DNA from: an uncultured Opitutaceae bacterium
GTDB lineage: Bacteria; Verrucomicrobiota; Verrucomicrobiia; Opitutales; Opitutaceae
Direction: 5' to 3'
Assembly: GCA_951813085.1 (NCBI GenBank)
Contig: OX638348.1
Location: 1,869,627 to 1,933,626, forward strand
Length of the DNA stretch: 64,000 nucleotides
This document shows positions 1-64,000 of the stretch, in pieces. How positions within the stretch are numbered: position 1 is the stretch's first letter; every line of letters begins with the position of its first letter. The notes beneath the pieces are model-generated. The model was not told the DNA's origin, did not search any database, and was given only the letters and a program-made list of their open reading frames with translations. A program made the position numbers and the translations under genes.

Positions 1-1867
1 AACCGAGAACGAGAGCGTCGCCTCCGCGCCCTCGCGGAAAGAGACCGCTGATTCCAAACTGACCAACTGAGAGATCGAAGCTCCTTCAAACAGTTACACC
101 ACGCCTCGAAATCCGAGAGGGCTGTAAATTAATCGAAGTTCGCTATCTCGAGGAGGGCTCCATCGATACCAGACCGTATTACCCGCCGCTCCTGCAACTA
201 CCTGCTCAACCTCCTCGCTCGTGGCCAATGCCGTCGTTCCCGAGTCCTCGCCACTCGCACCCTCGATTGTAGTCGCGTTGGAAAATGCGTCGTTCACCGG
301 AATATTGGTCAGCCCCAGTAACGCGCGATTTATATTGAGCCGACCTTTACTCAAACTGCTTTCAGCCAAACCGAACCTCAACTCAACCGCGTTCAGTAAA
401 CGATTGATATACCAGGAAGTCGAACGATTGGGCTCTGACTCCATTAGCAACGCCAGGGACCCTGCAACCAGGGGAGCTGCCATCGACGTGCCGGAAAACG
501 ACCGATAGGAACTGTCGCTCTCATTGTATGCGCTGGTCGCTTCACCCGGAGCAACGAGATGAACCAAGGAAGTATCGTAGTTGGAAAATCCGTACAAACT
601 CCCGTTTCCCTGCGATGCTCCGACCACCAGTTGAGAAGGAATTCGAAACGCAGCTGGATTGGTCGGGATCTCCGAAAGCCGATTCCCTTCGTTACCCGCA
701 GCCGTCACGATCAATATCCCTCCGACGCAAAGCCCTCTCAAGCGACTGGCTCCTCTCAGAGCCGCCCCAACTGTTGTTTATAATATCCGCTCCCTTTTCT
801 ATAGCGTAGTCGACACATTGGATCGCGTCCGACGTAGAGCCTTCTCCTGTCTCGTCTAGAAACTTTAGAGACATCAACTGGACATCCCAGGCTACGCCCG
901 CAATGCCGAGTCCATTGTTGCCCTTCGCGCCTAATATCCCAGCGACATGGGTTCCGTGTCCATCGTCGTCGTCGATATTTCCGTTGTCAGCAATCGCGTT
1001 GAACCCATGCAAATCGTCAATAATACCATTGCCATCATCGTCCACACCATTGGGGAATTCGCTCGGATTTCGCCACAAATTGTCACGCAAATCCTCGTGC
1101 GTCGCGCGAATTCCGGAATCAACCACCGCGATCACAATACTCGAGGCGTTCCTCTCTATATCCCACGCCTGGGGAGCGTCGATGTCTTGATTCAAGCCTC
1201 CAATCGAATCGCGTTGCAGATTCGATTGGAGTGAAAAATCGGGATCGTTGGGAATGAATGCGCTCGCTCGAACCAAATAGTCCGGTTCGCCGTACTCGAT
1301 CCAATCGTTCGACTCTGCCAAATTCTCGAGGAAAGGACGGAATCGCAACAAATCGTCCGCGCGATCGGTAGAAACTAAGCAAAGACTCCCCGAACTCGCT
1401 ATCGCTTCCACACCATATCCATGAGATTCGGCCAGCGACTCGAGCTCGCCGATTCTCGAAGGATCCGAGAGCCTAAGGAGATATTGATTGGCAATCGAAG
1501 TCGATCGAGACTCCAGCACCGGGGCCTGTCCACTTTCCTTGTACCGAAAAACCGAGTCAGTCCGGATATACCTGCCGGCAACGTTACGCGAATTTATCAA
1601 GATTTCCCTAAATCCGCCAATCATTGGAATTCGCGATTCCACCAATATGTCTCCATCGATTCCGGGTGCTTTCTCCAGATCGAACTCAACGCTAGTATCC
1701 GGATTGTCACCTCGAGATTCTTCTAATGAAGCTGAACCGGAATCGTCTTCCTCTAATGCTGGCACCCTCTTCGAATGATCGCTCGAATCGAACAAACGCG
1801 TCGAAACCCAAAACACGCTTGGAATCGAAAGCGCAATTAACAATGCGACTGACAACCGTTTATTCAC
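1..1867 (-). pseudogene. Subtilisin-like S8 serine protease, frameshifted and interrupted
   Basis: This is a secreted or membrane-anchored subtilase in pieces. The 5' part (1867 down to about 730, GTG start) has an N-terminal hydrophobic segment, then the catalytic Asp region (VVDSG), the His region (DGHGTHVAGILG) and the oxyanion Asn (INNSWGG). The reading then moves to another frame near 722-741, where GILIVTAAGNEGN and the catalytic Ser motif SGTSMAAPLVAG follow. That second frame ends at a TAA at 94-96, yet bases 93-1 still read in frame as a plausible continuation (LFEGASISQLVSL), like the beta-rich C-terminal domains that start with a NTVWYRW-type motif. So one frameshift and one nonsense codon are visible, and the gene continues past the window edge. 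The family is clear; whether it is a true pseudogene or has sequence errors is not. Confidence 0.85.
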
Positions 1868-1943
1868 TCAGTACTTATTCGCGAATGTCGTATATTGATC
1901 AAGCGTTTTTAGCAATTGCCCTTAAGGGCAAACAGCTAGTAGA

Positions 1944-2520
1944 ATGGTGCTCCATCAGAGATACCATCTCTGCTCTGTCAACTTCCGCGGAATAGAAGGC
2001 TCCCAGAAAAGGGTCGTCCACCCACCACTCTCAGTATTTCTATTAACCAAGAATCAGACTCTTCCAAGATCAGTCGCGTGGTCGATTATACTCCTCACTG
2101 GGATAAGCGCTTGCTCCGACATTCGACAATTCTTGAAACCCTTGACCGAGATGTCATTAAATATTAGATACGTCTCGGCAAGCGATGGCGACAACCACTG
2201 GAAAAAACGCAAGCAATTGGTGTTCGACGTATTCACTAATCACGCACCCGATGTTATAGGCCTGGAGGAGGCGCTCGATTTTCAATTCGACGCAATACTC
2301 GCCGAGCATCCCCAATTCGCCTCGATCGGAATTGGGCGCGGCCCCGGTGGACAGGGCGAGCATTGCGCTATCCTCTCCCGGAAAGACAGGTTTGAAATCT
2401 TGGAACAGGATACCTCTTAGTTGTCGGACACGCCTGAAACCCCCTCCACCAGTTGGGGGAATCAGCTTGTTCGAATCAGCAGGTACGCGCGCAGTTTTGA
2501 ACCCACTCTAGCGAACTGGG
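1944..2520 (+). pseudogene. Endonuclease/exonuclease/phosphatase-fold lipoprotein remnant
   Basis: The frame encodes a lipoprotein-like signal (IILLTGISAC, lipobox ISAC), then the start of an endonuclease/exonuclease/phosphatase domain: LNIRYVSASDGDNHW, a region with VIGLEEALDFQFD (the metal-binding Glu strand) and AILSRKDRFEILE. A TAG at 2418-2420 interrupts it; the same frame then continues with LSDTPETPSTSWGNQLVRI, which in this family directly follows a Trp (the usual pattern is FWLSDTPE). The TAG is therefore best read as TGG changed to TAG. After about 2510 the similarity is lost and the catalytic His and Asp of the C-terminal half are not found in any frame. The true start is unclear; the in-frame ATG at 1944 is used as the outer limit. 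Confidence 0.75.
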
Positions 2521-3422
2521 CCCCCCGGCACATGATCATGACCAGCCGTGACGCGAGGGAGAGGTTCGCGATCGGTTTCTTCGGCCACTCCAAGCACGTT
2601 TACTATCACCGTCCGAGCTCGCCATTCCGCCGAGTTAAGTTCAATACTGAGGGGACGAACATCGTCCGAAATCCCACCGCGGGTCAGAAGCTGCCACCAA
2701 ACCGCCGAAGTTATCTACAACCCAGTATCCGGTCGTATCGAGGTGCAGGAAACACCACTGGGACGGCGGGCCCGGCAAGACGGGGTCCGACCATCTCATC
2801 CAATCCCGACGAGGAACTCAGCTCGCTAAACCTGTGGAGCATCGAACCGGAGGCGCCTCTTGGCGGTAGCGCTAAACAGGGTTTCGACGGCACGGTCATT
2901 TAACGCATCGGCTATAGCCGAAAGGTCGGACGCGACGGCCCGCAACAGGGTGGGTCTATCATCTATACGCAACGGCACATGCAGCACATCCTCGTCTACG
3001 CGGATTGGTGCCGGTCGCTATCAAGCCTGTTCCGCATCAGCGGAACACTGGATACGGATCATTGGCATTCAACCACCACAACACGCTCAATTCACCTTGA
3101 TTTTCCATTGTTGTAACGGAAGTTTACATTGTCTAGTCGGTAACTTAACCCACTGATAATTAGCTGTTTAAATTCATGACTAGAGAAAACTAGCTACATT
3201 GTGTAAGAATACTTTACAAAAACGAATTCTGACCAGTTTCTATCGGGTGATTTTTTAGATAATTCAATTTTATTGAATTGTTGATTTTCAACATTTTGCC
3301 CAAGATTTTAATTGTGAGTCCCTATGTAATCATCGTTTTGGCGCACAATTAGCTAGTTTTGTCTCCGTCGGCGATCGCATGCGTTAGTCGACGAGTAAAC
3401 GACAACAATAATTCAAAAACCT
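2521..3422. other. Stretch without a recognisable gene
   Basis: From about 2521 to 3110 several overlapping short open frames exist on both strands, but none resembles a known family, and this may be decayed coding DNA belonging to the preceding remnant. From about 3110 to 3420 the DNA becomes clearly AT-rich and likely holds the promoter of the exported protein that starts at 3438. No convincing promoter boxes could be assigned. Confidence 0.5.
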
Positions 3423-3437
3423 TTGGAACACACGAAA

Positions 3438-4133
3438 ATGAAAAAGCTATTAGCAACATTCTGTCTGCTTGGAGTGTCTGCTTCGGCATCTGCGATTACT
3501 TGGACAGACTGGAAATCTGGACCAGTCCGCCTGTCTGAGGACGGTAAATACGGTAAAAAATCATACTCGAATGTTTTTAACATCAACAAAGCCGGCTACG
3601 ACAGCTCTGTGCATGAAATCACCGGGATCAAACTCGATTTTTGGTTCGCCGATGACTACAGAGACTATCGCACTGGTGTTGATATCGACTATAAGAAATA
3701 CACGAAGTACGGCTGGAACATTGTAATTAGGGAGCTAGAAGAAGTTGATATTTTCGTGGGCTCAAACAAAGTGAATGGAGTATTCGACGTCGTATTAGAC
3801 GAAGAGGTAAACGGCTACCATCCGTATCCAACATACGATCACTTAGGTTCCTATGATGTTACTGGGTTAGGTGGTGGAGCAATACTCGATGACATGAAAA
3901 ACGGTTATTTGAGATTCAAGGTAGCTATCAATGATAACTATGATAGCGGCTGGGATGTTGACCATCAGACTAAGACAAAAACTTACACAAAAAAGGAAGA
4001 TACCTACTTCAAAAAGGCGAAGCTCACTGTATACGGTCGCGAAATACAAGTACCAGATGGTGGCCAAACTTTCGTTCTACTGGGAGTAGCCCTATTCGGC
4101 ATTGCCGGTCTTCGCCGTAAGCTTTCAGTTTAA
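3438..4133 (+). CDS. Exported protein with VPDSG-CTERM-like sorting tail
   Basis: A secreted protein of about 231 residues. It starts with a signal peptide (MKKLLATFCLLGVSASASA), has a Tyr/Lys/Asp-rich body without a recognised enzyme domain, and ends in a tripartite sorting signal: the motif VPDGG, a hydrophobic helix (TFVLLGVALFGIAG) and a basic tail (LRRKLSV). In Verrucomicrobiota, proteins ending in VPDSG-helix-basic tails are substrates of exosortase-type sorting; the Gly in place of Ser is a variant. The ATG at 3438 is preferred over an in-frame TTG at 3423 because it begins a standard signal peptide. The gene is more AT-rich than its neighbours and is followed at once by a strong terminator, so it is probably a single-gene unit. 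The function of the mature protein is unknown; it may be a surface or matrix protein. Confidence 0.85.
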   Translation: MKKLLATFCLLGVSASASAITWTDWKSGPVRLSEDGKYGKKSYSNVFNINKAGYDSSVHEITGIKLDFWFADDYRDYRTGVDIDYKKYTKYGWNIVIRELEEVDIFVGSNKVNGVFDVVLDEEVNGYHPYPTYDHLGSYDVTGLGGGAILDDMKNGYLRFKVAINDNYDSGWDVDHQTKTKTYTKKEDTYFKKAKLTVYGREIQVPDGGQTFVLLGVALFGIAGLRRKLSV

Positions 4134-4156
4134 TCATTTCTAGACAATATTTCCGA

Positions 4157-4189
4157 GAGCTCACCGCCTTAACGCGGTGGGCTCTTTTT
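4157..4189 (+). terminator. Rho-independent terminator of the VPDSG-CTERM gene
   Basis: An 11-bp stem (4157-4167 with 4174-4184, one G-T pair) with a 6-base loop is followed by five T residues. It lies 24 bases after the stop codon of the exported protein gene. Confidence 0.85.
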
Positions 4190-4194
4190 ATTAG

Positions 4195-4533
4195 TTTCCA
4201 AGATTGAAGAACTGGATTGGTAGATCTGTTTGATAGGGCCGTTTGAACCAAACTGATCGAGCATCAATCAGCTAGGAGAACACGTACGGATTCAGCAGAC
4301 TATCCTTGTAATCATCCAATCGAAGAGCTCTTTCGTCCTCGCCTGATCGCAATTCTTGAATCAAACGGCTCACGCCCCGAACCTCTACGCATGCCCAGTC
4401 GAACGTCGAGCCAACGATTACGACAAATTCGCCTCATTTCATGTATCCTATAACCGCTACTTTTCATTCCTCTGACTTACCGGGAGTGTCGGGCACTCTC
4501 CCAACAATACTCAGGTGCTCATGGGAAAAGTTC
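4195..4533. other. Intergenic stretch, nothing recognised
   Basis: No open frame here resembles a known family. The segment lies between the terminator of the exported protein gene and a decayed copy of a beta-propeller gene end, so it could hold degraded coding sequence. Confidence 0.4.
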
Positions 4534-4574
4534 CTAAAGAATACGGTTTAAGAATCGTGGCCAATAGGGCAGCT

Positions 4575-4735
4575 CAGAAGCCCATTGCAACGACTCGACG
4601 ATAAACGATGCTGGGGTGCAGATTAGCAGCTTGTTGTCGGCAATAGCGGACGTCGCTACGCCCATATCGTCCTCGGCCAGTCGATTGACGCCGAGTATCT
4701 CGAACCATTTTCCTTCTTTGAACATCAAGCAGTCC
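4575..4735 (-). pseudogene. Duplicated 3' fragment of a PQQ-type beta-propeller gene
   Basis: The reverse strand encodes FEILGVNRLAEDDMG followed by a diverged copy of the last blade, nearly identical to the C-terminus of the intact beta-propeller gene at 8067-9410 (FEILGVNRLAEDDMG, then SPAIAGNKLLIRTS). The nucleotide match covers roughly 160 bases and includes sequence just beyond the stop codon. No full gene lies upstream, because the sulfatase at 4744 starts immediately. This is therefore a partial duplication or the leftover end of a second copy. Confidence 0.8.
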
Positions 4736-4743
4736 CGCGGGAT

Positions 4744-6249
4744 TCATTCCCAATCGCGACGCGGCTTGGGCAGATTACCCACCAATTTGGCTCCTTTGCG
4801 TTCCAACTCAGTCTTCATGCGATCGCGCATTTCATCCAGCGTGACTCGGTGAGCAGGATTCAACGCCAGATTCTCGAGCTCCCTCGGGTCGGCCTCGATG
4901 TCGTAGAGTTCCTCTATCTCATCAGGAACCAAAGTCGCAATGTACTTGTACCTTCCGCTCCGCAAGAAGATCCACCAATCGATACCTTGATTCGGATTCG
5001 GTTGGGTAAGACCTACATCCGTACGGTCGCCAAACGCCATACTGAAATTCTGCTGCAGAATTGCCCGGTCCCACTCCTTCGATCTGCTCTCCATCAACGG
5101 ACGAAGCGAGTCGCCGTGCATCTCCCACGGCAGTTCGATTCCTGCGTAGTCGAAGAAAGTCGGAGCCAAATCGATCGCGTTCACCGGCGACTCCACAACT
5201 CGACCCGCAGACTGCTTGCCCGGCAGTCGCACGATAAATGGCACTCGAATGTTGTCGTCGTAAGGAGCTACCTTGATCTCCATTCCATGATGCCCCATGG
5301 CCAGCCCCTGATCCGAAGTGAAAACGACCAACGTGCTTTCCAATTGCCCCGTTCGCTCAAGCGTATCCATCAAATCCTTAACGCCTTCATCGATCGATAG
5401 CACGCCGCTATGGTACTTGCGCGTTAATTCGGACAAGGTTAGCCCCAAGCGCTCATCCACCGGTTCGCCCTTCTCATTAGGTTCGAACATGGCGTAGTCT
5501 CGCATGTACTTGGGCTTGGTAGGTCTAGGGGGATAAATATCCTCGGGCACCTCGATCGGTCCTGCCTGATCATAGGCCCCCGCATGTCGATCGGCGGGCG
5601 TGAATGGCGCGTGTACCGCATCGTAGCACAGCCAGAGCATCCAGGGCTGCTCGTGGTCGCGCTCGATGAAGTTCTGGGCATACCGCGTATAGTTATCCGT
5701 CGAGTGACCGAGGACCGGCGTGAAATCTCCCCCATCGAATCGGAGCTTCTGATCCCGGAAATAGCTTCCAGACTTTTCGTATCCAAGTCGCTCCCAAATG
5801 ATGGAGTGATCCCAGACCTTGCCATGCGCATAGTCCGATGCCAAATGCCATTTCCCGATAACGGCAGTCGTGTATCCGTTTTTTCGAAACGTTTCCGGCC
5901 ACATCCGGAACCGATTGAGATCCTGCTTGATCAATGGATACTCCGAGAAGTCGAGGCCATCAATGCCATGGATGTACTTTCCGGTCAGGACCATAGCCCG
6001 ACTCGGCGCGCACCAAGGGCCAGCAAACGCATGCTTGAACCGGATGCCCTCTTCCGCTAGCCGATCGATATGCGGCGTATTAGCCCAGGAAATCGCATCC
6101 TCGTAGCTCGAAACCGTGCGGTGAGATTGGTCATCCGTGAAAATGAACAGAATATTGGGTCGCTCGGAAGCGGAAGCTTCTAGGGAGATAAACAGGAATA
6201 AAACGAATAACGGCAGAACATTCACTGTATTCAACAAAGGATCAACCAT
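4744..6249 (-). CDS. S1-family sulfatase (secreted)
   Basis: A formylglycine-dependent sulfatase of about 500 residues that would hydrolyse sulfate esters on carbohydrates. After a signal peptide the mature chain begins with the metal-binding strand RPNILFIFTDDQ. The Cys to be converted to formylglycine lies in WCAPSRAMVLTGK (C-x-P-S-R), followed by IGKWHL and the second metal site VVFTSDQGLAMGHHG. The start at 6249 is preferred to the upstream ATG at 6294 because it gives a compact signal peptide (MVDPLLNTVNVLPLFVLFLF). It lies 90 bp downstream of another sulfatase on the same strand, probably in one unit with the rhamnose genes further upstream. The exact glycan substrate cannot be read from the sequence. 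Confidence 0.92.
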   Translation of the reverse strand: MVDPLLNTVNVLPLFVLFLFISLEASASERPNILFIFTDDQSHRTVSSYEDAISWANTPHIDRLAEEGIRFKHAFAGPWCAPSRAMVLTGKYIHGIDGLDFSEYPLIKQDLNRFRMWPETFRKNGYTTAVIGKWHLASDYAHGKVWDHSIIWERLGYEKSGSYFRDQKLRFDGGDFTPVLGHSTDNYTRYAQNFIERDHEQPWMLWLCYDAVHAPFTPADRHAGAYDQAGPIEVPEDIYPPRPTKPKYMRDYAMFEPNEKGEPVDERLGLTLSELTRKYHSGVLSIDEGVKDLMDTLERTGQLESTLVVFTSDQGLAMGHHGMEIKVAPYDDNIRVPFIVRLPGKQSAGRVVESPVNAIDLAPTFFDYAGIELPWEMHGDSLRPLMESRSKEWDRAILQQNFSMAFGDRTDVGLTQPNPNQGIDWWIFLRSGRYKYIATLVPDEIEELYDIEADPRELENLALNPAHRVTLDEMRDRMKTELERKGAKLVGNLPKPRRDWE

Positions 6250-6383
6250 GCGTGAATCGCGAACGAAAAATGCGCGGAGAATATAAAACGGCATTAGTCA
6301 ATACGTATCTCTCGGATTCGAATTGCGAGAAATTGCGATGACGCCATTCGGGTTCGCCACCTTCTTAGAAGTCAGTTCGATCG

Positions 6384-7913
6384 CTAATTCACTCCGTCCG
6401 CGACTTCGATATTCTCACCTGTGCTTCGTCTGATTTCTCCCGGACCGGATCTGACGATGACTCGATCATGCGTCCAATGGTCCCGGTACCAGGAGCACTT
6501 CTCGAAACCGTCACTGATGGACACTAGCTTTCGATTCATTTTTTCTCGAAGCTCTTTGAGCTTCTTTTCGTATCCACTATCCAATGCCAGGTTTCGAGAT
6601 TGATTTGGATCGGCGATGTTGTCGAAAAGCAGCTCGCTGCCATTCACGAGATAACGGGCGTAGGTGTACCGTTTGTCCCGGATCGCCCTCCACTCGAAAC
6701 CGTCCTTCCAAAGAAAGGTATGTCCCATCCCTTGGAGGAGGGCGAACTCAGGCTCGGGGCCCGATTCTCCCAATGCGGTCGCTGATAGATCCATCCCTTC
6801 GACCGCGGGCGGGATGGCTTGATCGCAGAGTCCGAGTAACGTCGGCATAACATCAGGCGTAGCCATGCAGACATCGGACCGCTCACCCGCTGGAATTTTT
6901 CCGGGCCAACGCATGATGAATGGAACGCGGGCGGATTCTTCGTAGAAGATCATCTTGAACACCCTCCCTTGAGCACCAAACATTTCTCCGTGATCGGAGG
7001 TGAAGATTACGATGGTGTTTTCTTCCAGCCCCGTGGATTTCAACGTTTCCATGATCCGGCCAATTTCATGGTCCAGCGCGTAGGTCATCCCATAGTAAGC
7101 GCGCATCATATCCTGGAGGTTGGGCTTCCAGTAGGAATGCCAGCGAATCTTGTCGGTATTGCGATCCATGAGAGGGTCAGGCGTTTCACTCCAGGTTTCC
7201 GCAGGAGGGAATTCCATTTCAGCGAAGGGCCGGTAGAATTCCGGCGGGCAATTCGCTGCGGTAAACGGATCGTGGGGCGGACTGTAGGCGACGACCATCG
7301 CAAACGGATCCTCGGAAGCAGCGTGCTCCTCAAGGCGGTTAATCGCTAGATCGGTAAAATGCGTCGGCTTAAACACGCCTTCGACTTTTACCTCTTCCGG
7401 ACCGTCGGTCCAATAGCTGAACGCATAATTTCTGTGCCCGAAATTGTAGGCGGCCCAATAGTCGTCGAAGCCCAGGCGATACGGTCCAGGCGGCACGAAA
7501 TTGACCTCAGGGCCGGCGTGCCGGCCAGCGATGTTGCCCCAAATATGCCACTTGCCGATGTGGTCGGTCTTGTAGCCAGCCTGCTTCAATACGTGAGCGT
7601 AGGTGTCGTGATTGGGGTTCATGCGAAGCTCATTGACAACGATCCCCGTGGAACTCGCGTATTTGCCCGTCATTAGAGAGCCACGAAACGCGGAGCAGAC
7701 GGGCGTCGAAGACACGAAATTCTGAAACCACATTCCTTCCGCCGCAAGCCGGTCGATATTCGGCGTAATTGCCCGTTCATCAGTCAGGCCGATCGACTGA
7801 TAACGCAGCTGGTCCGCAATCAGTATCAGTACGTTAGGACGCTCTTTTTCCGCAATTGCAGGAAGAGCGATTAGCAGTATGGCAAGGAGACATTTTTGAA
7901 GTTCTAGGCTCAT
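6384..7913 (-). CDS. S1-family sulfatase with atypical CSAFR active-site motif
   Basis: A secreted sulfatase of 509 residues with signal peptide (LAILLIALPAIA), metal-binding strand RPNVLILIADQ, IGKWHIWG and the second metal site IVIFTSDHGEMFGAQG. The formylglycine motif reads VCSAFRGSLMTGKY, that is C-S-A-F-R, with Ala where most family members have Pro. The rest of the helix that follows the motif is normal, so activity is likely but depends on the maturation enzyme accepting this variant. It lies between the beta-propeller gene and a second sulfatase, all on the minus strand, consistent with stepwise desulfation of a rhamnose-containing glycan. Confidence 0.9.
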   Translation of the reverse strand: MSLELQKCLLAILLIALPAIAEKERPNVLILIADQLRYQSIGLTDERAITPNIDRLAAEGMWFQNFVSSTPVCSAFRGSLMTGKYASSTGIVVNELRMNPNHDTYAHVLKQAGYKTDHIGKWHIWGNIAGRHAGPEVNFVPPGPYRLGFDDYWAAYNFGHRNYAFSYWTDGPEEVKVEGVFKPTHFTDLAINRLEEHAASEDPFAMVVAYSPPHDPFTAANCPPEFYRPFAEMEFPPAETWSETPDPLMDRNTDKIRWHSYWKPNLQDMMRAYYGMTYALDHEIGRIMETLKSTGLEENTIVIFTSDHGEMFGAQGRVFKMIFYEESARVPFIMRWPGKIPAGERSDVCMATPDVMPTLLGLCDQAIPPAVEGMDLSATALGESGPEPEFALLQGMGHTFLWKDGFEWRAIRDKRYTYARYLVNGSELLFDNIADPNQSRNLALDSGYEKKLKELREKMNRKLVSISDGFEKCSWYRDHWTHDRVIVRSGPGEIRRSTGENIEVADGVN

Positions 7914-8066
7914 GCGCTTTTGGATTAGTCAGGACAGAACTCGAGGGCAACGAGCCAAGTTTCTTTATAAGCAGGAGAGTTTATACGAGCTCAACGAGCA
8001 TTCCTCCCTAGACTAAAAATGTCAATATGCAGACCGACGGCAGAGAAACCGCCTAGAAGCCCATTG

Positions 8067-9410
8067 CTACGACTCGTCGTTAGCGATGCAGTACAACCGG
8101 GCGGACGTGCGGATCAGCAGCTTGTTGCCGGCGATCGCGGGCGAAGCCATGCCCATATCGTCCTCGGCCAGTCGATTGACGCCGAGTATCTCGAACGAGT
8201 TCCCTGCTTTGAATACGAATGTTTCCCCGTCTTCATTCAGGCAGAAGACCTTTCCATTGTACGCCCAAGGGGATGCCGAAAATCCTGACTGAGTCTCTTG
8301 TATCCGTTCTCGCTCGAAGTGAAACTCGCCAGTCTTGGGATCCATCACCGAAAGGAGGCCTCGGTCTAGAAGCGAGTAGAGCAATCCGTCATAAACGAGC
8401 GTAGTAGGATTGTAGGGAGCCGCTCGCCAATCGCACCAGACAATGTAGTCGTTCGAACGTCGGGTCTCGTCGATCGAGATATCTCCAGAGGCTCCGGGAC
8501 GAATCGCGTAGATGGGCTTATGGCGACTGCCCACGTATCCAGAGCTCACATATAGCAAACCATCGGCTGAGTATGGCGTGCTAATCGTGATGCTCGACAT
8601 CCCTTCGAATGACCAAATTTCCCTTCCCTCCAAGTCATAGGAAATCACTCGATGGGTCGCGGGAACGACCAGCTCGGACCGTAATTCGTTTTCCCATACA
8701 TACGGAGTCGACCAATTGCTTTCGGGTTCACGATCGATCTTCCAGATCTCCTTTCCGGACTTCGCTTCCAAGGCCATCAGCCAGGACGCTTCATCGTTGT
8801 CGTTGACCAAATAGAGGCGCCCGTCATGCAACACGGGCGAGGCTGCCGTACCCCAACCATGACGCGTCTTACTCGCCGGGATACGTTTCGACCACTCGAG
8901 CTCGCCTTCTAAATCGAATGCGAATACGCCCAGATTTCCGAAATAGAAATAGACGCGTTCCCCATCCGTAACGGGCGTTTCGGACGCATAGCTATTCTTC
9001 AAATGGATCGATGATTCGGGCGCCGCTTGATGGATCGTATTTTCCCACAGGATGTCCCCGGATTCGAGATCGATGCAGTAGGCCACCCAGCGGTGCACCG
9101 TCGTAGGCGCGTCCGGTCGATTTCCGCCGAAATAGAGCCCCTTCTTCGGCTCCTCAGATTCGCCGGAATTGACTACGGTACTGAGGAATACCTTGTCGCC
9201 CCAAACGACCGGGGACCCCCAACCGCGGCCCGGGATGTCCGTTTTCCATGCAACGTTTTCAGTGGTCGACCATTTTTCCGGGAGCGCATCGCCGGACCCG
9301 ATCCCCCGGGCGCCAGGACCTCGAAATTGGGGCCAGTTGGAGGCTTCGACCATAATCGACGCGAGGATCGGATACACTATGAGCGAAAGGAGAAAGTGGC
9401 GGGGTCTCAT
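8067..9410 (-). CDS. PQQ-like beta-propeller repeat protein
   Basis: A secreted protein of 447 residues. After a signal peptide it opens with NWPQFRGPGARG, the hallmark start of the outer-membrane-assembly-like beta-propeller family common in Verrucomicrobiota and Planctomycetota. Repeated blades follow with motifs such as GSPVVWGDKVFLST, ETPVTDGERVYFYFG, ASPVLHDGRLYLVND and ASPWAYNGKVFCL. No catalytic residues of true quinoprotein dehydrogenases are evident, so an enzymatic role is not assumed. It sits between rhaB and two sulfatases on the same strand and may belong to the same degradation unit. A 3' fragment of the gene is duplicated at 4575-4735. Confidence 0.88.
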   Translation of the reverse strand: MRPRHFLLSLIVYPILASIMVEASNWPQFRGPGARGIGSGDALPEKWSTTENVAWKTDIPGRGWGSPVVWGDKVFLSTVVNSGESEEPKKGLYFGGNRPDAPTTVHRWVAYCIDLESGDILWENTIHQAAPESSIHLKNSYASETPVTDGERVYFYFGNLGVFAFDLEGELEWSKRIPASKTRHGWGTAASPVLHDGRLYLVNDNDEASWLMALEAKSGKEIWKIDREPESNWSTPYVWENELRSELVVPATHRVISYDLEGREIWSFEGMSSITISTPYSADGLLYVSSGYVGSRHKPIYAIRPGASGDISIDETRRSNDYIVWCDWRAAPYNPTTLVYDGLLYSLLDRGLLSVMDPKTGEFHFERERIQETQSGFSASPWAYNGKVFCLNEDGETFVFKAGNSFEILGVNRLAEDDMGMASPAIAGNKLLIRTSARLYCIANDES

Positions 9411-9618
9411 GAACGAATATTGAATCGGCAGAAAGCTGAATCAAGGCTAATCCGGAAGGTTCACTGCGCGAATCACACTCAATGCTTGGACAATACTTCA
9501 TCTCACTTTTCAATCGGACGACTGCGCTGTCTCTAGAAAGTGTCACCGCACATCAACGACAATCCGGACTATTTCCCCCAAATCATTAGTCTTTAGCGAA
9601 GCTCGAAAAACCTCGGAT

Positions 9619-11124
9619 TCAATCGTTCGTTTCAAGCGACAGCCCCTCGAAGCGATTCGCAAACGAGTCGAAGCGCTCCGTATGGGACGGTTCAAACCGT
9701 TCCGATTCGAACGTCTTTGCAACGAGCTCCCTGGCCTCATCCAATCCACCTAATGTCCCGTCGGCTATCATCTGGACGGCAACATTCCCGGCCGCCGTCG
9801 CCTCCGCAGGACCCGTAGCGACCGGAACGCCAAGGGCATCAGCCGTCAATTGGTTTAAAAATCGATTTCTAGCTCCGCCTCCGAGCACGTATATTCCTTG
9901 CAAAGGCTGCGGCGCGAATCCGCTCAACTTCCGGAACACATGTCGGTACTTTAGGGCCAGGCTATCAAAGATACAACGCAACATGGCCCCATCATCTGCG
10001 GGAATAGGTTGATTCGTCCGCTCGCAAAAAGCGCCTATCGCTTCCGGCATATTGTGCGGCGCTGCGAATTCTGGCGCGTCTGGATCGATAAGCGAAACGA
10101 AGGAAGTGGCGTTCTCCGCCATTTCCGCAACCGTTTCGTAGTCGTAAACGCGTCCCAGCTCAATCCAGTTGCTGAGGCATTGCTCGACGAGCCACATACC
10201 GCAAATGTTCTTCAGAAATCGAATCGTGCCGCCAAATCCGATCTCGTTCGAAAATCCATCTCGCAACGCATCCGAATCCAATCGCGGCTCATCGAGTTCC
10301 AGGCCCATCAGTGACCAAGTGCCCGAACTCATGACCGCAAAGTCCCTTCTAGCCCCTGGCAGGGCCACGAATGCGCTAGCAGTGTCATGTCCGGCTACAG
10401 CCACTACAGAAGCTGCGTCCAACCCTGTTTCTTGGCGTAGCTCTGGCATCAATTCCCCTACCCGGGTTCCCGGCTCGATAACGGGCTTAAAAAGGTCGGA
10501 TGGTAGATTCAACGAACTTAGCAGCTTCTCCGACCAAGCCCCTGTTGACGGATTCAGCAATTGGCTCGTACTGGCAACGGTCCGTTCCTGATAAATCGTT
10601 CCCGTCAGCCAATAGCCAATCAGATCAGGAATGAAGAGCAAATGACGCGCGCGTTGAACGGATTCTGGATAGATTCTAACTTCTGAATACAACTGATAGA
10701 TCGTATTGAAGAAGAGATACTGAATTCCCGTTTCCGCATAGAGGGTATCGTTCGATACCCGCTCCAACACGGCCTCCCGCATCCCCTTCGTTCTAGAATC
10801 GCGATAGTGATAGGGCTCGCCCACCAAATCGCCAGCCTCGTCGATCAGCCCATAATCGACGGCCCAGGAATCGACGCCTACGCTTTGAACGCGGTCTCCA
10901 TAGCGCTCGGCCGCCAACTTGAAGCCACCTTTAATCGAATTGAATATATCTAAAATATTCCAGCGAAGCGTACCGTCAATTTCGATAGTAGATGTTTCGA
11001 AACGATCAACTTCCTCCAGAATCAAATGCCCCGTATCCACAGATAGGCTACCAGCCATCACGCGGCCACTCGACGCGCCAAGATCGACGGCCAGATAGAC
11101 GTTGCTCTTGGAATTCATATTCAA
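9619..11124 (-). CDS. rhaB: Rhamnulokinase
   Basis: A FGGY-type sugar kinase of 501 residues that phosphorylates L-rhamnulose at O-1. The N-terminal phosphate loop is LAVDLGASSGRV; the substrate region has VDSWAVDYGL; the second domain has SSGTWSLMG and the C-terminal ATP site is YVLGGGARNRFLNQLTADA. Length and motifs match rhamnulokinases. It follows the aldolase gene by 16 bp and completes the isomerase-aldolase-kinase order on the minus strand, so the three are almost certainly co-transcribed. Confidence 0.95.
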   Translation of the reverse strand: MNMNSKSNVYLAVDLGASSGRVMAGSLSVDTGHLILEEVDRFETSTIEIDGTLRWNILDIFNSIKGGFKLAAERYGDRVQSVGVDSWAVDYGLIDEAGDLVGEPYHYRDSRTKGMREAVLERVSNDTLYAETGIQYLFFNTIYQLYSEVRIYPESVQRARHLLFIPDLIGYWLTGTIYQERTVASTSQLLNPSTGAWSEKLLSSLNLPSDLFKPVIEPGTRVGELMPELRQETGLDAASVVAVAGHDTASAFVALPGARRDFAVMSSGTWSLMGLELDEPRLDSDALRDGFSNEIGFGGTIRFLKNICGMWLVEQCLSNWIELGRVYDYETVAEMAENATSFVSLIDPDAPEFAAPHNMPEAIGAFCERTNQPIPADDGAMLRCIFDSLALKYRHVFRKLSGFAPQPLQGIYVLGGGARNRFLNQLTADALGVPVATGPAEATAAGNVAVQMIADGTLGGLDEARELVAKTFESERFEPSHTERFDSFANRFEGLSLETND

Positions 11125-11140
11125 GGGAGCGGCCGATACC

Positions 11141-13366
11141 TTATCTCAAGAATCCTTCATGCAACCCACCGTCCACGGGAATGATATGACCGGTCGTTTT
11201 GCTCAGCTGATTCGTCAGCAGCAAGCAGATCGCTTCGGCCTGGTCCGCAGGAGTGATCGCTGATTTCGTCAATGTACGCTCTGCGTAGAAATTCGCCAGC
11301 TTGTCCCTCAGCGAATCATCGTCCTCACTTTCCGTATACGGAATCTCGTACTTCGACAAGGAAGCGATGACGCGATCGCGCGGAAACATCGTACTGCCCT
11401 TGACCACCGTAGCGGGCGCCACGCCATTGACGCGCGTCGTGGGCGAGAGCTCTACCGCCAGCTCCCTCACGAGGTGATTCGCCGCCGCTTTGCTGCAATC
11501 GTAGGCGATACTTCCCTTCTTGGAAACCACAGCGTTGGCGCTGGTAGTGATTACTACGTTGCTCTCCAGGTTTTGCGGCTTGAATACGCGACTCTCGGCC
11601 GCCTTGGCTGCCATATAGCCGCCCTTCACATTGATATCGAAAGTCAGCGTGAAGTGCTCGTCCGAGATGTCTCCCTCTACGCTCGGGGGCACGAAAATGC
11701 CCGCGGTCACGACAACCGAATCCACGCCGCCATAGGCCAAAATCGCCTCGTCCAGCATCGCATTGATAGACTCTCGATCCGTGACATTCGCGCTCGCAGC
11801 AATCGCAGGTCCACAACCCGAAATACCTGTTCCTGAAATGCCGATACCTTCACCCATCTTGGCAATGATTTCCAAAGCCGTTGCTCGGGCAGCTTCTTCC
11901 TTCAAGTCCACACTCACGATGTGAGCGCCTTCGCCGCAAATGCGGTGACACACTTCTTTACCGATCCCACTGCCCGCGCCTATGACTGCCACCACCTGCC
12001 GGGCCAAGGATTGCTCGGGAGGCATGCGACGCAGCTTCGCTTCCTCGAGCAACCAATACTCGATATCGAAGGCCTCTTGTTCCGGCAGCGCTCGGTAGCG
12101 ATCAACCACTTCCGCACCATACATCACTTCGACGGCGCAATTGTAAAACTCCGCCGTAACCCGCGACTCGCTCTTGCTCTTCCCCCAGGCGATCATGCCG
12201 ATCCCTGGTATCAATATTATTGTGGGGACCGCTTGCCGCAGGGCTGGCGAGTTTGGCCGCTTGCACCGCTCGTAATAGGCTGCGTAGTCGTCGACGTACG
12301 TTTTCAAGCCTTTTGAAAGCAGCGATTTCAAATCCTCGAGGGAACCCTCAGGATCGTCGCTCTTCTCGTGCGGATCCCAATCAACGAACAGCGGCTTGAT
12401 CTTCGTTCGCAAGAAATGGTCCGGGCAGCTCGTGCCCAATTCCGCGAGCCTCGCGGCATCATTGCTGTTAACGAAATCCACAACACGCTGATCGGTCTGA
12501 ACCGTCGCGATGAGACGTTTTTCCTGGCTCACTTTTCCGCGAAGCCAAGGAAGCAATTCGACAAGTACTGAACGCTTGCGCTCTTCGCTCAACGAATCAA
12601 TTCGGGATCCGCCAAACGGGGCCTTGCCGGCTTCGCGCTCTTCGATAAAACGAGCGGCCTTTTCGATCAGGGTCAGCGTAAGCTCGTAGCATTCCTTGTC
12701 GTCGTCCGCCCAATTGATGATGCCGTGCTGCCCCATCATAATGCCTTTTGCCTTTGGGTTCTCGGCAATTACATCACGCATCAGCAATGCGAGATCAAAT
12801 CCGGGACGCTGCCATTCCGTCCAGACCACCTCGTCGCCATAAATCTCTTCAGTAAGCGCTTTTCCATTCTCCGCCGCCGCGATCGCAATCACCGCATTCG
12901 GATGCATATGATCCACATGCTTGAACGGCACGTAGGCGTGCAAGGGCGTATCGATCGAAGACGCACGCGGGTTCAAGTTGAAGGTGCAGTGACGGTACAT
13001 TTGAACCATCGCATCTTCAATGTCCGTCTTAACGCCGTTGTTCGGGTCCGCGTTGTATATTTTTTCCAATGTCAACACCTTGTCTTGGTAGAGCGACGAG
13101 TAATTCTCGTTCGTGGATGTGCGCAGATCGCCACCCGAACCCTTCACCCACATTACCTCGACCGACTCACCCGTCATCGGATCGATCTCAAAGCACTTTG
13201 AGGAAGTATTACCCCCGCCCGTGTTCGTAATGCGAAGATCGCTCCCCAATAAATTCGAACGGTAAACGAGCCGCTCCAAAGGCGTCATATTTGCCACGCG
13301 CTCGTCGTCCCATAGATAATCCACATGCCGATAGTCGCTCGGCGAGAAAATTGTCGTTGCGCTCAT
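11141..13366 (-). CDS. rhaD/rhaE: Bifunctional rhamnulose-1-phosphate aldolase / L-lactaldehyde dehydrogenase
   Basis: A 741-residue fusion. Residues 1 to about 430 are a class II aldolase domain (NTGGGNTSSK near the phosphate site, and MGQHGIINW with a His typical of the zinc site) that cleaves L-rhamnulose-1-phosphate to dihydroxyacetone phosphate and L-lactaldehyde. Residues about 455-741 are a short-chain dehydrogenase with the Rossmann motif VIGAGSGIGKE and catalytic YDCSKAA; in characterised relatives of this architecture it oxidises lactaldehyde to lactate. A second short stretch, GEGIGISGTGISGCG, is an insertion-like Gly-rich loop. It is 63 bp downstream of rhaI and 16 bp upstream of rhaB. 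The assignment is based on domain order and context; naming schemes differ (RhaEW, RhaDI). Confidence 0.93.
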   Translation of the reverse strand: MSATTIFSPSDYRHVDYLWDDERVANMTPLERLVYRSNLLGSDLRITNTGGGNTSSKCFEIDPMTGESVEVMWVKGSGGDLRTSTNENYSSLYQDKVLTLEKIYNADPNNGVKTDIEDAMVQMYRHCTFNLNPRASSIDTPLHAYVPFKHVDHMHPNAVIAIAAAENGKALTEEIYGDEVVWTEWQRPGFDLALLMRDVIAENPKAKGIMMGQHGIINWADDDKECYELTLTLIEKAARFIEEREAGKAPFGGSRIDSLSEERKRSVLVELLPWLRGKVSQEKRLIATVQTDQRVVDFVNSNDAARLAELGTSCPDHFLRTKIKPLFVDWDPHEKSDDPEGSLEDLKSLLSKGLKTYVDDYAAYYERCKRPNSPALRQAVPTIILIPGIGMIAWGKSKSESRVTAEFYNCAVEVMYGAEVVDRYRALPEQEAFDIEYWLLEEAKLRRMPPEQSLARQVVAVIGAGSGIGKEVCHRICGEGAHIVSVDLKEEAARATALEIIAKMGEGIGISGTGISGCGPAIAASANVTDRESINAMLDEAILAYGGVDSVVVTAGIFVPPSVEGDISDEHFTLTFDINVKGGYMAAKAAESRVFKPQNLESNVVITTSANAVVSKKGSIAYDCSKAAANHLVRELAVELSPTTRVNGVAPATVVKGSTMFPRDRVIASLSKYEIPYTESEDDDSLRDKLANFYAERTLTKSAITPADQAEAICLLLTNQLSKTTGHIIPVDGGLHEGFLR

Positions 13367-13429
13367 TTTAATTAATGGAGAATTCGATACAAGTGGATGG
13401 TCGCCCGGAGATCGGCCGCTACCCTATTC

Positions 13430-14617
13430 TTATGCATAGGCCGTTTCCGATTTGATGCCCAGGGCTTTCCGACGTTTCGCGCGCTCGCTTGCGATGCGCT
13501 CGCCGTAACCGCTCTCGCGATAGGCGCGCAGCGGATCCGCATCGATTCCTTTTGAAGCTCGCCATTCAGACAGCAAAGGATGGACATTAGTATGAAATGC
13601 CGACTTGAGCGCGTTCTCGGCATCGACAATCGCGCCCGCTTGCTGGAAACCCCGCAACGCATCCCGATCTACCAATGCCGCCTTTAGCCACAAGTCTTGA
13701 GCCGTCGTCACCGTCTGGATCATCGCTTCAATCTTCGGCTTCAAATTGTGCGACTGATCAACCATGTACGCAATATCCGGGTACTTACCGCATTCATTCG
13801 CATAAGCATGGATTTCGCAGAAAATTCGGAAAATTTGATACGGGTCGATGGACCCGAGAGTCAGGTCGTCATCCGCATAGCGTCGATCGTTGAAGTGAAA
13901 TCCTCCCAGCATATCTTCGTCCAGCAACCAGGCCACGATTTGCTCAATGTTCTGTGACATATAATGATGCCCCGTATCGACCAGCGTCTTCGCCTGCGGC
14001 CCCGCGTCCTTGCACAGTAAATACGACATACCCCAGTCCGCCACGTCCGTATGATAAAATGCCGGCTCGAAGGGCTTGTACTCGACCAGCATGATCTGCT
14101 CGAGCGACAACTTCGCATGGCAGGCCCTCAGCCCTTCTTGAAAGCGGCGCTTGCGCTCGCGAATGCTATCCTGCCCCGGATAGTTCGTCCCATCCGCAAA
14201 CCAAAGCGTGAAGTACGCGCTATCCACGTCCTGTCCGAGCTGAATGCAGTCGAGGCAATGCTGCAGCGCCCGCTGGCGAATCGCTGCATCCGGATTTCCG
14301 AACGAACCCAGCTTGTACTTCTGATCCTGAAAAAGATTGGCGTTGATGGATCCAATTCTGATGCCGTTCTCCGTAGCGATCTCGGCAACTGTTTTCGGAG
14401 TTTGGCTTTCCGAAAAGTCCCAAAGAACATGCACGGCAACCGTGGGGCAACACGCTGTGACCTCATTGACCTTGCCTGCATCGGCGAACTTATCCGCTGT
14501 GTCGATCGCAGCGCCCTCCTGCAGGAACTTCCCAAAGCGCGTCCCCGTATCGGCGAATCCCCACGATGGCAGCTCGATCTTCAATTGATCCAGCGATTCG
14601 ATAGCAGCGTCACTCAT
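13430..14617 (-). CDS. rhaI: L-rhamnose isomerase (RhaI / sugar isomerase type)
   Basis: A TIM-barrel isomerase of 395 residues that converts L-rhamnose to L-rhamnulose with two divalent metals. It belongs to the RhaI type (like the Pseudomonas stutzeri enzyme), not to enterobacterial RhaA: the N-terminus reads ELPSWGFADTGTRFGKFL and the metal-binding region has LVEYKPFEPAFYHTDVADWG, TLVDTGHHY and GGFHFNDRRYADDDL. First gene of the minus-strand operon rhaI-rhaDE-rhaB. Its start is 72 bp from the divergent AraC regulator gene, so the short gap between them probably holds both promoters and the regulator site. Confidence 0.95.
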   Translation of the reverse strand: MSDAAIESLDQLKIELPSWGFADTGTRFGKFLQEGAAIDTADKFADAGKVNEVTACCPTVAVHVLWDFSESQTPKTVAEIATENGIRIGSINANLFQDQKYKLGSFGNPDAAIRQRALQHCLDCIQLGQDVDSAYFTLWFADGTNYPGQDSIRERKRRFQEGLRACHAKLSLEQIMLVEYKPFEPAFYHTDVADWGMSYLLCKDAGPQAKTLVDTGHHYMSQNIEQIVAWLLDEDMLGGFHFNDRRYADDDLTLGSIDPYQIFRIFCEIHAYANECGKYPDIAYMVDQSHNLKPKIEAMIQTVTTAQDLWLKAALVDRDALRGFQQAGAIVDAENALKSAFHTNVHPLLSEWRASKGIDADPLRAYRESGYGERIASERAKRRKALGIKSETAYA

Positions 14618-14689
14618 GATCGCATACTAGCGATCCCTTGACTCAAAAGCCATCGACATACCGGCAATTAATATACATATTCTGACACT

Positions 14690-15586
14690 ATGTCTGCCCG
14701 CACATTCGTTTACCATTCGCCCAGTACCGAGAATTCTCTTTGGAACCTCGAAGTCCTAGGTGCGGGAATCAACGAAATCTTGCCCAACCAGGCCTATCCC
14801 CCTGCCGGTCATCCCCAAGAGTACCAATTCGATTGGGATCGCGGGCGCACGCTCTCCACCTTTCAAGCCCTCTACATCACTCACGGATCTGGCGAATTCG
14901 AGTCCGAGAGTATCCCTATTATCAAGATAGAGGCCCCGGTTCTTTTCCTCCTTTTTCCGAATAGTTGGCACAGGTATAGACCACGGCTAGAAAAAGGCTG
15001 GCGAGAGCGTTGGATTGGGTTCGACGGCTCCGCTCCTCGGCAATTGCGAGACAACGGAGTCATAGACCCGAAAGCCCCATTCTACGAGGTGGGACACCAT
15101 GCAGGCATACTGGATCATTTTCGTTTGGTATTTGAAGAGGCTCGTAACGAAGCCTTGGGATTTCGACGGATCGCCGCTACATCCATTTTGCAAATTCTGG
15201 CCCTCGCCACAAGCCTGCCGCTGCGACAAGCTGAGGAAGGCCAACCCATGCGGGCCGTCGTTCGACAAGCGAGTTTCCTGCTGAGGGAACGAGTGGACGA
15301 GATCGTATCCATGGAAGCGCTCGCGGCGGAGATGAATGTCGGCTACACCTACTTCAGACGCATGTTCAAGCGCTACACAGGGTTCAGCCCCAAGCAATAT
15401 CACAGTCAGCAACGATTCGAGCGCGTCAAGCGGCTGCTTCAAGAAACCTCAATGCCGATCGGCGAGATCGCCGCTCTCTTATCCTTCGATTCGACTTTCC
15501 ACTTGTCGGAATGGTTCAAGAAACGATCCGGAGCCTCCCCATCGAGCTGGCGCAAGCAGCGAATGTCCATCGCTCAATCCAGATGA
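14690..15586 (+). CDS. AraC-family regulator, probably rhamnose-responsive
   Basis: A 298-residue activator with an N-terminal cupin-like sugar-sensing domain (residues about 20-170, including LYITHGSGEFES and LLFPNSWHRYRP) and a C-terminal double helix-turn-helix (residues about 200-290: MEALAAEMNVGYTYFRRMFK and IGEIAALLSFDSTFHLSEWF). It is divergent from rhaI and convergent with rhaM, which it overlaps by 13 bp at the 3' end. By position it should sense L-rhamnose and activate the flanking operons; this is inference from context, as the ligand cannot be read from the sequence. Confidence 0.88.
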   Translation: MSARTFVYHSPSTENSLWNLEVLGAGINEILPNQAYPPAGHPQEYQFDWDRGRTLSTFQALYITHGSGEFESESIPIIKIEAPVLFLLFPNSWHRYRPRLEKGWRERWIGFDGSAPRQLRDNGVIDPKAPFYEVGHHAGILDHFRLVFEEARNEALGFRRIAATSILQILALATSLPLRQAEEGQPMRAVVRQASFLLRERVDEIVSMEALAAEMNVGYTYFRRMFKRYTGFSPKQYHSQQRFERVKRLLQETSMPIGEIAALLSFDSTFHLSEWFKKRSGASPSSWRKQRMSIAQSR

Positions 15587-15888
15587 AAGACTTCCGCTAG
15601 GGAAGTGACGACGGGCGAATTATCTGGGTTCGTATCCATAATATCTGACATATATTCCCACCACTTCTTGGCAATCGGCAACTCCGGCAATCGCTCCGAG
15701 GTATGGCCGTCCGACAATTTTTGAACGGCGAATAGCGTCAGCGTTTCTTCGTCGAGAAAAATGGAATAATCGGATACGCCCGCGGCTGTCAGCTCTGCCG
15801 AAAGCTCCGGCCAAATCGCATCGTGCCGCCTCTTGTATTCGTCTTCGAAGCCCGCCTTGAGCTTCATCTTGAATGCAAATCGTTTCAT
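15574..15888 (-). CDS. rhaM: L-rhamnose mutarotase
   Basis: A 104-residue dimeric alpha-beta barrel protein that interconverts the alpha and beta anomers of L-rhamnose. Family features are visible: MKRFAFKMKLKAGFEDEYKRRHDAIWPEL at the start (in two adjoining motifs, RFAFKMKLKAG and YKRRHDAIWPEL), the region YSIFLDEETLTLFAVQ, and KKWWEYMSDIM, whose paired Trp residues are typical. It is the last gene of the minus-strand unit permease-small protein-symporter-rhaM. Its 3' end overlaps the end of the AraC gene by 13 bp. Confidence 0.95.
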   Translation of the reverse strand: MKRFAFKMKLKAGFEDEYKRRHDAIWPELSAELTAAGVSDYSIFLDEETLTLFAVQKLSDGHTSERLPELPIAKKWWEYMSDIMDTNPDNSPVVTSLAEVFHLD

Positions 15889-15939
15889 GGCTTGATTCCT
15901 TAAGCTTCGCTTTGTCCCGTTGCAACGTTACGCTTCAAG

Positions 15940-17574
15940 CTACCAGAAGAGCGCATAGGTTCCAAAGTAGACAACCGCTACAACGCCTACCCAAACGAGG
16001 AATTGCTTATTCTCTTTAACGGTCGGCTCCATGTCGGCCAGAACGCGCTTACGGGAATTTTCGTACAGCTCGCGGCCGCTCTCTTTCGTTAGAAGGGAAA
16101 TCCCAAACAACAGGCACAAGCTGAATACGGCGAGGAAAGCGGCCGCATGGAGAAAGTGCATTTTAAGAAAGCCCAGTCCAGCCTGGTCCACCCAAGCCCC
16201 GACCATGGCATTATCCGCCGCCAGCCACATGACCACGCCCATCAAGGAACCGATCACCAAAGTCCAAAACCCCGCTTTTCGATTAGGTATCGGCGAGAAC
16301 AGCCCACCCATGAAGCAAGCCAGTACCCCGCCTACGGAGTAGGAATTGAATTTCGCCAGGTAGTCGAAGAGAAACTTGAAACTTGGGATAACCCAGATTG
16401 CCCAGAGGATACCTGAAAGAATGATCAGGGCTCCGGCTACCCTGCCCGCGATCACCAGCTCACACTCGCTGGCATGCGGCTTGGCCTTTATATACCAGTC
16501 CATAGTGATGAGGCTCGAGGCGGAACAGATGCTCGAGTCGACCGAACTCATCAAGGCAGCCACCAGACCCGCCAGTGTTAAACCAATTAGGCCCGTGGGC
16601 AAAAGCGTCCGGACCATGGTGGAATAGATCTGGTCCGGTGAGGAAGGAGCGGTCGCGAAGTATCCATCCTGTATCAGCATCAATCCGATCACGCCCGGAA
16701 TCACGATGATGAACAGAGTCAGCGACTTGAGCAGCGCCGCGAACAAGCCGCCCATGCGTCCCTGGTGAATGCTCTGAGCCGCCAGCGCGCGCTGGACAAC
16801 GGAATGGTTCATGGAGCAATAGAAGAGCGAATGTACCGTCAGTCCAAATACAACTCCGGTCCAGGGAACATGGCTGTCATCCGATCCTCTCACCAGCGAC
16901 ATAAGCTCAACTCCCTCAGACTCCTGATAGGATTTCACCTTGGTGGCAAACGCCTCGATGCCCCCGACAGCGTAAAGCCCGAACACCAGAACGAGCACGC
17001 CTCCCGCGACGAGAATGAACATCTGGATATAATCGGTTACCACAACCGCTTTCAATCCACCCAGCACGGCATATATCCCCGCCGTCACCGCCAGTATCAG
17101 AACCCCAGGCGCGATGGTATCCCATCCGAAAAGATCTTTCATCACTTGTCCCCCGGCGTAAAGCGAGAGCGGCACGGCGTTCAGGGCGAGGAACAGAATT
17201 TGGAAAATAGAGGCGAACTTCAATGATCCCTCTCCGTATCGTACTCCTAAATATTGTGGCGTCGTCACGATGCCCAGCCGAAGATAGACGGGAAGGAAAA
17301 CGATCCCCATCAAGGCGAATCCCAATACGCCTGCCAATTGGTAGTTGGCCACCGCCACACCGATGACGACCGCTAGTCCTGCCTGACCCACGAATTGCTC
17401 CGCCGAGATGTTCGTCGCGAAAAGCGAGGCCCCAATCATGGGCCAGCGCATTTTTCGGCCCGCTAGGAAATAGTCCTGCGAATCTTTGACCTGGCTGCTC
17501 AATCGCAGTGTGATCCACAGAATCACTACGAAATAGCCAATGACGATTGAGAGATCTATGAATGAAATAGTCAT
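15940..17574 (-). CDS. SSS-family sodium/solute symporter, probable rhamnose importer
   Basis: A 544-residue inner-membrane protein with about 13-14 membrane segments and the sodium:solute symporter signature: the start MTISFIDLSIVIGYFVVILW, then SQDYFLAGRKMRWPMIGASL and ATNISAEQFVGQAG near the sodium and substrate sites. Position between rhaM and the permease genes makes L-rhamnose or a rhamnose oligomer the likely cargo, coupled to sodium as expected in a marine organism. It starts 55 bp after a small membrane-protein gene and lies 51 bp before rhaM, so it is part of that operon. The substrate is inferred only from context. Confidence 0.9.
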   Translation of the reverse strand: MTISFIDLSIVIGYFVVILWITLRLSSQVKDSQDYFLAGRKMRWPMIGASLFATNISAEQFVGQAGLAVVIGVAVANYQLAGVLGFALMGIVFLPVYLRLGIVTTPQYLGVRYGEGSLKFASIFQILFLALNAVPLSLYAGGQVMKDLFGWDTIAPGVLILAVTAGIYAVLGGLKAVVVTDYIQMFILVAGGVLVLVFGLYAVGGIEAFATKVKSYQESEGVELMSLVRGSDDSHVPWTGVVFGLTVHSLFYCSMNHSVVQRALAAQSIHQGRMGGLFAALLKSLTLFIIVIPGVIGLMLIQDGYFATAPSSPDQIYSTMVRTLLPTGLIGLTLAGLVAALMSSVDSSICSASSLITMDWYIKAKPHASECELVIAGRVAGALIILSGILWAIWVIPSFKFLFDYLAKFNSYSVGGVLACFMGGLFSPIPNRKAGFWTLVIGSLMGVVMWLAADNAMVGAWVDQAGLGFLKMHFLHAAAFLAVFSLCLLFGISLLTKESGRELYENSRKRVLADMEPTVKENKQFLVWVGVVAVVYFGTYALFW

Positions 17575-17628
17575 CTGCGCAAACTACAGAAGAGGAACGA
17601 TCAATAACGTTCGCAAAAACGACAGATT

Positions 17629-17835
17629 CTAAAGATTGTCTCGATTTTCGGGATTCGTGAGCGCGTTCTGTTTTTGTCGTTGTAAGATCGGAGCGCTTAC
17701 AAGCCAGAGGGCCACTCCCAGCATCATGGTCGTCTTGACGGTTTCCAGGCTCATGGCGTCGACTAGGAAAAGGAACGCGGGCCCAATTGTGAGCGCGAGG
17801 CCAAGCCTGGATAGAATTCTAAGGGCGGTATTCAT
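17629..17835 (-). CDS. Small two-helix membrane protein
   Basis: A 68-residue protein with two predicted membrane segments (LGLALTIGPAFLFLVDAM and VKTTMMLGVALWLVSAPIL) and a polar C-terminus. No family is recognised. It sits 18 bp after the NCS1-like permease gene and 54 bp before the SSS symporter gene on the same strand, so it is probably co-transcribed and may assist one of these transporters. Confidence 0.7.
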   Translation of the reverse strand: MNTALRILSRLGLALTIGPAFLFLVDAMSLETVKTTMMLGVALWLVSAPILQRQKQNALTNPENRDNL

Positions 17836-17853
17836 TTCGATACGTATCAGGGC

Positions 17854-19263
17854 TTATGCAGTGGATGCATTTCGGTTAAAGACGAGGTAGAGCAATCCGC
17901 AAGCTATCCAGCAAGGCGATGGGAATACCCAGGGAGTGACGCCTACAGATTGGATAAAATAGAGGGCGATCCCGACAGGGATGAGCCAAGCGAAGAGAAC
18001 GGAAAGATTGAACGAGGAAGCTGGCTGCGATTGGTGCAGCGTATCTGCGTTGCCCTTACACCGGAAATGCCAGTCGAAAAATATGATCGCCCCGATGGGT
18101 GCGAGAATGGTTCCGTAAATGCCGACGAATCCGAGGAGCTTAAAGGCGAACGCAGGAAACAATCCCGCAACCGTTGCGACCAATCCAGCGGCCAAGGTCG
18201 TCTTCTGCCTAGAAATCTTGGGATAGACCGTTTGAATCATCCCTTGAAACGCGAGCCCCGCTCGATAGATCGTAGGATTCGCGGTGGTCCATCCGGCGAC
18301 GACCACGCAAATAATTCCGGCCAAGCCCGCGACATTGCTAGCCATGGGCCCAGGAACCGGACTGGCATCCCTTAGCAGCTTGATCTGGGCCGCGAGCATG
18401 AAGGCGGCTGCAATCCAAGCCATGTAGTGTCCGACGTACATCCCAGCTGATGAAGCCCACCCGTAGCTCGCTTTTTTGGCGAACCGAAACACGGAAAGAT
18501 CCGACATGCCCACGTGCATAGCGGCATTGCAGAACCAGGCGAACAAAACGACGCTCCAGAAGCCCATGGCCGACTCGCCTTGGCCCTCTTGCGCAAAGAC
18601 GATGGATTCCGTCCATAGTTGATTGAGCTCCGCCCAGCTCGAAACATCAAGCTGCTTAAAGGAGATGATACCGCAGGCGAGAAAGACCAGCACCATCCAT
18701 GGGGCGGCAATATTGGCGAACCGAGCCACCATCTCATAACCCAGCGTAGCGACAATCGCGATAAGCAATCCCACCGCCAGTACCACGACAACGAAGGATG
18801 CGCTATTCGGATAGAGCGCATCGATCGTGGGCATCGTCATGTTGAAGGGTATGCCGACGGCCGTTGCGGACACCGTGATCATGGCTCCCGCGAGAAAGCA
18901 AAAAAGAACTCCATTCGCCAGATTGTACAGGAGGACGAGCCACTTGCCCGCTATCTTCTCGAGGTGATAATAAAGCGTGAGACGCGCGTTCACGGCAATC
19001 GGAGCGCAGAGATACCTCCAGCTAAGCACCGCCATCAAGTTACCGAGAAGCAATCCGAAGATTATATTCTGTAGACTAACTCCGTTCAGCAAAAACAGGG
19101 GTCCAATCATGAACTCCGTTCCCGCCGCATGCTCGCCAGCATACATGCCCCAAAATTTGTTGGATCCCTTTAAGGCATTTTTGGATACCGGTTCACGCTC
19201 GAATTCGCCACCGCTCTGCGTCGCAGGCGAGCTATTGGGGCTAGAAAATTGGCTAGAGGGCAT
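17854..19263 (-). CDS. NCS1-like cytosine/purine permease family transporter
   Basis: A 469-residue polytopic membrane protein with about 12 helices. The N-terminal segment (LKGSNKFWGMYAGEHAAGTEFMIGPL, read as two motifs SNKFWGMYAGEH and TEFMIGPLFL) and the helix pattern match the nucleobase-cation-symporter-1 / cytosine permease superfamily. ATG start at 19263. It is the first gene of the unit that ends with rhaM. A nucleobase transporter in a rhamnose operon is unexpected, so it may import a sugar or a glycan-derived compound instead; the sequence does not decide this. Confidence 0.8.
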   Translation of the reverse strand: MPSSQFSSPNSSPATQSGGEFEREPVSKNALKGSNKFWGMYAGEHAAGTEFMIGPLFLLNGVSLQNIIFGLLLGNLMAVLSWRYLCAPIAVNARLTLYYHLEKIAGKWLVLLYNLANGVLFCFLAGAMITVSATAVGIPFNMTMPTIDALYPNSASFVVVVLAVGLLIAIVATLGYEMVARFANIAAPWMVLVFLACGIISFKQLDVSSWAELNQLWTESIVFAQEGQGESAMGFWSVVLFAWFCNAAMHVGMSDLSVFRFAKKASYGWASSAGMYVGHYMAWIAAAFMLAAQIKLLRDASPVPGPMASNVAGLAGIICVVVAGWTTANPTIYRAGLAFQGMIQTVYPKISRQKTTLAAGLVATVAGLFPAFAFKLLGFVGIYGTILAPIGAIIFFDWHFRCKGNADTLHQSQPASSFNLSVLFAWLIPVGIALYFIQSVGVTPWVFPSPCWIACGLLYLVFNRNASTA

Positions 19264-19422
19264 GAGGAGGGCTAAAGCGGGGGTACGTCTTTCAACAAAA
19301 CGAATGGCTCAGGATATGTCCCTAACAACAATACGAGTCAATCACTTCGCCAACCAGGATCGCGCGACTCGTATCCAGTCGGCCAATGATCGCCCAGAGG
19401 TTAAATCCGGAATCTCCTCGGG

Positions 19423-20769
19423 TCACCAGTCCCAGCCCAACTGAAACACATACCCGGGCTCCGGGTTGAAGATTTCCCAGTAGATCCAGTGGAAATCATC
19501 CTTGCCCGTGAGCAACACACTATTGTCACCCTGAAAAGGCATCGGCTCGGTTTGAATCTCACCAAAGTTGATGGCCTTGGTCAGGCGATAGTCCATCCAG
19601 CCTTTACCCTGAGGAAAAATAACGAGTTGCGATGTCCGCTCCATTCCATCCCGACCGACAACTCCAACCCACCTATTACTGGATGATTGATGGATATTCC
19701 AGTATGAGTTCACACCCCTCACAACGAACTCCGCGCCTACATCGACGTCTGACACATCAATATGGATTCGGCTCTCGAGCATTGCCGTACTCCCCGTAAG
19801 TCGGTAGTCTCGCACAGCGTGAACTTCGTAGGCATATTGAGGGGATAGACTTCTACAGTATAGATTTCGACCAAACGTCTTCGGCGCTATTATGAACGTG
19901 TCGGTCTCCGCTACTTTTCTGGCCGTAAGGACCCAGTGCATCACGCTCACACTCCCTTCCACCCCAACATTATCGTTTGAAACCTTTTTCCAGTTCCGAA
20001 GATCCCAGATGTTTTTTCGCTCTAGAATTTCAAAGACGCTTAAGTCAGGAACATCTAGCGTATCGTGAACGATTCGACTTTCATGTGGCTCATCGATGAC
20101 AAAAGGCTCTTCAGAAACGATGGACTCCACAATTCGCCGTACAGGTTGTTCAAGCGTTTCTGCCAATGGGTGCACGTCACTCGAGCTTCTATTAATATAA
20201 AACAGCGCTACCGCGGCGGCCAGGATTAAGGCTAATCCAATAACGAAGGCAATCGGCCTGCTTGGCCGTTTGCTGCCAGAGCCCCAATCGTGGTGGAGAA
20301 CCCGAACGGCAAGCTTGTCTTCAGTCTCGATCGGTTCACGGTCCAAATCCGATTCAAAAACTTCCTGAACGAAGCTCGATTAAAGATGCGCTTCCTCCTC
20401 GCTTTGAACAATCGGCTCAACCTCACTTTCGTCATTCGCCAAAAAGAGAAGCAATGGAGTTCCCTCCTTACGATTTCGCTCCAAGGCATAGTAGAATTCC
20501 CACTGAGTGTAAGAGCGTCGAGTCGCTAAGTCCTCGCCACTTTTCAACGGCTCTTCTCCATAGGCCCGTCCAATGAGACAGATCACTGCATCACACTTAT
20601 CAATTCGCCTCTTTAATTTTTCCAGAAGGCGGCGCCCTCTGCCCTGCCTAAAATCGTCTTGAACGACGACATGCAAACCGTGCCTGCGCAACTCAAGCGC
20701 AAGACGCGAGCGCAGCTTTCCCATTTCATTGGTTACGCCGCTCAGAAAAACTGTTTTTGCCTGTGGCAT
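19423..20769 (-). pseudogene. DUF4062/TIR-like membrane protein split by an in-frame TAA
   Basis: Codons 1-129 encode a DUF4062/TIR-like Rossmann domain: VFLSGVTNEMGKLRSRLA, DAVICLIGRAYG, RRSYTQWEFYYALE. A TAA at 20380-20382 (codon 130) then interrupts, but the same frame continues without another stop for over 300 codons: SSFVQEVFESDLD, a membrane helix (PIAFVIGLALILAAAVALFY, about codons 172-191), and a C-terminal domain of unknown family that ends EPGYVFQLGWDW. Related proteins read through this point, so the two parts are one gene with a nonsense codon; CAA to TAA is one possible origin. A TTG at 20346 could restart the second half, in which case two separate proteins would result. No operon partner is visible. 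Related TIR-like domains occur in signalling or defence proteins. Confidence 0.72.
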
Positions 20770-21056
20770 TTAGAAGTATGCTCAAAACGGAATCCCATAA
20801 AAGCGAGGACGATTTTCAACTACGATACGTTTTCGAACGCATACAAAATAGCAGTTAGCCGATAGCTATGCGCAGTCGAACGCCCCTGGTTCCCAAAGTA
20901 TGGACGCCTTCGACCGATAGAGCGCAACGGACATCGACTACGATCCGATCAAAGCCAATGGAGTTGCCTCTCTAAAAGACGCTCTAGCGCCATCTATATT
21001 GCAAATATTTTGCGATTATGCTTGCACCTAATGAAAGCTCTTTGCATTAAGGACGC
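20770..21056. other. Upstream region of the His-rich TonB receptor
   Basis: About 290 bases between divergent genes with no plausible coding frame. It should hold the promoter of the receptor gene. A good ribosome-binding site (AAGGA at 21049-21053) precedes the GTG start at 21057. I could not identify a convincing metalloregulator box. Confidence 0.5.
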
Positions 21057-23237
21057 GTGCAAACTAGACTATTTGTTTTGGCGGCGACTTCCCTGTTCGC
21101 TTCAAATTTCGCTCTCGGGCAGGCGAACCCCGATCTGGATACGGTCGACTTGAATCCGATCGTCATTACGGCCAACCCGTACATTGAACGAAAGGCCGAA
21201 TTGGTGGTACCCGCGGGCTCGCTATCAGGAGAGGCGCTTAACCGCGTTTCTGAGTCATCTCTCGGAGCGACATTGTCAGGCGAAGCAGGCGTGCACTCGA
21301 CCTACTATGGCCCAGGAGCGGGCCGGCCAATTATTCGCGGATTTGACGGTGACAGAATACGCATCCTCAATCAGGGAATAGATACCTTCGACATTTCGCA
21401 AACGAGCCCTGACCATGGCGTCAGCATCGAACCGCTTTTCGCGAACAACATCGAAGTGGTCAGAGGTCCTGCGTCATTGCTCTATGGAAATGCCGCTATC
21501 GGAGGCGTGGTCAACGTTATAGGTAAGGAGTTGCCACGGCAACGCGCCTTGGCCCCAATAAGCGGTCAAGCAGAGGTCTATTACGGTTCTGTGTCGGACG
21601 AGCAGACTTACGGCGTCGCCTTGCAAGGCGGTGAAGGAGACTTCGCCTGGAGCGCGGGGTTCCTGGACCGCCAATCCAATGATATCGAGATTCCTGGCTT
21701 TGCTGAGTCATTCTATCAAATGGAAGCGGAAGAGCACGAGGAAGACGAGCATCCCGACGATGAGGAGGAGCACGAGGATGAACACGAAGACGAGCATGGA
21801 GAGGAAGAGGAAGTGTTCGGCGTTCTGGAAAACAGTTTTGTGGATACGCGATCCGGTTACCTCGGCTTAGCCTGGTTTGGAGACAACGGCAGCTTCGCAA
21901 TTTCCTATTCGGACTACGCAACGGACTACGGCGTTCCTGGGCACGCTCACGAAGTCGAGCACGGCCACGACGAAGAGGAAGGCGAAGAGCATGAAGAAGG
22001 AGAGGAAGAAGAGCATGGCGAGGAGGAAGAGTCCGTATCGATCGATCTCGACCAGTCTCGAGTCAGCATGCGTGGCGAGTTGATTGATCCCTTCGACTTC
22101 TTGGAAAGCCTCGAAGTAGACCTGGCGTTTGGCGACTACAGCCACGTCGAGCTCGAAGGCGATGAAGTGGGCACGGTTTTCAATCGCGACGGCTACGAGC
22201 TACGCCTAATCGGCGTACACCGTCCAATGGGAGAGTTTACGGGAGCCTACGGATTCCAAGCCAAAGTTGACGACTTCTCAGCCATAGGAGGGGAAGCCTT
22301 CATTCCCAGTTCCGAAACCACTCAATACGGGGTCTTTGTCATGGAACGCCTGAACCAGGATTGGGGCGCTTGGGAATTTGGCGGCAGGTTCGAGAGCGTG
22401 TGGGTCGATACGGTTGACATTAGCCTCGACGATCGGAGTTTTGACACTCTCAACTTGTCGGTGGGTTTCGTTAGTCGATTGAACGAAAGCAGCGCTTTTT
22501 CCGCCAACCTCGTATTCGCAGAACGTGCGCCAAACGCGAGTGAGCTTTTCGCGTTTGGACCTCACATCGGTACCCAGAGTTTCGAGATTGGGGACTCCAC
22601 CCTCGAGAAAGAGTCCTCGACCAGCCTCGACCTATCCTATCGGATGACGAGCGGCAAGGTCACCGGAGAAGTCACCGCATTTTATTCCGACTTTAGCGAC
22701 TACGTCTATCTACAGTTCCTTGACCACGAAGCGGTTGAAGAACGTTACGGAGAACTGGATACGGATGGTCTAAACGTTTTCTTGGCTACGGCTTCCGACG
22801 CTAAGTTCTACGGCTTCGAAGTGGATTTGCGCTTTCATCTCGTTGACGAAGCGGATCGAGCCATGCACTTGGATCTCACGTTCGATCAAACACGAGCGAC
22901 GAATGAAAGCTTCAATACGAACTTGCCACGTATCCCGACTCGACGCCTCGGTGTCCGATACGAGAACGAGATCGCCTCATGGCTATTCGGTGTCGAAGGA
23001 CGCTGGCATGACGAGGCTTCGCACCTCGGCCCCAATGATCTACCAACCGACAGCTATACCCTTTGGAATGCGGATGCCCGCTATCGTATTCGCGCTTCCG
23101 ATACCGCCACGATTGACCTTTTCGCAGTAGTTACGAACCTAGGGGACGAGGAAGCTAGACCCAGCACGTCATTTTTGAAAGATCTGGCTCCAATGCCAGG
23201 ACGCAGCTTCCGGCTAGGCGTGAGAACGAGCTTCTAG
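21057..23237 (+). CDS. TonB-dependent receptor with His/Glu-rich loops (possible zinc receptor)
   Basis: A 726-residue outer-membrane receptor. It has a signal peptide, a TonB-box-like segment (NPIVITANPY), the plug domain with RPIIRGFDGDRIRILNQG and VEVVRGPASLLYGNAAIGG-type sequence (here IEVVRGPASLLYGN), and a C-terminal barrel that ends in Phe (RSFRLGVRTSF). Two low-complexity stretches rich in His, Glu and Asp lie at residues about 222-252 and 295-325, where extracellular loops are expected. Such clusters occur in ZnuD-like zinc receptors, so zinc or another transition metal is the probable cargo. It is a single gene with GTG start and a Shine-Dalgarno sequence, and is followed by a hairpin at 23277-23306. 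Specificity is inferred. Confidence 0.88.
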   Translation: MQTRLFVLAATSLFASNFALGQANPDLDTVDLNPIVITANPYIERKAELVVPAGSLSGEALNRVSESSLGATLSGEAGVHSTYYGPGAGRPIIRGFDGDRIRILNQGIDTFDISQTSPDHGVSIEPLFANNIEVVRGPASLLYGNAAIGGVVNVIGKELPRQRALAPISGQAEVYYGSVSDEQTYGVALQGGEGDFAWSAGFLDRQSNDIEIPGFAESFYQMEAEEHEEDEHPDDEEEHEDEHEDEHGEEEEVFGVLENSFVDTRSGYLGLAWFGDNGSFAISYSDYATDYGVPGHAHEVEHGHDEEEGEEHEEGEEEEHGEEEESVSIDLDQSRVSMRGELIDPFDFLESLEVDLAFGDYSHVELEGDEVGTVFNRDGYELRLIGVHRPMGEFTGAYGFQAKVDDFSAIGGEAFIPSSETTQYGVFVMERLNQDWGAWEFGGRFESVWVDTVDISLDDRSFDTLNLSVGFVSRLNESSAFSANLVFAERAPNASELFAFGPHIGTQSFEIGDSTLEKESSTSLDLSYRMTSGKVTGEVTAFYSDFSDYVYLQFLDHEAVEERYGELDTDGLNVFLATASDAKFYGFEVDLRFHLVDEADRAMHLDLTFDQTRATNESFNTNLPRIPTRRLGVRYENEIASWLFGVEGRWHDEASHLGPNDLPTDSYTLWNADARYRIRASDTATIDLFAVVTNLGDEEARPSTSFLKDLAPMPGRSFRLGVRTSF

Positions 23238-23276
23238 GCGATCGAACGGGAAGGAGAAGGAAGATCTACTCCGAAA

Positions 23277-23306
23277 GGGCTCGTCCGCTTGCACGGATCG
23301 GAGCCC
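23277..23306. terminator. Hairpin between convergent genes
   Basis: GGGCTC at 23277-23282 pairs with GAGCCC at 23301-23306, with additional pairing inside. It lies between the stop of the TonB receptor gene (23237) and the stop of the convergent coiled-coil gene (23319). The T-rich tail is weak in both directions, so it may be a bidirectional terminator of low efficiency. Confidence 0.55.
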
Positions 23307-23318
23307 TCTCGAATACCC

Positions 23319-24849
23319 CTACTCCTCTTCTTCCACTTCTTCCTCTATGACTTTTGTTCTGAGGCGTTGCTGATGGAGCTCAGCCTTCATGTCGGCGATG
23401 CGATCTTTGGCTCGTAGCTCTTTTCGCTCCAATTCCAACTCCCTGATCGCAGCCGCGTGCTTCGCGTCTTGGAGCGCCTCATCACCGAGGAGTCCGCCTT
23501 CGAAACGCTGCTGGACCTGGTCAAGCCGCTTGCGAGCGAACTCCAGCTCCAGCTTTGCCTGCGCTAAATCCAGATCAGCCTCCTTAGCAGCAAGCTCAAT
23601 TTGCTTTTCGAGACGTTCCGAATGCAGCGCCTGCCGTTTTACTTCGATCTCGATTTGGTGGCGGCGTTCGATTTCGTGTTCGGCGCCTAGTTCCCCAGCA
23701 AAATAAGGTTCCTGACTAAAATAAGGTTTCCCAGCAAAATCGGCCGCTTCAAAATAACGGGCTCCAGCTTCAGCCGGGGACTCGTACCCTCGCTTTCTAT
23801 AAAGAACCCCGGTTTTCCAAAGCTCCTTGTCGAGCTTTAGCTTGGCTATCTTCCTTGAAAGCTGATTGATCTTGCTTGACCACCTCTGTACCCGCAGCGT
23901 ACCCGGCCCCGGCCCCGGCCCTTTTCAGTAAAGTCCAAGAGCCAACTTTTGCGGCTCCCCTCCCTACTTGCGCTGCGGCTCTCCCGGCTGGAATGAATTG
24001 AGCGGCCAGCGCGAAAAAATCAAGGACATCGTTCCTGGACATCCCCGGCTTGTTCAAGATGAATCTTTGCCCAGTATCCGGATTGGCTACAACGGGGAAT
24101 CCGTCCGCATAGCTTGCCTCCCATCCGAACTTCTCCAGGATTTTAACGCGATCTTTCTCCTCGGAAGCCAAAAGCGCAGTGAGGAGCGCGCCGGAAAACC
24201 TTTTCGCGCCTTGACCGAGCTCCGGCCCAATCTCCGGCAGATTGTAAACATCCTCCGATATGCCATGCTTCCAAATCTTCTCCTGGAGATCTAGCTTTTC
24301 TAGCTCTTCCGAAATCTCGTCAACGCTGCCTTGCTTGCTTGGGCTGAACCTCGGCGGCGCGTACATGCCGCCGCCCTGACCTATAAAACCAGTGTTAAGG
24401 CCCCTAGAAACGCTCAGTTGCTGCAAGAGCTCCTTGCGCCGCTCATCGAAATACGCCCCATCGAAATGCGGCCCTTTCCAAAAAGGCGTTCCAGCCTCTA
24501 CCGTGGACCCGTATCGCTTCCCATATTCTTTCACGGCTTCCACACGCTTCTTCTCGAGCTTTAGATTGCCTATCTTGCTTGAAATCCGATTGATCTCGGC
24601 TTGATTTACCGGGTAGTTGAATTGCCCCCAATTATTACCGGAATATAGATTGTTCATCTGCTTGTTGAGCAGAGCAATCTCCCCGTCAATTTCAGCTTCT
24701 GCTCGCAGAGGCTCTGCAGGTTGGGCTTCTGCTCGCAGAGGCTCTGCGGGGGCCGCGACAGGGGGAGCTTCAAGGGCGGCCCGGCGCTCGCGCTGGAGCT
24801 GGAGCTGGAGCTTGAACCTCTCAGAGGCTCTTGTTGGCTGTTCAGGCAT
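23319..24849 (-). pseudogene. Phage-virion-like protein with glycine-rich segment and coiled coil, frameshifted
   Basis: The first 350 codons have an Ala/Pro/Glu-rich start, a coiled region, and the segment ANPDTGQRFILNKPGMS followed by FFALAAQFIPAGRAAAQVG and a Gly/Ala-rich stretch (GAGAGYAAGT). That arrangement resembles internal-virion or ejection-type phage proteins as I know them; the similarity is weak evidence. The frame ends at about 23797, but another frame continues from about 23890 with INQLSRKIAKLKLDKELW, which matches an earlier segment of the same protein (INRISSKIGNLKLEKKRVE), then a long coiled coil to the stop at 23319-23321 (end KVIEEEVEEEE). So this is one gene of about 510 codons with a frameshift near 23890. 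It starts 3 bases after the M56-like gene and is surely co-transcribed. Confidence 0.6.
24695..24747. repeat. 30-bp tandem repeat inside the virion-like gene
   Basis: A 23-bp sequence at 24695-24717 recurs exactly at 24725-24747 (period 30). On the minus strand it encodes AEPLRAEA twice in the Ala/Pro/Glu-rich N-terminal region, a typical site for slippage. Confidence 0.85.
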
Positions 24850-24852
24850 TAC

Positions 24853-26199
24853 TTAGGAAAATTCTATAAACAATTGATCATCTGCCTCTTTAGAGCTCAT
24901 ACCTTGCTCCATCAACTGCTCGTGCCGCCTATCTATTAGACGGTCCATCATACTATCGTACGCCTCATAAACCTTTATGAGTTGCTCTTTAAGATCCTCA
25001 GGCCTTGTCAGAGTATCCAATGCTGCTAGCTTATCCTTGAGCAATTGCAATTCTGTATCCGACAATGCGCCGAAAAGCGCCCCTGGCGATATTTCCTTCG
25101 CCTTAATAAGCGCATCAATCGCAAGATTCGCCTGAACGATACCTATTGTTGTCCTAAGACTCCTAGCGTCTGATTCAGGCAAATCTGCTAACAGCGCCCC
25201 CCAACCCGCCGACCGACCGCTGGTAAGGTTAAAGGCTTTCCGCACCTCGGCCAAAACGTTTTGGCCCCCGATATAAGCGCTTACCGCATTACGGAGCTCC
25301 CGCTCTTCAGCCGCTTTAATTTTCTGGGCTGCCGGACTGCCGGGTATGGGTTCCATGTGGGTTACCTCACCCTTCTCGTTCTGTTTAAGCCAATATCCTT
25401 CCGGAATGGGGCCTGTATTACTATCCCCAAGATTACTAGTTCCGGTTACTTTCACTTTCTCTTCCATCAGCTCTGCTAGCATTCTCTCTAGCTTCGCGAT
25501 GCGAGCGTCGATCGATTCGGGCCCTGCATTCCGTCTGATTTCATCGTCATCGTATTCCGCTTCTGTCGACGCATCAACATGCTCAGCGGTTTCACGGGCA
25601 TGAAGTATGTATCCAGAAAGTGGAAGTATCAAGGCGGCCAATAGTATTGCGATTTGCTTTTGCATATTAGTCATACGGTGTGATGGTTTAGTTTTCAAGA
25701 TCATGATGAAACGTTTTTTAATCGTATTGAGCTTGCGTCGCTCGCCGATTCCGCATGCGGCTATGGGAAACGGGGTAGATTCGCCAGAAAGAAAATCGAA
25801 GGTTTTAACCAATGCCTGCGCGTAGTGCTTTGCCGAGGACGGATGAGCCCATAGCACCCACGCGTCGCAGCTATCCTCTTCCGCCTTGCGCAATCCGCTT
25901 CGAGCCCACCAGACAATAGGATTCCACCAAAGCAGCCCGATAATCGTCCACTCGATCCACCGGAACCAATGGTCCCTGCGACGGGCGTGGGATAACTCGT
26001 GGGTCATCAGCGTATCGCGCTCGTCACTAGAAAGCTGTTTCCACAAATTGATCGGTATAACGATCATCGCATACTCGCTGGTCGTGCCCTCCTCGTAAAT
26101 CGCGTCGGTGATCTATCGTATCGTGGAAGCGGGCGTCGCCCACAATACCTCCAGTACCGCAAGTTCAGCTTCCGTAACGTTGATTGGCGTTCTTGGCAT
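24853..26199 (-). pseudogene. BlaI N-terminus fused to M56 (BlaR1-like) peptidase with virion-like C-terminal domain
   Basis: From the ATG at 26199 the frame begins like a BlaI/MecI repressor (VTEAELAVLEVLW, then ITDAIYEEGTTSEYA), with a TAG at 26113-26115 inside it. It then passes, without loss of frame, into the middle of a BlaR1/MecR1-type M56 metallopeptidase (MIVIPINLWKQL, zinc motif HELSH at codons 67-71, WWNPIVWWARSGLRKAEEDSCDAW). The rest of BlaI and the membrane part of BlaR1 are missing, as expected from one deletion between the two genes. After the peptidase region come a membrane helix (IAILLAALILPLSGYIL), a coiled segment, and a helical domain (GWGALLADLPESDARSLRTT and LDTLTRPEDLKEQL) reminiscent of a phage virion-associated domain. 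Translation could restart at 26067. The gene is directly followed by the virion-like gene. Confidence 0.75.
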
Positions 26200-26203
26200 A
26201 TTA

Positions 26204-26250
26204 TCAGTCAATTTGTCTGAGATACAATCAAACTCAGACACAATGACTGA
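26204..26250. promoter_or_regulatory. Double dyad operator upstream of the BlaI/M56 locus
   Basis: Two 17-bp imperfect palindromes lie just upstream of the BlaI remnant: TCAGTCAATTTGTCTGA at 26204-26220 and TCAGACACAATGACTGA at 26234-26250, with centres 30 bp apart (about three helical turns). Together the 18-bp arms 26204-26221 and 26233-26250 form a larger inverted repeat with 16 of 18 matches and an 11-bp spacer. BlaI-type repressors bind such dyads as dimers next to their own gene, so this is the probable autoregulatory site. The element looks well conserved although the repressor gene is broken. Confidence 0.75.
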
Positions 26251-26446
26251 GATGTCAACTTGTTTTTGACTATCGAGAAATGTTCATACGCGAAAGTCTT
26301 CGAGTAGGCGTTCTAGAAACTAGCATTACGCAGATCTCAAAAGAGGTAAATATGCCCATTCTTAGTCCCTATCCGACTAGTCAATCCGTCGCGTTTCAGG
26401 CACAATGCGTTTGTCGGCAAACTCGGAAAAAAGAGGCCGAGGGTCA

Positions 26447-26800
26447 ATGGAAAGACAACATCGAATGAAAGCAGACGATAAATTTAGAAACAGCTACATC
26501 TCTCGAAAGAAGCGTAGCCTATTCGCTAAAGAACGCGCATTTACCGCGCTAGCGGAAAACGCGAAACCAGATCGCGACACTGACGAAACGCTCGAGCTCT
26601 TTCAAAAGTTCCTAGCAGAGAAACGATTCTTGGAAGCTATATTGAATGAACGCTCACCCGCCACCTGCGGCATTTGGCAATGGGCGCTTGCTGTCGACGA
26701 GATTGAATTTCTTTGGGGTCGCATCAATCACTTGTTGAATCGAGCTCAAAGCATCAACGAGATGGAACCCTCTAGGGTTTCCGAAAAACAAGAAGAATAA
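26447..26800 (+). CDS. Small hypothetical protein
   Basis: A soluble, charged protein of about 117 residues of unrecognised family, with a basic N-terminus (NSYISRKKRSLFAKERAF) and a predicted helical body (TLELFQKFLAEKRFLEAIL, WQWALAVDEIEFLWGRINHLL). The ATG at 26447 is chosen because a GAGG-type ribosome-binding site lies just before it; an upstream in-frame ATG at 26405 lacks one. It is transcribed away from the BlaI/M56 operator, 34 bp before the PRC-barrel gene, and could be its operon partner. Confidence 0.5.
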   Translation: MERQHRMKADDKFRNSYISRKKRSLFAKERAFTALAENAKPDRDTDETLELFQKFLAEKRFLEAILNERSPATCGIWQWALAVDEIEFLWGRINHLLNRAQSINEMEPSRVSEKQEE

Positions 26801-26834
26801 ACTATATAATCTAAGAGAGAAACGGGGGATAACC

Positions 26835-27630
26835 ATGTTACGCAGCATTAAGGACTTGTTGGGATATCCTATCGACGCAGTCGATGGTCGTATTGGAAAG
26901 GTTAAAGACGCTCTATTTGATGACCGGTATTGGAGACTCAGATACATCGTTGCAGACACGGGAAAATGGCTTCAATCGAAAAAGACGCTCATTAGCCCGG
27001 ATCATCTCAAATCACCCGAAACGGGTTGGATCGGCAATGCCTTGCCAGTAGACTTGACCAAACGCCAAGTAGAGGAGGCTCCAAGCCTCGAAACAGATGC
27101 GCCGGTATCCAAGCAGTACGAGGAAGACTACGCTAAATACTACAATCTTCCAATCTATTGGTTGGAGACGAAGTAGCTTCGGAGCAGGTGCCGCCATTCC
27201 AAGCATGGCGCCAGAATCATTCGAAATAAGTGAAGCAAACCGCCAGGCCCATGAGTTTCGCTTGCGTCAAATCAAAGGGAACCACTTGAGATCCGCGCGC
27301 GAAATCATCAACTACCTCATAGACGCTAACGACTGCGTCTTTGGTCACGTCGAGGACTTCATTGTCGACGACGAAACTTGGCGACTCCAGTACCTCGTAG
27401 TCGATACTAAGAACTGGCTGCCAGGGAAAGCGTCTCTCATCGACATCGGCTGGGTCGAGGACTTCAATTGGGAAAAGAAAACGGCAAGGGTTGATCTATC
27501 GCGCAAGCAAATCGAAATCGCGCCCCGATTCGATCCCTGCGATCCTGTAAATAAAGACAAGGAGGACCATCTCTACGACTACTACGGAAAGCCTCACCCC
27601 CGAGACGTACCGATAGGACCGATCTTCTAG
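26835..27630 (+). pseudogene. Two-domain PRC-barrel protein, split by a frameshift
   Basis: Two PRC-barrel beta domains are encoded in tandem. The first (26835-27176) contains LLGYPIDAVDGRIGKVKDAL, WRLRYIVADTGKWL and ends in the YYNLPIYW segment. The second (from about 27180) contains HLRSAREIINYLIDANDCVF, HVEDFIVDDETWRLQYLVVD and ends DYYGKPHPRD. In relatives these are one protein of about 260 residues joined by a linker like FGAGAAIPSM; here the first frame ends at a TAG at 27174-27176 while the linker is in the next frame, so one extra base near 27165 explains the split. Alternatively the second domain is made from the ATG at 27205. A strong ribosome-binding site (GGGGGAT) precedes 26835. 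PRC-barrel proteins of this type are associated with stress responses; the role here is unknown. Confidence 0.8.
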
Positions 27631-27648
27631 AAACTATCTAACGGGAAA

Positions 27649-28503
27649 CTACGCTAAGCCGTCGAACGACTCGAATCCGACTTCGAACGCCACTTCACTA
27701 ATACGTCGATTCGGATTGAGCAAAAGGGCCTTGCTCTTCTCGATTCGTAGCCGCGTCAAATATTCGACGAATGTAATTCCCGTGTAGTTCTTGAATACCT
27801 TGCAGAAGTAGCGAACGCTCGTATTGACTACCTTCGCAGCCTCGCTCAACGAAATGGACCGGTCGTAGTTCTCTTCTATATACATTCGCGCTTTTCGGAT
27901 CGAGTCAGGCTCCACTTTCGTTTCGCTCACCGCTATCGAATTCCCGACTAGAGCGAGATGACCCGCGAAGGTTTCTAGCATGCGAACGAATCCCTCGTAC
28001 TGGTCCGAAGTCAGCACTTTCGACTGGTAGTACGCTTCCTCGAGCTTCTTTAGGTCCGAGTCCATGCTCCACTTTAAGAGCTTCTTCGTAATTTGACTGA
28101 AGCCTTTCTCATTCGGCTTTTCCAAAAGCACTTGACCGATCTGCAAAAAAGCGACAATGCGTTCACCCACTCGAATCGGCACCATAGTATCGCATAGTCC
28201 GGCGAAGCAACTAAGCGACTTCGGCTTCAACCGAGCTTCCTTCTCCAACTTGGCTTGAACCTCGAGACAGGCTACGCAACTCTTGCTCGTCTTGGCCATC
28301 AGGGCGCAAAATGGGTTTTGCGACTTCTTTCCCTGCATCGCGATCTGAAACGACTGGATAGGACGAATGGCCAAGGGCAATCCACTGGCGGCAGAGAACG
28401 CTCGCTCGTAGTCGCGGAATATCTGAGTTTCGGACAATTTCTTCGACAAGGTCCTACTCGCCTTCAGATCGGAAAGGCTATTGTTAGCGTCCACCAATTC
28501 CAT
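27649..28503 (-). CDS. AraC-family regulator with PocR sensor domain, C-terminus truncated
   Basis: A 284-residue regulator. The N-terminal PocR-type ligand domain (residues about 20-190) shows the typical clustered cysteines (NPFCALMA, KSCVACLEVQ, LSCFAGLCD) and VPIRVGERIVAFLQIGQVL. The C-terminal AraC helix-turn-helix begins normally (SLSEAAKVVNTSVRYFCKVFK) and continues with ISEVAFEVGFES, but then stops after FDGLA, so the last recognition helix (normally about 20 more residues, F-N-R-x-F-K-x-x-x-G) is absent. No continuation was found in other frames. It ends 18 bp from the convergent PRC-barrel gene and is divergent from hemN (141 bp). DNA binding may be impaired. Confidence 0.8.
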   Translation of the reverse strand: MELVDANNSLSDLKASRTLSKKLSETQIFRDYERAFSAASGLPLAIRPIQSFQIAMQGKKSQNPFCALMAKTSKSCVACLEVQAKLEKEARLKPKSLSCFAGLCDTMVPIRVGERIVAFLQIGQVLLEKPNEKGFSQITKKLLKWSMDSDLKKLEEAYYQSKVLTSDQYEGFVRMLETFAGHLALVGNSIAVSETKVEPDSIRKARMYIEENYDRSISLSEAAKVVNTSVRYFCKVFKNYTGITFVEYLTRLRIEKSKALLLNPNRRISEVAFEVGFESFDGLA

Positions 28504-28644
28504 TGCAGTTCAATGAAATCTTGTCCTAGGAAACAAAGCAAAGTTCTTTTTCGCCAATCGCCTCAAATCGAAAGGAATATGCGACTAGCTGCGTACGCGA
28601 TATGCGTAGCGAATGCATAAGAAATAGGGCATTGTAGCGGTCCC

Positions 28645-30033
28645 ATGGCCGCAACTGCCAACGAAGAATCAGGAACGCATCTAGACCGTCAGCTAATCGG
28701 AAAGTACAACACTCCTGTACCCCGGTACACCTCCTATCCTACCGCATTGAAATTCTGCATCATCGATGATGCAGAAAGTCGGGAGGCGCTGTGCCGAGAT
28801 TCCGAGGACACTTCACCGCTTTCTCTCTACTTCCACCTTCCATTCTGCCGAAAGCTCTGCTGGTTCTGCGGCTGCACCAAGGTAATCTCCACCCAACAAA
28901 AACATGCAGATACCTATCTAAACTATCTCGAAAAGGAAGTCTCGATGGTCCAGCCCTATCTAGGTCCGAATCGCAAGGTCGTTCAGCTGCACTTCGGAGG
29001 CGGCAGTCCCAATTTTCTTTCAAGTTCACAGATCGACCGGCTATCGAAGATTATCCATTCTCGATTCGATTTCGAAGAAAACGCCGAACTGAGCGTTGAA
29101 ATCGATCCACGGACAATGACCCGTAAAAAGGCGCAAGCCTTCGGACGTCTTGGAATCAATCGAGCGTCAATCGGCGTACAAGATGTCAATCCGCTCGTAC
29201 AAAATGCGATCAATCGTATTCAAAATTCGGAAACTAATAAAGAAACGATCGCTACCCTGAAAAAAGCGGGTATCGGCAAATTCAATGTTGACCTGATCTA
29301 CGGCCTACCCCGCCAAACCGCCGATAGCTTTTCCAAGACGCTCGACGAAGTAATTCGATACGATCCCGACAGGATCGCGCTATTCAGCTACGCTCATGTC
29401 CCCTGGAACAAGCCTGCCCAGAAAATCCTGGAGCAATCCAGCCTTCCTTCCGCAAACGAGAAGATCGACATGCTAACGCTATCCGTGGATCGGCTCAAGC
29501 AAGCCGATTACGCCCATATCGGCATGGATCACTTCACCAAAGCCAACGACTCACTCGCCATCGCCCAACGGGCTAAATCGCTCCAGCGGAACTTTCAGGG
29601 CTACAGCATCCACGGCAATGCTCAAATCTGCGGGTTCGGCATCTCGGCCATTAGCCAGTCGAGAAAATCGTACCGGCAGAACTTCAAGGATCTCGAGACG
29701 TACTACGCCTACATCGACGAAGGTAAACGCCCAGTAGAACGTGGATACCTCCTTACCAAAGACGACCAAGTCAGGCGCTGCGTGATCATGCGCCTCATGT
29801 GCGACATGGAACTCGACTTCGAAAAGATGGGGGCGGATCTCGATCTCGATTTCAAGTCATACTTCGCGAGCGAGATCGTGCGACTGCAACGCCTGGCTGA
29901 CGATGAACTCATCGAAATTGACAACCATTCCTTCAAGGTAACCGACATTGGCAGGATCCTCATTCGGAACGTCGCGTCCGTCTTCGACTCCACAAGCAAG
30001 CCTGGAAATAACGGCTACTCGAAGGCTATATAG
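28645..30033 (+). CDS. hemN: Oxygen-independent coproporphyrinogen III oxidase
   Basis: A radical SAM enzyme of 462 residues that decarboxylates coproporphyrinogen III to protoporphyrinogen IX without oxygen, in heme synthesis. The N-terminus has PRYTSYPTA, a HemN hallmark, followed by YFHLPFCRKLCWFCGC with the C-x3-C-x2-C cluster ligands, LHFGGGSPNFLS and the C-terminal HemN domain (GFGISAISQSRKSYRQN, RGYLLTKDDQVRRCVIMRLMC). It is complete. It is divergent from a PocR-type regulator, which may control it under low oxygen. I saw no clear FNR-type site in the gap. Confidence 0.95.
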   Translation: MAATANEESGTHLDRQLIGKYNTPVPRYTSYPTALKFCIIDDAESREALCRDSEDTSPLSLYFHLPFCRKLCWFCGCTKVISTQQKHADTYLNYLEKEVSMVQPYLGPNRKVVQLHFGGGSPNFLSSSQIDRLSKIIHSRFDFEENAELSVEIDPRTMTRKKAQAFGRLGINRASIGVQDVNPLVQNAINRIQNSETNKETIATLKKAGIGKFNVDLIYGLPRQTADSFSKTLDEVIRYDPDRIALFSYAHVPWNKPAQKILEQSSLPSANEKIDMLTLSVDRLKQADYAHIGMDHFTKANDSLAIAQRAKSLQRNFQGYSIHGNAQICGFGISAISQSRKSYRQNFKDLETYYAYIDEGKRPVERGYLLTKDDQVRRCVIMRLMCDMELDFEKMGADLDLDFKSYFASEIVRLQRLADDELIEIDNHSFKVTDIGRILIRNVASVFDSTSKPGNNGYSKAI

Positions 30034-30100
30034 AACCCCAGGAGCGGGGCAGGCTTAGAGACTGCCAAAACAGTCAAAGCCGCATGGCTGGAACACACAC

Positions 30101-31123
30101 CTACCACCACTGGCGTTCGGGGATCCAGGTGTAGCCGGATCCTTGCTTCCCGATGTGGCCGATGCCGGGCCAGGGAATGTGGAATCCATAGCAGCGTGTT
30201 CTCGACTGAGCCGCTTGAGCGAAGATGCGTTGGCGCGTGGCGACGGCGAGTTTCGGGGTGTGATCCAGGCCGATGGACCATTTGGGATCGCGGAACATCA
30301 GCATGTGGTGATGCACCGAGTCCACGATATGCAAAAGGCTCTCTCCTGCCGACTCGATCCGGAATAGCGCATGCCCAGGCGTGTGGCCAAAGCCGTTCTC
30401 GATCGTAACCGTCCCTCCGAATAGGCGCGCGCCCGCAGCTGTCGGTTGCACGTTATCGCCGAGGATCTCGAAGCGTTCCTGCGCTTTCTTGACCATGCCG
30501 GGAATCGATTTCGGATTGCGGCGCGATTGAGAGAAGTCGTGATCTTTCTGGCGCCAGAATGCATATTCCTCGCGGGTCGTGTAGATCGCTGCATTGGGGA
30601 ACATGGGTTTCTGCTCTGGCGAAATGAAGCCAGCTTGATGGTCGCCGTGAGCGTGACTGAGAAAGGCAGCGGTAACGTCTTCAGGCTGAATCCCAATTTC
30701 CGAGAGACCTTCCATTAGCCAACCTTGATCCGAGCGCTCCACAATGCCAAAGCCAGCGTCGAAGAGCATCACCTCCCGGTCGCTGCGAACCACCAGCACG
30801 TTGATGTAGAGCGGAAGAACGTCCGTCGGCTCGTATATGTCTTCAAGCGCAGTCTTCATGGCAGGGCGTTCGCTCTCGGGATACATCATCTTCAATCCCT
30901 GACCGAAAATCATGAAGCCGTCGCTGATGGACCACGCTTCCAAGTCACCTATCGTGAACGCGTAGATGTAGGGATTGCGCGACCCAGGACTCGCTGATTG
31001 AGCAGTATTGGCAGAGAGTCGCGGGGAGCTCAGGACGCTCCCGATACCGACCGCAGCGGATCCAAGACCAAGGGAGCGGAGCATGTCGCGACGGGTTTGA
31101 TGGGTTAAAGATAAGTTTTTCAT
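30101..31123 (-). CDS. Metallo-beta-lactamase-fold hydrolase with Tat signal
   Basis: A 340-residue exported hydrolase. The N-terminus has a twin-arginine signal (TRRDMLRSLGLGSAAVGIG). The metallo-beta-lactamase fold shows the zinc motif SHAHGDHQAG, an earlier strand MLFDAGFG, and later ligands GFGHTPGHALF and HIVDSVHHH. The family includes lactonases, and thioester and phosphonate hydrolases; the specific reaction cannot be assigned. It lies 147 bp downstream of a haloacid dehalogenase gene on the same strand and might be the last gene of that operon. Confidence 0.88.
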   Translation of the reverse strand: MKNLSLTHQTRRDMLRSLGLGSAAVGIGSVLSSPRLSANTAQSASPGSRNPYIYAFTIGDLEAWSISDGFMIFGQGLKMMYPESERPAMKTALEDIYEPTDVLPLYINVLVVRSDREVMLFDAGFGIVERSDQGWLMEGLSEIGIQPEDVTAAFLSHAHGDHQAGFISPEQKPMFPNAAIYTTREEYAFWRQKDHDFSQSRRNPKSIPGMVKKAQERFEILGDNVQPTAAGARLFGGTVTIENGFGHTPGHALFRIESAGESLLHIVDSVHHHMLMFRDPKWSIGLDHTPKLAVATRQRIFAQAAQSRTRCYGFHIPWPGIGHIGKQGSGYTWIPERQWW

Positions 31124-31270
31124 GGGGTGAATTTCTATATCAAGGAAATATAGCGTTCACGTATTCGACTGCAAGCCAAGGAATCGAGATCGCTAGAGTT
31201 TCGACTGACCTATCTATGTCTAAGGCCCAGCTGACCTCATAGCCTATCCGCAAGAATAGGACTAAGCGCC

Positions 31271-31984
31271 TTAGACGCCTAATTGATCCGCTAGATCACT
31301 GAAATCCTTGGCAACGATATCAAAGGAAGTTTCCGGTTCCAAGTCCGTGGTTTGATGGGGCCCGTACTCGTTCGTTCGATACACGAACGCCGTCTGAAAC
31401 CCTTCCGCTTGAGCCGCCTTTAGATCGCTATTGTGAGCGGCAACCATCATTACTTGCTCCGGAAGCAAGTCTAAGAGCTGCGCTGCTTTTTGATAGACCT
31501 CTGGATCCGGTTTATAGTGATGGGACAACTCTACGGACAGGACACAATCCCAACGCAAATCCGCGCGCTTAGCCATGTTTGTCAGGAGGGAAACATTTCC
31601 ATTGGACAAGGGAGCTACAATGAATTGCCCGCGCAGGCGTTCTAACCCTAATCGCGCATCAGGCCACGGATCGAGCCGGTGCCATACTCGGTTCAATCGA
31701 TCCCGCTCTGCTTCGTTCAGGGAATCGATCCCAAATTGTTCGATCAATCCATCTAGGATGATCCGGTGGAGCGCATCTAGATTCAGCCAGGGTAGCTCTC
31801 CTGAACGCACTCTCTGCATGGCGGGCTCATAGCCAGCTCGCCACGCATGGGCGAAAGCGACCCAATCGACCTCGAGTCCTTTCGCCTCGCCCAGTTCCCC
31901 GCCCTCCCGGATCAGCGCGCTGCGCCAGTCGACCACCGTGCCAAAAACATCAAATGCAAGGGCCTTAATTTCGTTCCGGATCAT
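31271..31984 (-). CDS. Haloacid dehalogenase, type II (HAD superfamily)
   Basis: A 237-residue enzyme of the (S)-2-haloacid dehalogenase type. The nucleophile Asp is in ALAFDVFGTVVDWR; APLSNGNVSLL carries the Ser/Asn motif, followed by the Lys region SHHYKPDPEVYQKAA and the motif MMVAAHNSDLKAAQAEGF, where His-Asn is typical of dehalogenases (phosphatases have Gly-Asp). It would remove halogen from L-2-haloacids hydrolytically. It follows a DehI-like gene by 25 bp, so two unrelated dehalogenases are adjacent. Confidence 0.88.
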   Translation of the reverse strand: MIRNEIKALAFDVFGTVVDWRSALIREGGELGEAKGLEVDWVAFAHAWRAGYEPAMQRVRSGELPWLNLDALHRIILDGLIEQFGIDSLNEAERDRLNRVWHRLDPWPDARLGLERLRGQFIVAPLSNGNVSLLTNMAKRADLRWDCVLSVELSHHYKPDPEVYQKAAQLLDLLPEQVMMVAAHNSDLKAAQAEGFQTAFVYRTNEYGPHQTTDLEPETSFDIVAKDFSDLADQLGV

Positions 31985-32009
31985 CGCAAGGTTTGTAGTT
32001 TAATATTCG

Positions 32010-32834
32010 TTACACGTACTTCACATTCCGCAGCCACCGCGAAACTCCATGGCAAAGGGCCACGATATGGTGCACTTCCCGGGCATAGGAAGCAATAAAA
32101 TCCAACGCATTCAGAGGGATGGATACCGTCTCGGGCCGCAGGTGGGCGATGCGCTCTCCTTCGGAAAGAGCGATTGCCTGGACGCTTGACTTCGCATCTT
32201 CGATCTTCCCCTCTCTAGCGAGCGGCGCCATACCATCATATACGAGCTCCACCAGCCCGGGCCAGCGCGCTAGGTGGCGCCAAACGGTAGCGATACCAGG
32301 CGAACCGGAATCATCGCTTAGCGTGTGCAAATTGACTAGAACATTCCAGGTGGATTCCGATATCTCCTGTCGATTCAGCAGTCGAGGAAGCGGTACCCAA
32401 TCTTGTCGAAGTCTAGGCGAAGCAGCATTCGCTAAAGGACCGGAAGGCGATACCGTCAAGGCGGTCAAAGCGATCAAATTAAGCCCGTTCGATCGATTAT
32501 ACGCATCAATTAGGGACAGAACGATTTTGAAATCATCCTTGGATACTCCCGCTGCCTCCAAACGGCTCGCGTCAATTGGCTCTGGAGCCGGGAAAAACGC
32601 TTCCTTCTCAATCTTCAACAAAGCAGCTTGCGGCTCGCCTGTCTGGTAGACGACCTTTGCCGCCTCCCAGGCTGGAAGAAGAGCGCCATCGAAGTCGACC
32701 AGCATTCTCCATATGGAGGTCACCATGGGAATATCCATCACGCTACGGATATCCGCGAAAATCTCGGCAACGGCTCCAGTCGCGTCCGCCTCCGAAAGCG
32801 CGGTAACCGGATTGTGAATATTGCCCGAGCTCAC
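32010..32834 (-). CDS. DehI-like 2-haloacid dehalogenase family protein
   Basis: A 274-residue, all-helical protein that resembles the DehI family (halocarboxylic acid dehalogenases that act on both D and L isomers). Two homologous halves are expected: each has a segment like VAEIFADIRSVMDIPMVTSIWR and IATVWRHLARWPGLVELVYD, visible at residues about 22-43 and 176-200. NRSNGLNLIALTAL lies where the family has active-site residues. There is no signal peptide. It is between a HAD hydrolase and a HAD-type dehalogenase with short gaps (33 and 25 bp), which strengthens the call. I recognise the family from sequence pattern only, and moderate uncertainty remains. Confidence 0.7.
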   Translation of the reverse strand: MSSGNIHNPVTALSEADATGAVAEIFADIRSVMDIPMVTSIWRMLVDFDGALLPAWEAAKVVYQTGEPQAALLKIEKEAFFPAPEPIDASRLEAAGVSKDDFKIVLSLIDAYNRSNGLNLIALTALTVSPSGPLANAASPRLRQDWVPLPRLLNRQEISESTWNVLVNLHTLSDDSGSPGIATVWRHLARWPGLVELVYDGMAPLAREGKIEDAKSSVQAIALSEGERIAHLRPETVSIPLNALDFIASYAREVHHIVALCHGVSRWLRNVKYV

Positions 32835-32867
32835 GCGGTTCGTCTCTCTGCGCGTTCCGATCGCGCT

Positions 32868-33746
32868 CTACCAACTCGGATCCTCAGGCAGGCACGCATG
32901 GAACGCTTTGTCCAATTGATCCTCGTACGCGCCCTTGAACTCGCCGGCAAAGAACTTGTCCAAGCCTTCGTCACGCAAGCGTTCCCAGGATGCTTCTTCG
33001 TCCCCTGGATTGATCGGATAGAACAAAGCCCCGGTGGCCTTGGCCGCTTTCTGATCCCCGGGAGCGTCTCCGATCATGAGTATCTTGTCGGACGCATACT
33101 TGCCCTTGGCCGCCATTTCAAGATGCTGCGTCTTCGTACCCATTTCCTGGCCCGCGATCACCTCAACGTAGCTATCGATTGCGTGCTCTCCCCACTCGCG
33201 CTCGAGCGCATCGCAGGGAGTTTGGCTGATACACATGGCATCGGCTCGTTCATTGATCTTGGCCAAGGTCTCGCGAACGGCCGGAAACGGGGGGACACCG
33301 TGAACGATATCGGCGACCTGAGCATTCACCGCATCAGACCATTCTTTGACCGGTATGAGCCCGTCATTTCCTCCCGCGACCTCCGCGTTGAGCGTTGCGT
33401 TGCCTAGTTTAGATCCACGTCCGATCCACTCGTTCAAGGCAGTCAAGTCTGGCATGGCAATGCCGCGGGCTTGGACTTGCGGACGAGCCCCGAGCAGCTC
33501 GATAGCCCGCACGAGAGCCGGAAACCGATTGGCGCCCCGGGTCTTGGAGTAAAGATTTACGAAGGCCCAGACTTCGCGAGCGAACTTGCTCCCTGCCTGC
33601 AAGTTCCAGTGCTTGATAAACATGGGGGCAAAGCACTCCTGATGCTTTATCTCCATGCTGTCGAAGATGCAGCCATCGGAATCAATTCCGACGAAGAATT
33701 CCTTGGAAGGTTGGAAGTCGCGTAGCGTTTGGACCGGGTCACTCAT
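32868..33746 (-). CDS. HAD-superfamily hydrolase
   Basis: A 292-residue HAD phosphatase-like protein. The nucleophile motif is FFVGIDSDGCIFDSME (D-x-D), and the later Lys and Asp motifs are KTQHLEMAAK and ILMIGDAPGDQKAAK. Unlike the dehalogenase nearby, it has the GDAPGD motif of phosphohydrolases. The substrate is unknown; by position in the sugar operon it may act on a sugar phosphate. Spacings are 78 bp from the isomerase gene upstream and 33 bp to the DehI-like gene downstream. Confidence 0.8.
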   Translation of the reverse strand: MSDPVQTLRDFQPSKEFFVGIDSDGCIFDSMEIKHQECFAPMFIKHWNLQAGSKFAREVWAFVNLYSKTRGANRFPALVRAIELLGARPQVQARGIAMPDLTALNEWIGRGSKLGNATLNAEVAGGNDGLIPVKEWSDAVNAQVADIVHGVPPFPAVRETLAKINERADAMCISQTPCDALEREWGEHAIDSYVEVIAGQEMGTKTQHLEMAAKGKYASDKILMIGDAPGDQKAAKATGALFYPINPGDEEASWERLRDEGLDKFFAGEFKGAYEDQLDKAFHACLPEDPSW

Positions 33747-33824
33747 AATTTTGAAAATCGAAACATGGGGAAACGAGCGCAGGGATCAAACGTAGAATTC
33801 GAAATTGCGCATTGCAGGCGCCCT

Positions 33825-34754
33825 CTACTCCGAGAGCTCTTCCGCCATGAAGCTGCGTAGGAACCGGGAACTTTGCCGCAACGCCCCTTGGCGTCCGGCC
33901 AGCGTTTTCTCGTAAGGCCTATCTTCGACTTCGATACACACCGGACCCGTGTAGCCTTCCCGGCCCAGGGCGCTAAAGAATTTGCCCCAATCAATATCGC
34001 CTAGACCAGGCAACTTAGGCGTATGGTATTCCAGAGGCGTCGCCAAGATGCCGACATCGTCCAGAGCGTCGCGATCGACAGTCGCGTCCTTCGCGTGAAC
34101 ATGGAACAGCTTGTTCGCGAATTCGCGGACGGGCTTCAAGTAGTCCATCTGCATCCAAAGCAAGTGGGACGGGTCGTAGTTGAGCCCGAAGGAATCGCTG
34201 GGAATCTCCTCGAACATGCGTCTCCAAATCGCAGGACTGATAGCCAAGTTCTTTCCGGACGGCCATTCGTCTTGCGAGAAGTACATGGGGCAATTCTCAA
34301 TCCCCACGCGCACCCCGCTCTCTTCCGCGCACCGTATCAGCGGTTTCCATACCTCCAAGAACCGCGGCCAATTGTCATCGACAGACTTACTGGGATCGCG
34401 ACCTATGAACGAATTTACCTGAGAAACCCCTAGCATGGGCGCCGCCTTGATCACTCGCTCCAAGTGGTCAATCGCGACCTGCGCCTCCTCTCGGTCAGCG
34501 GTCAAGGGGTTCGGGTAGTAGCCTAGCCCGCTAATAGTCAGACCGCGATCGGCCACCTTCCCCTTGATCTCGTCGGCCTCGCCTTCCGTAAGCGACGTCA
34601 CATCGACATGGGTCACGCCTGCGTAGCGGCGATCGGCTTCGCCCACTGGCCAGCACATCAATTCCACGCAGGAAAACCCCTCCTCCGAAGCGAAATCCAA
34701 TACTTCATCCAAACTCTGGTCCGCCAAGATGGCGCTCACGAATCCTAATTTCAT
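33825..34754 (-). CDS. Sugar phosphate isomerase/epimerase (xylose isomerase-like TIM barrel)
   Basis: A 309-residue TIM-barrel protein of the AP-endonuclease-2/xylose-isomerase-like family. Metal-site segments are visible: [11 protein letters not shown] (Glu), [12 protein letters not shown] (Asp and His), [11 protein letters not shown] (His, Asp) and [12 protein letters not shown] (Glu). Members isomerise or epimerise keto-sugars and inositols. It lies 36 bp after a Gfo/Idh/MocA oxidoreductase gene, a very common pairing in catabolism of unusual sugars, and upstream of the HAD hydrolase. Confidence 0.88.
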
Positions 34755-34790
34755 TCCTTATCCTTTCTTAAAATTTACTTGTATCCAAAT

Positions 34791-35927
34791 TCAAACGTCG
34801 ACCCAACGGCCATCGGCGGCGCTTTTCACCACCGCTTCGCAAATCTCGAGTTCCCGATGGCCGTCCTCAAACGTGGCGAAGTCCCTTGTCCCTTGATCGC
34901 CTGCAGCGATGCAATCGTAGAAGGCCCGAAAGCACATCTTGAAAGAGTCCGGATAGCCTTCCGCGTGTCCGCCCGGATAATCCGTAAACCGCTGGGCCGC
35001 TTCGCTATTCAAGCTCGGATCTTTCAACAGAATCGCGTTCGCTTCCACGCGCGACCCGATCGCAATCTGATTCGGATTCTCGCTGTCGAATTCCAAGCAC
35101 GCCTTCGATCCCGAGATCTCGTAGCGAAAGCAATTCTTCTTGCCAGGAGTCACCTGAGAAGCGAACAGCATGCCGCGGGCGCCGCTCGCGAAACGAAAGG
35201 TCAAGCAACCCATGTCGTCGGTCGTGATCGGCACGCTCTCCGTCGCTTCCACGCCCCCCAGCTTGCCCGAAAACGTCTCCACTTCTCCCTGCGGACGCTT
35301 TCGCGTCTCGTGCACCGTCTTCAAATCAGCAAACACCTGTACGATCTTTTCGCCCGTGATGAATTGAATCAGGTCGATCCAATGGGTGCCGATATCCGAC
35401 ACCGCCCGCAAGGCGCCTTGCTCCTCGGCCAGCACCCGCCAGTTGTAGTCCGTATCGAGAAGCAGCCAATCCTGCTGATAACTGCCGACGATGCTATGCA
35501 CTTGGCCGATATCGCCTCGGGCGACGCGTTCTTTCGCTTCGATGCTGAGTGGATAGAACCGCGTGTTGTAGTTCACGCCCGCAACCAGCCCTTTTTCCAT
35601 GGCTAAATCGGCGAGCTCCCGCGTCTCAGCAGCGTTCATCGCCAAAGGCTTTTCGCACATGACATGCTTTCCGGATCGCATGGCATCCATCGCTTGCGAA
35701 TAGTGCAGGCGATTGGGCGTCGTGATGTGCACGGCATCGATCTCGTCGTCCGCAACCAAGGCCTCCCACAAATCGTAGGCCCGTGGAATCTCCAGGCGCT
35801 CTGCGGCCGCCCGCGCCTTGTCGGGCGTTGAGCCTTGTATCCCAACAAGCTCCACTCCCGGCAGACGCTTCAATGCCTCCGCATGGACGGCCCCCATGAA
35901 TCCTGTTCCTGTAATCGCAACGTTCAT
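34791..35927 (-). CDS. Gfo/Idh/MocA-family NAD(P)-dependent oxidoreductase
   Basis: A 378-residue enzyme. The Rossmann motif is VAITGTGFMGAVHAEAL at the N-terminus, followed by DAVHITTPNRLHY and the catalytic Lys motif CEKPLAMNA typical of the family (E-K-P). The C-terminal domain has SDIGTHWIDLIQFITGE. It would oxidise or reduce a sugar or cyclitol. The ATG overlaps the stop of the upstream epimerase-like gene by 4 bases (ATGA), indicating translational coupling. No signal peptide: a cytoplasmic step in the same pathway. Confidence 0.92.
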   Translation of the reverse strand: MNVAITGTGFMGAVHAEALKRLPGVELVGIQGSTPDKARAAAERLEIPRAYDLWEALVADDEIDAVHITTPNRLHYSQAMDAMRSGKHVMCEKPLAMNAAETRELADLAMEKGLVAGVNYNTRFYPLSIEAKERVARGDIGQVHSIVGSYQQDWLLLDTDYNWRVLAEEQGALRAVSDIGTHWIDLIQFITGEKIVQVFADLKTVHETRKRPQGEVETFSGKLGGVEATESVPITTDDMGCLTFRFASGARGMLFASQVTPGKKNCFRYEISGSKACLEFDSENPNQIAIGSRVEANAILLKDPSLNSEAAQRFTDYPGGHAEGYPDSFKMCFRAFYDCIAAGDQGTRDFATFEDGHRELEICEAVVKSAADGRWVDV

Positions 35928-36757
35928 TTCTTTTCCAATACTCGTTTAGGATCGCCCTCGAATCCTGCGCTAGCAAAGCCACCGCCTACGACACCTTCCT
36001 CGATCGAATCCAAATCGGGTGATTCCTCAAGCACGCTTTCGTCCGCTACATGGTCGATGGATCGATCCAGGGGACGATACCCGAGTCGATACGCATTGCT
36101 ATTGTCGAAAAAACGGGGCTCTGGCGTATCCGAAATTCCATAGACAATTTCATGACCTAAGTTCGGATACGAGAAGCCAATCTCCACCAGCTGCATCAAG
36201 TCCCGAGGACTGATCCAAGTCCGCAATCGCCTTTCCTTGCTCAAGTCATTCCCCACATACCCGATCCGAATGGAAAGCGTATCCATAGCAAAGTTATCGG
36301 CATAGTAGGCGGCCAGCGCCTCACCATAGACCTTGCTCACTGCATACTCCGTATTCGGACGCAACGGAGCCCGGTGATCCACCGATTCACCCCTTGGAGT
36401 GAACCCGACCACATGATGCGTACTCGCGAACGCGATGCGTCGAATGCCTGCTTGGCGGGCCGCCTCGAATACATTGCGCGTCCCCACGACGTTCGCGCTC
36501 ACGCTCAGGTCATAGTCGAAATTCGCCCCCACCTTGCTTCCAAAATGAGCGATCGCTTCGACGCCTTCCATAGCCTTCGACACGGCTGATAAATCGCTCA
36601 AGTCGCATTCGACGAACGTCTCGTTCTCCGCAAGGTTTTTCACTGGCGCGATATCGCTCACGACAACGTCTGAGAACTTCTCTCTCAAAAGCGGCCTCAA
36701 CGATGTACCAACAATTCCAGCGGCGCCTGTTAGGAGTATGCGTGTGGGGAAACTCAT
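35924..36757 (-). CDS. NAD-dependent epimerase/dehydratase, uronate dehydrogenase-like
   Basis: An extended short-chain dehydrogenase of about 277 residues. The cofactor motif is ILLTGAAGIVGTSLRPLL, and the catalytic pair is in NTEYAVSKVYGEAL (Y-x3-K). Size and the segments FASTHHVVGF and SIRIGYVGND resemble uronate dehydrogenases, which oxidise galacturonate or glucuronate; this specificity is a suggestion only. The start at 36757 is preferred over an upstream start at 36865, which would overlap the sulfatase gene and add a non-homologous extension. First enzyme of the catabolic run after the sulfatase. Confidence 0.85.
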   Translation of the reverse strand: MSFPTRILLTGAAGIVGTSLRPLLREKFSDVVVSDIAPVKNLAENETFVECDLSDLSAVSKAMEGVEAIAHFGSKVGANFDYDLSVSANVVGTRNVFEAARQAGIRRIAFASTHHVVGFTPRGESVDHRAPLRPNTEYAVSKVYGEALAAYYADNFAMDTLSIRIGYVGNDLSKERRLRTWISPRDLMQLVEIGFSYPNLGHEIVYGISDTPEPRFFDNSNAYRLGYRPLDRSIDHVADESVLEESPDLDSIEEGVVGGGFASAGFEGDPKRVLEKK

Positions 36758-36843
36758 TCGCTTTACTGCCAAATACTCTCCGAATCCGAAGAGTGGATAC
36801 TTTTGATCGAAAAATTCATTGCAAGCTAAAATGGCGATCCAAC

Positions 36844-38391
36844 CTAGTTCGTATAGCTTTCCCAAAAATCATGACTATAGCCAAGGGCCTCATTGTCGTC
36901 CTCTAGTTCAATTGCCGCTTGCCGCATACCCGAGCGTAGAGATCCTAGGATCTCCTCGTATTCCGGGAAATAGGCCAGATTATTCGTTTCCCATGGATCT
37001 TCCCTATAGTTGAACAGCTGAGTCACGCGCGAGCCAGCAACGAAATCCCCGTCTCTATTGGTTCGACCGGGTGAACGTACGTACTCGATTAATTTGTAGT
37101 CTCCTTTTCGATACGCTCTTTGGAATTGCATATACGCATGGTAGGTGGAATCACGAGAAGAATCCTCCCGCCCGGCGATCACATCGTTGAGACTATGTCC
37201 CGTGACCGAATCGGGAATCCCAGCGAGGTCGCAGATCGTGGGAAAGATGTCGTGGATATAGCAGAAGGCATCGACTCGTTTCTTCATGCCTGCGAAATAT
37301 CCGCCACTAATGATGAAAGGGACATGCAGGCCGTCCTCGTCGTAAAGGCTTTGCTTTCCTAGGAGTCCATGATTGCCAACCGCGAGACCGCTGTCCCCCG
37401 CCATAACGACGATTGTATCGTCCCACTGCCCGATCTGTTTCAGGGATTCTATGACGCGGCCGATCTGCGCATCCATGTGAGTGATGATGGCGTAATAGTC
37501 CGACAGTACTTTGCGCGCCATTTCAGGCGTGCGCGGCCAGGGAGCCAGCTTTTCATCACGTACGATCAGCTGCCCATTGTCGAACGGATGTTGGGCCAAG
37601 TAGGAGGGAGTCAGCTCTATCTCGTCCTCCGGATACTTATCCTTGAATGCCTGGGGAGCGTGACGGGGATCATGAGGCGCATGGAAGGCCAGATACATAA
37701 AAAAGGGCTGCTGCCGATCGTAGCTATCGATAAAGGAAACTGCGCCGTCAGCGAATACTTCCGAGGAGTGAGGCCCATCGGCCTCGGTTCCGGTGGGACC
37801 TCGCTTGTCATTTGGAGTCAAGGCCCGCCGATTCCCGCTCGCATCGAGCAAGTACGCGTCTTCCGCAGGAAAGCCTCCCGTCGGATCCCAATCCTGGTAA
37901 GGCATGCGAAAATGGTCAGTAAGGTATACGCCAAAGCCCATAAGGGCCGCTCCGGAATCGAATGACCGGGAAAGCGAGGCTTTGTCCTGATGCCATTTGC
38001 CAACGTGGTAACTGAAATAGCCGGCTTCCTTGAAGGCCTCGCCAATAGTCCTATGTTCTACAGGCAGCTCGCGGCCAATTCCCTTCAGCTTAAAAAGGTC
38101 CCTTCCCGTATGCAGCATGGCCCGACTCGGAATGCAGGTGGCTCCGGAGAATGATCCCATCAGGTACGCATTGGTGAACGTTAGGCCTTCATTCGAAAGC
38201 TGGTCGAGGTGCGGCGTTTGCACTTGATGCCCACCCAACGCATGAACGCCCGTGTAGCGGTGATCATCGGTGAAGATAAGCAAGACATTGGGCTTGCTTT
38301 CGTTCGCGGACAAATTCGAGCGCTGGGCCAAGGCTGAACTCGAATAGAGACCGCAGAGTGTTGTAGCTAGAAGGAGGGACAAGCGTTTCAT
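36844..38391 (-). CDS. S1-family sulfatase (secreted)
   Basis: A sulfatase of about 515 residues. The ATG at 38391 gives a signal peptide (MKRLSLLLATTLCGLYSSS); the frame extends further upstream but without a credible start. Metal strand KPNVLLIFTDDHRYTGV, formylglycine motif ATCIPSRAMLHTGRD (C-x-P-S-R), YHVGKWHQD and second metal site VVMAGDSGLAVGNHG are all present. It is first in the minus-strand run that leads to the uronate-dehydrogenase-like gene and the oxidoreductases, so desulfation and catabolism of the released sugar appear linked. Confidence 0.92.
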   Translation of the reverse strand: MKRLSLLLATTLCGLYSSSALAQRSNLSANESKPNVLLIFTDDHRYTGVHALGGHQVQTPHLDQLSNEGLTFTNAYLMGSFSGATCIPSRAMLHTGRDLFKLKGIGRELPVEHRTIGEAFKEAGYFSYHVGKWHQDKASLSRSFDSGAALMGFGVYLTDHFRMPYQDWDPTGGFPAEDAYLLDASGNRRALTPNDKRGPTGTEADGPHSSEVFADGAVSFIDSYDRQQPFFMYLAFHAPHDPRHAPQAFKDKYPEDEIELTPSYLAQHPFDNGQLIVRDEKLAPWPRTPEMARKVLSDYYAIITHMDAQIGRVIESLKQIGQWDDTIVVMAGDSGLAVGNHGLLGKQSLYDEDGLHVPFIISGGYFAGMKKRVDAFCYIHDIFPTICDLAGIPDSVTGHSLNDVIAGREDSSRDSTYHAYMQFQRAYRKGDYKLIEYVRSPGRTNRDGDFVAGSRVTQLFNYREDPWETNNLAYFPEYEEILGSLRSGMRQAAIELEDDNEALGYSHDFWESYTN

Positions 38392-38551
38392 TTGGACGAT
38401 GGGATTTCGGAGCAGGTCAGGATGTTGAACTCCAATCCGGTGTTTGACGCAAGGAACGAAGCGACTGATGATATGAATTCCGTAGCACCGTGATTTTTTA
38501 CTGAGCAACGCCCGCAAATCCTTCTTCGACTTGAAACACCATTCATTCGCT

Positions 38552-40786
38552 ATGATCTCCAACAAACCTCGCAGATCGCTCGGTCCCCTTCTAGTCGCAT
38601 TCCTCATGACGTCTCAACACGCTAAGGCAAACCACCCATCTGCCCAATGGGAAGAGATTCCTGAAGCTCTGGAAAATCCGGCCCTCATCACCCTGCAGGA
38701 CGTGATCGATGAGAAAGCGATCCCAGTGGAAAAGGAAGCCCAGCAAGCCTGGCGCCCCAAAGGGGCGAGTTGCCTGGTGCTCGAAACGTCCGAGTCGATC
38801 GATGGAGGCAAGGACCTCTTCGATTGGAATCCGGAAACCGATTCAAAGACCTTGTTGCTGTCCGCAGAAGCGTTTATCCTGAACGGCGAAGAGAAGCCGC
38901 TCGAACCGAAGGACTAAGGGCATCTCAAATGGTCTCCTGACGAGACGAAGCTCCTTATCTACACGAATACGAAGAAGGTCTGGCGCGCGAATTCCCGCGG
39001 CGACTACTGGGTATTGGATCTCGAGACCCAAACGCTGCAGCCGCTCGGCGCTGATTTCGAACCCTCCACTTTGATGTTCGCCAAGTTCTCTCCGGACTCG
39101 AAGCGGGTGGCCTACGTGCAAGATCGAAACATCTACGTTGAAGATCTTAAAAGCGGGCGTATCCGTCGTCTCACCACGCGACCGAAGGACAGCATCATCA
39201 ACGGAACCACGGATTGGGTCTACGAGGAGGAGTTCCAAATCCGCGACGCCTTCCAATGGAGTCCGGATGGAAAATCCATCGCCTACCTGCAGTTCGATAC
39301 GGAGGGAGTCGGCGAGTTTCACCTGACCAATTATCTAGCGGGCAAATACCCCGAGGTCCTGCCCTTGCCCTACCCGAAGGTCGGCACGACTAACTCCTCC
39401 GCGCGAATTGGCGTTACAAGTTCCTCGCGAGCTCGCACGCGCTGGCTCGATGATCTTGCCGGCGATCCACGCCAACACTACATCCCGCGATTCACCTAGG
39501 CCGACAGTTCGGAGGAACTCGTCTTTCAGCGCTTGAACCGCAACCAGAACGAAAACGTCCTTTGGATGGCGACGGTCAAAACGGGAGCGCTGAACCCTTT
39601 CTTCACCGAACGGAGCGATACCTGGATCAATGTCCATAACCACATGACCTGGTTCGACAATGGCCAATCCTTCCTTTGGCAAAGCGAAGAGGACGGCTAT
39701 CGACACTTCTATCGCGTCACCCGCGATGGAACGGAAAAGACATTGATAACGAAAGGCGACTACGACGTCGTCCAAATGCTGAAGTTCGACACGGACAACG
39801 GCTGGCTCTACTTCATCGCCAGCCCGGACAATCCGACCCAACGCTACTTGTTTCGCGAGCGTATCGACGGCATGGGCCAAGCTGAGCGGTTGACGCCCCA
39901 TGAACCGAGTGGTACGCATTCGTATCGGATTTCCGGAGACAGTTCGCTAGCCTTTCACAGCTTCTCCAACGCAAATACCCCACCCTCATACGACCTGGTC
40001 GAGCTGCCAAGCCATCGCGTGATTCATACCGGAGAGGACAACGCTGCCGCCCGGGCCAAGATGGATGAGGTCAATTTCCAGAAGACCGAGTTCTTCCAAA
40101 TCGACATCGGCCAAGGAGTGGAGCTGCCCGCCTACATCATCAAGCCCTACAATTTCGACCCGTCAAAGAAGTACCCCGCCCTGTTCTACGTTTACGGCGA
40201 GCCCGTAGGACAGACCGTTAGGGACGTTTGGAAGAAGAGCCTATGGCGTCACCACCTCCACCACAATATCGGCATCTACTCCTCCGAGGACCAATCAGCC
40301 GCCGTACGCAAGCTCCTCGAAACGCGCCCTTACATCGACGCGGATCGCATCGCAGTCACCGGTTTCAGCGGCGGCGGCTCCATGAGCCTCAACCTTCTCT
40401 TCCGCTACCCCGACCTCTACAAGCTGGCTATGGCCGGCGGATTCATAAGCGACCAGCTCCTCTATGATACGGTCTATCAGGAACGTTACATGGGACTGCC
40501 CGAGCAAAATCCGGAAGGATACAAGAACGGCTCCCCGATCACCCACGTAGAGAACCTGCAAGGACACTTGCTCATCTATCACGGCACGCAGGACGACAAT
40601 TGCCACTACCAGAATTTCGAGAACTTGGTACAGGCTCTTATCAAGCACAACAAGCAGTTCAAGGCCGTGCCCTACATCGGCGGCACCCACGCCTTGAAGT
40701 CAGCGGGCGACGGCCAAGGGACCGCCCACAATCTCAAGACCAAAACATGGTACCTGATGAACAACATACCTCCAGGAGCCAGATAG
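38552..40786 (+). pseudogene. S9-family dipeptidyl peptidase IV-like enzyme with two in-frame stops
   Basis: A secreted prolyl-oligopeptidase-family peptidase of about 745 codons, with signal peptide at the ATG 38552, an eight-bladed propeller domain (N-terminal DPP IV region: LKWSPDETKLLIYTNTKKVW, DAFQWSPDGKSIAYLQFD) and a C-terminal alpha/beta hydrolase. The nucleophile Ser is at codon 606 in VTGFSGGGSMSL; the Asp is in YHGTQDDNCHY and the His in IGGTHAL. The frame is never lost, but a TAA at 38915-38917 (codon 122) and a TAG at 39497-39499 (codon 316) interrupt it. The TAG is at a position where relatives have Trp (IPRMxWAD; here IPRFT-stop-AD). All catalytic parts remain, so decay is recent, or these are sequence errors. 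Confidence 0.88.
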
Positions 40787-40892
40787 GTGGTTTTATGAGG
40801 AGTCCCTCTCGAATCAAACTTAAGAATCCAGGTCGAACGAAATCCACGATTTGAGTACGTCCCTCATTTTTCTATCTTTCCTCTGAGAAGCA

Positions 40893-42050
40893 CTACGTCC
40901 AATCCAATCCCTCCGGGAGCGTGTTGAGATTCTCGCATCCGTCTTCGCGCACGATCACCAGGTCCTCCAAACGAATGCCTCCGATAGCCCGGCAATACAA
41001 TCCAGGCTCAATCGTCAGCGCATCGCCTACAACCAGCTCGGGTCCCTTATAGTCCAGCAAGGGCGGCTCGTGAACGTCGAGCCCAATTCCGTGCCCAGTC
41101 CCGCAGGTCATCGCGCAGTAAGAATCGGGATCGTCCGCCTGTGGCAAGCCCATCTGGTAACCATGGGAATTCAAAGCCTTCGCTGTTGCTAGATGTACGA
41201 ATTCTCCGGATACACCTCGTCGTGTAGCCTTGATCGCGGCGCGTTTTGCATCCAAAACGGCTGCGTGCATGCGCAGCACCTCATCGGGAACATCGCCATG
41301 AACGACCGTACGCGTGCAATCCCCGCAATAGCGCGTGGAACGATTTCTCGGAAATATGTCCACGATAACAGGCTCTCCCGTTCTTAACCCTCCCCAACCG
41401 AGCCAATGGCAGTCCGCAGCGGATGGCCCTCCAGCGATGATGGCCGGAGACCCCGAATAGCCCTGCGCTAGAAGATGCTTATCCACCTCGAGCCGCAGAA
41501 ATTCAGAGGTCAGGACTTGTCCTCCCGATTCTAAGGTACCATCCGCCCGCGCCTCGGAACGGGCGATGGTTTCGCACACCATCGCCACGGCTCCTTCCGT
41601 CACGCGTTGAGCCTCACGAAGATGGGCCACTTCCTCATCGGTTTTACGTCGCCGATCGGAGACTCCGAGCTCGGGATCGTAGGCGACCTCGATCCCAGCC
41701 GCGCGAATCGCGTCCACATAGACCAACGGAAGAAGGCGATCGCCTCGCGCGACCTCTATGCTTTTGCGTCGCAGACACTCCGTTGCCGCTTGGGCCGTGG
41801 CCGTTGCCCGATCGCCTGACAGGCCTTCCGCGGGAACGAAATCCGCTGGGCAATGCACATCCGTAACTCGGGCCTGTTGCCGGGCCCGATCCATTTCGAT
41901 ATCTCTGAGGATCAAGATCCGCTCGCCAGTCTCTCTTAATTCGATGAACACGACCGGATCGTGAACGATAAACTGAATCTCCCTATAGAGAGACGCATGC
42001 TCCAAAGGGCATCCCGCCATGATAGTTGCTGACCGATCGCTTTCCGACAT
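40893..42050 (-). CDS. M24-family metallopeptidase, Xaa-Pro dipeptidase-like
   Basis: A 385-residue creatinase/Xaa-Pro dipeptidase-type protein. An N-terminal domain (residues 1 to about 150) is followed by the pita-bread catalytic domain. The five metal ligands are all visible: Asp in PVIVDIFPR, Asp in YCGDCTRTV, His in GTGHGIGLDVHE, Glu in LTIEPGLY and Glu in GIRLEDLV. It should cleave X-Pro dipeptides or a related bond, in the cytoplasm (no signal peptide). It is convergent with the S9 peptidase gene, which also prefers proline peptides, so the two may have formed a peptide-use pair. Confidence 0.92.
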   Translation of the reverse strand: MSESDRSATIMAGCPLEHASLYREIQFIVHDPVVFIELRETGERILILRDIEMDRARQQARVTDVHCPADFVPAEGLSGDRATATAQAATECLRRKSIEVARGDRLLPLVYVDAIRAAGIEVAYDPELGVSDRRRKTDEEVAHLREAQRVTEGAVAMVCETIARSEARADGTLESGGQVLTSEFLRLEVDKHLLAQGYSGSPAIIAGGPSAADCHWLGWGGLRTGEPVIVDIFPRNRSTRYCGDCTRTVVHGDVPDEVLRMHAAVLDAKRAAIKATRRGVSGEFVHLATAKALNSHGYQMGLPQADDPDSYCAMTCGTGHGIGLDVHEPPLLDYKGPELVVGDALTIEPGLYCRAIGGIRLEDLVIVREDGCENLNTLPEGLDWT

Positions 42051-42132
42051 AATTCAGTACGAGTTTATGTATTCAATGAGACCTCGAATGCCGAATACAA
42101 TTTTTAGGGAATCCAGATGCTTTTTTTTTAAC

Positions 42133-42228
42133 AACGCTCCTGCGTCGCTTGATCCCCGCTACGCGGGGGCAGGATCACGAATCCCGCGTTCCGGGATCGT
42201 GGCAGGAACCAACGAATAGTTGGGCGTT
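42133..42228. repeat. Branched multi-hairpin element
   Basis: A compact structured element in the gap after the M24 gene. An outer stem (42133-42137 with 42224-42228) encloses a hairpin CCAAC/GTTGG (42209-42223) and a stem TCCTGC/GCAGGA (42138-42143 with 42202-42207), which in turn encloses the triloop hairpin CCCCGC-TAC-GCGGGG (42154-42168) and a 10-bp hairpin with one bulged A (42176-42201). GCAGGA also occurs at 42169-42174, so an alternative fold exists. It could be a REP-like mobile repeat, a recombination site or a structured RNA; it has no coding potential. Its core motif GCCCAAC on the minus strand fits one end of an integron attC site, but the other end does not. Confidence 0.55.
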
Positions 42229-42255
42229 ATCCAGCAACGCTAACAATGAGGTCCT

Positions 42256-42600
42256 TCAATTTGCAATCTGGCGCAAAAATCGTATCTCCAAGGCTGCCCA
42301 AATCACGATTGAGCCAAGTACAAACGGGAGTAGCACACCATACGAAAACATACCAATCGTATACTCGTAATCGTAAAAGAGATTTCCGCACAATGCGGGT
42401 AGTTGAAACGGGCCGATGATCGTATTGGGTGAATGGTGATAAAACGTTGGAACGAACACAAACGCATACAACATCGAACGCAATACACGCCCCAATTCCA
42501 AATTCTCAATTTTTTCGATTCGCCTATCGAGATTACCGGCAGCGAAAACGGTCAAGGTAAGAAAACCAAATACAAGAGTGACTTTAACTAGAATCTCCAT
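42256..42600 (-). CDS. Small membrane protein, unknown function
   Basis: A 114-residue protein with three probable membrane helices (ILVKVTLVFGFLTLTVFAAG, VLRSMLYAFVFVPTFYH and MFSYGVLLPFVLGSIVIWAAL). No family is recognised. It is alone on the minus strand, its stop codon about 28 bp from the branched hairpin element and its start in an AT-rich gap before the divergent oxidoreductase gene. The composition is more AT-rich than the neighbouring genes, which hints at acquisition from elsewhere. Confidence 0.6.
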   Translation of the reverse strand: MEILVKVTLVFGFLTLTVFAAGNLDRRIEKIENLELGRVLRSMLYAFVFVPTFYHHSPNTIIGPFQLPALCGNLFYDYEYTIGMFSYGVLLPFVLGSIVIWAALEIRFLRQIAN

Positions 42601-42799
42601 GCTAACAGTCCAAATATATCACCAATTCGAATGACCAATTGTCAAATTTCGAATGTAGAAGGCGGGAGCCCAACCCATATCATTCTGCATTATGTTCAGA
42701 AAGCGCTCCGACGCAAGCGTAGACAATTGGGCCCGCTCAAATCTATACGCCCTTGACCCTGTCGCTAGTATATGGACGTTGTATATGTAGCAATACCCC

Positions 42800-44140
42800 A
42801 TGAAATTTAATCTATCCCGTCGCTCATTCATCAAGGCCAGCTCCGCTTTGGCGGGCTTCCAGATTCTACCCTCCGGACTTCGCGCGAATTCGCCTAATAG
42901 CAAACTTTGCACCGCCCACATCGGCGTCGCCGGGAAAGGCTACACGGATACCTCCCATATCGCTGCTGATCCGAGGACAAAAGTCCTGGGACTGTGCGAC
43001 GTCGACCTGCGCCACCTAAACGGCGAAGGACCGCGAATCCAAAATCGCAATTTCAAGAAACTGTCGTTCCCCGGCGCTCGTAAATTCCAGGATTATCGGG
43101 AAATGCTCAGTGAGCTCGGGGACATGATCGACGCCGTTTCGATTTCTACGCCCGACCATATGCACTACCCCGCCACTTTGGCCGCCATGGAACGGGGTAA
43201 GCATGTATTTACTCAAAAGCCGCTAACCAACAATATCTCAGAAGCGCGGCACTTGATGAAAGTCGCCCGAGACAAGGGCCTCGCTACGCAAATGGGTATT
43301 CAAAATAAAGCGACGGAAGGCTATCGCTTGGCCACACGCCTTATTCGCGATGGCGCTATCGGAAAGGTGTCCAAAGTGATCGTGTGGTGCTTCAAGGATT
43401 GGGGATACGATGGCGATCCTTACATCGGCGAGGATCCGGTTCCCGACTACCTTGATTGGAATCTCTGGCTTGGCGTCGCGCCCGAACGACCCTTCCTCGA
43501 AGGCAAGTACCACCCAAGTCAATGGCGGCGTTCCCTGGATTTTGGCTGCGGTACGCTTGGCGACATGGGTGTCCATATTTTCGATACGCCTTTTGACGCC
43601 CTCAGGCTAGAGCCTCCGGTTTGGGTGGAAGCGGACTGTCGGCAACCCAACAACTTCTCTCTCCCTGAAAAATCAGTCGTCCGCTATGGTTTCCAGCCCA
43701 GTCCGCTGACGACCCGGGATTTTCAATGGACGTGGTACGACGGCGTTGCGTCGCCGCCTCCGGGACCCGACATGGAACTGCCCGAAGGCCAGACCCTACC
43801 GAAGCAGGGAGCCATGCTAGTGGGAGAGGACGGTCGCATGCTCCTGCCCCATATCGCTGGTCCTCAGCTCCTGCCCCGGAGCCTGTACGCGAAGCTGAAG
43901 AAGCCGGACATGGGACCTCCAGTAAATCACTACGGGCAATGGATCGACGCCATCTATGGAAGCAAGACCCCGCCGGCCGCAAACTTCGACTACTCCGGCA
44001 AGATGGTAGAAGGCGTATTGCTAGGGGTCATCGCCGGCCGCTATCCGGGCAAGAAAATCAAATGGAATTCCGCCAAAGGGAAAGTCACCAATCTCGCCGC
44101 AGCCAATCAGTTCGTGCAGAAGGAATACCGCGCATTCTAG
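42800..44140 (+). CDS. Gfo/Idh/MocA-family oxidoreductase with Tat signal
   Basis: A 446-residue exported oxidoreductase. It begins with a twin-arginine signal (LSRRSFIKASSALAGFQIL), then a dinucleotide-binding domain (IGVAGKGYTDTSHI) with DAVSISTPDHMHYPATLAAM, and the motif HVFTQKPLTNN, where the family Lys is in Q-K-P rather than E-K-P. The C-terminal domain contains FGCGTLGDMGVHIFDTPFDAL. Such secreted family members are abundant in Verrucomicrobiota and Planctomycetota and may act on glycans, as some relatives are glycosidases with a bound cofactor; that remains inference here. It is 198 bp upstream of a sulfatase gene on the same strand. Confidence 0.9.
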   Translation: MKFNLSRRSFIKASSALAGFQILPSGLRANSPNSKLCTAHIGVAGKGYTDTSHIAADPRTKVLGLCDVDLRHLNGEGPRIQNRNFKKLSFPGARKFQDYREMLSELGDMIDAVSISTPDHMHYPATLAAMERGKHVFTQKPLTNNISEARHLMKVARDKGLATQMGIQNKATEGYRLATRLIRDGAIGKVSKVIVWCFKDWGYDGDPYIGEDPVPDYLDWNLWLGVAPERPFLEGKYHPSQWRRSLDFGCGTLGDMGVHIFDTPFDALRLEPPVWVEADCRQPNNFSLPEKSVVRYGFQPSPLTTRDFQWTWYDGVASPPPGPDMELPEGQTLPKQGAMLVGEDGRMLLPHIAGPQLLPRSLYAKLKKPDMGPPVNHYGQWIDAIYGSKTPPAANFDYSGKMVEGVLLGVIAGRYPGKKIKWNSAKGKVTNLAAANQFVQKEYRAF

Positions 44141-44338
44141 CGAATGCAGCCCGCGACAATCCTGCTGCGGTTCGGATGTCCTGAACGCGGCTAAATAGAG
44201 CCCACGGCATGGAAATTGCTAGGCGGGTCCCATGTCATCTTTTTTCCTCCTCATTAATCGTTTAGCCTTCGTTCCCCGATCGCATCGCTATTGATTCGGT
44301 TGGGGATACTTGTTGCATCAACATCTCCAAATCGCCGC

Positions 44339-45655
44339 ATGCGAAAATTCACTGTCTTCATTACCCTTCTCGTTATCGCTGCGCTCCTCCCTTGCCAAGG
44401 AACGGCGGCCGAAAGCAAGCCGAACCTCCTCTTCATTCTGGCCGACGATCTTGGATACGGGGATCTCGGCTCCTATGGCTGCGAAGACATACGCACCCCC
44501 AATCTCGATCAACTGGCGCGGGAAGGCATTCGCTTCACGGACTACTATGCTAACGGTTCAGTCTGCACTCCGACTCGGGCTGCCTTCATGACGGGACGGT
44601 ATCAGCAGCGATTGGGTCTCGAGGATGCTGTAACCTATCAGGAGATGGGCCGAGGGCTCCCTGAAGAAGGCGAGACTCTAGCCCATGCGCTGCGTAGCGC
44701 TGGCTACACTACAGCTCTCATCGGCAAGTGGCATCTTGGATACGACATGAAGCGGCGGCCCTTGCAGCAAGGCTTCGACCACTACTTCGGGCTGCTTGGG
44801 GGCAACCACCACTATTTTCAACACATGGACCGCATCGGCGTACCAGATCTCTGGGAGGGGAACCAGGCTGTCCAACGAAAAGGCTACACCACTGACTTGC
44901 TGACAGAGGACGCCGTGGCTTTCCTGTCGAACAGTCGCGAAAAGCCCTTCTTTCTATATCTTGCCCATCCCGCTCCGCATTTCCCGTGGCAGGGCCCTGA
45001 GGATGCCGACAAAATCGTGGAGCCAAAAAAGCCCACATGGCAGCAGGGCGATCGCGAAACCTATGCTCGCATGGTGGAGCATCTTGACAGAAGCATAGGC
45101 ACGGTGTTGTCCACGCTCGACGAACTCGGACTCGCTGAAAGCACTTTAGTCGTTTTCTCCTCCGACAATGGCGGCCACACCCACTCTCGCAATGCGCCCT
45201 TGCGCGACTTCAAGGGCACCCTCTGGGAAGGAGGCACTCGAGTCCCATGCATTGCGCGTTGGCCAGGCCGACTGCCCGCGGGAGTTACGACGCCTCAGGT
45301 CGCAATCACTATGGACTGGACCGCAACGTTCCGCCATCTCGCAGGTCTTGGTTCTGACTCAGCCGGGGCAGATGGTGAAAACCTGTGGCCCCTGCTGTCG
45401 GGCAAGGAGTCGATTCGCGAGCGCACCCTCTTTTGGAGGCGAACAAATCGTCGAGAGCTGAAACGCATTGAAACAGGACGCTCCGTTCGGCAAGGACAGT
45501 GGAAGCTCATAGAAATGACCGGTCGAGAACCCGAACTCTTCGATCTCTCTACCGATATCGGAGAATCGCGCAATCTGATCGAACAACAACCGAACTTAGC
45601 TCTTGAATTAAGCCATAAACTAGACGCATGGGAACAACTCGTAGAACGGAATTGA
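44339..45655 (+). CDS. S1-family sulfatase, arylsulfatase A-like
   Basis: A 438-residue sulfatase. The ATG at 44339 gives a signal peptide (MRKFTVFITLLVIAALLPC); the upstream ATG at 44291 would add a polar extension. Features: metal strand KPNLLFILADDLGYGDLGSY, formylglycine motif SVCTPTRAAFMTGRYQQR (C-x-P-T-R), LIGKWHLGY, and second metal site VVFSSDNGGHT, all typical of arylsulfatase A-like members. It follows the secreted oxidoreductase gene and precedes the broken cytochrome-c/DUF1549 gene, a frequent neighbourhood in this phylum. Confidence 0.94.
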   Translation: MRKFTVFITLLVIAALLPCQGTAAESKPNLLFILADDLGYGDLGSYGCEDIRTPNLDQLAREGIRFTDYYANGSVCTPTRAAFMTGRYQQRLGLEDAVTYQEMGRGLPEEGETLAHALRSAGYTTALIGKWHLGYDMKRRPLQQGFDHYFGLLGGNHHYFQHMDRIGVPDLWEGNQAVQRKGYTTDLLTEDAVAFLSNSREKPFFLYLAHPAPHFPWQGPEDADKIVEPKKPTWQQGDRETYARMVEHLDRSIGTVLSTLDELGLAESTLVVFSSDNGGHTHSRNAPLRDFKGTLWEGGTRVPCIARWPGRLPAGVTTPQVAITMDWTATFRHLAGLGSDSAGADGENLWPLLSGKESIRERTLFWRRTNRRELKRIETGRSVRQGQWKLIEMTGREPELFDLSTDIGESRNLIEQQPNLALELSHKLDAWEQLVERN

Positions 45656-45804
45656 AAAGTACAAATTCTCTACCTTTTAGAATCTTCTGCCTAACAACCG
45701 CAACCGATGCCCTGGGACTTCCTAAGAGTGGTGCGCAGGATCGCACCACATAGAACCGTTGCTGAGTTGGACTAGCCTGCGCAAAGCGCCACACTGAAGC
45801 TGCC

Positions 45805-48800
45805 ATGTTTCTGTCCGCCCCCATACGAGCCTCCCTGCGCTGGATAGTGAGCATTGGGATGCTTGCCTCTTCTAAGCTGCTTGGTCAGGAAGTTGAATTC
45901 GCCACCGAGCTGGCTCCCATCCTCGAGAAGAAATGTCTAAGCTGCCACAATCCCAATTTGATGAAAGGCGATCTTTCGATGGCCACTTTGGAGGACATTC
46001 TGGGGGCCGATCAGGATATCCTAAAACCGGGGAACTCAGCGGATAGCGCCCTCCACTGGATAACCGTAACCTTGGAGGAAGGAGAGCCGCCCGAAATGCC
46101 GCAAGAAGGGGAAGCGCTCACCGAGCAGGAGGCAAATCTCCTAGCAGCTTGGATCAATGCCGGGGCCGAGTGGCCCGATGGCCTCGTCTTGCGAGAAGCA
46201 TCCAAGGCCGACAAATCCTGGTGGGCCTACCAACCGCTATCAAAAACGCGTCTCGAATCCATCGATGCCTATGTTGTGGCCACGCTTCAGGAAAACGGGC
46301 TATCGATGAACCCGCCAGCGGAACGGCGCAGCCTGATACGCCGCGCTACTTATGACCTCACCGGCCTGCCTCCTCCCCCAGAGGAGGTGGAAACTTTCAT
46401 AAACGATTCCGATCCGCTGGCCTACGAGGCGCTCATCGATCGGCTATTGGCATCCCAACACTATGGTGAACGCTGGGGTCGGCACTGGCTGGATGTGGTC
46501 CGTTTCGCCGAGAGTGGAGGCTACGAGCACAACTTCTTCGTCTACAACCTCTGGCCCTTCCGCGACTACGTGATTCGATCGCTCAATGAAGACAAGCCGT
46601 TCGATACGTTTATCCGAGAGCATCTTGCCGGAGACGTATTGGGGAAGGGAATACCGGACGTGGAAATCGGAGCTGCTTTCCTAACTGCTGGTCCGTTCGA
46701 AAGAGCCCCCAACCAGGAACCCGCTCAGGCGGCTCAGACTCGGCCCAACCATCTCAATGAAATCATCAATGCCACCGGGGAAGCCTTCCTGGGGATGACT
46801 CTCGGATGCGCCCGCTGCCACGACCACAAGTTCGATCCGGTCAGCCAGGAAGATTACTACGGGCTCTATGCCACCTTTGCAGGCGTTCGGCACGGCTCCG
46901 TTCCCTGGACGACCCCAGAAGCCAAGCAATCCTATTCCGATAAAACGCGTCCGCTCGAGCAACGATTGACCGAACTGAATTCGGAACTGAAGTCACTGCA
47001 AGCGGACATCTTGCAAAGAGCTCAGGATAATCGCTCCGACCTAGAAAAGCAGGGACCCATTGGGCTCTGGTTCGGGAAGGATAAAATAAGGTTCCTTGAG
47101 CAATCTGGCCTTGATGTTTCCCCAAGGACCGCTGGGATCGTTCACTAGATCGAATTGCGTGTTTACCGATTCGCGTACTTCCCTCCGCAACAATCACTCA
47201 TCTGCGACTGATTACCCCAAGGTTGTACTGTGCCTCGGCCACCCCCTGCTCGGCGGATTTGCGATACCACCTAACGGCTTCCTTGTCGTCCTGCAAGACG
47301 CCATCGCCGAAGCTGTACATTACCCCAAGGTTGAACTGTGCCGCGGCGTCCCCTTGCTCGGCTTTCACTTTAGCCTCCTCAAAGGTCTGGCCCGAAACCC
47401 AAGTGGTGGCAATAAGGGCGGCTAGGATTATCAGAACCTCTTTGGGCAGCATGATCCGTTTATACTCGCGCCTTCGCGTCGAAGGCAAGGCGAAATCTCC
47501 GATAAGCTGAATCTCGCGCCCTTTGCCTCTTAGCAGCAGGAAACCGGCCTTGAGAGGACGTTTCCCTATTTGAAACTAGCCGCTCTGACGCTTGACTCCC
47601 CGCATCCGATTCCTACCGCGGAGATTCTCTTGTTCCAGGGCTCTGCTAGGCCCTTCCGGAAAATCCAACCCAAAAGCGTTGGCAGCGGCCACCCGTTGAC
47701 CGTCGCGGGACTGAGGAACGATTCGCGCCCGTTCAAGCCAAATTCGTCCGTTTCGTATGCGAGTCCCAGGATTTGGACCTGTTCAGGAATAAGGGGCACA
47801 AGCTTGACGAATTTGAAATTTGGTCGGCGGGTGATTCTCCGCGCAATGTAGCGCTCTCCGTCAACGGAGGAAAAGCCTCCGGAAAATCAAGGGTATCCGA
47901 AGAGCTGCCGGAATTGTACACCGCCCAACGCGCCATCGATGGCGACTACGACAGCCGCTATTATGCGGATGGCCCCGAGCTCACCATCGAGCTAGCTGAG
48001 CCCACCTGGATTGACAAAGTCGCTTTTTCCAGCGCCCGCGTGGGAGGAGCGCCCGAGCACACGAAATATTTGTTCGTGGCCGAATACCGGATCGAGGTTT
48101 CCCTGGATGGCGAATCGTGGACGGAGGTAGCCCATGGTCGGGACCGACTTCCTGTGCCGAAAAAATACGCCAATCCAAACCGGGATGTTAAGCCAAAATT
48201 CATAAGTCATTTGCACTATCGGCGTATCCAATTGGGCAAGACGAAGGAGGAAACACTGACCGAGCAAAATCTCCGGGCTGAAATCACGCGCCTGAACGAG
48301 CAGTTGGACAGAATCGAACCATTGCCGACGGCATTTTTGGGAAGCCGATTGCCCGAAGATGCCCAAGGACCCTTCCGCATTTTCATTGGTGGCAGCCCCC
48401 AAAGACAGGGATACGAGGTCGCTCCAGCCAGCCCGTCCACTCTCGACCAAGTAACGCCGGGCTACCGATTGGAAGGAGAGACCGACGAATCGAAACGACG
48501 CCTGACCCTGGCGGAATGGATCACTCACCGGGATAATCCCCTAACGCCTCGCGTTCTGGCCAACCGCATCTGGCAATATCACTTTGGCACCGGTATTGTG
48601 GATACGCCAAATGATTTGGCTACATGGGCGGTCGACCGACGCACCCCGAGTTGCTGGATTTTCTGGCAAGCCAGCTAATCGAGAACGACTGGCAGCTGAA
48701 AGCCATACACAAACTGATTATGCTCTCCGATAGCTATCGCCAAAGCTCAGCTTGGAGCTGGGACAGCGCGCAAATGGATGCAGACAGCCGCCTGCTCTGG

Positions 48801-49328
48801 CGATTTCCGCCAAGGCGACTCACAGCTGAAGAAATTAGGGATACCTTTCTTACTGTGTCAGGTAAATTGGATACAACTATGGGCGGTCCTGGGTTTCGTC
48901 TCTACGATTTTTGGCTGGATACGGTGACCACCTATGTACCGCTCGATGAACACGGCCCTGAAACCTACCGCCGGGCCATCTACCATCACAACGCCCGCGC
49001 CTCGGTAGTGGACCTAATGACGGATTTCGATCAGCCCGATTGTACGCTCTCCGCGCCACGCCGCACGCAAACTACGACTCCCTTGCAGGCGCTCACCCTG
49101 ATGAACCACAGCTTCACGCGTGATATGGCCGACTATTTTGCTTCCCAAGTCCATGAACAGTTTCCTGAGGATACGGAGAAACAGGTACAGACTGTTTCCC
49201 AGATCGCCTACCAGCGTTCGGCGGACGCGGGGGAACTGACCCAGTCCACCGAATTGGTCCAAGAACACGGGTTGCGAGCGCTCTGCCGCGCCATCCTCAA
49301 CTCCAGTGAACTCATCTATCTGAACTAG
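45805..49328 (+). pseudogene. PSD1/DUF1549-DUF1553 cytochrome c domain protein, interrupted and frameshifted
   Basis: A large secreted protein in three pieces. The 5' part (45805-47148) has a signal peptide, a heme site KKCLSCHNPNLMKGDLS, the DUF1549 domain (RLLASQHYGERWGRHWLDVV, GGYEHNFFVYNLWPFRDYV) and CARCHDHKFDP. The reading then leaves the family between about 47100 and 47690, where unrelated DNA with part of a Sel1-repeat gene lies on the other strand. The family resumes in the same frame with ERFAPVQAKFVRFV (the discoidin-like domain) and continues through DUF1553. Near 48615 a frameshift moves DLATWAVDRR into MGGRPTHPELLDFLA; one missing G after GATTTGG would restore DLGYMGGRPTHPE. 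The C-terminus is complete. The gene pairs with the DUF1501 gene 8 bp downstream. Confidence 0.88.
47198..47452 (-). pseudogene. 5' fragment of a Sel1-repeat protein inside the DUF1549 gene
   Basis: The ATG at 47452 opens a signal peptide (LPKEVLIILAALIATTWVSG) followed by one full and one partial Sel1-like repeat (AEQGDAAAQFNLGVMYSFGDG and AEQGVAEAQYNLGV), then the frame ends after a few residues. Sel1 proteins normally have many such repeats, so this is only the beginning of a gene. Just upstream (47470-47486) is a perfect 7-bp hairpin with a 3-base loop. The piece lies within the interrupted DUF1549 gene and most likely came in with the inserted DNA. Confidence 0.78.
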
Positions 49329-49336
49329 GCCGAAAC

Positions 49337-50782
49337 ATGAATGAAAACCCAGAGCAGTATTCGCGGCGCCGTTTTTTTGGAAATGTGACAACGGGGCTTA
49401 TGGGCGTTGGGTTGAGTCATCTGCTGAGCGCGGAAGGGCTGCATGGGCAATCCACGGCGCCGGCCTGGCAACCGGGCAGAAATCGTACTCACCACCAACC
49501 GCGGGCCAAGCGCGTACTGCAGATTTTCTGTCCTGGCGCGGCGTCCCAAATCGATCTCTGGGAGCATAAACCCTTACTTCAAAAGTACGACGGCAAACCC
49601 TTGCCGGGCGAAGAGGATTTCCTCTCATTCCAGGGCAAGAACGGCGTCATCATGGGTTGCCCCTAGGAATTCAAGCCAGCCGGTCAAAGCGGTAAGATGA
49701 TCTCCTCGATGCTGCCGCATCTGTCCCAGCACGTGGATGACATGGCCTTTTTCCATGCCATGCAGTCCAAGTCCAATACCCACGGCCCGGCCTGCATTTT
49801 CGCCAATACCGGTCATCCCACGGAAGGGTTTCCCAGCGCAGGCGCTTGGGTCAGCTACGCCTTGGGAAGTTTAGCTGACGACTTGCCAACCTATGTAGCG
49901 CTTCCAGACATACGCGGGGAACCTCCCAATGGAAAGGCCAACTGGAGCAACGGCTTTCTTCCCGCCGAGCGCCAAGCGATCGCCATGGCGGCGCATCAGC
50001 CAATCCGCAATATTCAACTACCGGAAGGGATTGGCAAAGCGGAAGAGCGCCGCACGCGGGATCTGCTTCACTACCTCAATGAAAAGCATGCCGCCTCCCA
50101 TCCGGGAGAAACGGAGCTACAGGCTCGCATGAGCGCCTACGAATTGGCGGCCCGCATGCAGCTTTCCGCGCCGGAAGTCAGCGACTTCAAGAGCGAACCT
50201 CGGCACATTCATCAGCTCTACGGCACGGATTCACCCAACACGCTCAAGGCAGCCTACGCTAGGAACTGCTTGCTTTCGCGTCGCTTGCTCGAACGGGGCG
50301 TGCGTTATGTGAACCTTTTCTGCGCCTCCCGATCCAGTGGCGCCGATGGACTTCTGAATTGGGACGCCCACAAAACGCTGAAGTCCGACTACGAACGGCA
50401 CCTCCCGATATTCGATCAGCCCACCGCAGCCCTGTTGACCGATCTCAAGCAACGCGGTTTGATGGAAGACACCTTAGTCTTGTGGACGACCGAGTTTGGC
50501 CGTATGCCCACTCGTCAAATTGGCACCGTCGGTCGTGATCACAATCCTGACGGGTTCACCCTTTGGATGATGGGCGGCGGCGTGAAAGGAGGAACCAGCT
50601 ATGGAGCCACCGACGAGTTTGGACGCCGAGCCGTGGAAAATCCCACCAGCATCTGGGAATTTTATTCTACCGTCCTGCACATCCTCGGCCTCGATTACGA
50701 GCAACTGTCCTATTACCACAATGGCCTGGATCGCCGCCTAACCGATGTCCACGGACACGTCATAAGAGAGGTACTGGCATAG
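49337..50782 (+). pseudogene. DUF1501-family protein with an in-frame TAG
   Basis: A 482-codon protein of the DUF1501 family (related to the sulfatase/alkaline phosphatase fold) with a Tat-like start (SRRRFFGNVTTGLMGVGLSH), the typical KRVLQIFCPGAASQIDLWEHKP region (two motifs, KRVLQIFCPG and QIDLWEHKP), MSAYELAARMQLSAPEV, GVRYVNLFCAS and the C-terminal TTEFGRMP, GRDHNPDGFTLWMMGGG and GATDEFG. A TAG at 49664-49666 (codon 110) interrupts the frame at GCP-stop-EFKPAGQSGK; relatives read PWEFKPAGQSG, so this is a Trp codon changed to stop. Everything after it is intact. It is the usual partner of the DUF1549 protein upstream, and both are broken. Confidence 0.88.
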
Positions 50783-50870
50783 GTACCCGACAACTAACTA
50801 CGATTTGCAACCGTCGATCCTGTGCGTTGTCGCCGAAATCCGGTTGCCACGCGCCAGAATCTAACGACGA

Positions 50871-51641
50871 CTATTTCATGGCAGAAAAGTCCGTCGGGAC
50901 GAAAAGCTCCCCGGTCACTCCACCTTGGATTACCATACCTCCTCCTGCCCTTTCCAACGACGCATCTCGAGCCGTGATCCAATCTTCGTCAGCGCGCTGG
51001 TTGGCGAAAGACGTTTCACGCGCTTCTTCGCTCTCATGAGCGATCATGTAAATCAGCGTGCTAGTAGCGCCCTCTTGGTCGGCCATCGGGTGGAAGTAAA
51101 CGAGATTTTCGATTCCATGTTTTGCGAACAGGCCAATCGTGTGATCGCGGAATCGTGCATCCAGATGACGCCGCTTGCCTTCCTTACAGATATAAGTCCG
51201 AATTTCAAACAAGCGTTCAGGCGATGCTTGGATCTTCTTGATCGGCATCGAGTAATCGGTCGTCTGCATAAAAACGGATTCAATGCTCTTTATAAGCCGT
51301 CCATTTTTTGAGGAAGCCCTAGCGGCGGCTTTCCAATCCGGATCTTCCTGAAAGGCCTTCCACATCGATTCCTGATCAAGTCGACTGGGAAACGCCAATA
51401 GGTAGACGAGCTTGTTCTCCGTATTGTCCTTGGGCACCCAGTAACCCACATTCTCAATCCCGTGCCTCTCGAACAATCCGGTGGTGTGATCTCTAAATCT
51501 AGCGATCAGGTCGTCTAGCTTGCCCTCTTGCGCATAGTAGGTTCGCATTTCGTAAACGCGCGTATCATGCGCCTGCAGGGAATGCAGAGGGATAACGAGC
51601 AAGCAGCTTAGAATAAAAAATAGGCGGGGTAGTATATTCAT
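50871..51641 (-). CDS. Secreted protein with two NIPSNAP domains
   Basis: A protein of about 256 residues with signal peptide from the ATG at 51641 (ILPRLFFILSCLLVIPLHS) and two NIPSNAP-type alpha/beta barrel repeats. The first starts YEMRTYYAQEGKLDDLIARF, the second FEIRTYICKEGKRRHLDARF; both continue with RDHTxGLFxxHGIEN. Exported NIPSNAP proteins are common in Planctomycetota and Verrucomicrobiota, and their reaction is not known. A longer start at 51662 is possible but adds only seven residues. It is convergent with the DUF1501 gene. Confidence 0.88.
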   Translation of the reverse strand: MNILPRLFFILSCLLVIPLHSLQAHDTRVYEMRTYYAQEGKLDDLIARFRDHTTGLFERHGIENVGYWVPKDNTENKLVYLLAFPSRLDQESMWKAFQEDPDWKAAARASSKNGRLIKSIESVFMQTTDYSMPIKKIQASPERLFEIRTYICKEGKRRHLDARFRDHTIGLFAKHGIENLVYFHPMADQEGATSTLIYMIAHESEEARETSFANQRADEDWITARDASLERAGGGMVIQGGVTGELFVPTDFSAMK

Positions 51642-51864
51642 AACAGGAAAAAAAGCCGCCACGGCCGATCTTGCGAGTAAAATGATCCTAAGGAGACAGA
51701 AGGAACAGATGCAAAATCAATAGCTGTCTTGACGAAAGCAACAGCCTGAAGGAATCCGATCCCCTTCCAGGTTGAATCCTCCGTCTCGAGCCTGTAGGCA
51801 GCTTTCTACATCAATTGGGGTCAATCGACTTTCCAATCAATTTGCGAAAATTCATCAGCCTTAA

Positions 51865-52542
51865 ATTACGATTTATCTGCCGCCGGCAAAGATCGCTACT
51901 GGCGCAGCTGTGGTCGTGATTCCGGGAGGCGGCTTTCGTTCGAATTGGATTACGCACGAGGGCTATCGTGTGGCCGATTGGCTTGCCGCGAGGGGTATCG
52001 CAGCCTTCGTCTTGAAGTATCGTCTCGAACGGGACGCGGGCTCCGACTACTCGACGATGGAGCATTCGCTGGCGGACGCCCAACGCGCCATTCGAACCGT
52101 TCGCAGCCGAGCCGCTGAGTGGTCAGTGGATCCCGAACGCATCGGCGCTATTGGATTTTCCGCAGGGGGCGTGCTTACCGGGCTCACAGGCGCGTACTTC
52201 GATAGGCCCGTGAACAAGCGAGCCGACGCGATCGACGACCTAAGCGCCAAACCCGCATTTCTGGGTTTAGTCTATGGTTCCCCATTCGGTCCTACGAGTT
52301 CTTGGAAAGCGCCGATACGGGAGGACCTGCCACCCGTCTTTATGATCGCGGGCGGGGATGACCGGATCGCGGAATCCTATCCCGAGATTTATCTGCAGCT
52401 CAAGGCCACGGGTGTTCCAGCCGAGCTGCATCTTTACGCCGGCGTCGGTCATGGTTTCGGTATTCAAGACAGAAATACGCCTGCCGTGGCGGGCTGGATC
52501 GACCGATTCTACGATTGGCTGTTCACTCAGGGTTTTCTGTAG
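51865..52542 (+). pseudogene. Alpha/beta-hydrolase (acetyl-esterase-like), 5'-truncated
   Basis: The frame encodes most of an esterase: ITIYLPPAKIATGAAVVVIPGGGF (read as ITIYLPPA and AAVVVIPGGGF with the oxyanion loop), nucleophile GAIGFSAGGVL, the Asp strand MIAGGDDRIAESY and the His GVGHGFGIQ. In the family this core is preceded by a signal peptide and about 30-50 residues; here a TAA at 51862-51864 lies just before the first strand and nothing upstream matches. The only in-frame start, GTG 51910, would remove the first strand. The gene is therefore a 5'-truncated remnant with an intact catalytic triad. Confidence 0.72.
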
Positions 52543-52612
52543 GAACGAAGCCGCAAAAGAATAAGACGCCTCTTTTCCTACCCTCTTCTATCGGAGGAAA
52601 CATAAATCCATC

Positions 52613-52764
52613 GCCTCGCAGAGGCGCCCATTCACGCGTAGCCACCGACCCGTCGGGGTCAACGACGGGACAAGCGAGCCCACAAAGTGGGCAAGCGTTG
52701 TTAAAATCTAAAAACCGTTCTTCCGCCATGCGGTTTCGGGAAATGGGTTTCAGCACAGCTGAAA
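52613..52764. repeat. Array of five short perfect hairpins
   Basis: Five perfect palindromes with tiny loops are lined up: GCCTC-GCA-GAGGC (52613-52625), GACCC-GTCG-GGGTC (52647-52660), GCCCAC-AAA-GTGGGC (52678-52692), CCGC-CAT-GCGG (52723-52733) and TTTCAGC-ACA-GCTGAAA (52748-52764). Four of the five have 3-base loops. Open frames on both strands here match no family. The block fills most of the gap between the truncated esterase and the next gene. It could be a structured RNA or an extragenic palindromic repeat. Confidence 0.6.
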
Positions 52765-52853
52765 ATAGGCCCGGGCGCACTATTCAACGGTACTGTCGCT
52801 GGAATACGAGATCGACATGGAGTCAATGTTCCCTTTCAATATGCAGTTAGACC

Positions 52854-53729
52854 GTGACCGTTTTGAATCGATTAACGATAATTCTCCTTCTTGCCCTCTA
52901 CACGCTTCCGAGTGTTCAGGCCGCTAAGAAAGTCGCCGTCAGGGCGATAGCATCGGAGCGCTATCTTGAACGCAAGGCGGCGTTAGATTCAGAAGAGATT
53001 GAAACCTATCAGTTTTTTAAAGGGCGCTATTTCGGTCCTCGATCGGTAAACAAGGGAATGGAGAAGCTTTCCTTTCAAGAGATCGTCGTAAATATGGCGC
53101 AGCACTTGGCGAAACAGAACTACTACCCCAACCCGGAGAAGGGTAAAGGCGACCTGCTGATCGTTGTCCACTACGGAATAACCGATATCGGGCCTAATCT
53201 CGAGGAAGGCTTGGGCTATACGGATCTTGAAGACATGGGAGTTTCCGGATCTTCAGGCGGATCCACAATGCAACAGATAAACGACCTAGCCAATCTCGAG
53301 TTCGCTCTTGGCGTATCGGAATCCTTGGACCACGGGAAAGATCGGAATTCGTTTTCAACCGCGCAGCTGCTAGGAATGGAAGCTGCCTTCGAAGGCCATC
53401 CTACTCTTGAAGATTCCAGAACGACGGAACTCAGAAGCATGCTCGAAGAAGAGCGGTACTTCGTGTATTTGATGGCCTACGATTACCCCACGATTCTCAA
53501 TGAAGGAAAGCAACTGCTCCTTTGGACAACGCGGTACAGCATGCGAGCCGCGGGCACTCCGTTCGAAGCCGCGATCCAGAATTTGAACCAAGTCGCTGGC
53601 AACTACTTCGGGAAGAATATGAAGGGTCTCAACCATAGACGCGTCGACGACCAATCGAGCGTGGATATTGGCGAGATCGAAGTCATTGAAAATTCCAAGC
53701 CAACTTCAGCCGAGCCGAACCCGAACTAG
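52854..53729 (+). CDS. Secreted protein of unknown function
   Basis: A 291-residue protein with GTG start and signal peptide (LTIILLLALYTLPSVQA). The mature part shows a repeated pattern of beta and helical segments: QNYYPNPEKGKGDLLIVVHYG, a Gly/Ser-rich loop (GVSGSSGGSTMQQ), LEEERYFVYLMAYDYP and GKQLLLWTTRYSMRAAG. The core (a short-peptide strand, DLLIVVHYG, followed later by LLLWTTRYSM) is reminiscent of DUF4136-like outer-membrane-associated proteins, but I do not assign it. No operon partner is evident; a carbonic anhydrase gene follows after 83 bp on the same strand. Confidence 0.75.
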   Translation: MTVLNRLTIILLLALYTLPSVQAAKKVAVRAIASERYLERKAALDSEEIETYQFFKGRYFGPRSVNKGMEKLSFQEIVVNMAQHLAKQNYYPNPEKGKGDLLIVVHYGITDIGPNLEEGLGYTDLEDMGVSGSSGGSTMQQINDLANLEFALGVSESLDHGKDRNSFSTAQLLGMEAAFEGHPTLEDSRTTELRSMLEEERYFVYLMAYDYPTILNEGKQLLLWTTRYSMRAAGTPFEAAIQNLNQVAGNYFGKNMKGLNHRRVDDQSSVDIGEIEVIENSKPTSAEPNPN

Positions 53730-53812
53730 ACACGCGAATCGTTTACCCCTCAAGGCATCGATCCGACTTGCAGCCAAATGCGGAACTCAGCAATCAGTAG
53801 GTCCTAAGATCA

Positions 53813-54448
53813 ATGACTGGACCTGCAGGAACACAAACCGCCCAAAGCCAAAGCGCTCATAGCCCTGAGCAAATCATTCAGCTTCTAAAAGCGGGCAATG
53901 ATCGTTTTGTTCAGGGACAATCGACTCAGCGTGATCACCTAGCTCAAGCCAAGGAGACGGAGGCAGGGCAATACCCGCACACCATCGTGCTGGGCTGCAT
54001 AGACAGTCGCGTGCCCGTAGAGACCATCTTCGACCAAGGCATAGGCGATATGTTCGTGGCGCGTGTCGCAGGCAATATCGCGACGACCGAAGTTCTGGGC
54101 AGCATGGAATTTGCCACCGCAGCCGCGGGCGCCAAGGCGATCGTTGTCCTGGGTCACACCCATTGCGGAGCCATCAAAGGCGCCATCGATGAAGTTAAGC
54201 TGGGCAACCTCACTACGCTCCTAGCGGGTATCGAGCCGGCGGTCAGCGCTACGCCTTTGAAGTCGGGCGAAAAGAATTCCCAAAATAGTGAATACGTCAA
54301 CGACGTCACGCACACCAATGTTCGCCTGACTCTCCAAACGATTTTGAAGGAAAGCCCGACGATAGCCAAGGCCGTCGAAAAGGGTGACGTAACCCTAGCG
54401 GGCGCCGTGTACGACCTGGGCACCGGGAAGGTCAACTTCCTCGACTAG
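53813..54448 (+). CDS. Beta-class carbonic anhydrase
   Basis: A 211-residue enzyme that interconverts carbon dioxide and bicarbonate. The zinc ligands are visible: Cys and Asp-Arg in LGCIDSRVPVETIF, and His and Cys in LGHTHCGAIKGA. FVARVAGNIATTEVLGSMEF is the conserved stretch between them. The N-terminus (TAQSQSAHSPEQIIQLLKAGN) has no clear signal peptide, so a cytoplasmic place is likely. Its end overlaps by 17 bp the end of the convergent monooxygenase-like gene. Confidence 0.95.
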   Translation: MTGPAGTQTAQSQSAHSPEQIIQLLKAGNDRFVQGQSTQRDHLAQAKETEAGQYPHTIVLGCIDSRVPVETIFDQGIGDMFVARVAGNIATTEVLGSMEFATAAAGAKAIVVLGHTHCGAIKGAIDEVKLGNLTTLLAGIEPAVSATPLKSGEKNSQNSEYVNDVTHTNVRLTLQTILKESPTIAKAVEKGDVTLAGAVYDLGTGKVNFLD

Positions 54449-55949
54449 TCCAATTCGATTGCGGAAAGCGCGAGCGTCCTTGTCGCTGCTTGAACGCCTG
54501 CATAGCTACCTTGCGCTCTTCAGGACTCAGTTCTCCGTCCCCGTCGTCCTTGTCGAATTGCGCGATCGCGCGCTGCATGAGCTGACCTTGATTTTGGTTG
54601 CCGCGTTGGGAGATTCGATTCCTCCGGGAGTTTTGCGATGCTTCCGCTGAATGATTTCTGATCTCCTTTCGAAGCGCATTGAATTCATCTGGATTGGCAG
54701 CGACGACTTGCAAGGTAACGCTACCCATCTCGTCATCGGACTCCCTCCCTCATCGGACCCGTTTTGGCGGGACGTTTGGATTGTTGAAATTATCTTCGGA
54801 ATTATCCCATACCACCTCCGAATCCAGTCGCGTACCCGCTGGAAGAGAAATGTATCCATCAAATCGATAGCTTTCCTGCCAGGAAAAGTCCCAATCGGGA
54901 ATGGTCATCAGCTCTTTGACTTCGCCGCCTGGCAAGGTTGCGGTCATCGACATGCACTTGCCCAAGTAGTGGGCATGGGCGCTGATTCCGAACGCTTTCA
55001 CGTCCACCGGAAGCACGAAGGAATCCGTCTTCGTATAAGCGCTGTCGCCAGCAGGGATATTGATTCCCGCTAAGGCTCCGAATACTGGCGGCAACTGAAT
55101 GCCTGTAAAGCGCTGCGAAGGCGGCTCATCCGCGAAGTAGAAACCGACCGTCGAAACTTCCGTCTCTTCTTTTCCTGATGGGTGAAAGTGAGTCGACAGA
55201 ATCAAGTCAGAACCCTTAGGCAGGCGATAAGCCAGGCCATCTGGAAGCATCTTGGGAGTACCTCCCAGCGCCCAACCGCCGATAGCGCCTCCTCTTTCCG
55301 TACCTCTTCCCATAGTCTTGAAGCCGGGAACTGGATCAGCCGCATCTCTCTGGCGAGCATCGCCGCTGGTATCGTAGTAAAAGAGCGAGTGGTGCACGAC
55401 CGAACGGACGCCTGGACGAAACTTGATCGCTTGTATCCACTTGTCCTCGTCAAGATTTAGCGGAACGACGAAATTCCGGTAGATGTCCGGCCCTTCCGCG
55501 TAAAGCGTATACCCTTCCTTCATGCTGACGACTAGATCCGGCTCGCCCAACTGCCATCCCCCGGTGAACTTCGGAAGCGCTGGGAGCTTCGACGAATCAC
55601 CCTCGGCCATTCCGCTCTCTACCCAGTCGCTGATCAGCGCAACCTCGGTCTCGGTAAGCCCTCGGTGATCCTGGAATACATAGTCCTTGGACTGCACGTG
55701 CCAGGGAGGCATGTAGCGATCTTCAACCACCGTAAGGATCAGCTCACCGCGCTTTTGCACGTCGCGGTAGTTCAATAATGAAAAGGGAGCCGCTTCTTTT
55801 GACCTATGGCAAGAGGCGCAATTCTCGAAAACGATGGGCGCGATATGTTCGCTGAACGTGATCGTCTCTGCGGAACGAGCCGTACTACCCGCGAACGAGG
55901 TGGCCAGCAGAACGGTTGCGACTAGGCAGTGATGAATTCGTTGTTTCAT
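54432..55949 (-). pseudogene. Cytochrome c / copper monooxygenase-like protein with EF-hand tail, interrupted by TGA
   Basis: The ATG at 55949 opens a signal peptide (CLVATVLLATSFAGSTA), then a heme c site FENCASCHRSKEAAPF with LLNYRDVQKRGELI and YMPPWHVQ, followed by a beta-rich region like the ascorbate-dependent copper monooxygenase fold (VRSVVHHSLFYYD, DLILSTHFHPSG, FGISAHAHYLGK, all with His residues suited to copper). A TGA at 54750-54752 interrupts KRVR-stop-GRESDDEMG; relatives have Trp here, so TGG to TGA. The frame continues without a break to an EF-hand-like segment (QFDKDDGDGELSPEE) and ends at 54432. It starts 17 bp after the redoxin gene, its natural partner. Confidence 0.85.
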
Positions 55950-55966
55950 AATAGTGAATACGGCAG

Positions 55967-56578
55967 CTATAAATTTGGAATATAGCACCCGACTGCTTGC
56001 GTTCGAACACGGTCGATCGCCTCATTTTGATCAATCGAGTTCAAAGCGCTTCGAAGGTCCTTTTCGGTTATCACGCGTCGCCGGTTTCCTAGAGAGGGAT
56101 ACATATTGTCGATCCGACCGCGATAGGCGATCGCTCCATCCGGTAGCGTCACCACAGCTTCCGGGGTGACCCGCGCCCCCGTCGCCTTCACCAAGTCATG
56201 GCGCCTATCGGCGATAGCGACATAACCGGTCAGGCTATAGGCTTTCATATGCTCTGCGATCTCATTCCGGGAGACGTCCGGATCGACATAGACCAAAGTC
56301 AGGGCAAAGCCCTTGGAACCAAACTCCGATCTCAAGCGGGCCATCTCAGGAGCATAAGCGTTCGATATCGGGCAATCCTGGGTAACGAAAAGCAGCACGG
56401 ATGCTTTCGCCTCATCGAGCTGGAACGGAGCTCGTTCCTGTCCCTCGATATCCAGAATAGAGACCGAGGTATCCTCGACTGCATCCGGGAGCGCTTTTTC
56501 CCCTGCCGTCGCAATCGCGCCTAAGCACGAGAGCGCTAGGCAAACGCCGATGGAGCAATGATTTTTGAAAACGCGCAT
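55967..56578 (-). CDS. Redoxin (AhpC/TSA-like thioredoxin-fold protein)
   Basis: A 203-residue exported protein with a signal peptide and a thioredoxin fold. VLLFVTQDCPISNAYAPEM carries a single Cys followed by Pro, as in peroxiredoxin-like redoxins found next to the cytochrome/monooxygenase genes; FALTLVYVDPDVS, TPEAVVTLPDG and AVGCYIPNL are further family segments. No second Cys forms a CxxC pair. It is followed after 17 bp by the monooxygenase-like gene, the usual order in this phylum, so they form an operon. Confidence 0.87.
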   Translation of the reverse strand: MRVFKNHCSIGVCLALSCLGAIATAGEKALPDAVEDTSVSILDIEGQERAPFQLDEAKASVLLFVTQDCPISNAYAPEMARLRSEFGSKGFALTLVYVDPDVSRNEIAEHMKAYSLTGYVAIADRRHDLVKATGARVTPEAVVTLPDGAIAYRGRIDNMYPSLGNRRRVITEKDLRSALNSIDQNEAIDRVRTQAVGCYIPNL

Positions 56579-56734
56579 AACCGATGGGAATAGCTGATCC
56601 CATCCAATAAAACACGCAATCCTGAAGATCGGTTACAGCGATTTCGTCCGATTCAGACTCCAGTCAATCCACGACCCTCCGCGAAAGAATCAAATAGATT
56701 GCACCGTCAGAGCCAGATCCGCTAGAAGACTAAC

Positions 56735-57196
56735 ATGAACCCCAAGCTACCCCTAGCGCTCACCGTTCTGCTTCTCGCGTGCGGTTGCAGCCAAACTGAA
56801 CCTCTCAGCTCCCCGATCGCTGGGGTTTGGCATGTCGACGAGGTCGTCAACCTCGTAACGGGCGATTCCACCGATCCCGAGAACTCGCATTTCATGATCA
56901 CCGATTCGCACATCATGAATGTCGGAGGAAAGGAAGAGCGTCCTATCGTTAAGAAAGCCTTCGCGGATATGTCCCCAGAGGAAATCCTATCGCAGCTCCC
57001 CGCGAGCGGTGGATTCTTCAGCTACGAGATCAAAGACGGCAAAGTCCATCGCACCAACGAGTTCGCTTTATCGGAACTGTTCGAAGGGATGTACATCGTT
57101 ACGGAATTCGAAACGGATGGGGCCACGCTCGTATTCCGAGACGATCATCACGTTGACGGACAGATGCGGGAATGGCGCATGACCCGGGTCGAGTGA
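56735..57196 (+). CDS. Small lipoprotein, lipocalin-like
   Basis: A 153-residue protein with a lipoprotein signal (LALTVLLLACGCS; cleavage before the Cys of LAC or CGC) and one small beta domain: SPIAGVWHVDEVVNLVTGD opens like a lipocalin-type domain, and VFRDDHHVDGQMREWRMTRVE closes it. No enzyme motif is visible. It stands alone between the redoxin operon and the convergent siderophore receptor gene. Confidence 0.75.
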   Translation: MNPKLPLALTVLLLACGCSQTEPLSSPIAGVWHVDEVVNLVTGDSTDPENSHFMITDSHIMNVGGKEERPIVKKAFADMSPEEILSQLPASGGFFSYEIKDGKVHRTNEFALSELFEGMYIVTEFETDGATLVFRDDHHVDGQMREWRMTRVE

Positions 57197-57347
57197 AGCG
57201 GTGATTTCGATGACTGCCCCATCGCCGCTTCGTTGGTTCTAGAACGCTTGTCCCGTAACGACAAATGGGCCGCTGAAACGTCCCATCTCGAATTTCGGAT
57301 CGTGAGGCTAGCAATCCCCGCAATCCGAATACACTCCTACTGAAACG

Positions 57348-59522
57348 TTAGAACCTGCCAATGACCGATAGGCGCGCATTGAGCGACGCTCCCACAGTTA
57401 CTTGATGCGTGCTATGGGAATTCGGGAAATAAAGCTCATCGGTCAGGTTCTCGATATTAAGCTGAACGCGGAGCTCATCGGACAGGTCATAGAACGCAGC
57501 CGCATCTATACGGGTATAGTCTGGCAGGATCGCGCTATTCCCATTGTTGACGAAACTAGTGTCCTGATGCGTGAGTCCGAGACCAAAACCAAACTCGACA
57601 GTCAACTGGAAGTTATTCCAAACCGAGAACATGTGCTCGGGCAGCTCACGTGGGCACAGACCCGTCGCTCCTGATCGTTTGACCTGCTCGCCATCCAGGT
57701 TGCTGTACCCAGCCGAGATAAACCAATTTTCCGTAACCTTGCCCTGAAGCTGCAGCTCGAATCCGGTAATCTCCGAATCGATCACGTCCAATGTCGATGG
57801 ATCGTTGTCCGCGACCTGGGGCGAGCTTTGCTCAATTTCGAAAAGAGAAAACGTCAGGTTCAAGATTTGGCTGATGTCCCATTTCACGCCTAGCTCCGTA
57901 TTGGAGAACGTATTCGGATCGAGCTGGTTGTTGCTGCCATTGATATTCGCGAACTGCTCGCCACTGCGGGGAAGGAAGGACTCGCTATAGCTTCCGTAGA
58001 TCGATACGTTTTCTTCGGGCTTGAAGAGCAGCCCCAGACGAGGTGAAATCTCATCGTCCGCGCGGCTCCGCGTCTCATTAGCGACAACGTTGAATACGTT
58101 GATATCGAAGCTGTCGAAACGAGCTCCGAGAATCACGTCCCATTGAGGCGAAAGCGCAATCTCGTCCTGTATGTACGCGGAGAATACGTCGATGCCCACA
58201 TGCGTGTCGTCGTTGATATCTGCAGTGAAGCTATTCGTCGTCGGTACGCCAGAGGCATTGACACCTACTCCTCCGCTCACGTTAAGTGGTCGCGTGGTCG
58301 CGAAGACTTCATTGTCGTCGGATGTCGTGTTCCAGAACGAATTGTAGCGATCTTGGTTCGACGACGTATCGATAATTTCCGTGCCGAAAATCACTGTGTG
58401 GCTGATGGTGTCGGTGATGAACTCTCCAATCAGGTTTCCTGACAGAACAAAGTTTTCGCGTTGCGTGGTGTCGACATATCCATCGAGCGTAACTTGGTTT
58501 GGCGTTAGGGCTTGGTTGTAGCTCGACGCGTAGAAATTCTGGTACAGCTTGTCATAGTCGCCGTAGAAGGCGCTGAAGTTGCCTTTCACGTTGTCCGAAA
58601 AATCCTGCTGCAAGGACGCGCGAAGCAAGTGGGCCTCAAGCTCGGTCTTATTCAATTCGGGGTCGCCAAAAACCGTATCTTCGAAAGCTTCGACGGGACG
58701 TCCATTGGACCCGGTAGGAATGCCGCGATCGATGAATCGCTCGTGATCGACGTACTCGTAGGATAGATCCACCGCCGATTTTTCGCTCAACTGGACCTTA
58801 GCGGTCGGATTCACGCCTAAGCGATCGCCACCGAAGAAATCGCGGTGATTCTCCAGGCTTTCGACAAACGCGTTGACCCGGATAGCGGCATTATCGTCGA
58901 CCGCGAAGTTGCGATCGATCTGGGCGCCAAATCCGCCAAAGGAATCGATACGCGCTTGGTACTCGGTGAACTCCGCATCGATCAGGCCCTTTTTTGTCAC
59001 ACGGTTCAGGATACCGCCGGAGCCGCCACGGCCAAAGAGCAAGGCATTGGGACCACGGAGAATCTCGACCTGCTCCAAATTGTAGAGCGAGCGGTAATGC
59101 TGAACATCGTCGCGCGCGCCATCGATAAAGAAGTCAGCCGTCGAACGGACGCCTCGAAACACGACCGAATCCCGGTGGCCTTCGCCCTGCGAGGTACTGA
59201 CGCCCGGCGTGTAGTTGATGATATCGCCAATGCTGTCGAAGCCCTGCAGCTTGATCTGGTCTGCAGTCACGATGGATAGGCTCTGCGGTACATCGATGAC
59301 CGGCGTGGGCGACTTGAGCGCATTGACACGATCAGTGTATAGATACCTACCGACGGTTACAAAATCATCGAGTTCAACAACTCCAGAAATTTCATCCTGC
59401 ATACCCCCCGCATTCGTCTGAGCCAAGGCCATGGGCGATCCAATCGTCACGGAAATCACCGCTGCGCCCAAAACGCGCCAAGATGCGATTTCCATTCGCT
59501 TGATTGTGTGATGGTTTGTCAT
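57348..59522 (-). CDS. TonB-dependent siderophore receptor
   Basis: A 724-residue outer-membrane receptor of the siderophore type. After a signal peptide the plug domain contains TPVIDVPQSLSIVTADQIKL, DIINYTPGVSTSQGEGHRDS, FFIDGARDDVQHYRSLYNLE and VEILRGPNALLFGRGGSGGI, all typical of ferric hydroxamate-type receptors. The barrel ends in Phe (NARLSVIGRF). It is complete and single, with a 400-base gap upstream. Iron-chelate uptake is the probable role; the ligand cannot be specified. Confidence 0.93.
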   Translation of the reverse strand: MTNHHTIKRMEIASWRVLGAAVISVTIGSPMALAQTNAGGMQDEISGVVELDDFVTVGRYLYTDRVNALKSPTPVIDVPQSLSIVTADQIKLQGFDSIGDIINYTPGVSTSQGEGHRDSVVFRGVRSTADFFIDGARDDVQHYRSLYNLEQVEILRGPNALLFGRGGSGGILNRVTKKGLIDAEFTEYQARIDSFGGFGAQIDRNFAVDDNAAIRVNAFVESLENHRDFFGGDRLGVNPTAKVQLSEKSAVDLSYEYVDHERFIDRGIPTGSNGRPVEAFEDTVFGDPELNKTELEAHLLRASLQQDFSDNVKGNFSAFYGDYDKLYQNFYASSYNQALTPNQVTLDGYVDTTQRENFVLSGNLIGEFITDTISHTVIFGTEIIDTSSNQDRYNSFWNTTSDDNEVFATTRPLNVSGGVGVNASGVPTTNSFTADINDDTHVGIDVFSAYIQDEIALSPQWDVILGARFDSFDINVFNVVANETRSRADDEISPRLGLLFKPEENVSIYGSYSESFLPRSGEQFANINGSNNQLDPNTFSNTELGVKWDISQILNLTFSLFEIEQSSPQVADNDPSTLDVIDSEITGFELQLQGKVTENWFISAGYSNLDGEQVKRSGATGLCPRELPEHMFSVWNNFQLTVEFGFGLGLTHQDTSFVNNGNSAILPDYTRIDAAAFYDLSDELRVQLNIENLTDELYFPNSHSTHQVTVGASLNARLSVIGRF

Positions 59523-59935
59523 TAACTTTGTAAATCTAGCGGGTCGCGAACGAACCCAGATTCCGAGCGACTACCGCTCTCTGACCCATACCTTAACACC
59601 CGCAGCCAGCGCTGTCCGCCCCGAGACGGATAAAAAAGACTCCAGGAGGGATAAATTGACCCCGATTCGGGTGTATTTTAGGCCGATTTGTCGAAATCAA
59701 GGAAGGCGCGCCCTCAAATTGGCGCGGCTAGCCGAGTCTCTAACGGATGCAGCGGATCTCGGAAGCATGCTTCAATCCAATCTTTGTTCCCGAAACGCAT
59801 AGGCTAAAGCCAAATGCGATAAGCGCTTTCCGATGAAAAAGGGGATAATAGCTCTCATCAAGAAAGCGTCAGGAAAATCCATCGAATGCGATGAATAAAG
59901 AGACTCAATGAAAGCTCAAAGGAAAGGGACCAAAA
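59523..59935. other. Regulatory gap between siderophore receptor and DUF6868-like gene
   Basis: About 410 bases without a plausible gene between divergent genes. It contains a 6-bp hairpin CGCGCC/GGCGCG (59707-59726). An iron-responsive operator would be expected near the receptor start, but I could not identify a convincing one by eye. Confidence 0.45.
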
Positions 59936-60181
59936 ATGGTAACAATTGAAACGTTCAGAGAACTCCTGGGTTGGTGCACTGTCATCAATATTGGGATACT
60001 CGCGATCACTTCTATTCTTCTGTCCCTGCTACGTGGGCCTATCTCCAATATACGCGCCAATCTATTTGGCCTGGACCAAATCGACGTGTCGCGAGCCTAT
60101 TTCCAATACCTAGCGCAATACAAAATAGCGATCCTATTCTTAAATATCGTACCCTACATCGGGTTGAAGCTTATGACATAA
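59936..60181 (+). CDS. Small membrane protein, DUF6868-like
   Basis: An 81-residue protein with two membrane helices (TVINIGILAITSILLSLL and IAILFLNIVPYIGLKLM) joined by a loop NLFGLDQIDVSRAYFQYLAQYK. The F-x-L-x2-x-D-V-x-RAYFxYLxxYK pattern fits the DUF6868 family of small inner-membrane proteins of unknown function. It lies 97 bp before a cytochrome c lipoprotein gene on the same strand. Confidence 0.7.
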   Translation: MVTIETFRELLGWCTVINIGILAITSILLSLLRGPISNIRANLFGLDQIDVSRAYFQYLAQYKIAILFLNIVPYIGLKLMT

Positions 60182-60278
60182 TTTAGACTATTCAACAACG
60201 GGGTCGTTTACATTCAGTTTAAGCTCCGGATCGGGAAACAACTGCAATAAATAGTCGAATACAAGGAAAGAAATAGAA

Positions 60279-60749
60279 ATGAAAAAACAAGCAATCGGCG
60301 TGTGTCTCCTGTGCCTAGCTGGGCTCATCGCCCTAACGGGATGTCCCGGCGGAAAAGTGTCGCCCAGAGGATTTCGTTTGCCGGAAGGCAGTATCTGGAA
60401 CGGCAAAACCGCTTTCGTGGATCTTGGCTGCATTCAATGCCATTCGATAGAAGGCGAAGAGCTATTTCCTGAGACAACGGAACCGCGCAAAATAAACATC
60501 GTTTTGGGCGGGGAAATTACTCGAGTGAAAACTTATGGACAACTAGTGACTTCGATCATCAATCCATCGCATGTTATCAATCCCCAGTATCGGGATGAGT
60601 TCTTGGACGAGGAGGGCAATTCAAAGATGCCAGACTTTTCGAAAGAGATGACGGTACGCCAAATGATCGATCTCGCAGAGTTCCTTCAAGCTCGCTACGA
60701 AGTCGTTATTCCGAACCACGGCTATAGCGAATTTGGCCACGGACCTTAG
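60279..60749 (+). CDS. Cytochrome c lipoprotein
   Basis: A 156-residue lipoprotein (signal LCLAGLIALTGC) with one class I cytochrome c domain: heme motif GCIQCHSIEGEE and a likely axial Met in GNSKMPDFSKEMT. Good ribosome-binding site (AAGGAAAG) just before the ATG. It probably carries electrons at the periplasmic face of a membrane. It is convergent with the MsrQ-like heme membrane protein gene, another redox component. Confidence 0.9.
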   Translation: MKKQAIGVCLLCLAGLIALTGCPGGKVSPRGFRLPEGSIWNGKTAFVDLGCIQCHSIEGEELFPETTEPRKINIVLGGEITRVKTYGQLVTSIINPSHVINPQYRDEFLDEEGNSKMPDFSKEMTVRQMIDLAEFLQARYEVVIPNHGYSEFGHGP

Positions 60750-60786
60750 AAAGTGTCCAAAAAGAGACCGATAGTGAAACGAGCTC

Positions 60787-61359
60787 CTAACGTCTGGGCA
60801 CGAACCGGAGTACCTGAATCCCGAGCAAAACAGCCGCATGCACATAGCCTTCGACCGGGTCGAATGCCGTGAGCGCCCAGTGCAGAAACGTCAATATAGC
60901 GGCTATGTAGACTAATCGATGCAACGGCTTCCAGCGTTTGCCGAGCGAGCGAACCGAGGCGTTGTTGCTGGTGATGGCGAGCGCGATGAAAATAAGCATC
61001 GCTATCCATCCCGTCAGCAAGCCAGGCTCGATGCTCTCCGATAGGATTCTCGCGGCATCCCCCTGCTTGACAATGTAGGCAATCAAATGAGGTACCGCAT
61101 AGGCGAACGCCGCCAGGCCAAGATATCGCTGCTGCTTCAATAGCCAAGCCGTCCAGCGCCGCTTCGGAAAAAGGTTGCGTAGCGGTGTCGCGGCCAACGT
61201 TACAATCAGCAAACGAGCGGAGAGCTCGCCCGTTAGATGGATGAATTCTCCATAGAACAAGGCCCCACTTGCGTAGCGCCAGCTAAGCAAAGCGACGGGT
61301 CCAAACAATACGGCCCAGATAAAATAACGGGAACTCAAAACGGTTGACAGGTTCAACAT
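60787..61359 (-). CDS. MsrQ-like heme-binding membrane subunit (ferric reductase-like fold)
   Basis: A 191-residue membrane protein with about six helices and the His positions of MsrQ/YedZ-type heme proteins: IHLTGELSARLLIVTLAATPL, QRYLGLAAFAYAVPHLIAYI and WKPLHRLVYIAAILTFLHW. In E. coli, MsrQ feeds electrons to the periplasmic methionine-sulfoxide reductase MsrP. No msrP is next to it here, so its partner is unknown or elsewhere. The ATG at 61359 is preferred over a TTG at 61365. Confidence 0.85.
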   Translation of the reverse strand: MLNLSTVLSSRYFIWAVLFGPVALLSWRYASGALFYGEFIHLTGELSARLLIVTLAATPLRNLFPKRRWTAWLLKQQRYLGLAAFAYAVPHLIAYIVKQGDAARILSESIEPGLLTGWIAMLIFIALAITSNNASVRSLGKRWKPLHRLVYIAAILTFLHWALTAFDPVEGYVHAAVLLGIQVLRFVPRR

Positions 61360-61397
61360 TTGCAAAGAAAGCTCGTAATCTTAAAGAGGAGACATCT

Positions 61398-61967
61398 ATG
61401 CACATTACCAAAATAATCACAACGCTTGTATGCGTTACTTTTATACAAGCTTGCGTTGCCCAAGTCGGTTCCAACTCGAGCGTGGTCAACCCCAATCTCG
61501 CCAAGAAAGACGAGCTTACAGCGCTCCCCGGAGTGACACCGGCCATCGGGGACGCGCTTTCCGACAGCGACAAGGCAACGCTTCGCGCCAAGTTGTTTCT
61601 CCCCATCAATCTCAATACCGTATCCGACGCGGAACTCTCGCTCGTACCTGGCATCAATCGAAAGATGAAGCACGAGTTCGAGGAGTACCGGCCTTACACC
61701 TTCATCACGCAATTCCAGCGGGAAATCGGCAAATACGTCGACGATAAGGAAGTCGCTCGCTTCGAGCAGTACGTTTTCGTTCCCATGGACCTGAACTCCG
61801 CTTCATCTGAAGCCTTTGGCAGCATTCCGGGCATGAGCCGCCGCATGGTGCGTGAATTCAACGAGTACCGCCCGTACACGTCCATGGATCAGTTCCGTCG
61901 CGAGATTGGCAAGTACGTCGACGACAACGAGGTCGCGCGACTCGAGCGCTACGTTTTCATCAAATAG
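61398..61967 (+). CDS. Exported protein with tandem helix-hairpin-helix repeats
   Basis: A 189-residue protein with signal peptide (ITKIITTLVCVTFIQACVAQ) and three ComEA-like helix-hairpin-helix units. The last two are nearly identical to each other over about 60 residues: NLNTVSDAELSLVPGINRKM, EEYRPYTFITQFQREIGKYV and DLNSASSEAFGSIPGMSRRM, NEYRPYTSMDQFRREIGKYV. Such domains bind DNA without sequence preference; outside the cytoplasm they occur in DNA-uptake proteins. The start at 61398 is chosen because it begins the signal peptide. It is followed by a terminator and is divergent from the MsrQ-like gene. Confidence 0.85.
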   Translation: MHITKIITTLVCVTFIQACVAQVGSNSSVVNPNLAKKDELTALPGVTPAIGDALSDSDKATLRAKLFLPINLNTVSDAELSLVPGINRKMKHEFEEYRPYTFITQFQREIGKYVDDKEVARFEQYVFVPMDLNSASSEAFGSIPGMSRRMVREFNEYRPYTSMDQFRREIGKYVDDNEVARLERYVFIK

Positions 61968-62003
61968 CGACACGCGACCTAAGCGCTTCCAATTTTCCTT
62001 CAG

Positions 62004-62038
62004 TCCGCCTTGGTTCAATACCTTGGCGGATTTTTTTT
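62004..62038 (+). terminator. Terminator of the helix-hairpin-helix gene
   Basis: TCCGCC (62004-62009) pairs with GGCGGA (62025-62030), with a 15-base loop that can pair partly inside, followed by eight T residues. It lies 37 bases after the stop codon. Confidence 0.75.
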
Positions 62039-62154
62039 ATTCTACACTGTCTTACGGCCCAACTATCCTCTAGAATGGAAAACGAGCGGATTCGTTTCAT
62101 AACAAAGCAGAGATTACGCTTGATTTTATAAAACGTTACGTTACGTTATATTAA

Positions 62155-62697
62155 GTGAATAAACGTACATTACTGGCGGCGCTGCGGCTTCTCGGGCAAT
62201 TCGCCAATGCGGAAGGCATCAAGCTTGAAGTCTCCATCTACGGTGGAGCCTCGATTCTTCTCGCCTTCAACAGTCGTGACGCCACGAGGGATATAGATGC
62301 GATTCTAAAGCCTAAGGAAGAGGGCGAGCGTTTGGTCGCCCGTGTAGCTCGAGAGCTCGATATCCCTGACGATTGGCTCAATTCCAACGTCGAGCAGTTT
62401 ATATCGCCCAAGCAAGAAGCGAAAAGACGCTTGGCCGAAATTGAGGACGAAACCGGACTGATCGTCCACGTCCCGACGGCAAAGTACCTCCTAGCAATGA
62501 AGGCCCTCGCCTGTCGCCGTCCCATTGGTGAATACAAGGGGGACATCGAAGACTTAAGATTTCTGATCGATAAAATTGGCATAAAGTCTGTATCCGAAAT
62601 CCAAGACGCGGTGGACGCTTTCTATCCAGACGACGTGATTCGACCGCGCGACGTTCCTTTGCTGGAGAGTCTTATTAATTCGAACGATGATGCGTGA
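62155..62697 (+). CDS. Nucleotidyltransferase-fold protein (DUF6036-like)
   Basis: A 180-residue protein with a nucleotidyltransferase fold: the motif VSIYGGASILLAFNSRDATRDIDAIL carries G-G-A and the D-x-D metal site (seen as YGGASILLAF and RDIDAIL), and ALACRRPIGEYKGDIEDLRFL is typical of DUF6036-like proteins related to AbiEii. Its end overlaps the next gene by 11 bp. GTG start. A tandem CGTTA repeat (three copies) lies in the leader about 15-30 bases upstream. Pairs of this type are predicted toxin-antitoxin or defence modules, which is inference here. Confidence 0.8.
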   Translation: MNKRTLLAALRLLGQFANAEGIKLEVSIYGGASILLAFNSRDATRDIDAILKPKEEGERLVARVARELDIPDDWLNSNVEQFISPKQEAKRRLAEIEDETGLIVHVPTAKYLLAMKALACRRPIGEYKGDIEDLRFLIDKIGIKSVSEIQDAVDAFYPDDVIRPRDVPLLESLINSNDDA

Positions 62698-63214
62698 AGA
62701 ATGGAAAAGGCCTAGTACCGCAGCGGAGGTCTGCGAGCGCGTTCATGATGCGGAATCCTTCGGTCGGAACGTACGCGATTGGCAGCATGAGCTTCAAAAA
62801 GTAACCAGCCGTCCCGCGTTTGCCCGATTGGTGAACAAAGCTCCGGCTCTGTTGCGTGACCTCCTCAAGGATGGCGGTCAATGCGATGCGTATCTCGCTG
62901 CCTACGTGGAGTGGCTTTCTGACCGAATCGGCATCGAAGCGCCGGTGTGGGTTTTCGATCGCAATCGCGTAGCGGAAGAACCCTGGTTCGACTATCCACC
63001 CCTATGGGAGCAATCGTTCGTTGACGCGCCAGGAGCCTTTCGTCGCAGAGGCGTATTCACAAAACCTGACAACGTGATCCGCATTCAAAAAGGCAGACCT
63101 CCGACACCTACCGCAAATAAGCGTCGTAAAAACGCAGAACGGCAGCGACGCTATCGAGAACGTATCAAAGCCAAGCTTGCGAGACTTAAAGAGCTAGAGA
63201 CTGGGAGAAAATAA
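62687..63214 (+). CDS. Partner protein of the nucleotidyltransferase pair
   Basis: A 175-residue protein of unrecognised family, rich in charged residues. The N-terminal half is helical (PAFARLVNKAPALLRDLLKD, YLAAYVEWLSDRIGIEAPVW), with a Trp-rich middle (EEPWFDYPPLWEQSFVD), and the C-terminus is strongly basic and coiled (KRRKNAERQRRYRERIKAKL). It overlaps the nucleotidyltransferase gene by 11 bp and so is translationally coupled. It may be the second component of a toxin-antitoxin-like module; the basic tail could bind nucleic acid. Confidence 0.7.
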   Translation: MMREEWKRPSTAAEVCERVHDAESFGRNVRDWQHELQKVTSRPAFARLVNKAPALLRDLLKDGGQCDAYLAAYVEWLSDRIGIEAPVWVFDRNRVAEEPWFDYPPLWEQSFVDAPGAFRRRGVFTKPDNVIRIQKGRPPTPTANKRRKNAERQRRYRERIKAKLARLKELETGRK

Positions 63215-63241
63215 ACTGGAAACTCTTACCTAAGCAATCAC

Positions 63242-64000
63242 ATGAGATACCTATCGCTTTCAATTTTCCTGGCATTGAGCGCAGTCGTTTCTGCCAAGCC
63301 CAACATCCTCTTCATCGCCGCGGACGACTTGCGGACCGAGCTCGGATGCTACGGCTCGGATTTAGCGATCACGCCACACTTGGATGCTTTGGCTGACGAT
63401 GGACTGCTGTTCAATCGAGCCTATTGCCAGCAAGCGATCTGCAGTCCTTCCCGGGCCAGCCTCATGACCGGCGCCCGACCCGATACGTTGGGAGTGATCG
63501 AAAACTACACCTATTTTCGGGATGCCAATCCCGACATTGTAACGCTTCCTCAATACTTGATTACCCAGGGCTATGAAACCGCATACTGCGGCAAGATCTA
63601 CCATGGTCGGTTTACCGATCTCGAGAAATCCTGGAGCTGGAAGCCCGTCCAAAATCTACCCGGACTTCCCAAGCCCCTTCCCTACGCGCTAAAGGAAAAT
63701 CTGGAGATCCAGAAACGCAACCGGGAAGAAGCCGCCCAGAAATACAGTCCCGAAGCGCGGGGCGGCCTCGGCAACGGTCCCGCCTATGAAGCCGGAGAGG
63801 TATCCGATCAGTACTACTCCGACGGATACGATACCCAACGCGCTATCGCAACCATGAAGGAAATGGTCACTAAAAGCGACAAGCCCTTCTTCCTCGGATT
63901 GGGATTCAAGAAGCCCCACTTGAATTGGGTGGCTCCCAAACGCTACTGGGACCTCTACGACCCTTCGGAAATCAATTTGGCTGAGCATGACAAGGCTCCT
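63242..64000 (+). CDS. S1-family sulfatase, iduronate-2-sulfatase-like (5' part)
   Basis: The gene runs off the end of the window; 253 codons are visible. Signal peptide MRYLSLSIFLALSAVVSA, metal strand KPNILFIAADDLRTELGCYG, formylglycine motif AICSPSRASLMTGARPDTLG (C-x-P-S-R), CGKIYHGRF and FFLGLGFKKPHLNWVAPKRY. This pattern is that of iduronate-2-sulfatase-like members, which usually act on sulfated uronic or related sugars. The start ATG is at 63242, 27 bp after the preceding gene. Confidence 0.9.
   Translation, partial: MRYLSLSIFLALSAVVSAKPNILFIAADDLRTELGCYGSDLAITPHLDALADDGLLFNRAYCQQAICSPSRASLMTGARPDTLGVIENYTYFRDANPDIVTLPQYLITQGYETAYCGKIYHGRFTDLEKSWSWKPVQNLPGLPKPLPYALKENLEIQKRNREEAAQKYSPEARGGLGNGPAYEAGEVSDQYYSDGYDTQRAIATMKEMVTKSDKPFFLGLGFKKPHLNWVAPKRYWDLYDPSEINLAEHDKAP

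Follow-up and report, generated by a model that had tools for sequence, protein, structure and literature searches.

Broken genes in a 64-kb window of an Opitutales-like chromosome: probable pseudogenes in a genome with multiplied insertion sequences

Introduction

Among described bacteria that resemble the present one, the sponge symbiont 'Candidatus Thermopylae lasonolidus' has a genome of 4.85-4.93 Mb with ~16% pseudogenes, which the available part of its report takes as early genome reduction (PMC9600693). It is verrucomicrobial, similar in genome size and, like the genome studied here, rich in pseudogenes; unlike it, it is assigned in that part of the report to family AAA164-E04 and has 6-15 transposase genes (PMC9600693), while the present genome has no known host or metabolite cluster. 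The verrucomicrobial tunicate symbiont 'Candidatus Didemnitutus mandela' also carries truncated genes, and its report, as far as available, describes low coding density and ongoing degradation; unlike here, the genome is more reduced, at 2.68 Mb, and bears repeated polyketide clusters (PMC5698493). Numerous pseudogenes are likewise found in the recent host-restricted bacterium Sodalis glossinidius, amounting to almost 50% in the excerpt available (PMC7067036), as against 17 of 98 testable genes in the stretches analysed here. Among the entries that it listed, a literature search found no paper on expansion of insertion sequences (IS) together with pseudogenes in this Opitutales group.

Here, we describe a window of 64 kb, by which we mean the whole stretch of DNA analysed. 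A first-pass annotation had listed about a dozen genes in it with single lesions and had offered gene loss and site-specific sequence error as alternatives. We consider it probable, at roughly 0.83, that most of these lesions are genuine pseudogenes, produced by genome-wide decay of accessory genes alongside IS multiplication in an Opitutales-like bacterium. The kind of process is already known, and is ordinary bacterial gene decay.

Genomes and comparisons

The window covers positions 1,869,627-1,933,626 of a one-contig chromosome of 4,852,771 bases (genome completeness 97%), and was compared with ten further genomes of the same genus (G001-G010). Lesions were checked by aligning the open reading frames (ORFs) of relatives onto the window. 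Genes were scored by script if they had a same-genus homologue at ≥45% identity; the S8 peptidase and esterase-like genes lie outside this count, and the truncated PocR regulator, a type of lesion that the script does not score, is counted separately. A codon-model frame decoder reported only one frameshift in the window, because the coding signal is weak at ~53% GC, and was dropped in favour of homology. The closest DUF1501 genes come from MAGs whose records bear the titles Opitutia, Opitutaceae, Opitutales or Verrucomicrobiales; the nearest found, in a search that possibly omitted entries very near the window's own genome, is isolate 287ce, with 93% identity over a 361-residue query.

Lesions in the window

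The affected features, in window coordinates, are as follows.

1..1867, minus strand: S8 peptidase gene; frameshift at 720-728, and an in-frame stop at 94-96 that is less secure
1944..2627, plus strand: exo/endo-phosphatase-fold gene; TAG at 2418, 3′ half absent
23328..26070, minus strand: M56 peptidase gene; split by an insert of ~1.76 kb
23679..25449, no strand assigned: DNA inserted in the M56 gene; parts recur elsewhere on the chromosome
26068..26268, minus strand: BlaI-type repressor remnant; TAG at 26115, joined directly to what is left of M56
26835..27630, plus strand: double PRC-barrel gene; frameshift at 27163-27167
27649..28503, minus strand: PocR-domain AraC-type regulator; truncated
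38588..40786, plus strand: S9 peptidase gene (DPPIV_N and Peptidase_S9); stops at 38915 and 39497
45781..49328, plus strand: DUF1549/DUF1553 gene; insertion, and one-base frameshift near 48615
47048..47673, no strand assigned: DNA inserted in the DUF1549 gene; two pieces, ~627 bases added
49337..50782, plus strand: DUF1501 gene; TAG at 49664
51820..52542, plus strand: esterase-like gene; in-frame TAA at 51862, 5′ part absent (weak case)
54483..55988, minus strand: copper-monooxygenase-like gene; TGA at 54752

Comparison with orthologous loci, which the first-pass annotation had proposed, revealed open homologues at most lesion sites. Genes of the S9, DUF1549/1553, DUF1501, monooxygenase-like, phosphatase-fold, BlaI and double PRC types are all open in same-genus relatives, and most of the genes originally listed are truly broken. 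The stops reported in the phosphatase-fold (2418), BlaI (26113), S9 (38915 and 39497), DUF1501 (49664) and monooxygenase-like (54750) genes all align with sense codons. In the S9 gene, the frame is continuous over 38588-40777 apart from two stops, a TAA at 38915 where three of three relatives have Gln and a TAG at 39497 where three of three have Trp; open ORFs of 762-801 aa are present in six same-genus genomes. The phosphatase-fold TAG corresponds to Trp in all four relatives compared, and homology fades at 2489-2627, the relatives' ORFs being 300-351 aa long. The DUF1501 TAG falls at Trp in three of four relatives and at Phe in the other, and the monooxygenase-like TGA at Trp in 3/3; the Pfam match of the latter gene to Cu2_monoox_C lies under the cut-off. 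For the BlaI remnant, the minus-strand TAG corresponds to Gln in G009, the sole relative compared. The frameshift expected near 27165 in the PRC-barrel gene and the two lesions placed near 47148 and 48615 in the DUF1549 gene, an insertion and a frameshift, were likewise borne out against open relatives; at the latter frameshift, a run of T is one base short.

Other entries stood in part. The S8 frameshift, annotated near 730, separates regions ~50% and 35% identical to relatives, and S8 homology extends past the left edge of the window; the stop at 94 is weaker, because it lies within a 30-35% identical tail that crosses this edge. The PocR lesion, annotated at 27660, is a truncation, the final 23-24 residues of two relatives having no match here. 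The esterase TAA is in frame as annotated, with two homologues of 38% and 30% identity behind it. Two entries were not confirmed and one was corrected. The DUF4062 domain said to be disrupted at 20380 matches Pfam over positions 2-82 of 82, and none of the loci fetched contains a homologue; for a beta-propeller fragment near 4735, likewise, no homologue was found. The 'virion-like' sequence near 23890 is the DNA inserted in the M56 gene.

The neighbouring operons had been described as intact. Rows with homologues at 8-23 kb and 28-37 kb are indeed free of lesions once two artefact rows are excluded (13433-15031, with stops 5′ of the gene start, and 34642-36077, an antisense shadow ORF), and the TonB receptor at 21057 aligns without a lesion; three genes at 31-38 kb have no row.

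Insertions and a deletion

Disruption of the M56 gene, as first annotated, is confirmed by the ~1.76 kb insert, which sits between 25450 and 23678 when aligned with the open part of a homologue in G009 (L086). Four other places on the chromosome carry sequence 73-83% like parts of the insert. In PHROGs, its ORF at 23797-24849 is without a match, and the ORF at 24853-26067 matches just families of unknown function. The BlaI and M56 remnants adjoin here, while G009 has ~0.78 kb between the matched parts; judged from this alignment, the fusion reflects a loss of ~0.78 kb that G009 retains.

The DUF1549 insert, delimited by relatives' ORFs to between 47052 and 47671, combines two pieces of the genome's own chromosome (G000). 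The piece at 47048-47210 is 97.5% like G000:1946617-1946779 (1.9466 Mb), and that at 47211-47673 matches, at 98% and in inverted orientation, the 5′ end of a Sel1-repeat gene near G000:2737071-2737533 (2.737 Mb). Remnants of IS1595-type transposases, recognised by Pfam, lie near both source places, at distances of ~0.1 and ~0.3 kb, and the insert likely stems from an eroded, IS-borne element associated with IS1595. The 142-base repeats next to the Sel1 gene might have been integron sites, a reading rejected because of these transposase remnants; four repeats in another stretch (L032) were set aside as intergenic and, by eye, palindrome-like.

In G009, the M56 gene is itself interrupted, further upstream, by an in-frame stop, and in 287ce the DUF1549 gene contains an in-frame TAG; M56 and DUF1549 therefore fail in relatives too.

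Stop codons, constraint and sequence error

The six best-aligned stops in the window all fall at Trp or Gln positions, and all six fit G:C-to-A:T transitions. Of the 657 nonsense changes possible in three reference genes, 157 are of this type, giving P=0.0002 for six out of six at equal rates and 0.05 with a fivefold bias. Elsewhere on the chromosome, a TonB-type gene has a TGA at Trp (L047) and a further gene a TAG at Trp (L039).

Constraint was assessed from unique replacements at otherwise invariant sites, relative to the mean relative, with 3-7 relatives per gene; for the PRC and PocR genes and for three intact ones, relatives were too few for a judgement. The ratio is 6.7-fold for DUF1549 and 5.6-fold for the phosphatase-fold gene, both of which have lost constraint and are old deaths. 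It is 1.26 for S9, 1.17 for DUF1501 and 0.69 for the monooxygenase-like gene, within a range of 0.64-3.8 for six intact genes. The DUF1501 value is lowered because its row contains the near relative 287ce, which is absent from the DUF1549 row. Since constraint is not lost, the S9 and monooxygenase-like genes appear to have died recently, as did DUF1501 probably. The unevenness of constraint therefore suggests that some genes decayed long ago, and that others were broken recently or, where a single site is concerned, may have been miscalled.

Could errors in the assembly consensus, such as bases miscalled at methylated or repeated sites, have made most of the stops and frameshifts? The single-base stops in S9, monooxygenase-like and DUF1501 genes that retain constraint would be expected under such errors, as would the one-base deficit in the T run of DUF1549 and an inner TAG in a response regulator in L047, a conserved gene 90% identical to that of G009, where relatives have Ser or Thr. 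Moreover, the stops at 39497 and 49664 are surrounded by CCTAGG, which points to CCTGG as the probable ancestral site; in that context, methyl-cytosine readily deaminates and methylation readily leads to base-calling errors. Sequence error is thus possible where a single-base stop has not been accompanied by lost constraint (S9, monooxygenase-like, DUF1501 and BlaI). It cannot account for insertions, deletions or lost constraint, and as the general explanation it is unlikely, given two insertions with a source or copies on the chromosome, the loss beside BlaI/M56, the truncations of the PocR and phosphatase-fold genes, the loss of constraint in two genes and the two stops borne by one gene, in an assembly in which many long genes are open at the completeness stated above. 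It is also very improbable that the stops are read through, with TAG (or TGA) decoded as tryptophan or suppressed. Three TAG and one TGA among the six well-aligned stops do stand at Trp, and S9, DUF1501 and the monooxygenase-like gene retain constraint; against this, two stops stand at Gln, frameshifts and insertions occur in the same genome, and TAG is the commonest terminator, ending 96 of 211 ORFs of ≥300 aa in the genome's own stretches (TGA 60, TAA 55), for which reason stop-codon reassignment was rejected. Between the two alternatives first offered, the insertions, the deletion, the lost constraint, and the lesions and IS elsewhere on the chromosome thus support gene loss.

The window, the chromosome and the genus

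Within the window, 10 of 32 genes were flagged, of which the two artefacts named above leave 8/32 broken, plus PocR. Three control stretches (L037, L047 and L050), picked before lesions in them were known, gave 5/30 raw and 3/30 after removal of two artefacts, and 18 further own stretches gave 7/37 raw and 6/36 after one exclusion, these six being script calls without individual inspection; the rows excluded, for reasons similar to those in the window, were L037:14926, L050:755 and L036:8474. L068 and L045 are non-random samples, chosen for a DUF1549 paralogue and the Sel1 locus, respectively. This makes a total of 17 broken genes among 98 testable ones over the window and the other own stretches. 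The point estimate is higher in the window than in the other own stretches (8/32 against 9/66), as would be expected were it a local hotspot of gene loss in an otherwise sound genome; but p=0.25, so a hotspot is not proven, and it is improbable given also that the window was selected for visible lesions and that 8-23 kb and 28-37 kb within it are lesion-free.

In the relatives, whose loci were mostly fetched through a match to the window or controls, the same script flagged 26 of 436 genes; these flags entered the Fisher tests uncleaned, and many look like artefacts by eye. Against these flags, the tests gave p=4e-5 for the window (raw 10/32) and p=0.04 for the controls (raw 5/30). The relatives differ among themselves: in the uncleaned flags G006 (10/40) and G010 (6/57) are high, the others being G009 3/141, G002 1/64, G003 2/34, G001 2/26, G008 2/17, G004 0/18, G005 0/27 and G007 0/12. 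Mean cover by ORFs of ≥300 aa is 0.62 in 17 own samples versus 0.74 in 60 stretches of G009 (p=0.005), and 0.57 in six targeted stretches of the one-contig genome G010.

Each of the three control stretches bears a high-copy IS. An IS3-like element (HTH_Tnp_1, rve) occupies at least 27 loci on the chromosome and an IS256-like element (Transposase_mut) at least 16, counted as merged loci and as lower bounds, with 27 first-look candidates scored per genome. Neither was found within the 64-kb window, which is not notable because only 0.57 loci would be expected. The closed genome G010 has three places like the IS3-like element and one 43-base match to the IS256-like element; most of the relatives are drafts of 20-810 contigs, from which multi-copy IS are easily missing.

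Because other parts of the chromosome also show such breaks and numerous transposon copies, the lesions are best read as ordinary ongoing decay, with no special locus. Genes would have been killed by G:C-to-A:T nonsense changes, small indels, deletion and insertion of element-derived DNA, some of them recently (S9, monooxygenase-like and probably DUF1501), with DUF1549 and the phosphatase-fold gene among the older deaths. The driver may be relaxed selection or drift, perhaps following a change of niche. Both an IS expansion (at least 27 and 16 loci) and pseudogenes of mixed type with open copies in relatives were found here, as expected of an eroding genome at an early stage. More tentatively, and with the odds against it, a marine Opitutales-like lineage might be early in genome reduction, with secreted hydrolases and cytochrome-type genes, open in most same-genus relatives, being killed by IS expansion and a G:C-to-A:T mutation flow; if so, gene deaths could be dated gene by gene against relatives. 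With a one-contig genome and same-genus relatives, old and fresh gene deaths are distinguishable, and ORF-based annotation will report the S9, DUF1549 and DUF1501 fragments as separate proteins.

Family census

Among the matches listed, with 100 first-look candidates scored per genome, DUF1501 genes have inner stops in 2 of 32 cases here, one being that of the window, and two more loci are in pieces; the corresponding counts are 4/23 in G010, 0/31 in G009, 0/28 in G001 and 1/34 in G002. G010 thus shows no less DUF1501 decay than this genome, so there is less reason to regard the latter as exceptional. With similar DUF1501 decay and lower ORF cover in G010, the present genome is not unique within the genus. 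A genus-wide census of PF07587 and sulfatases was left out of the rates because the matches listed favour high-scoring, intact copies. PF07587 has 29 matches in the genome; the locus in the window is interrupted by an inner TGA, and a second one (2965959-2966746) is split over two open frames.

Repeated and inserted DNA

The DNA inserted in the M56 peptidase gene (window 23679-25449) is a member of a dispersed family; four further places on the same chromosome (L082-L085) carry partial copies. Other repeated sequences, and two genes with inner stops, lie at the following positions, with chromosome coordinates prefixed G000 and individual stretches of DNA prefixed L.

G000:2736031-2738634 (L045:8031-10634), Sel1-repeat gene region
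Window 4725-4810, 86-base stretch; G000:1863503-1863588 (L040:13877-13962), its copy
G000:109958-112354 (L032:9958-12354), four repeats
G000:3220045-3223118 (L047:45-3118, control stretch), response regulator and TonB-type gene with inner stops

The Sel1-repeat gene contains about 10 internal repeats of 108 bases each, and is flanked on one side by an IS1595-type transposase remnant and on the other by a like piece of 142 bases, an arrangement that resembles a composite element. The 86-base stretch lies at a sulfatase gene's 3′ end; its copy (95% identity) lies about 10.8 kb away, to the left of the window, and the flanks of the two differ. The four repeats in L032, each of about 130-140 bases and 91-94% identical, surround open reading frames that by eye resemble thymidylate synthase and dihydrofolate reductase.

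Inner stops at other loci

In the control stretch, the response regulator (90% identity to G009, of the same genus) carries an inner TAG, and the nearby TonB-type gene an inner TGA; the TonB-type gene of G001, also of this genus, was likewise flagged, with TGA at a Trp position. The DUF1549 gene of the near-relative isolate 287ce (JAABVD010000103.1; L092:6212) is open except for a single in-frame TAG, at a site different from those of the lesions in the window DUF1549 gene.
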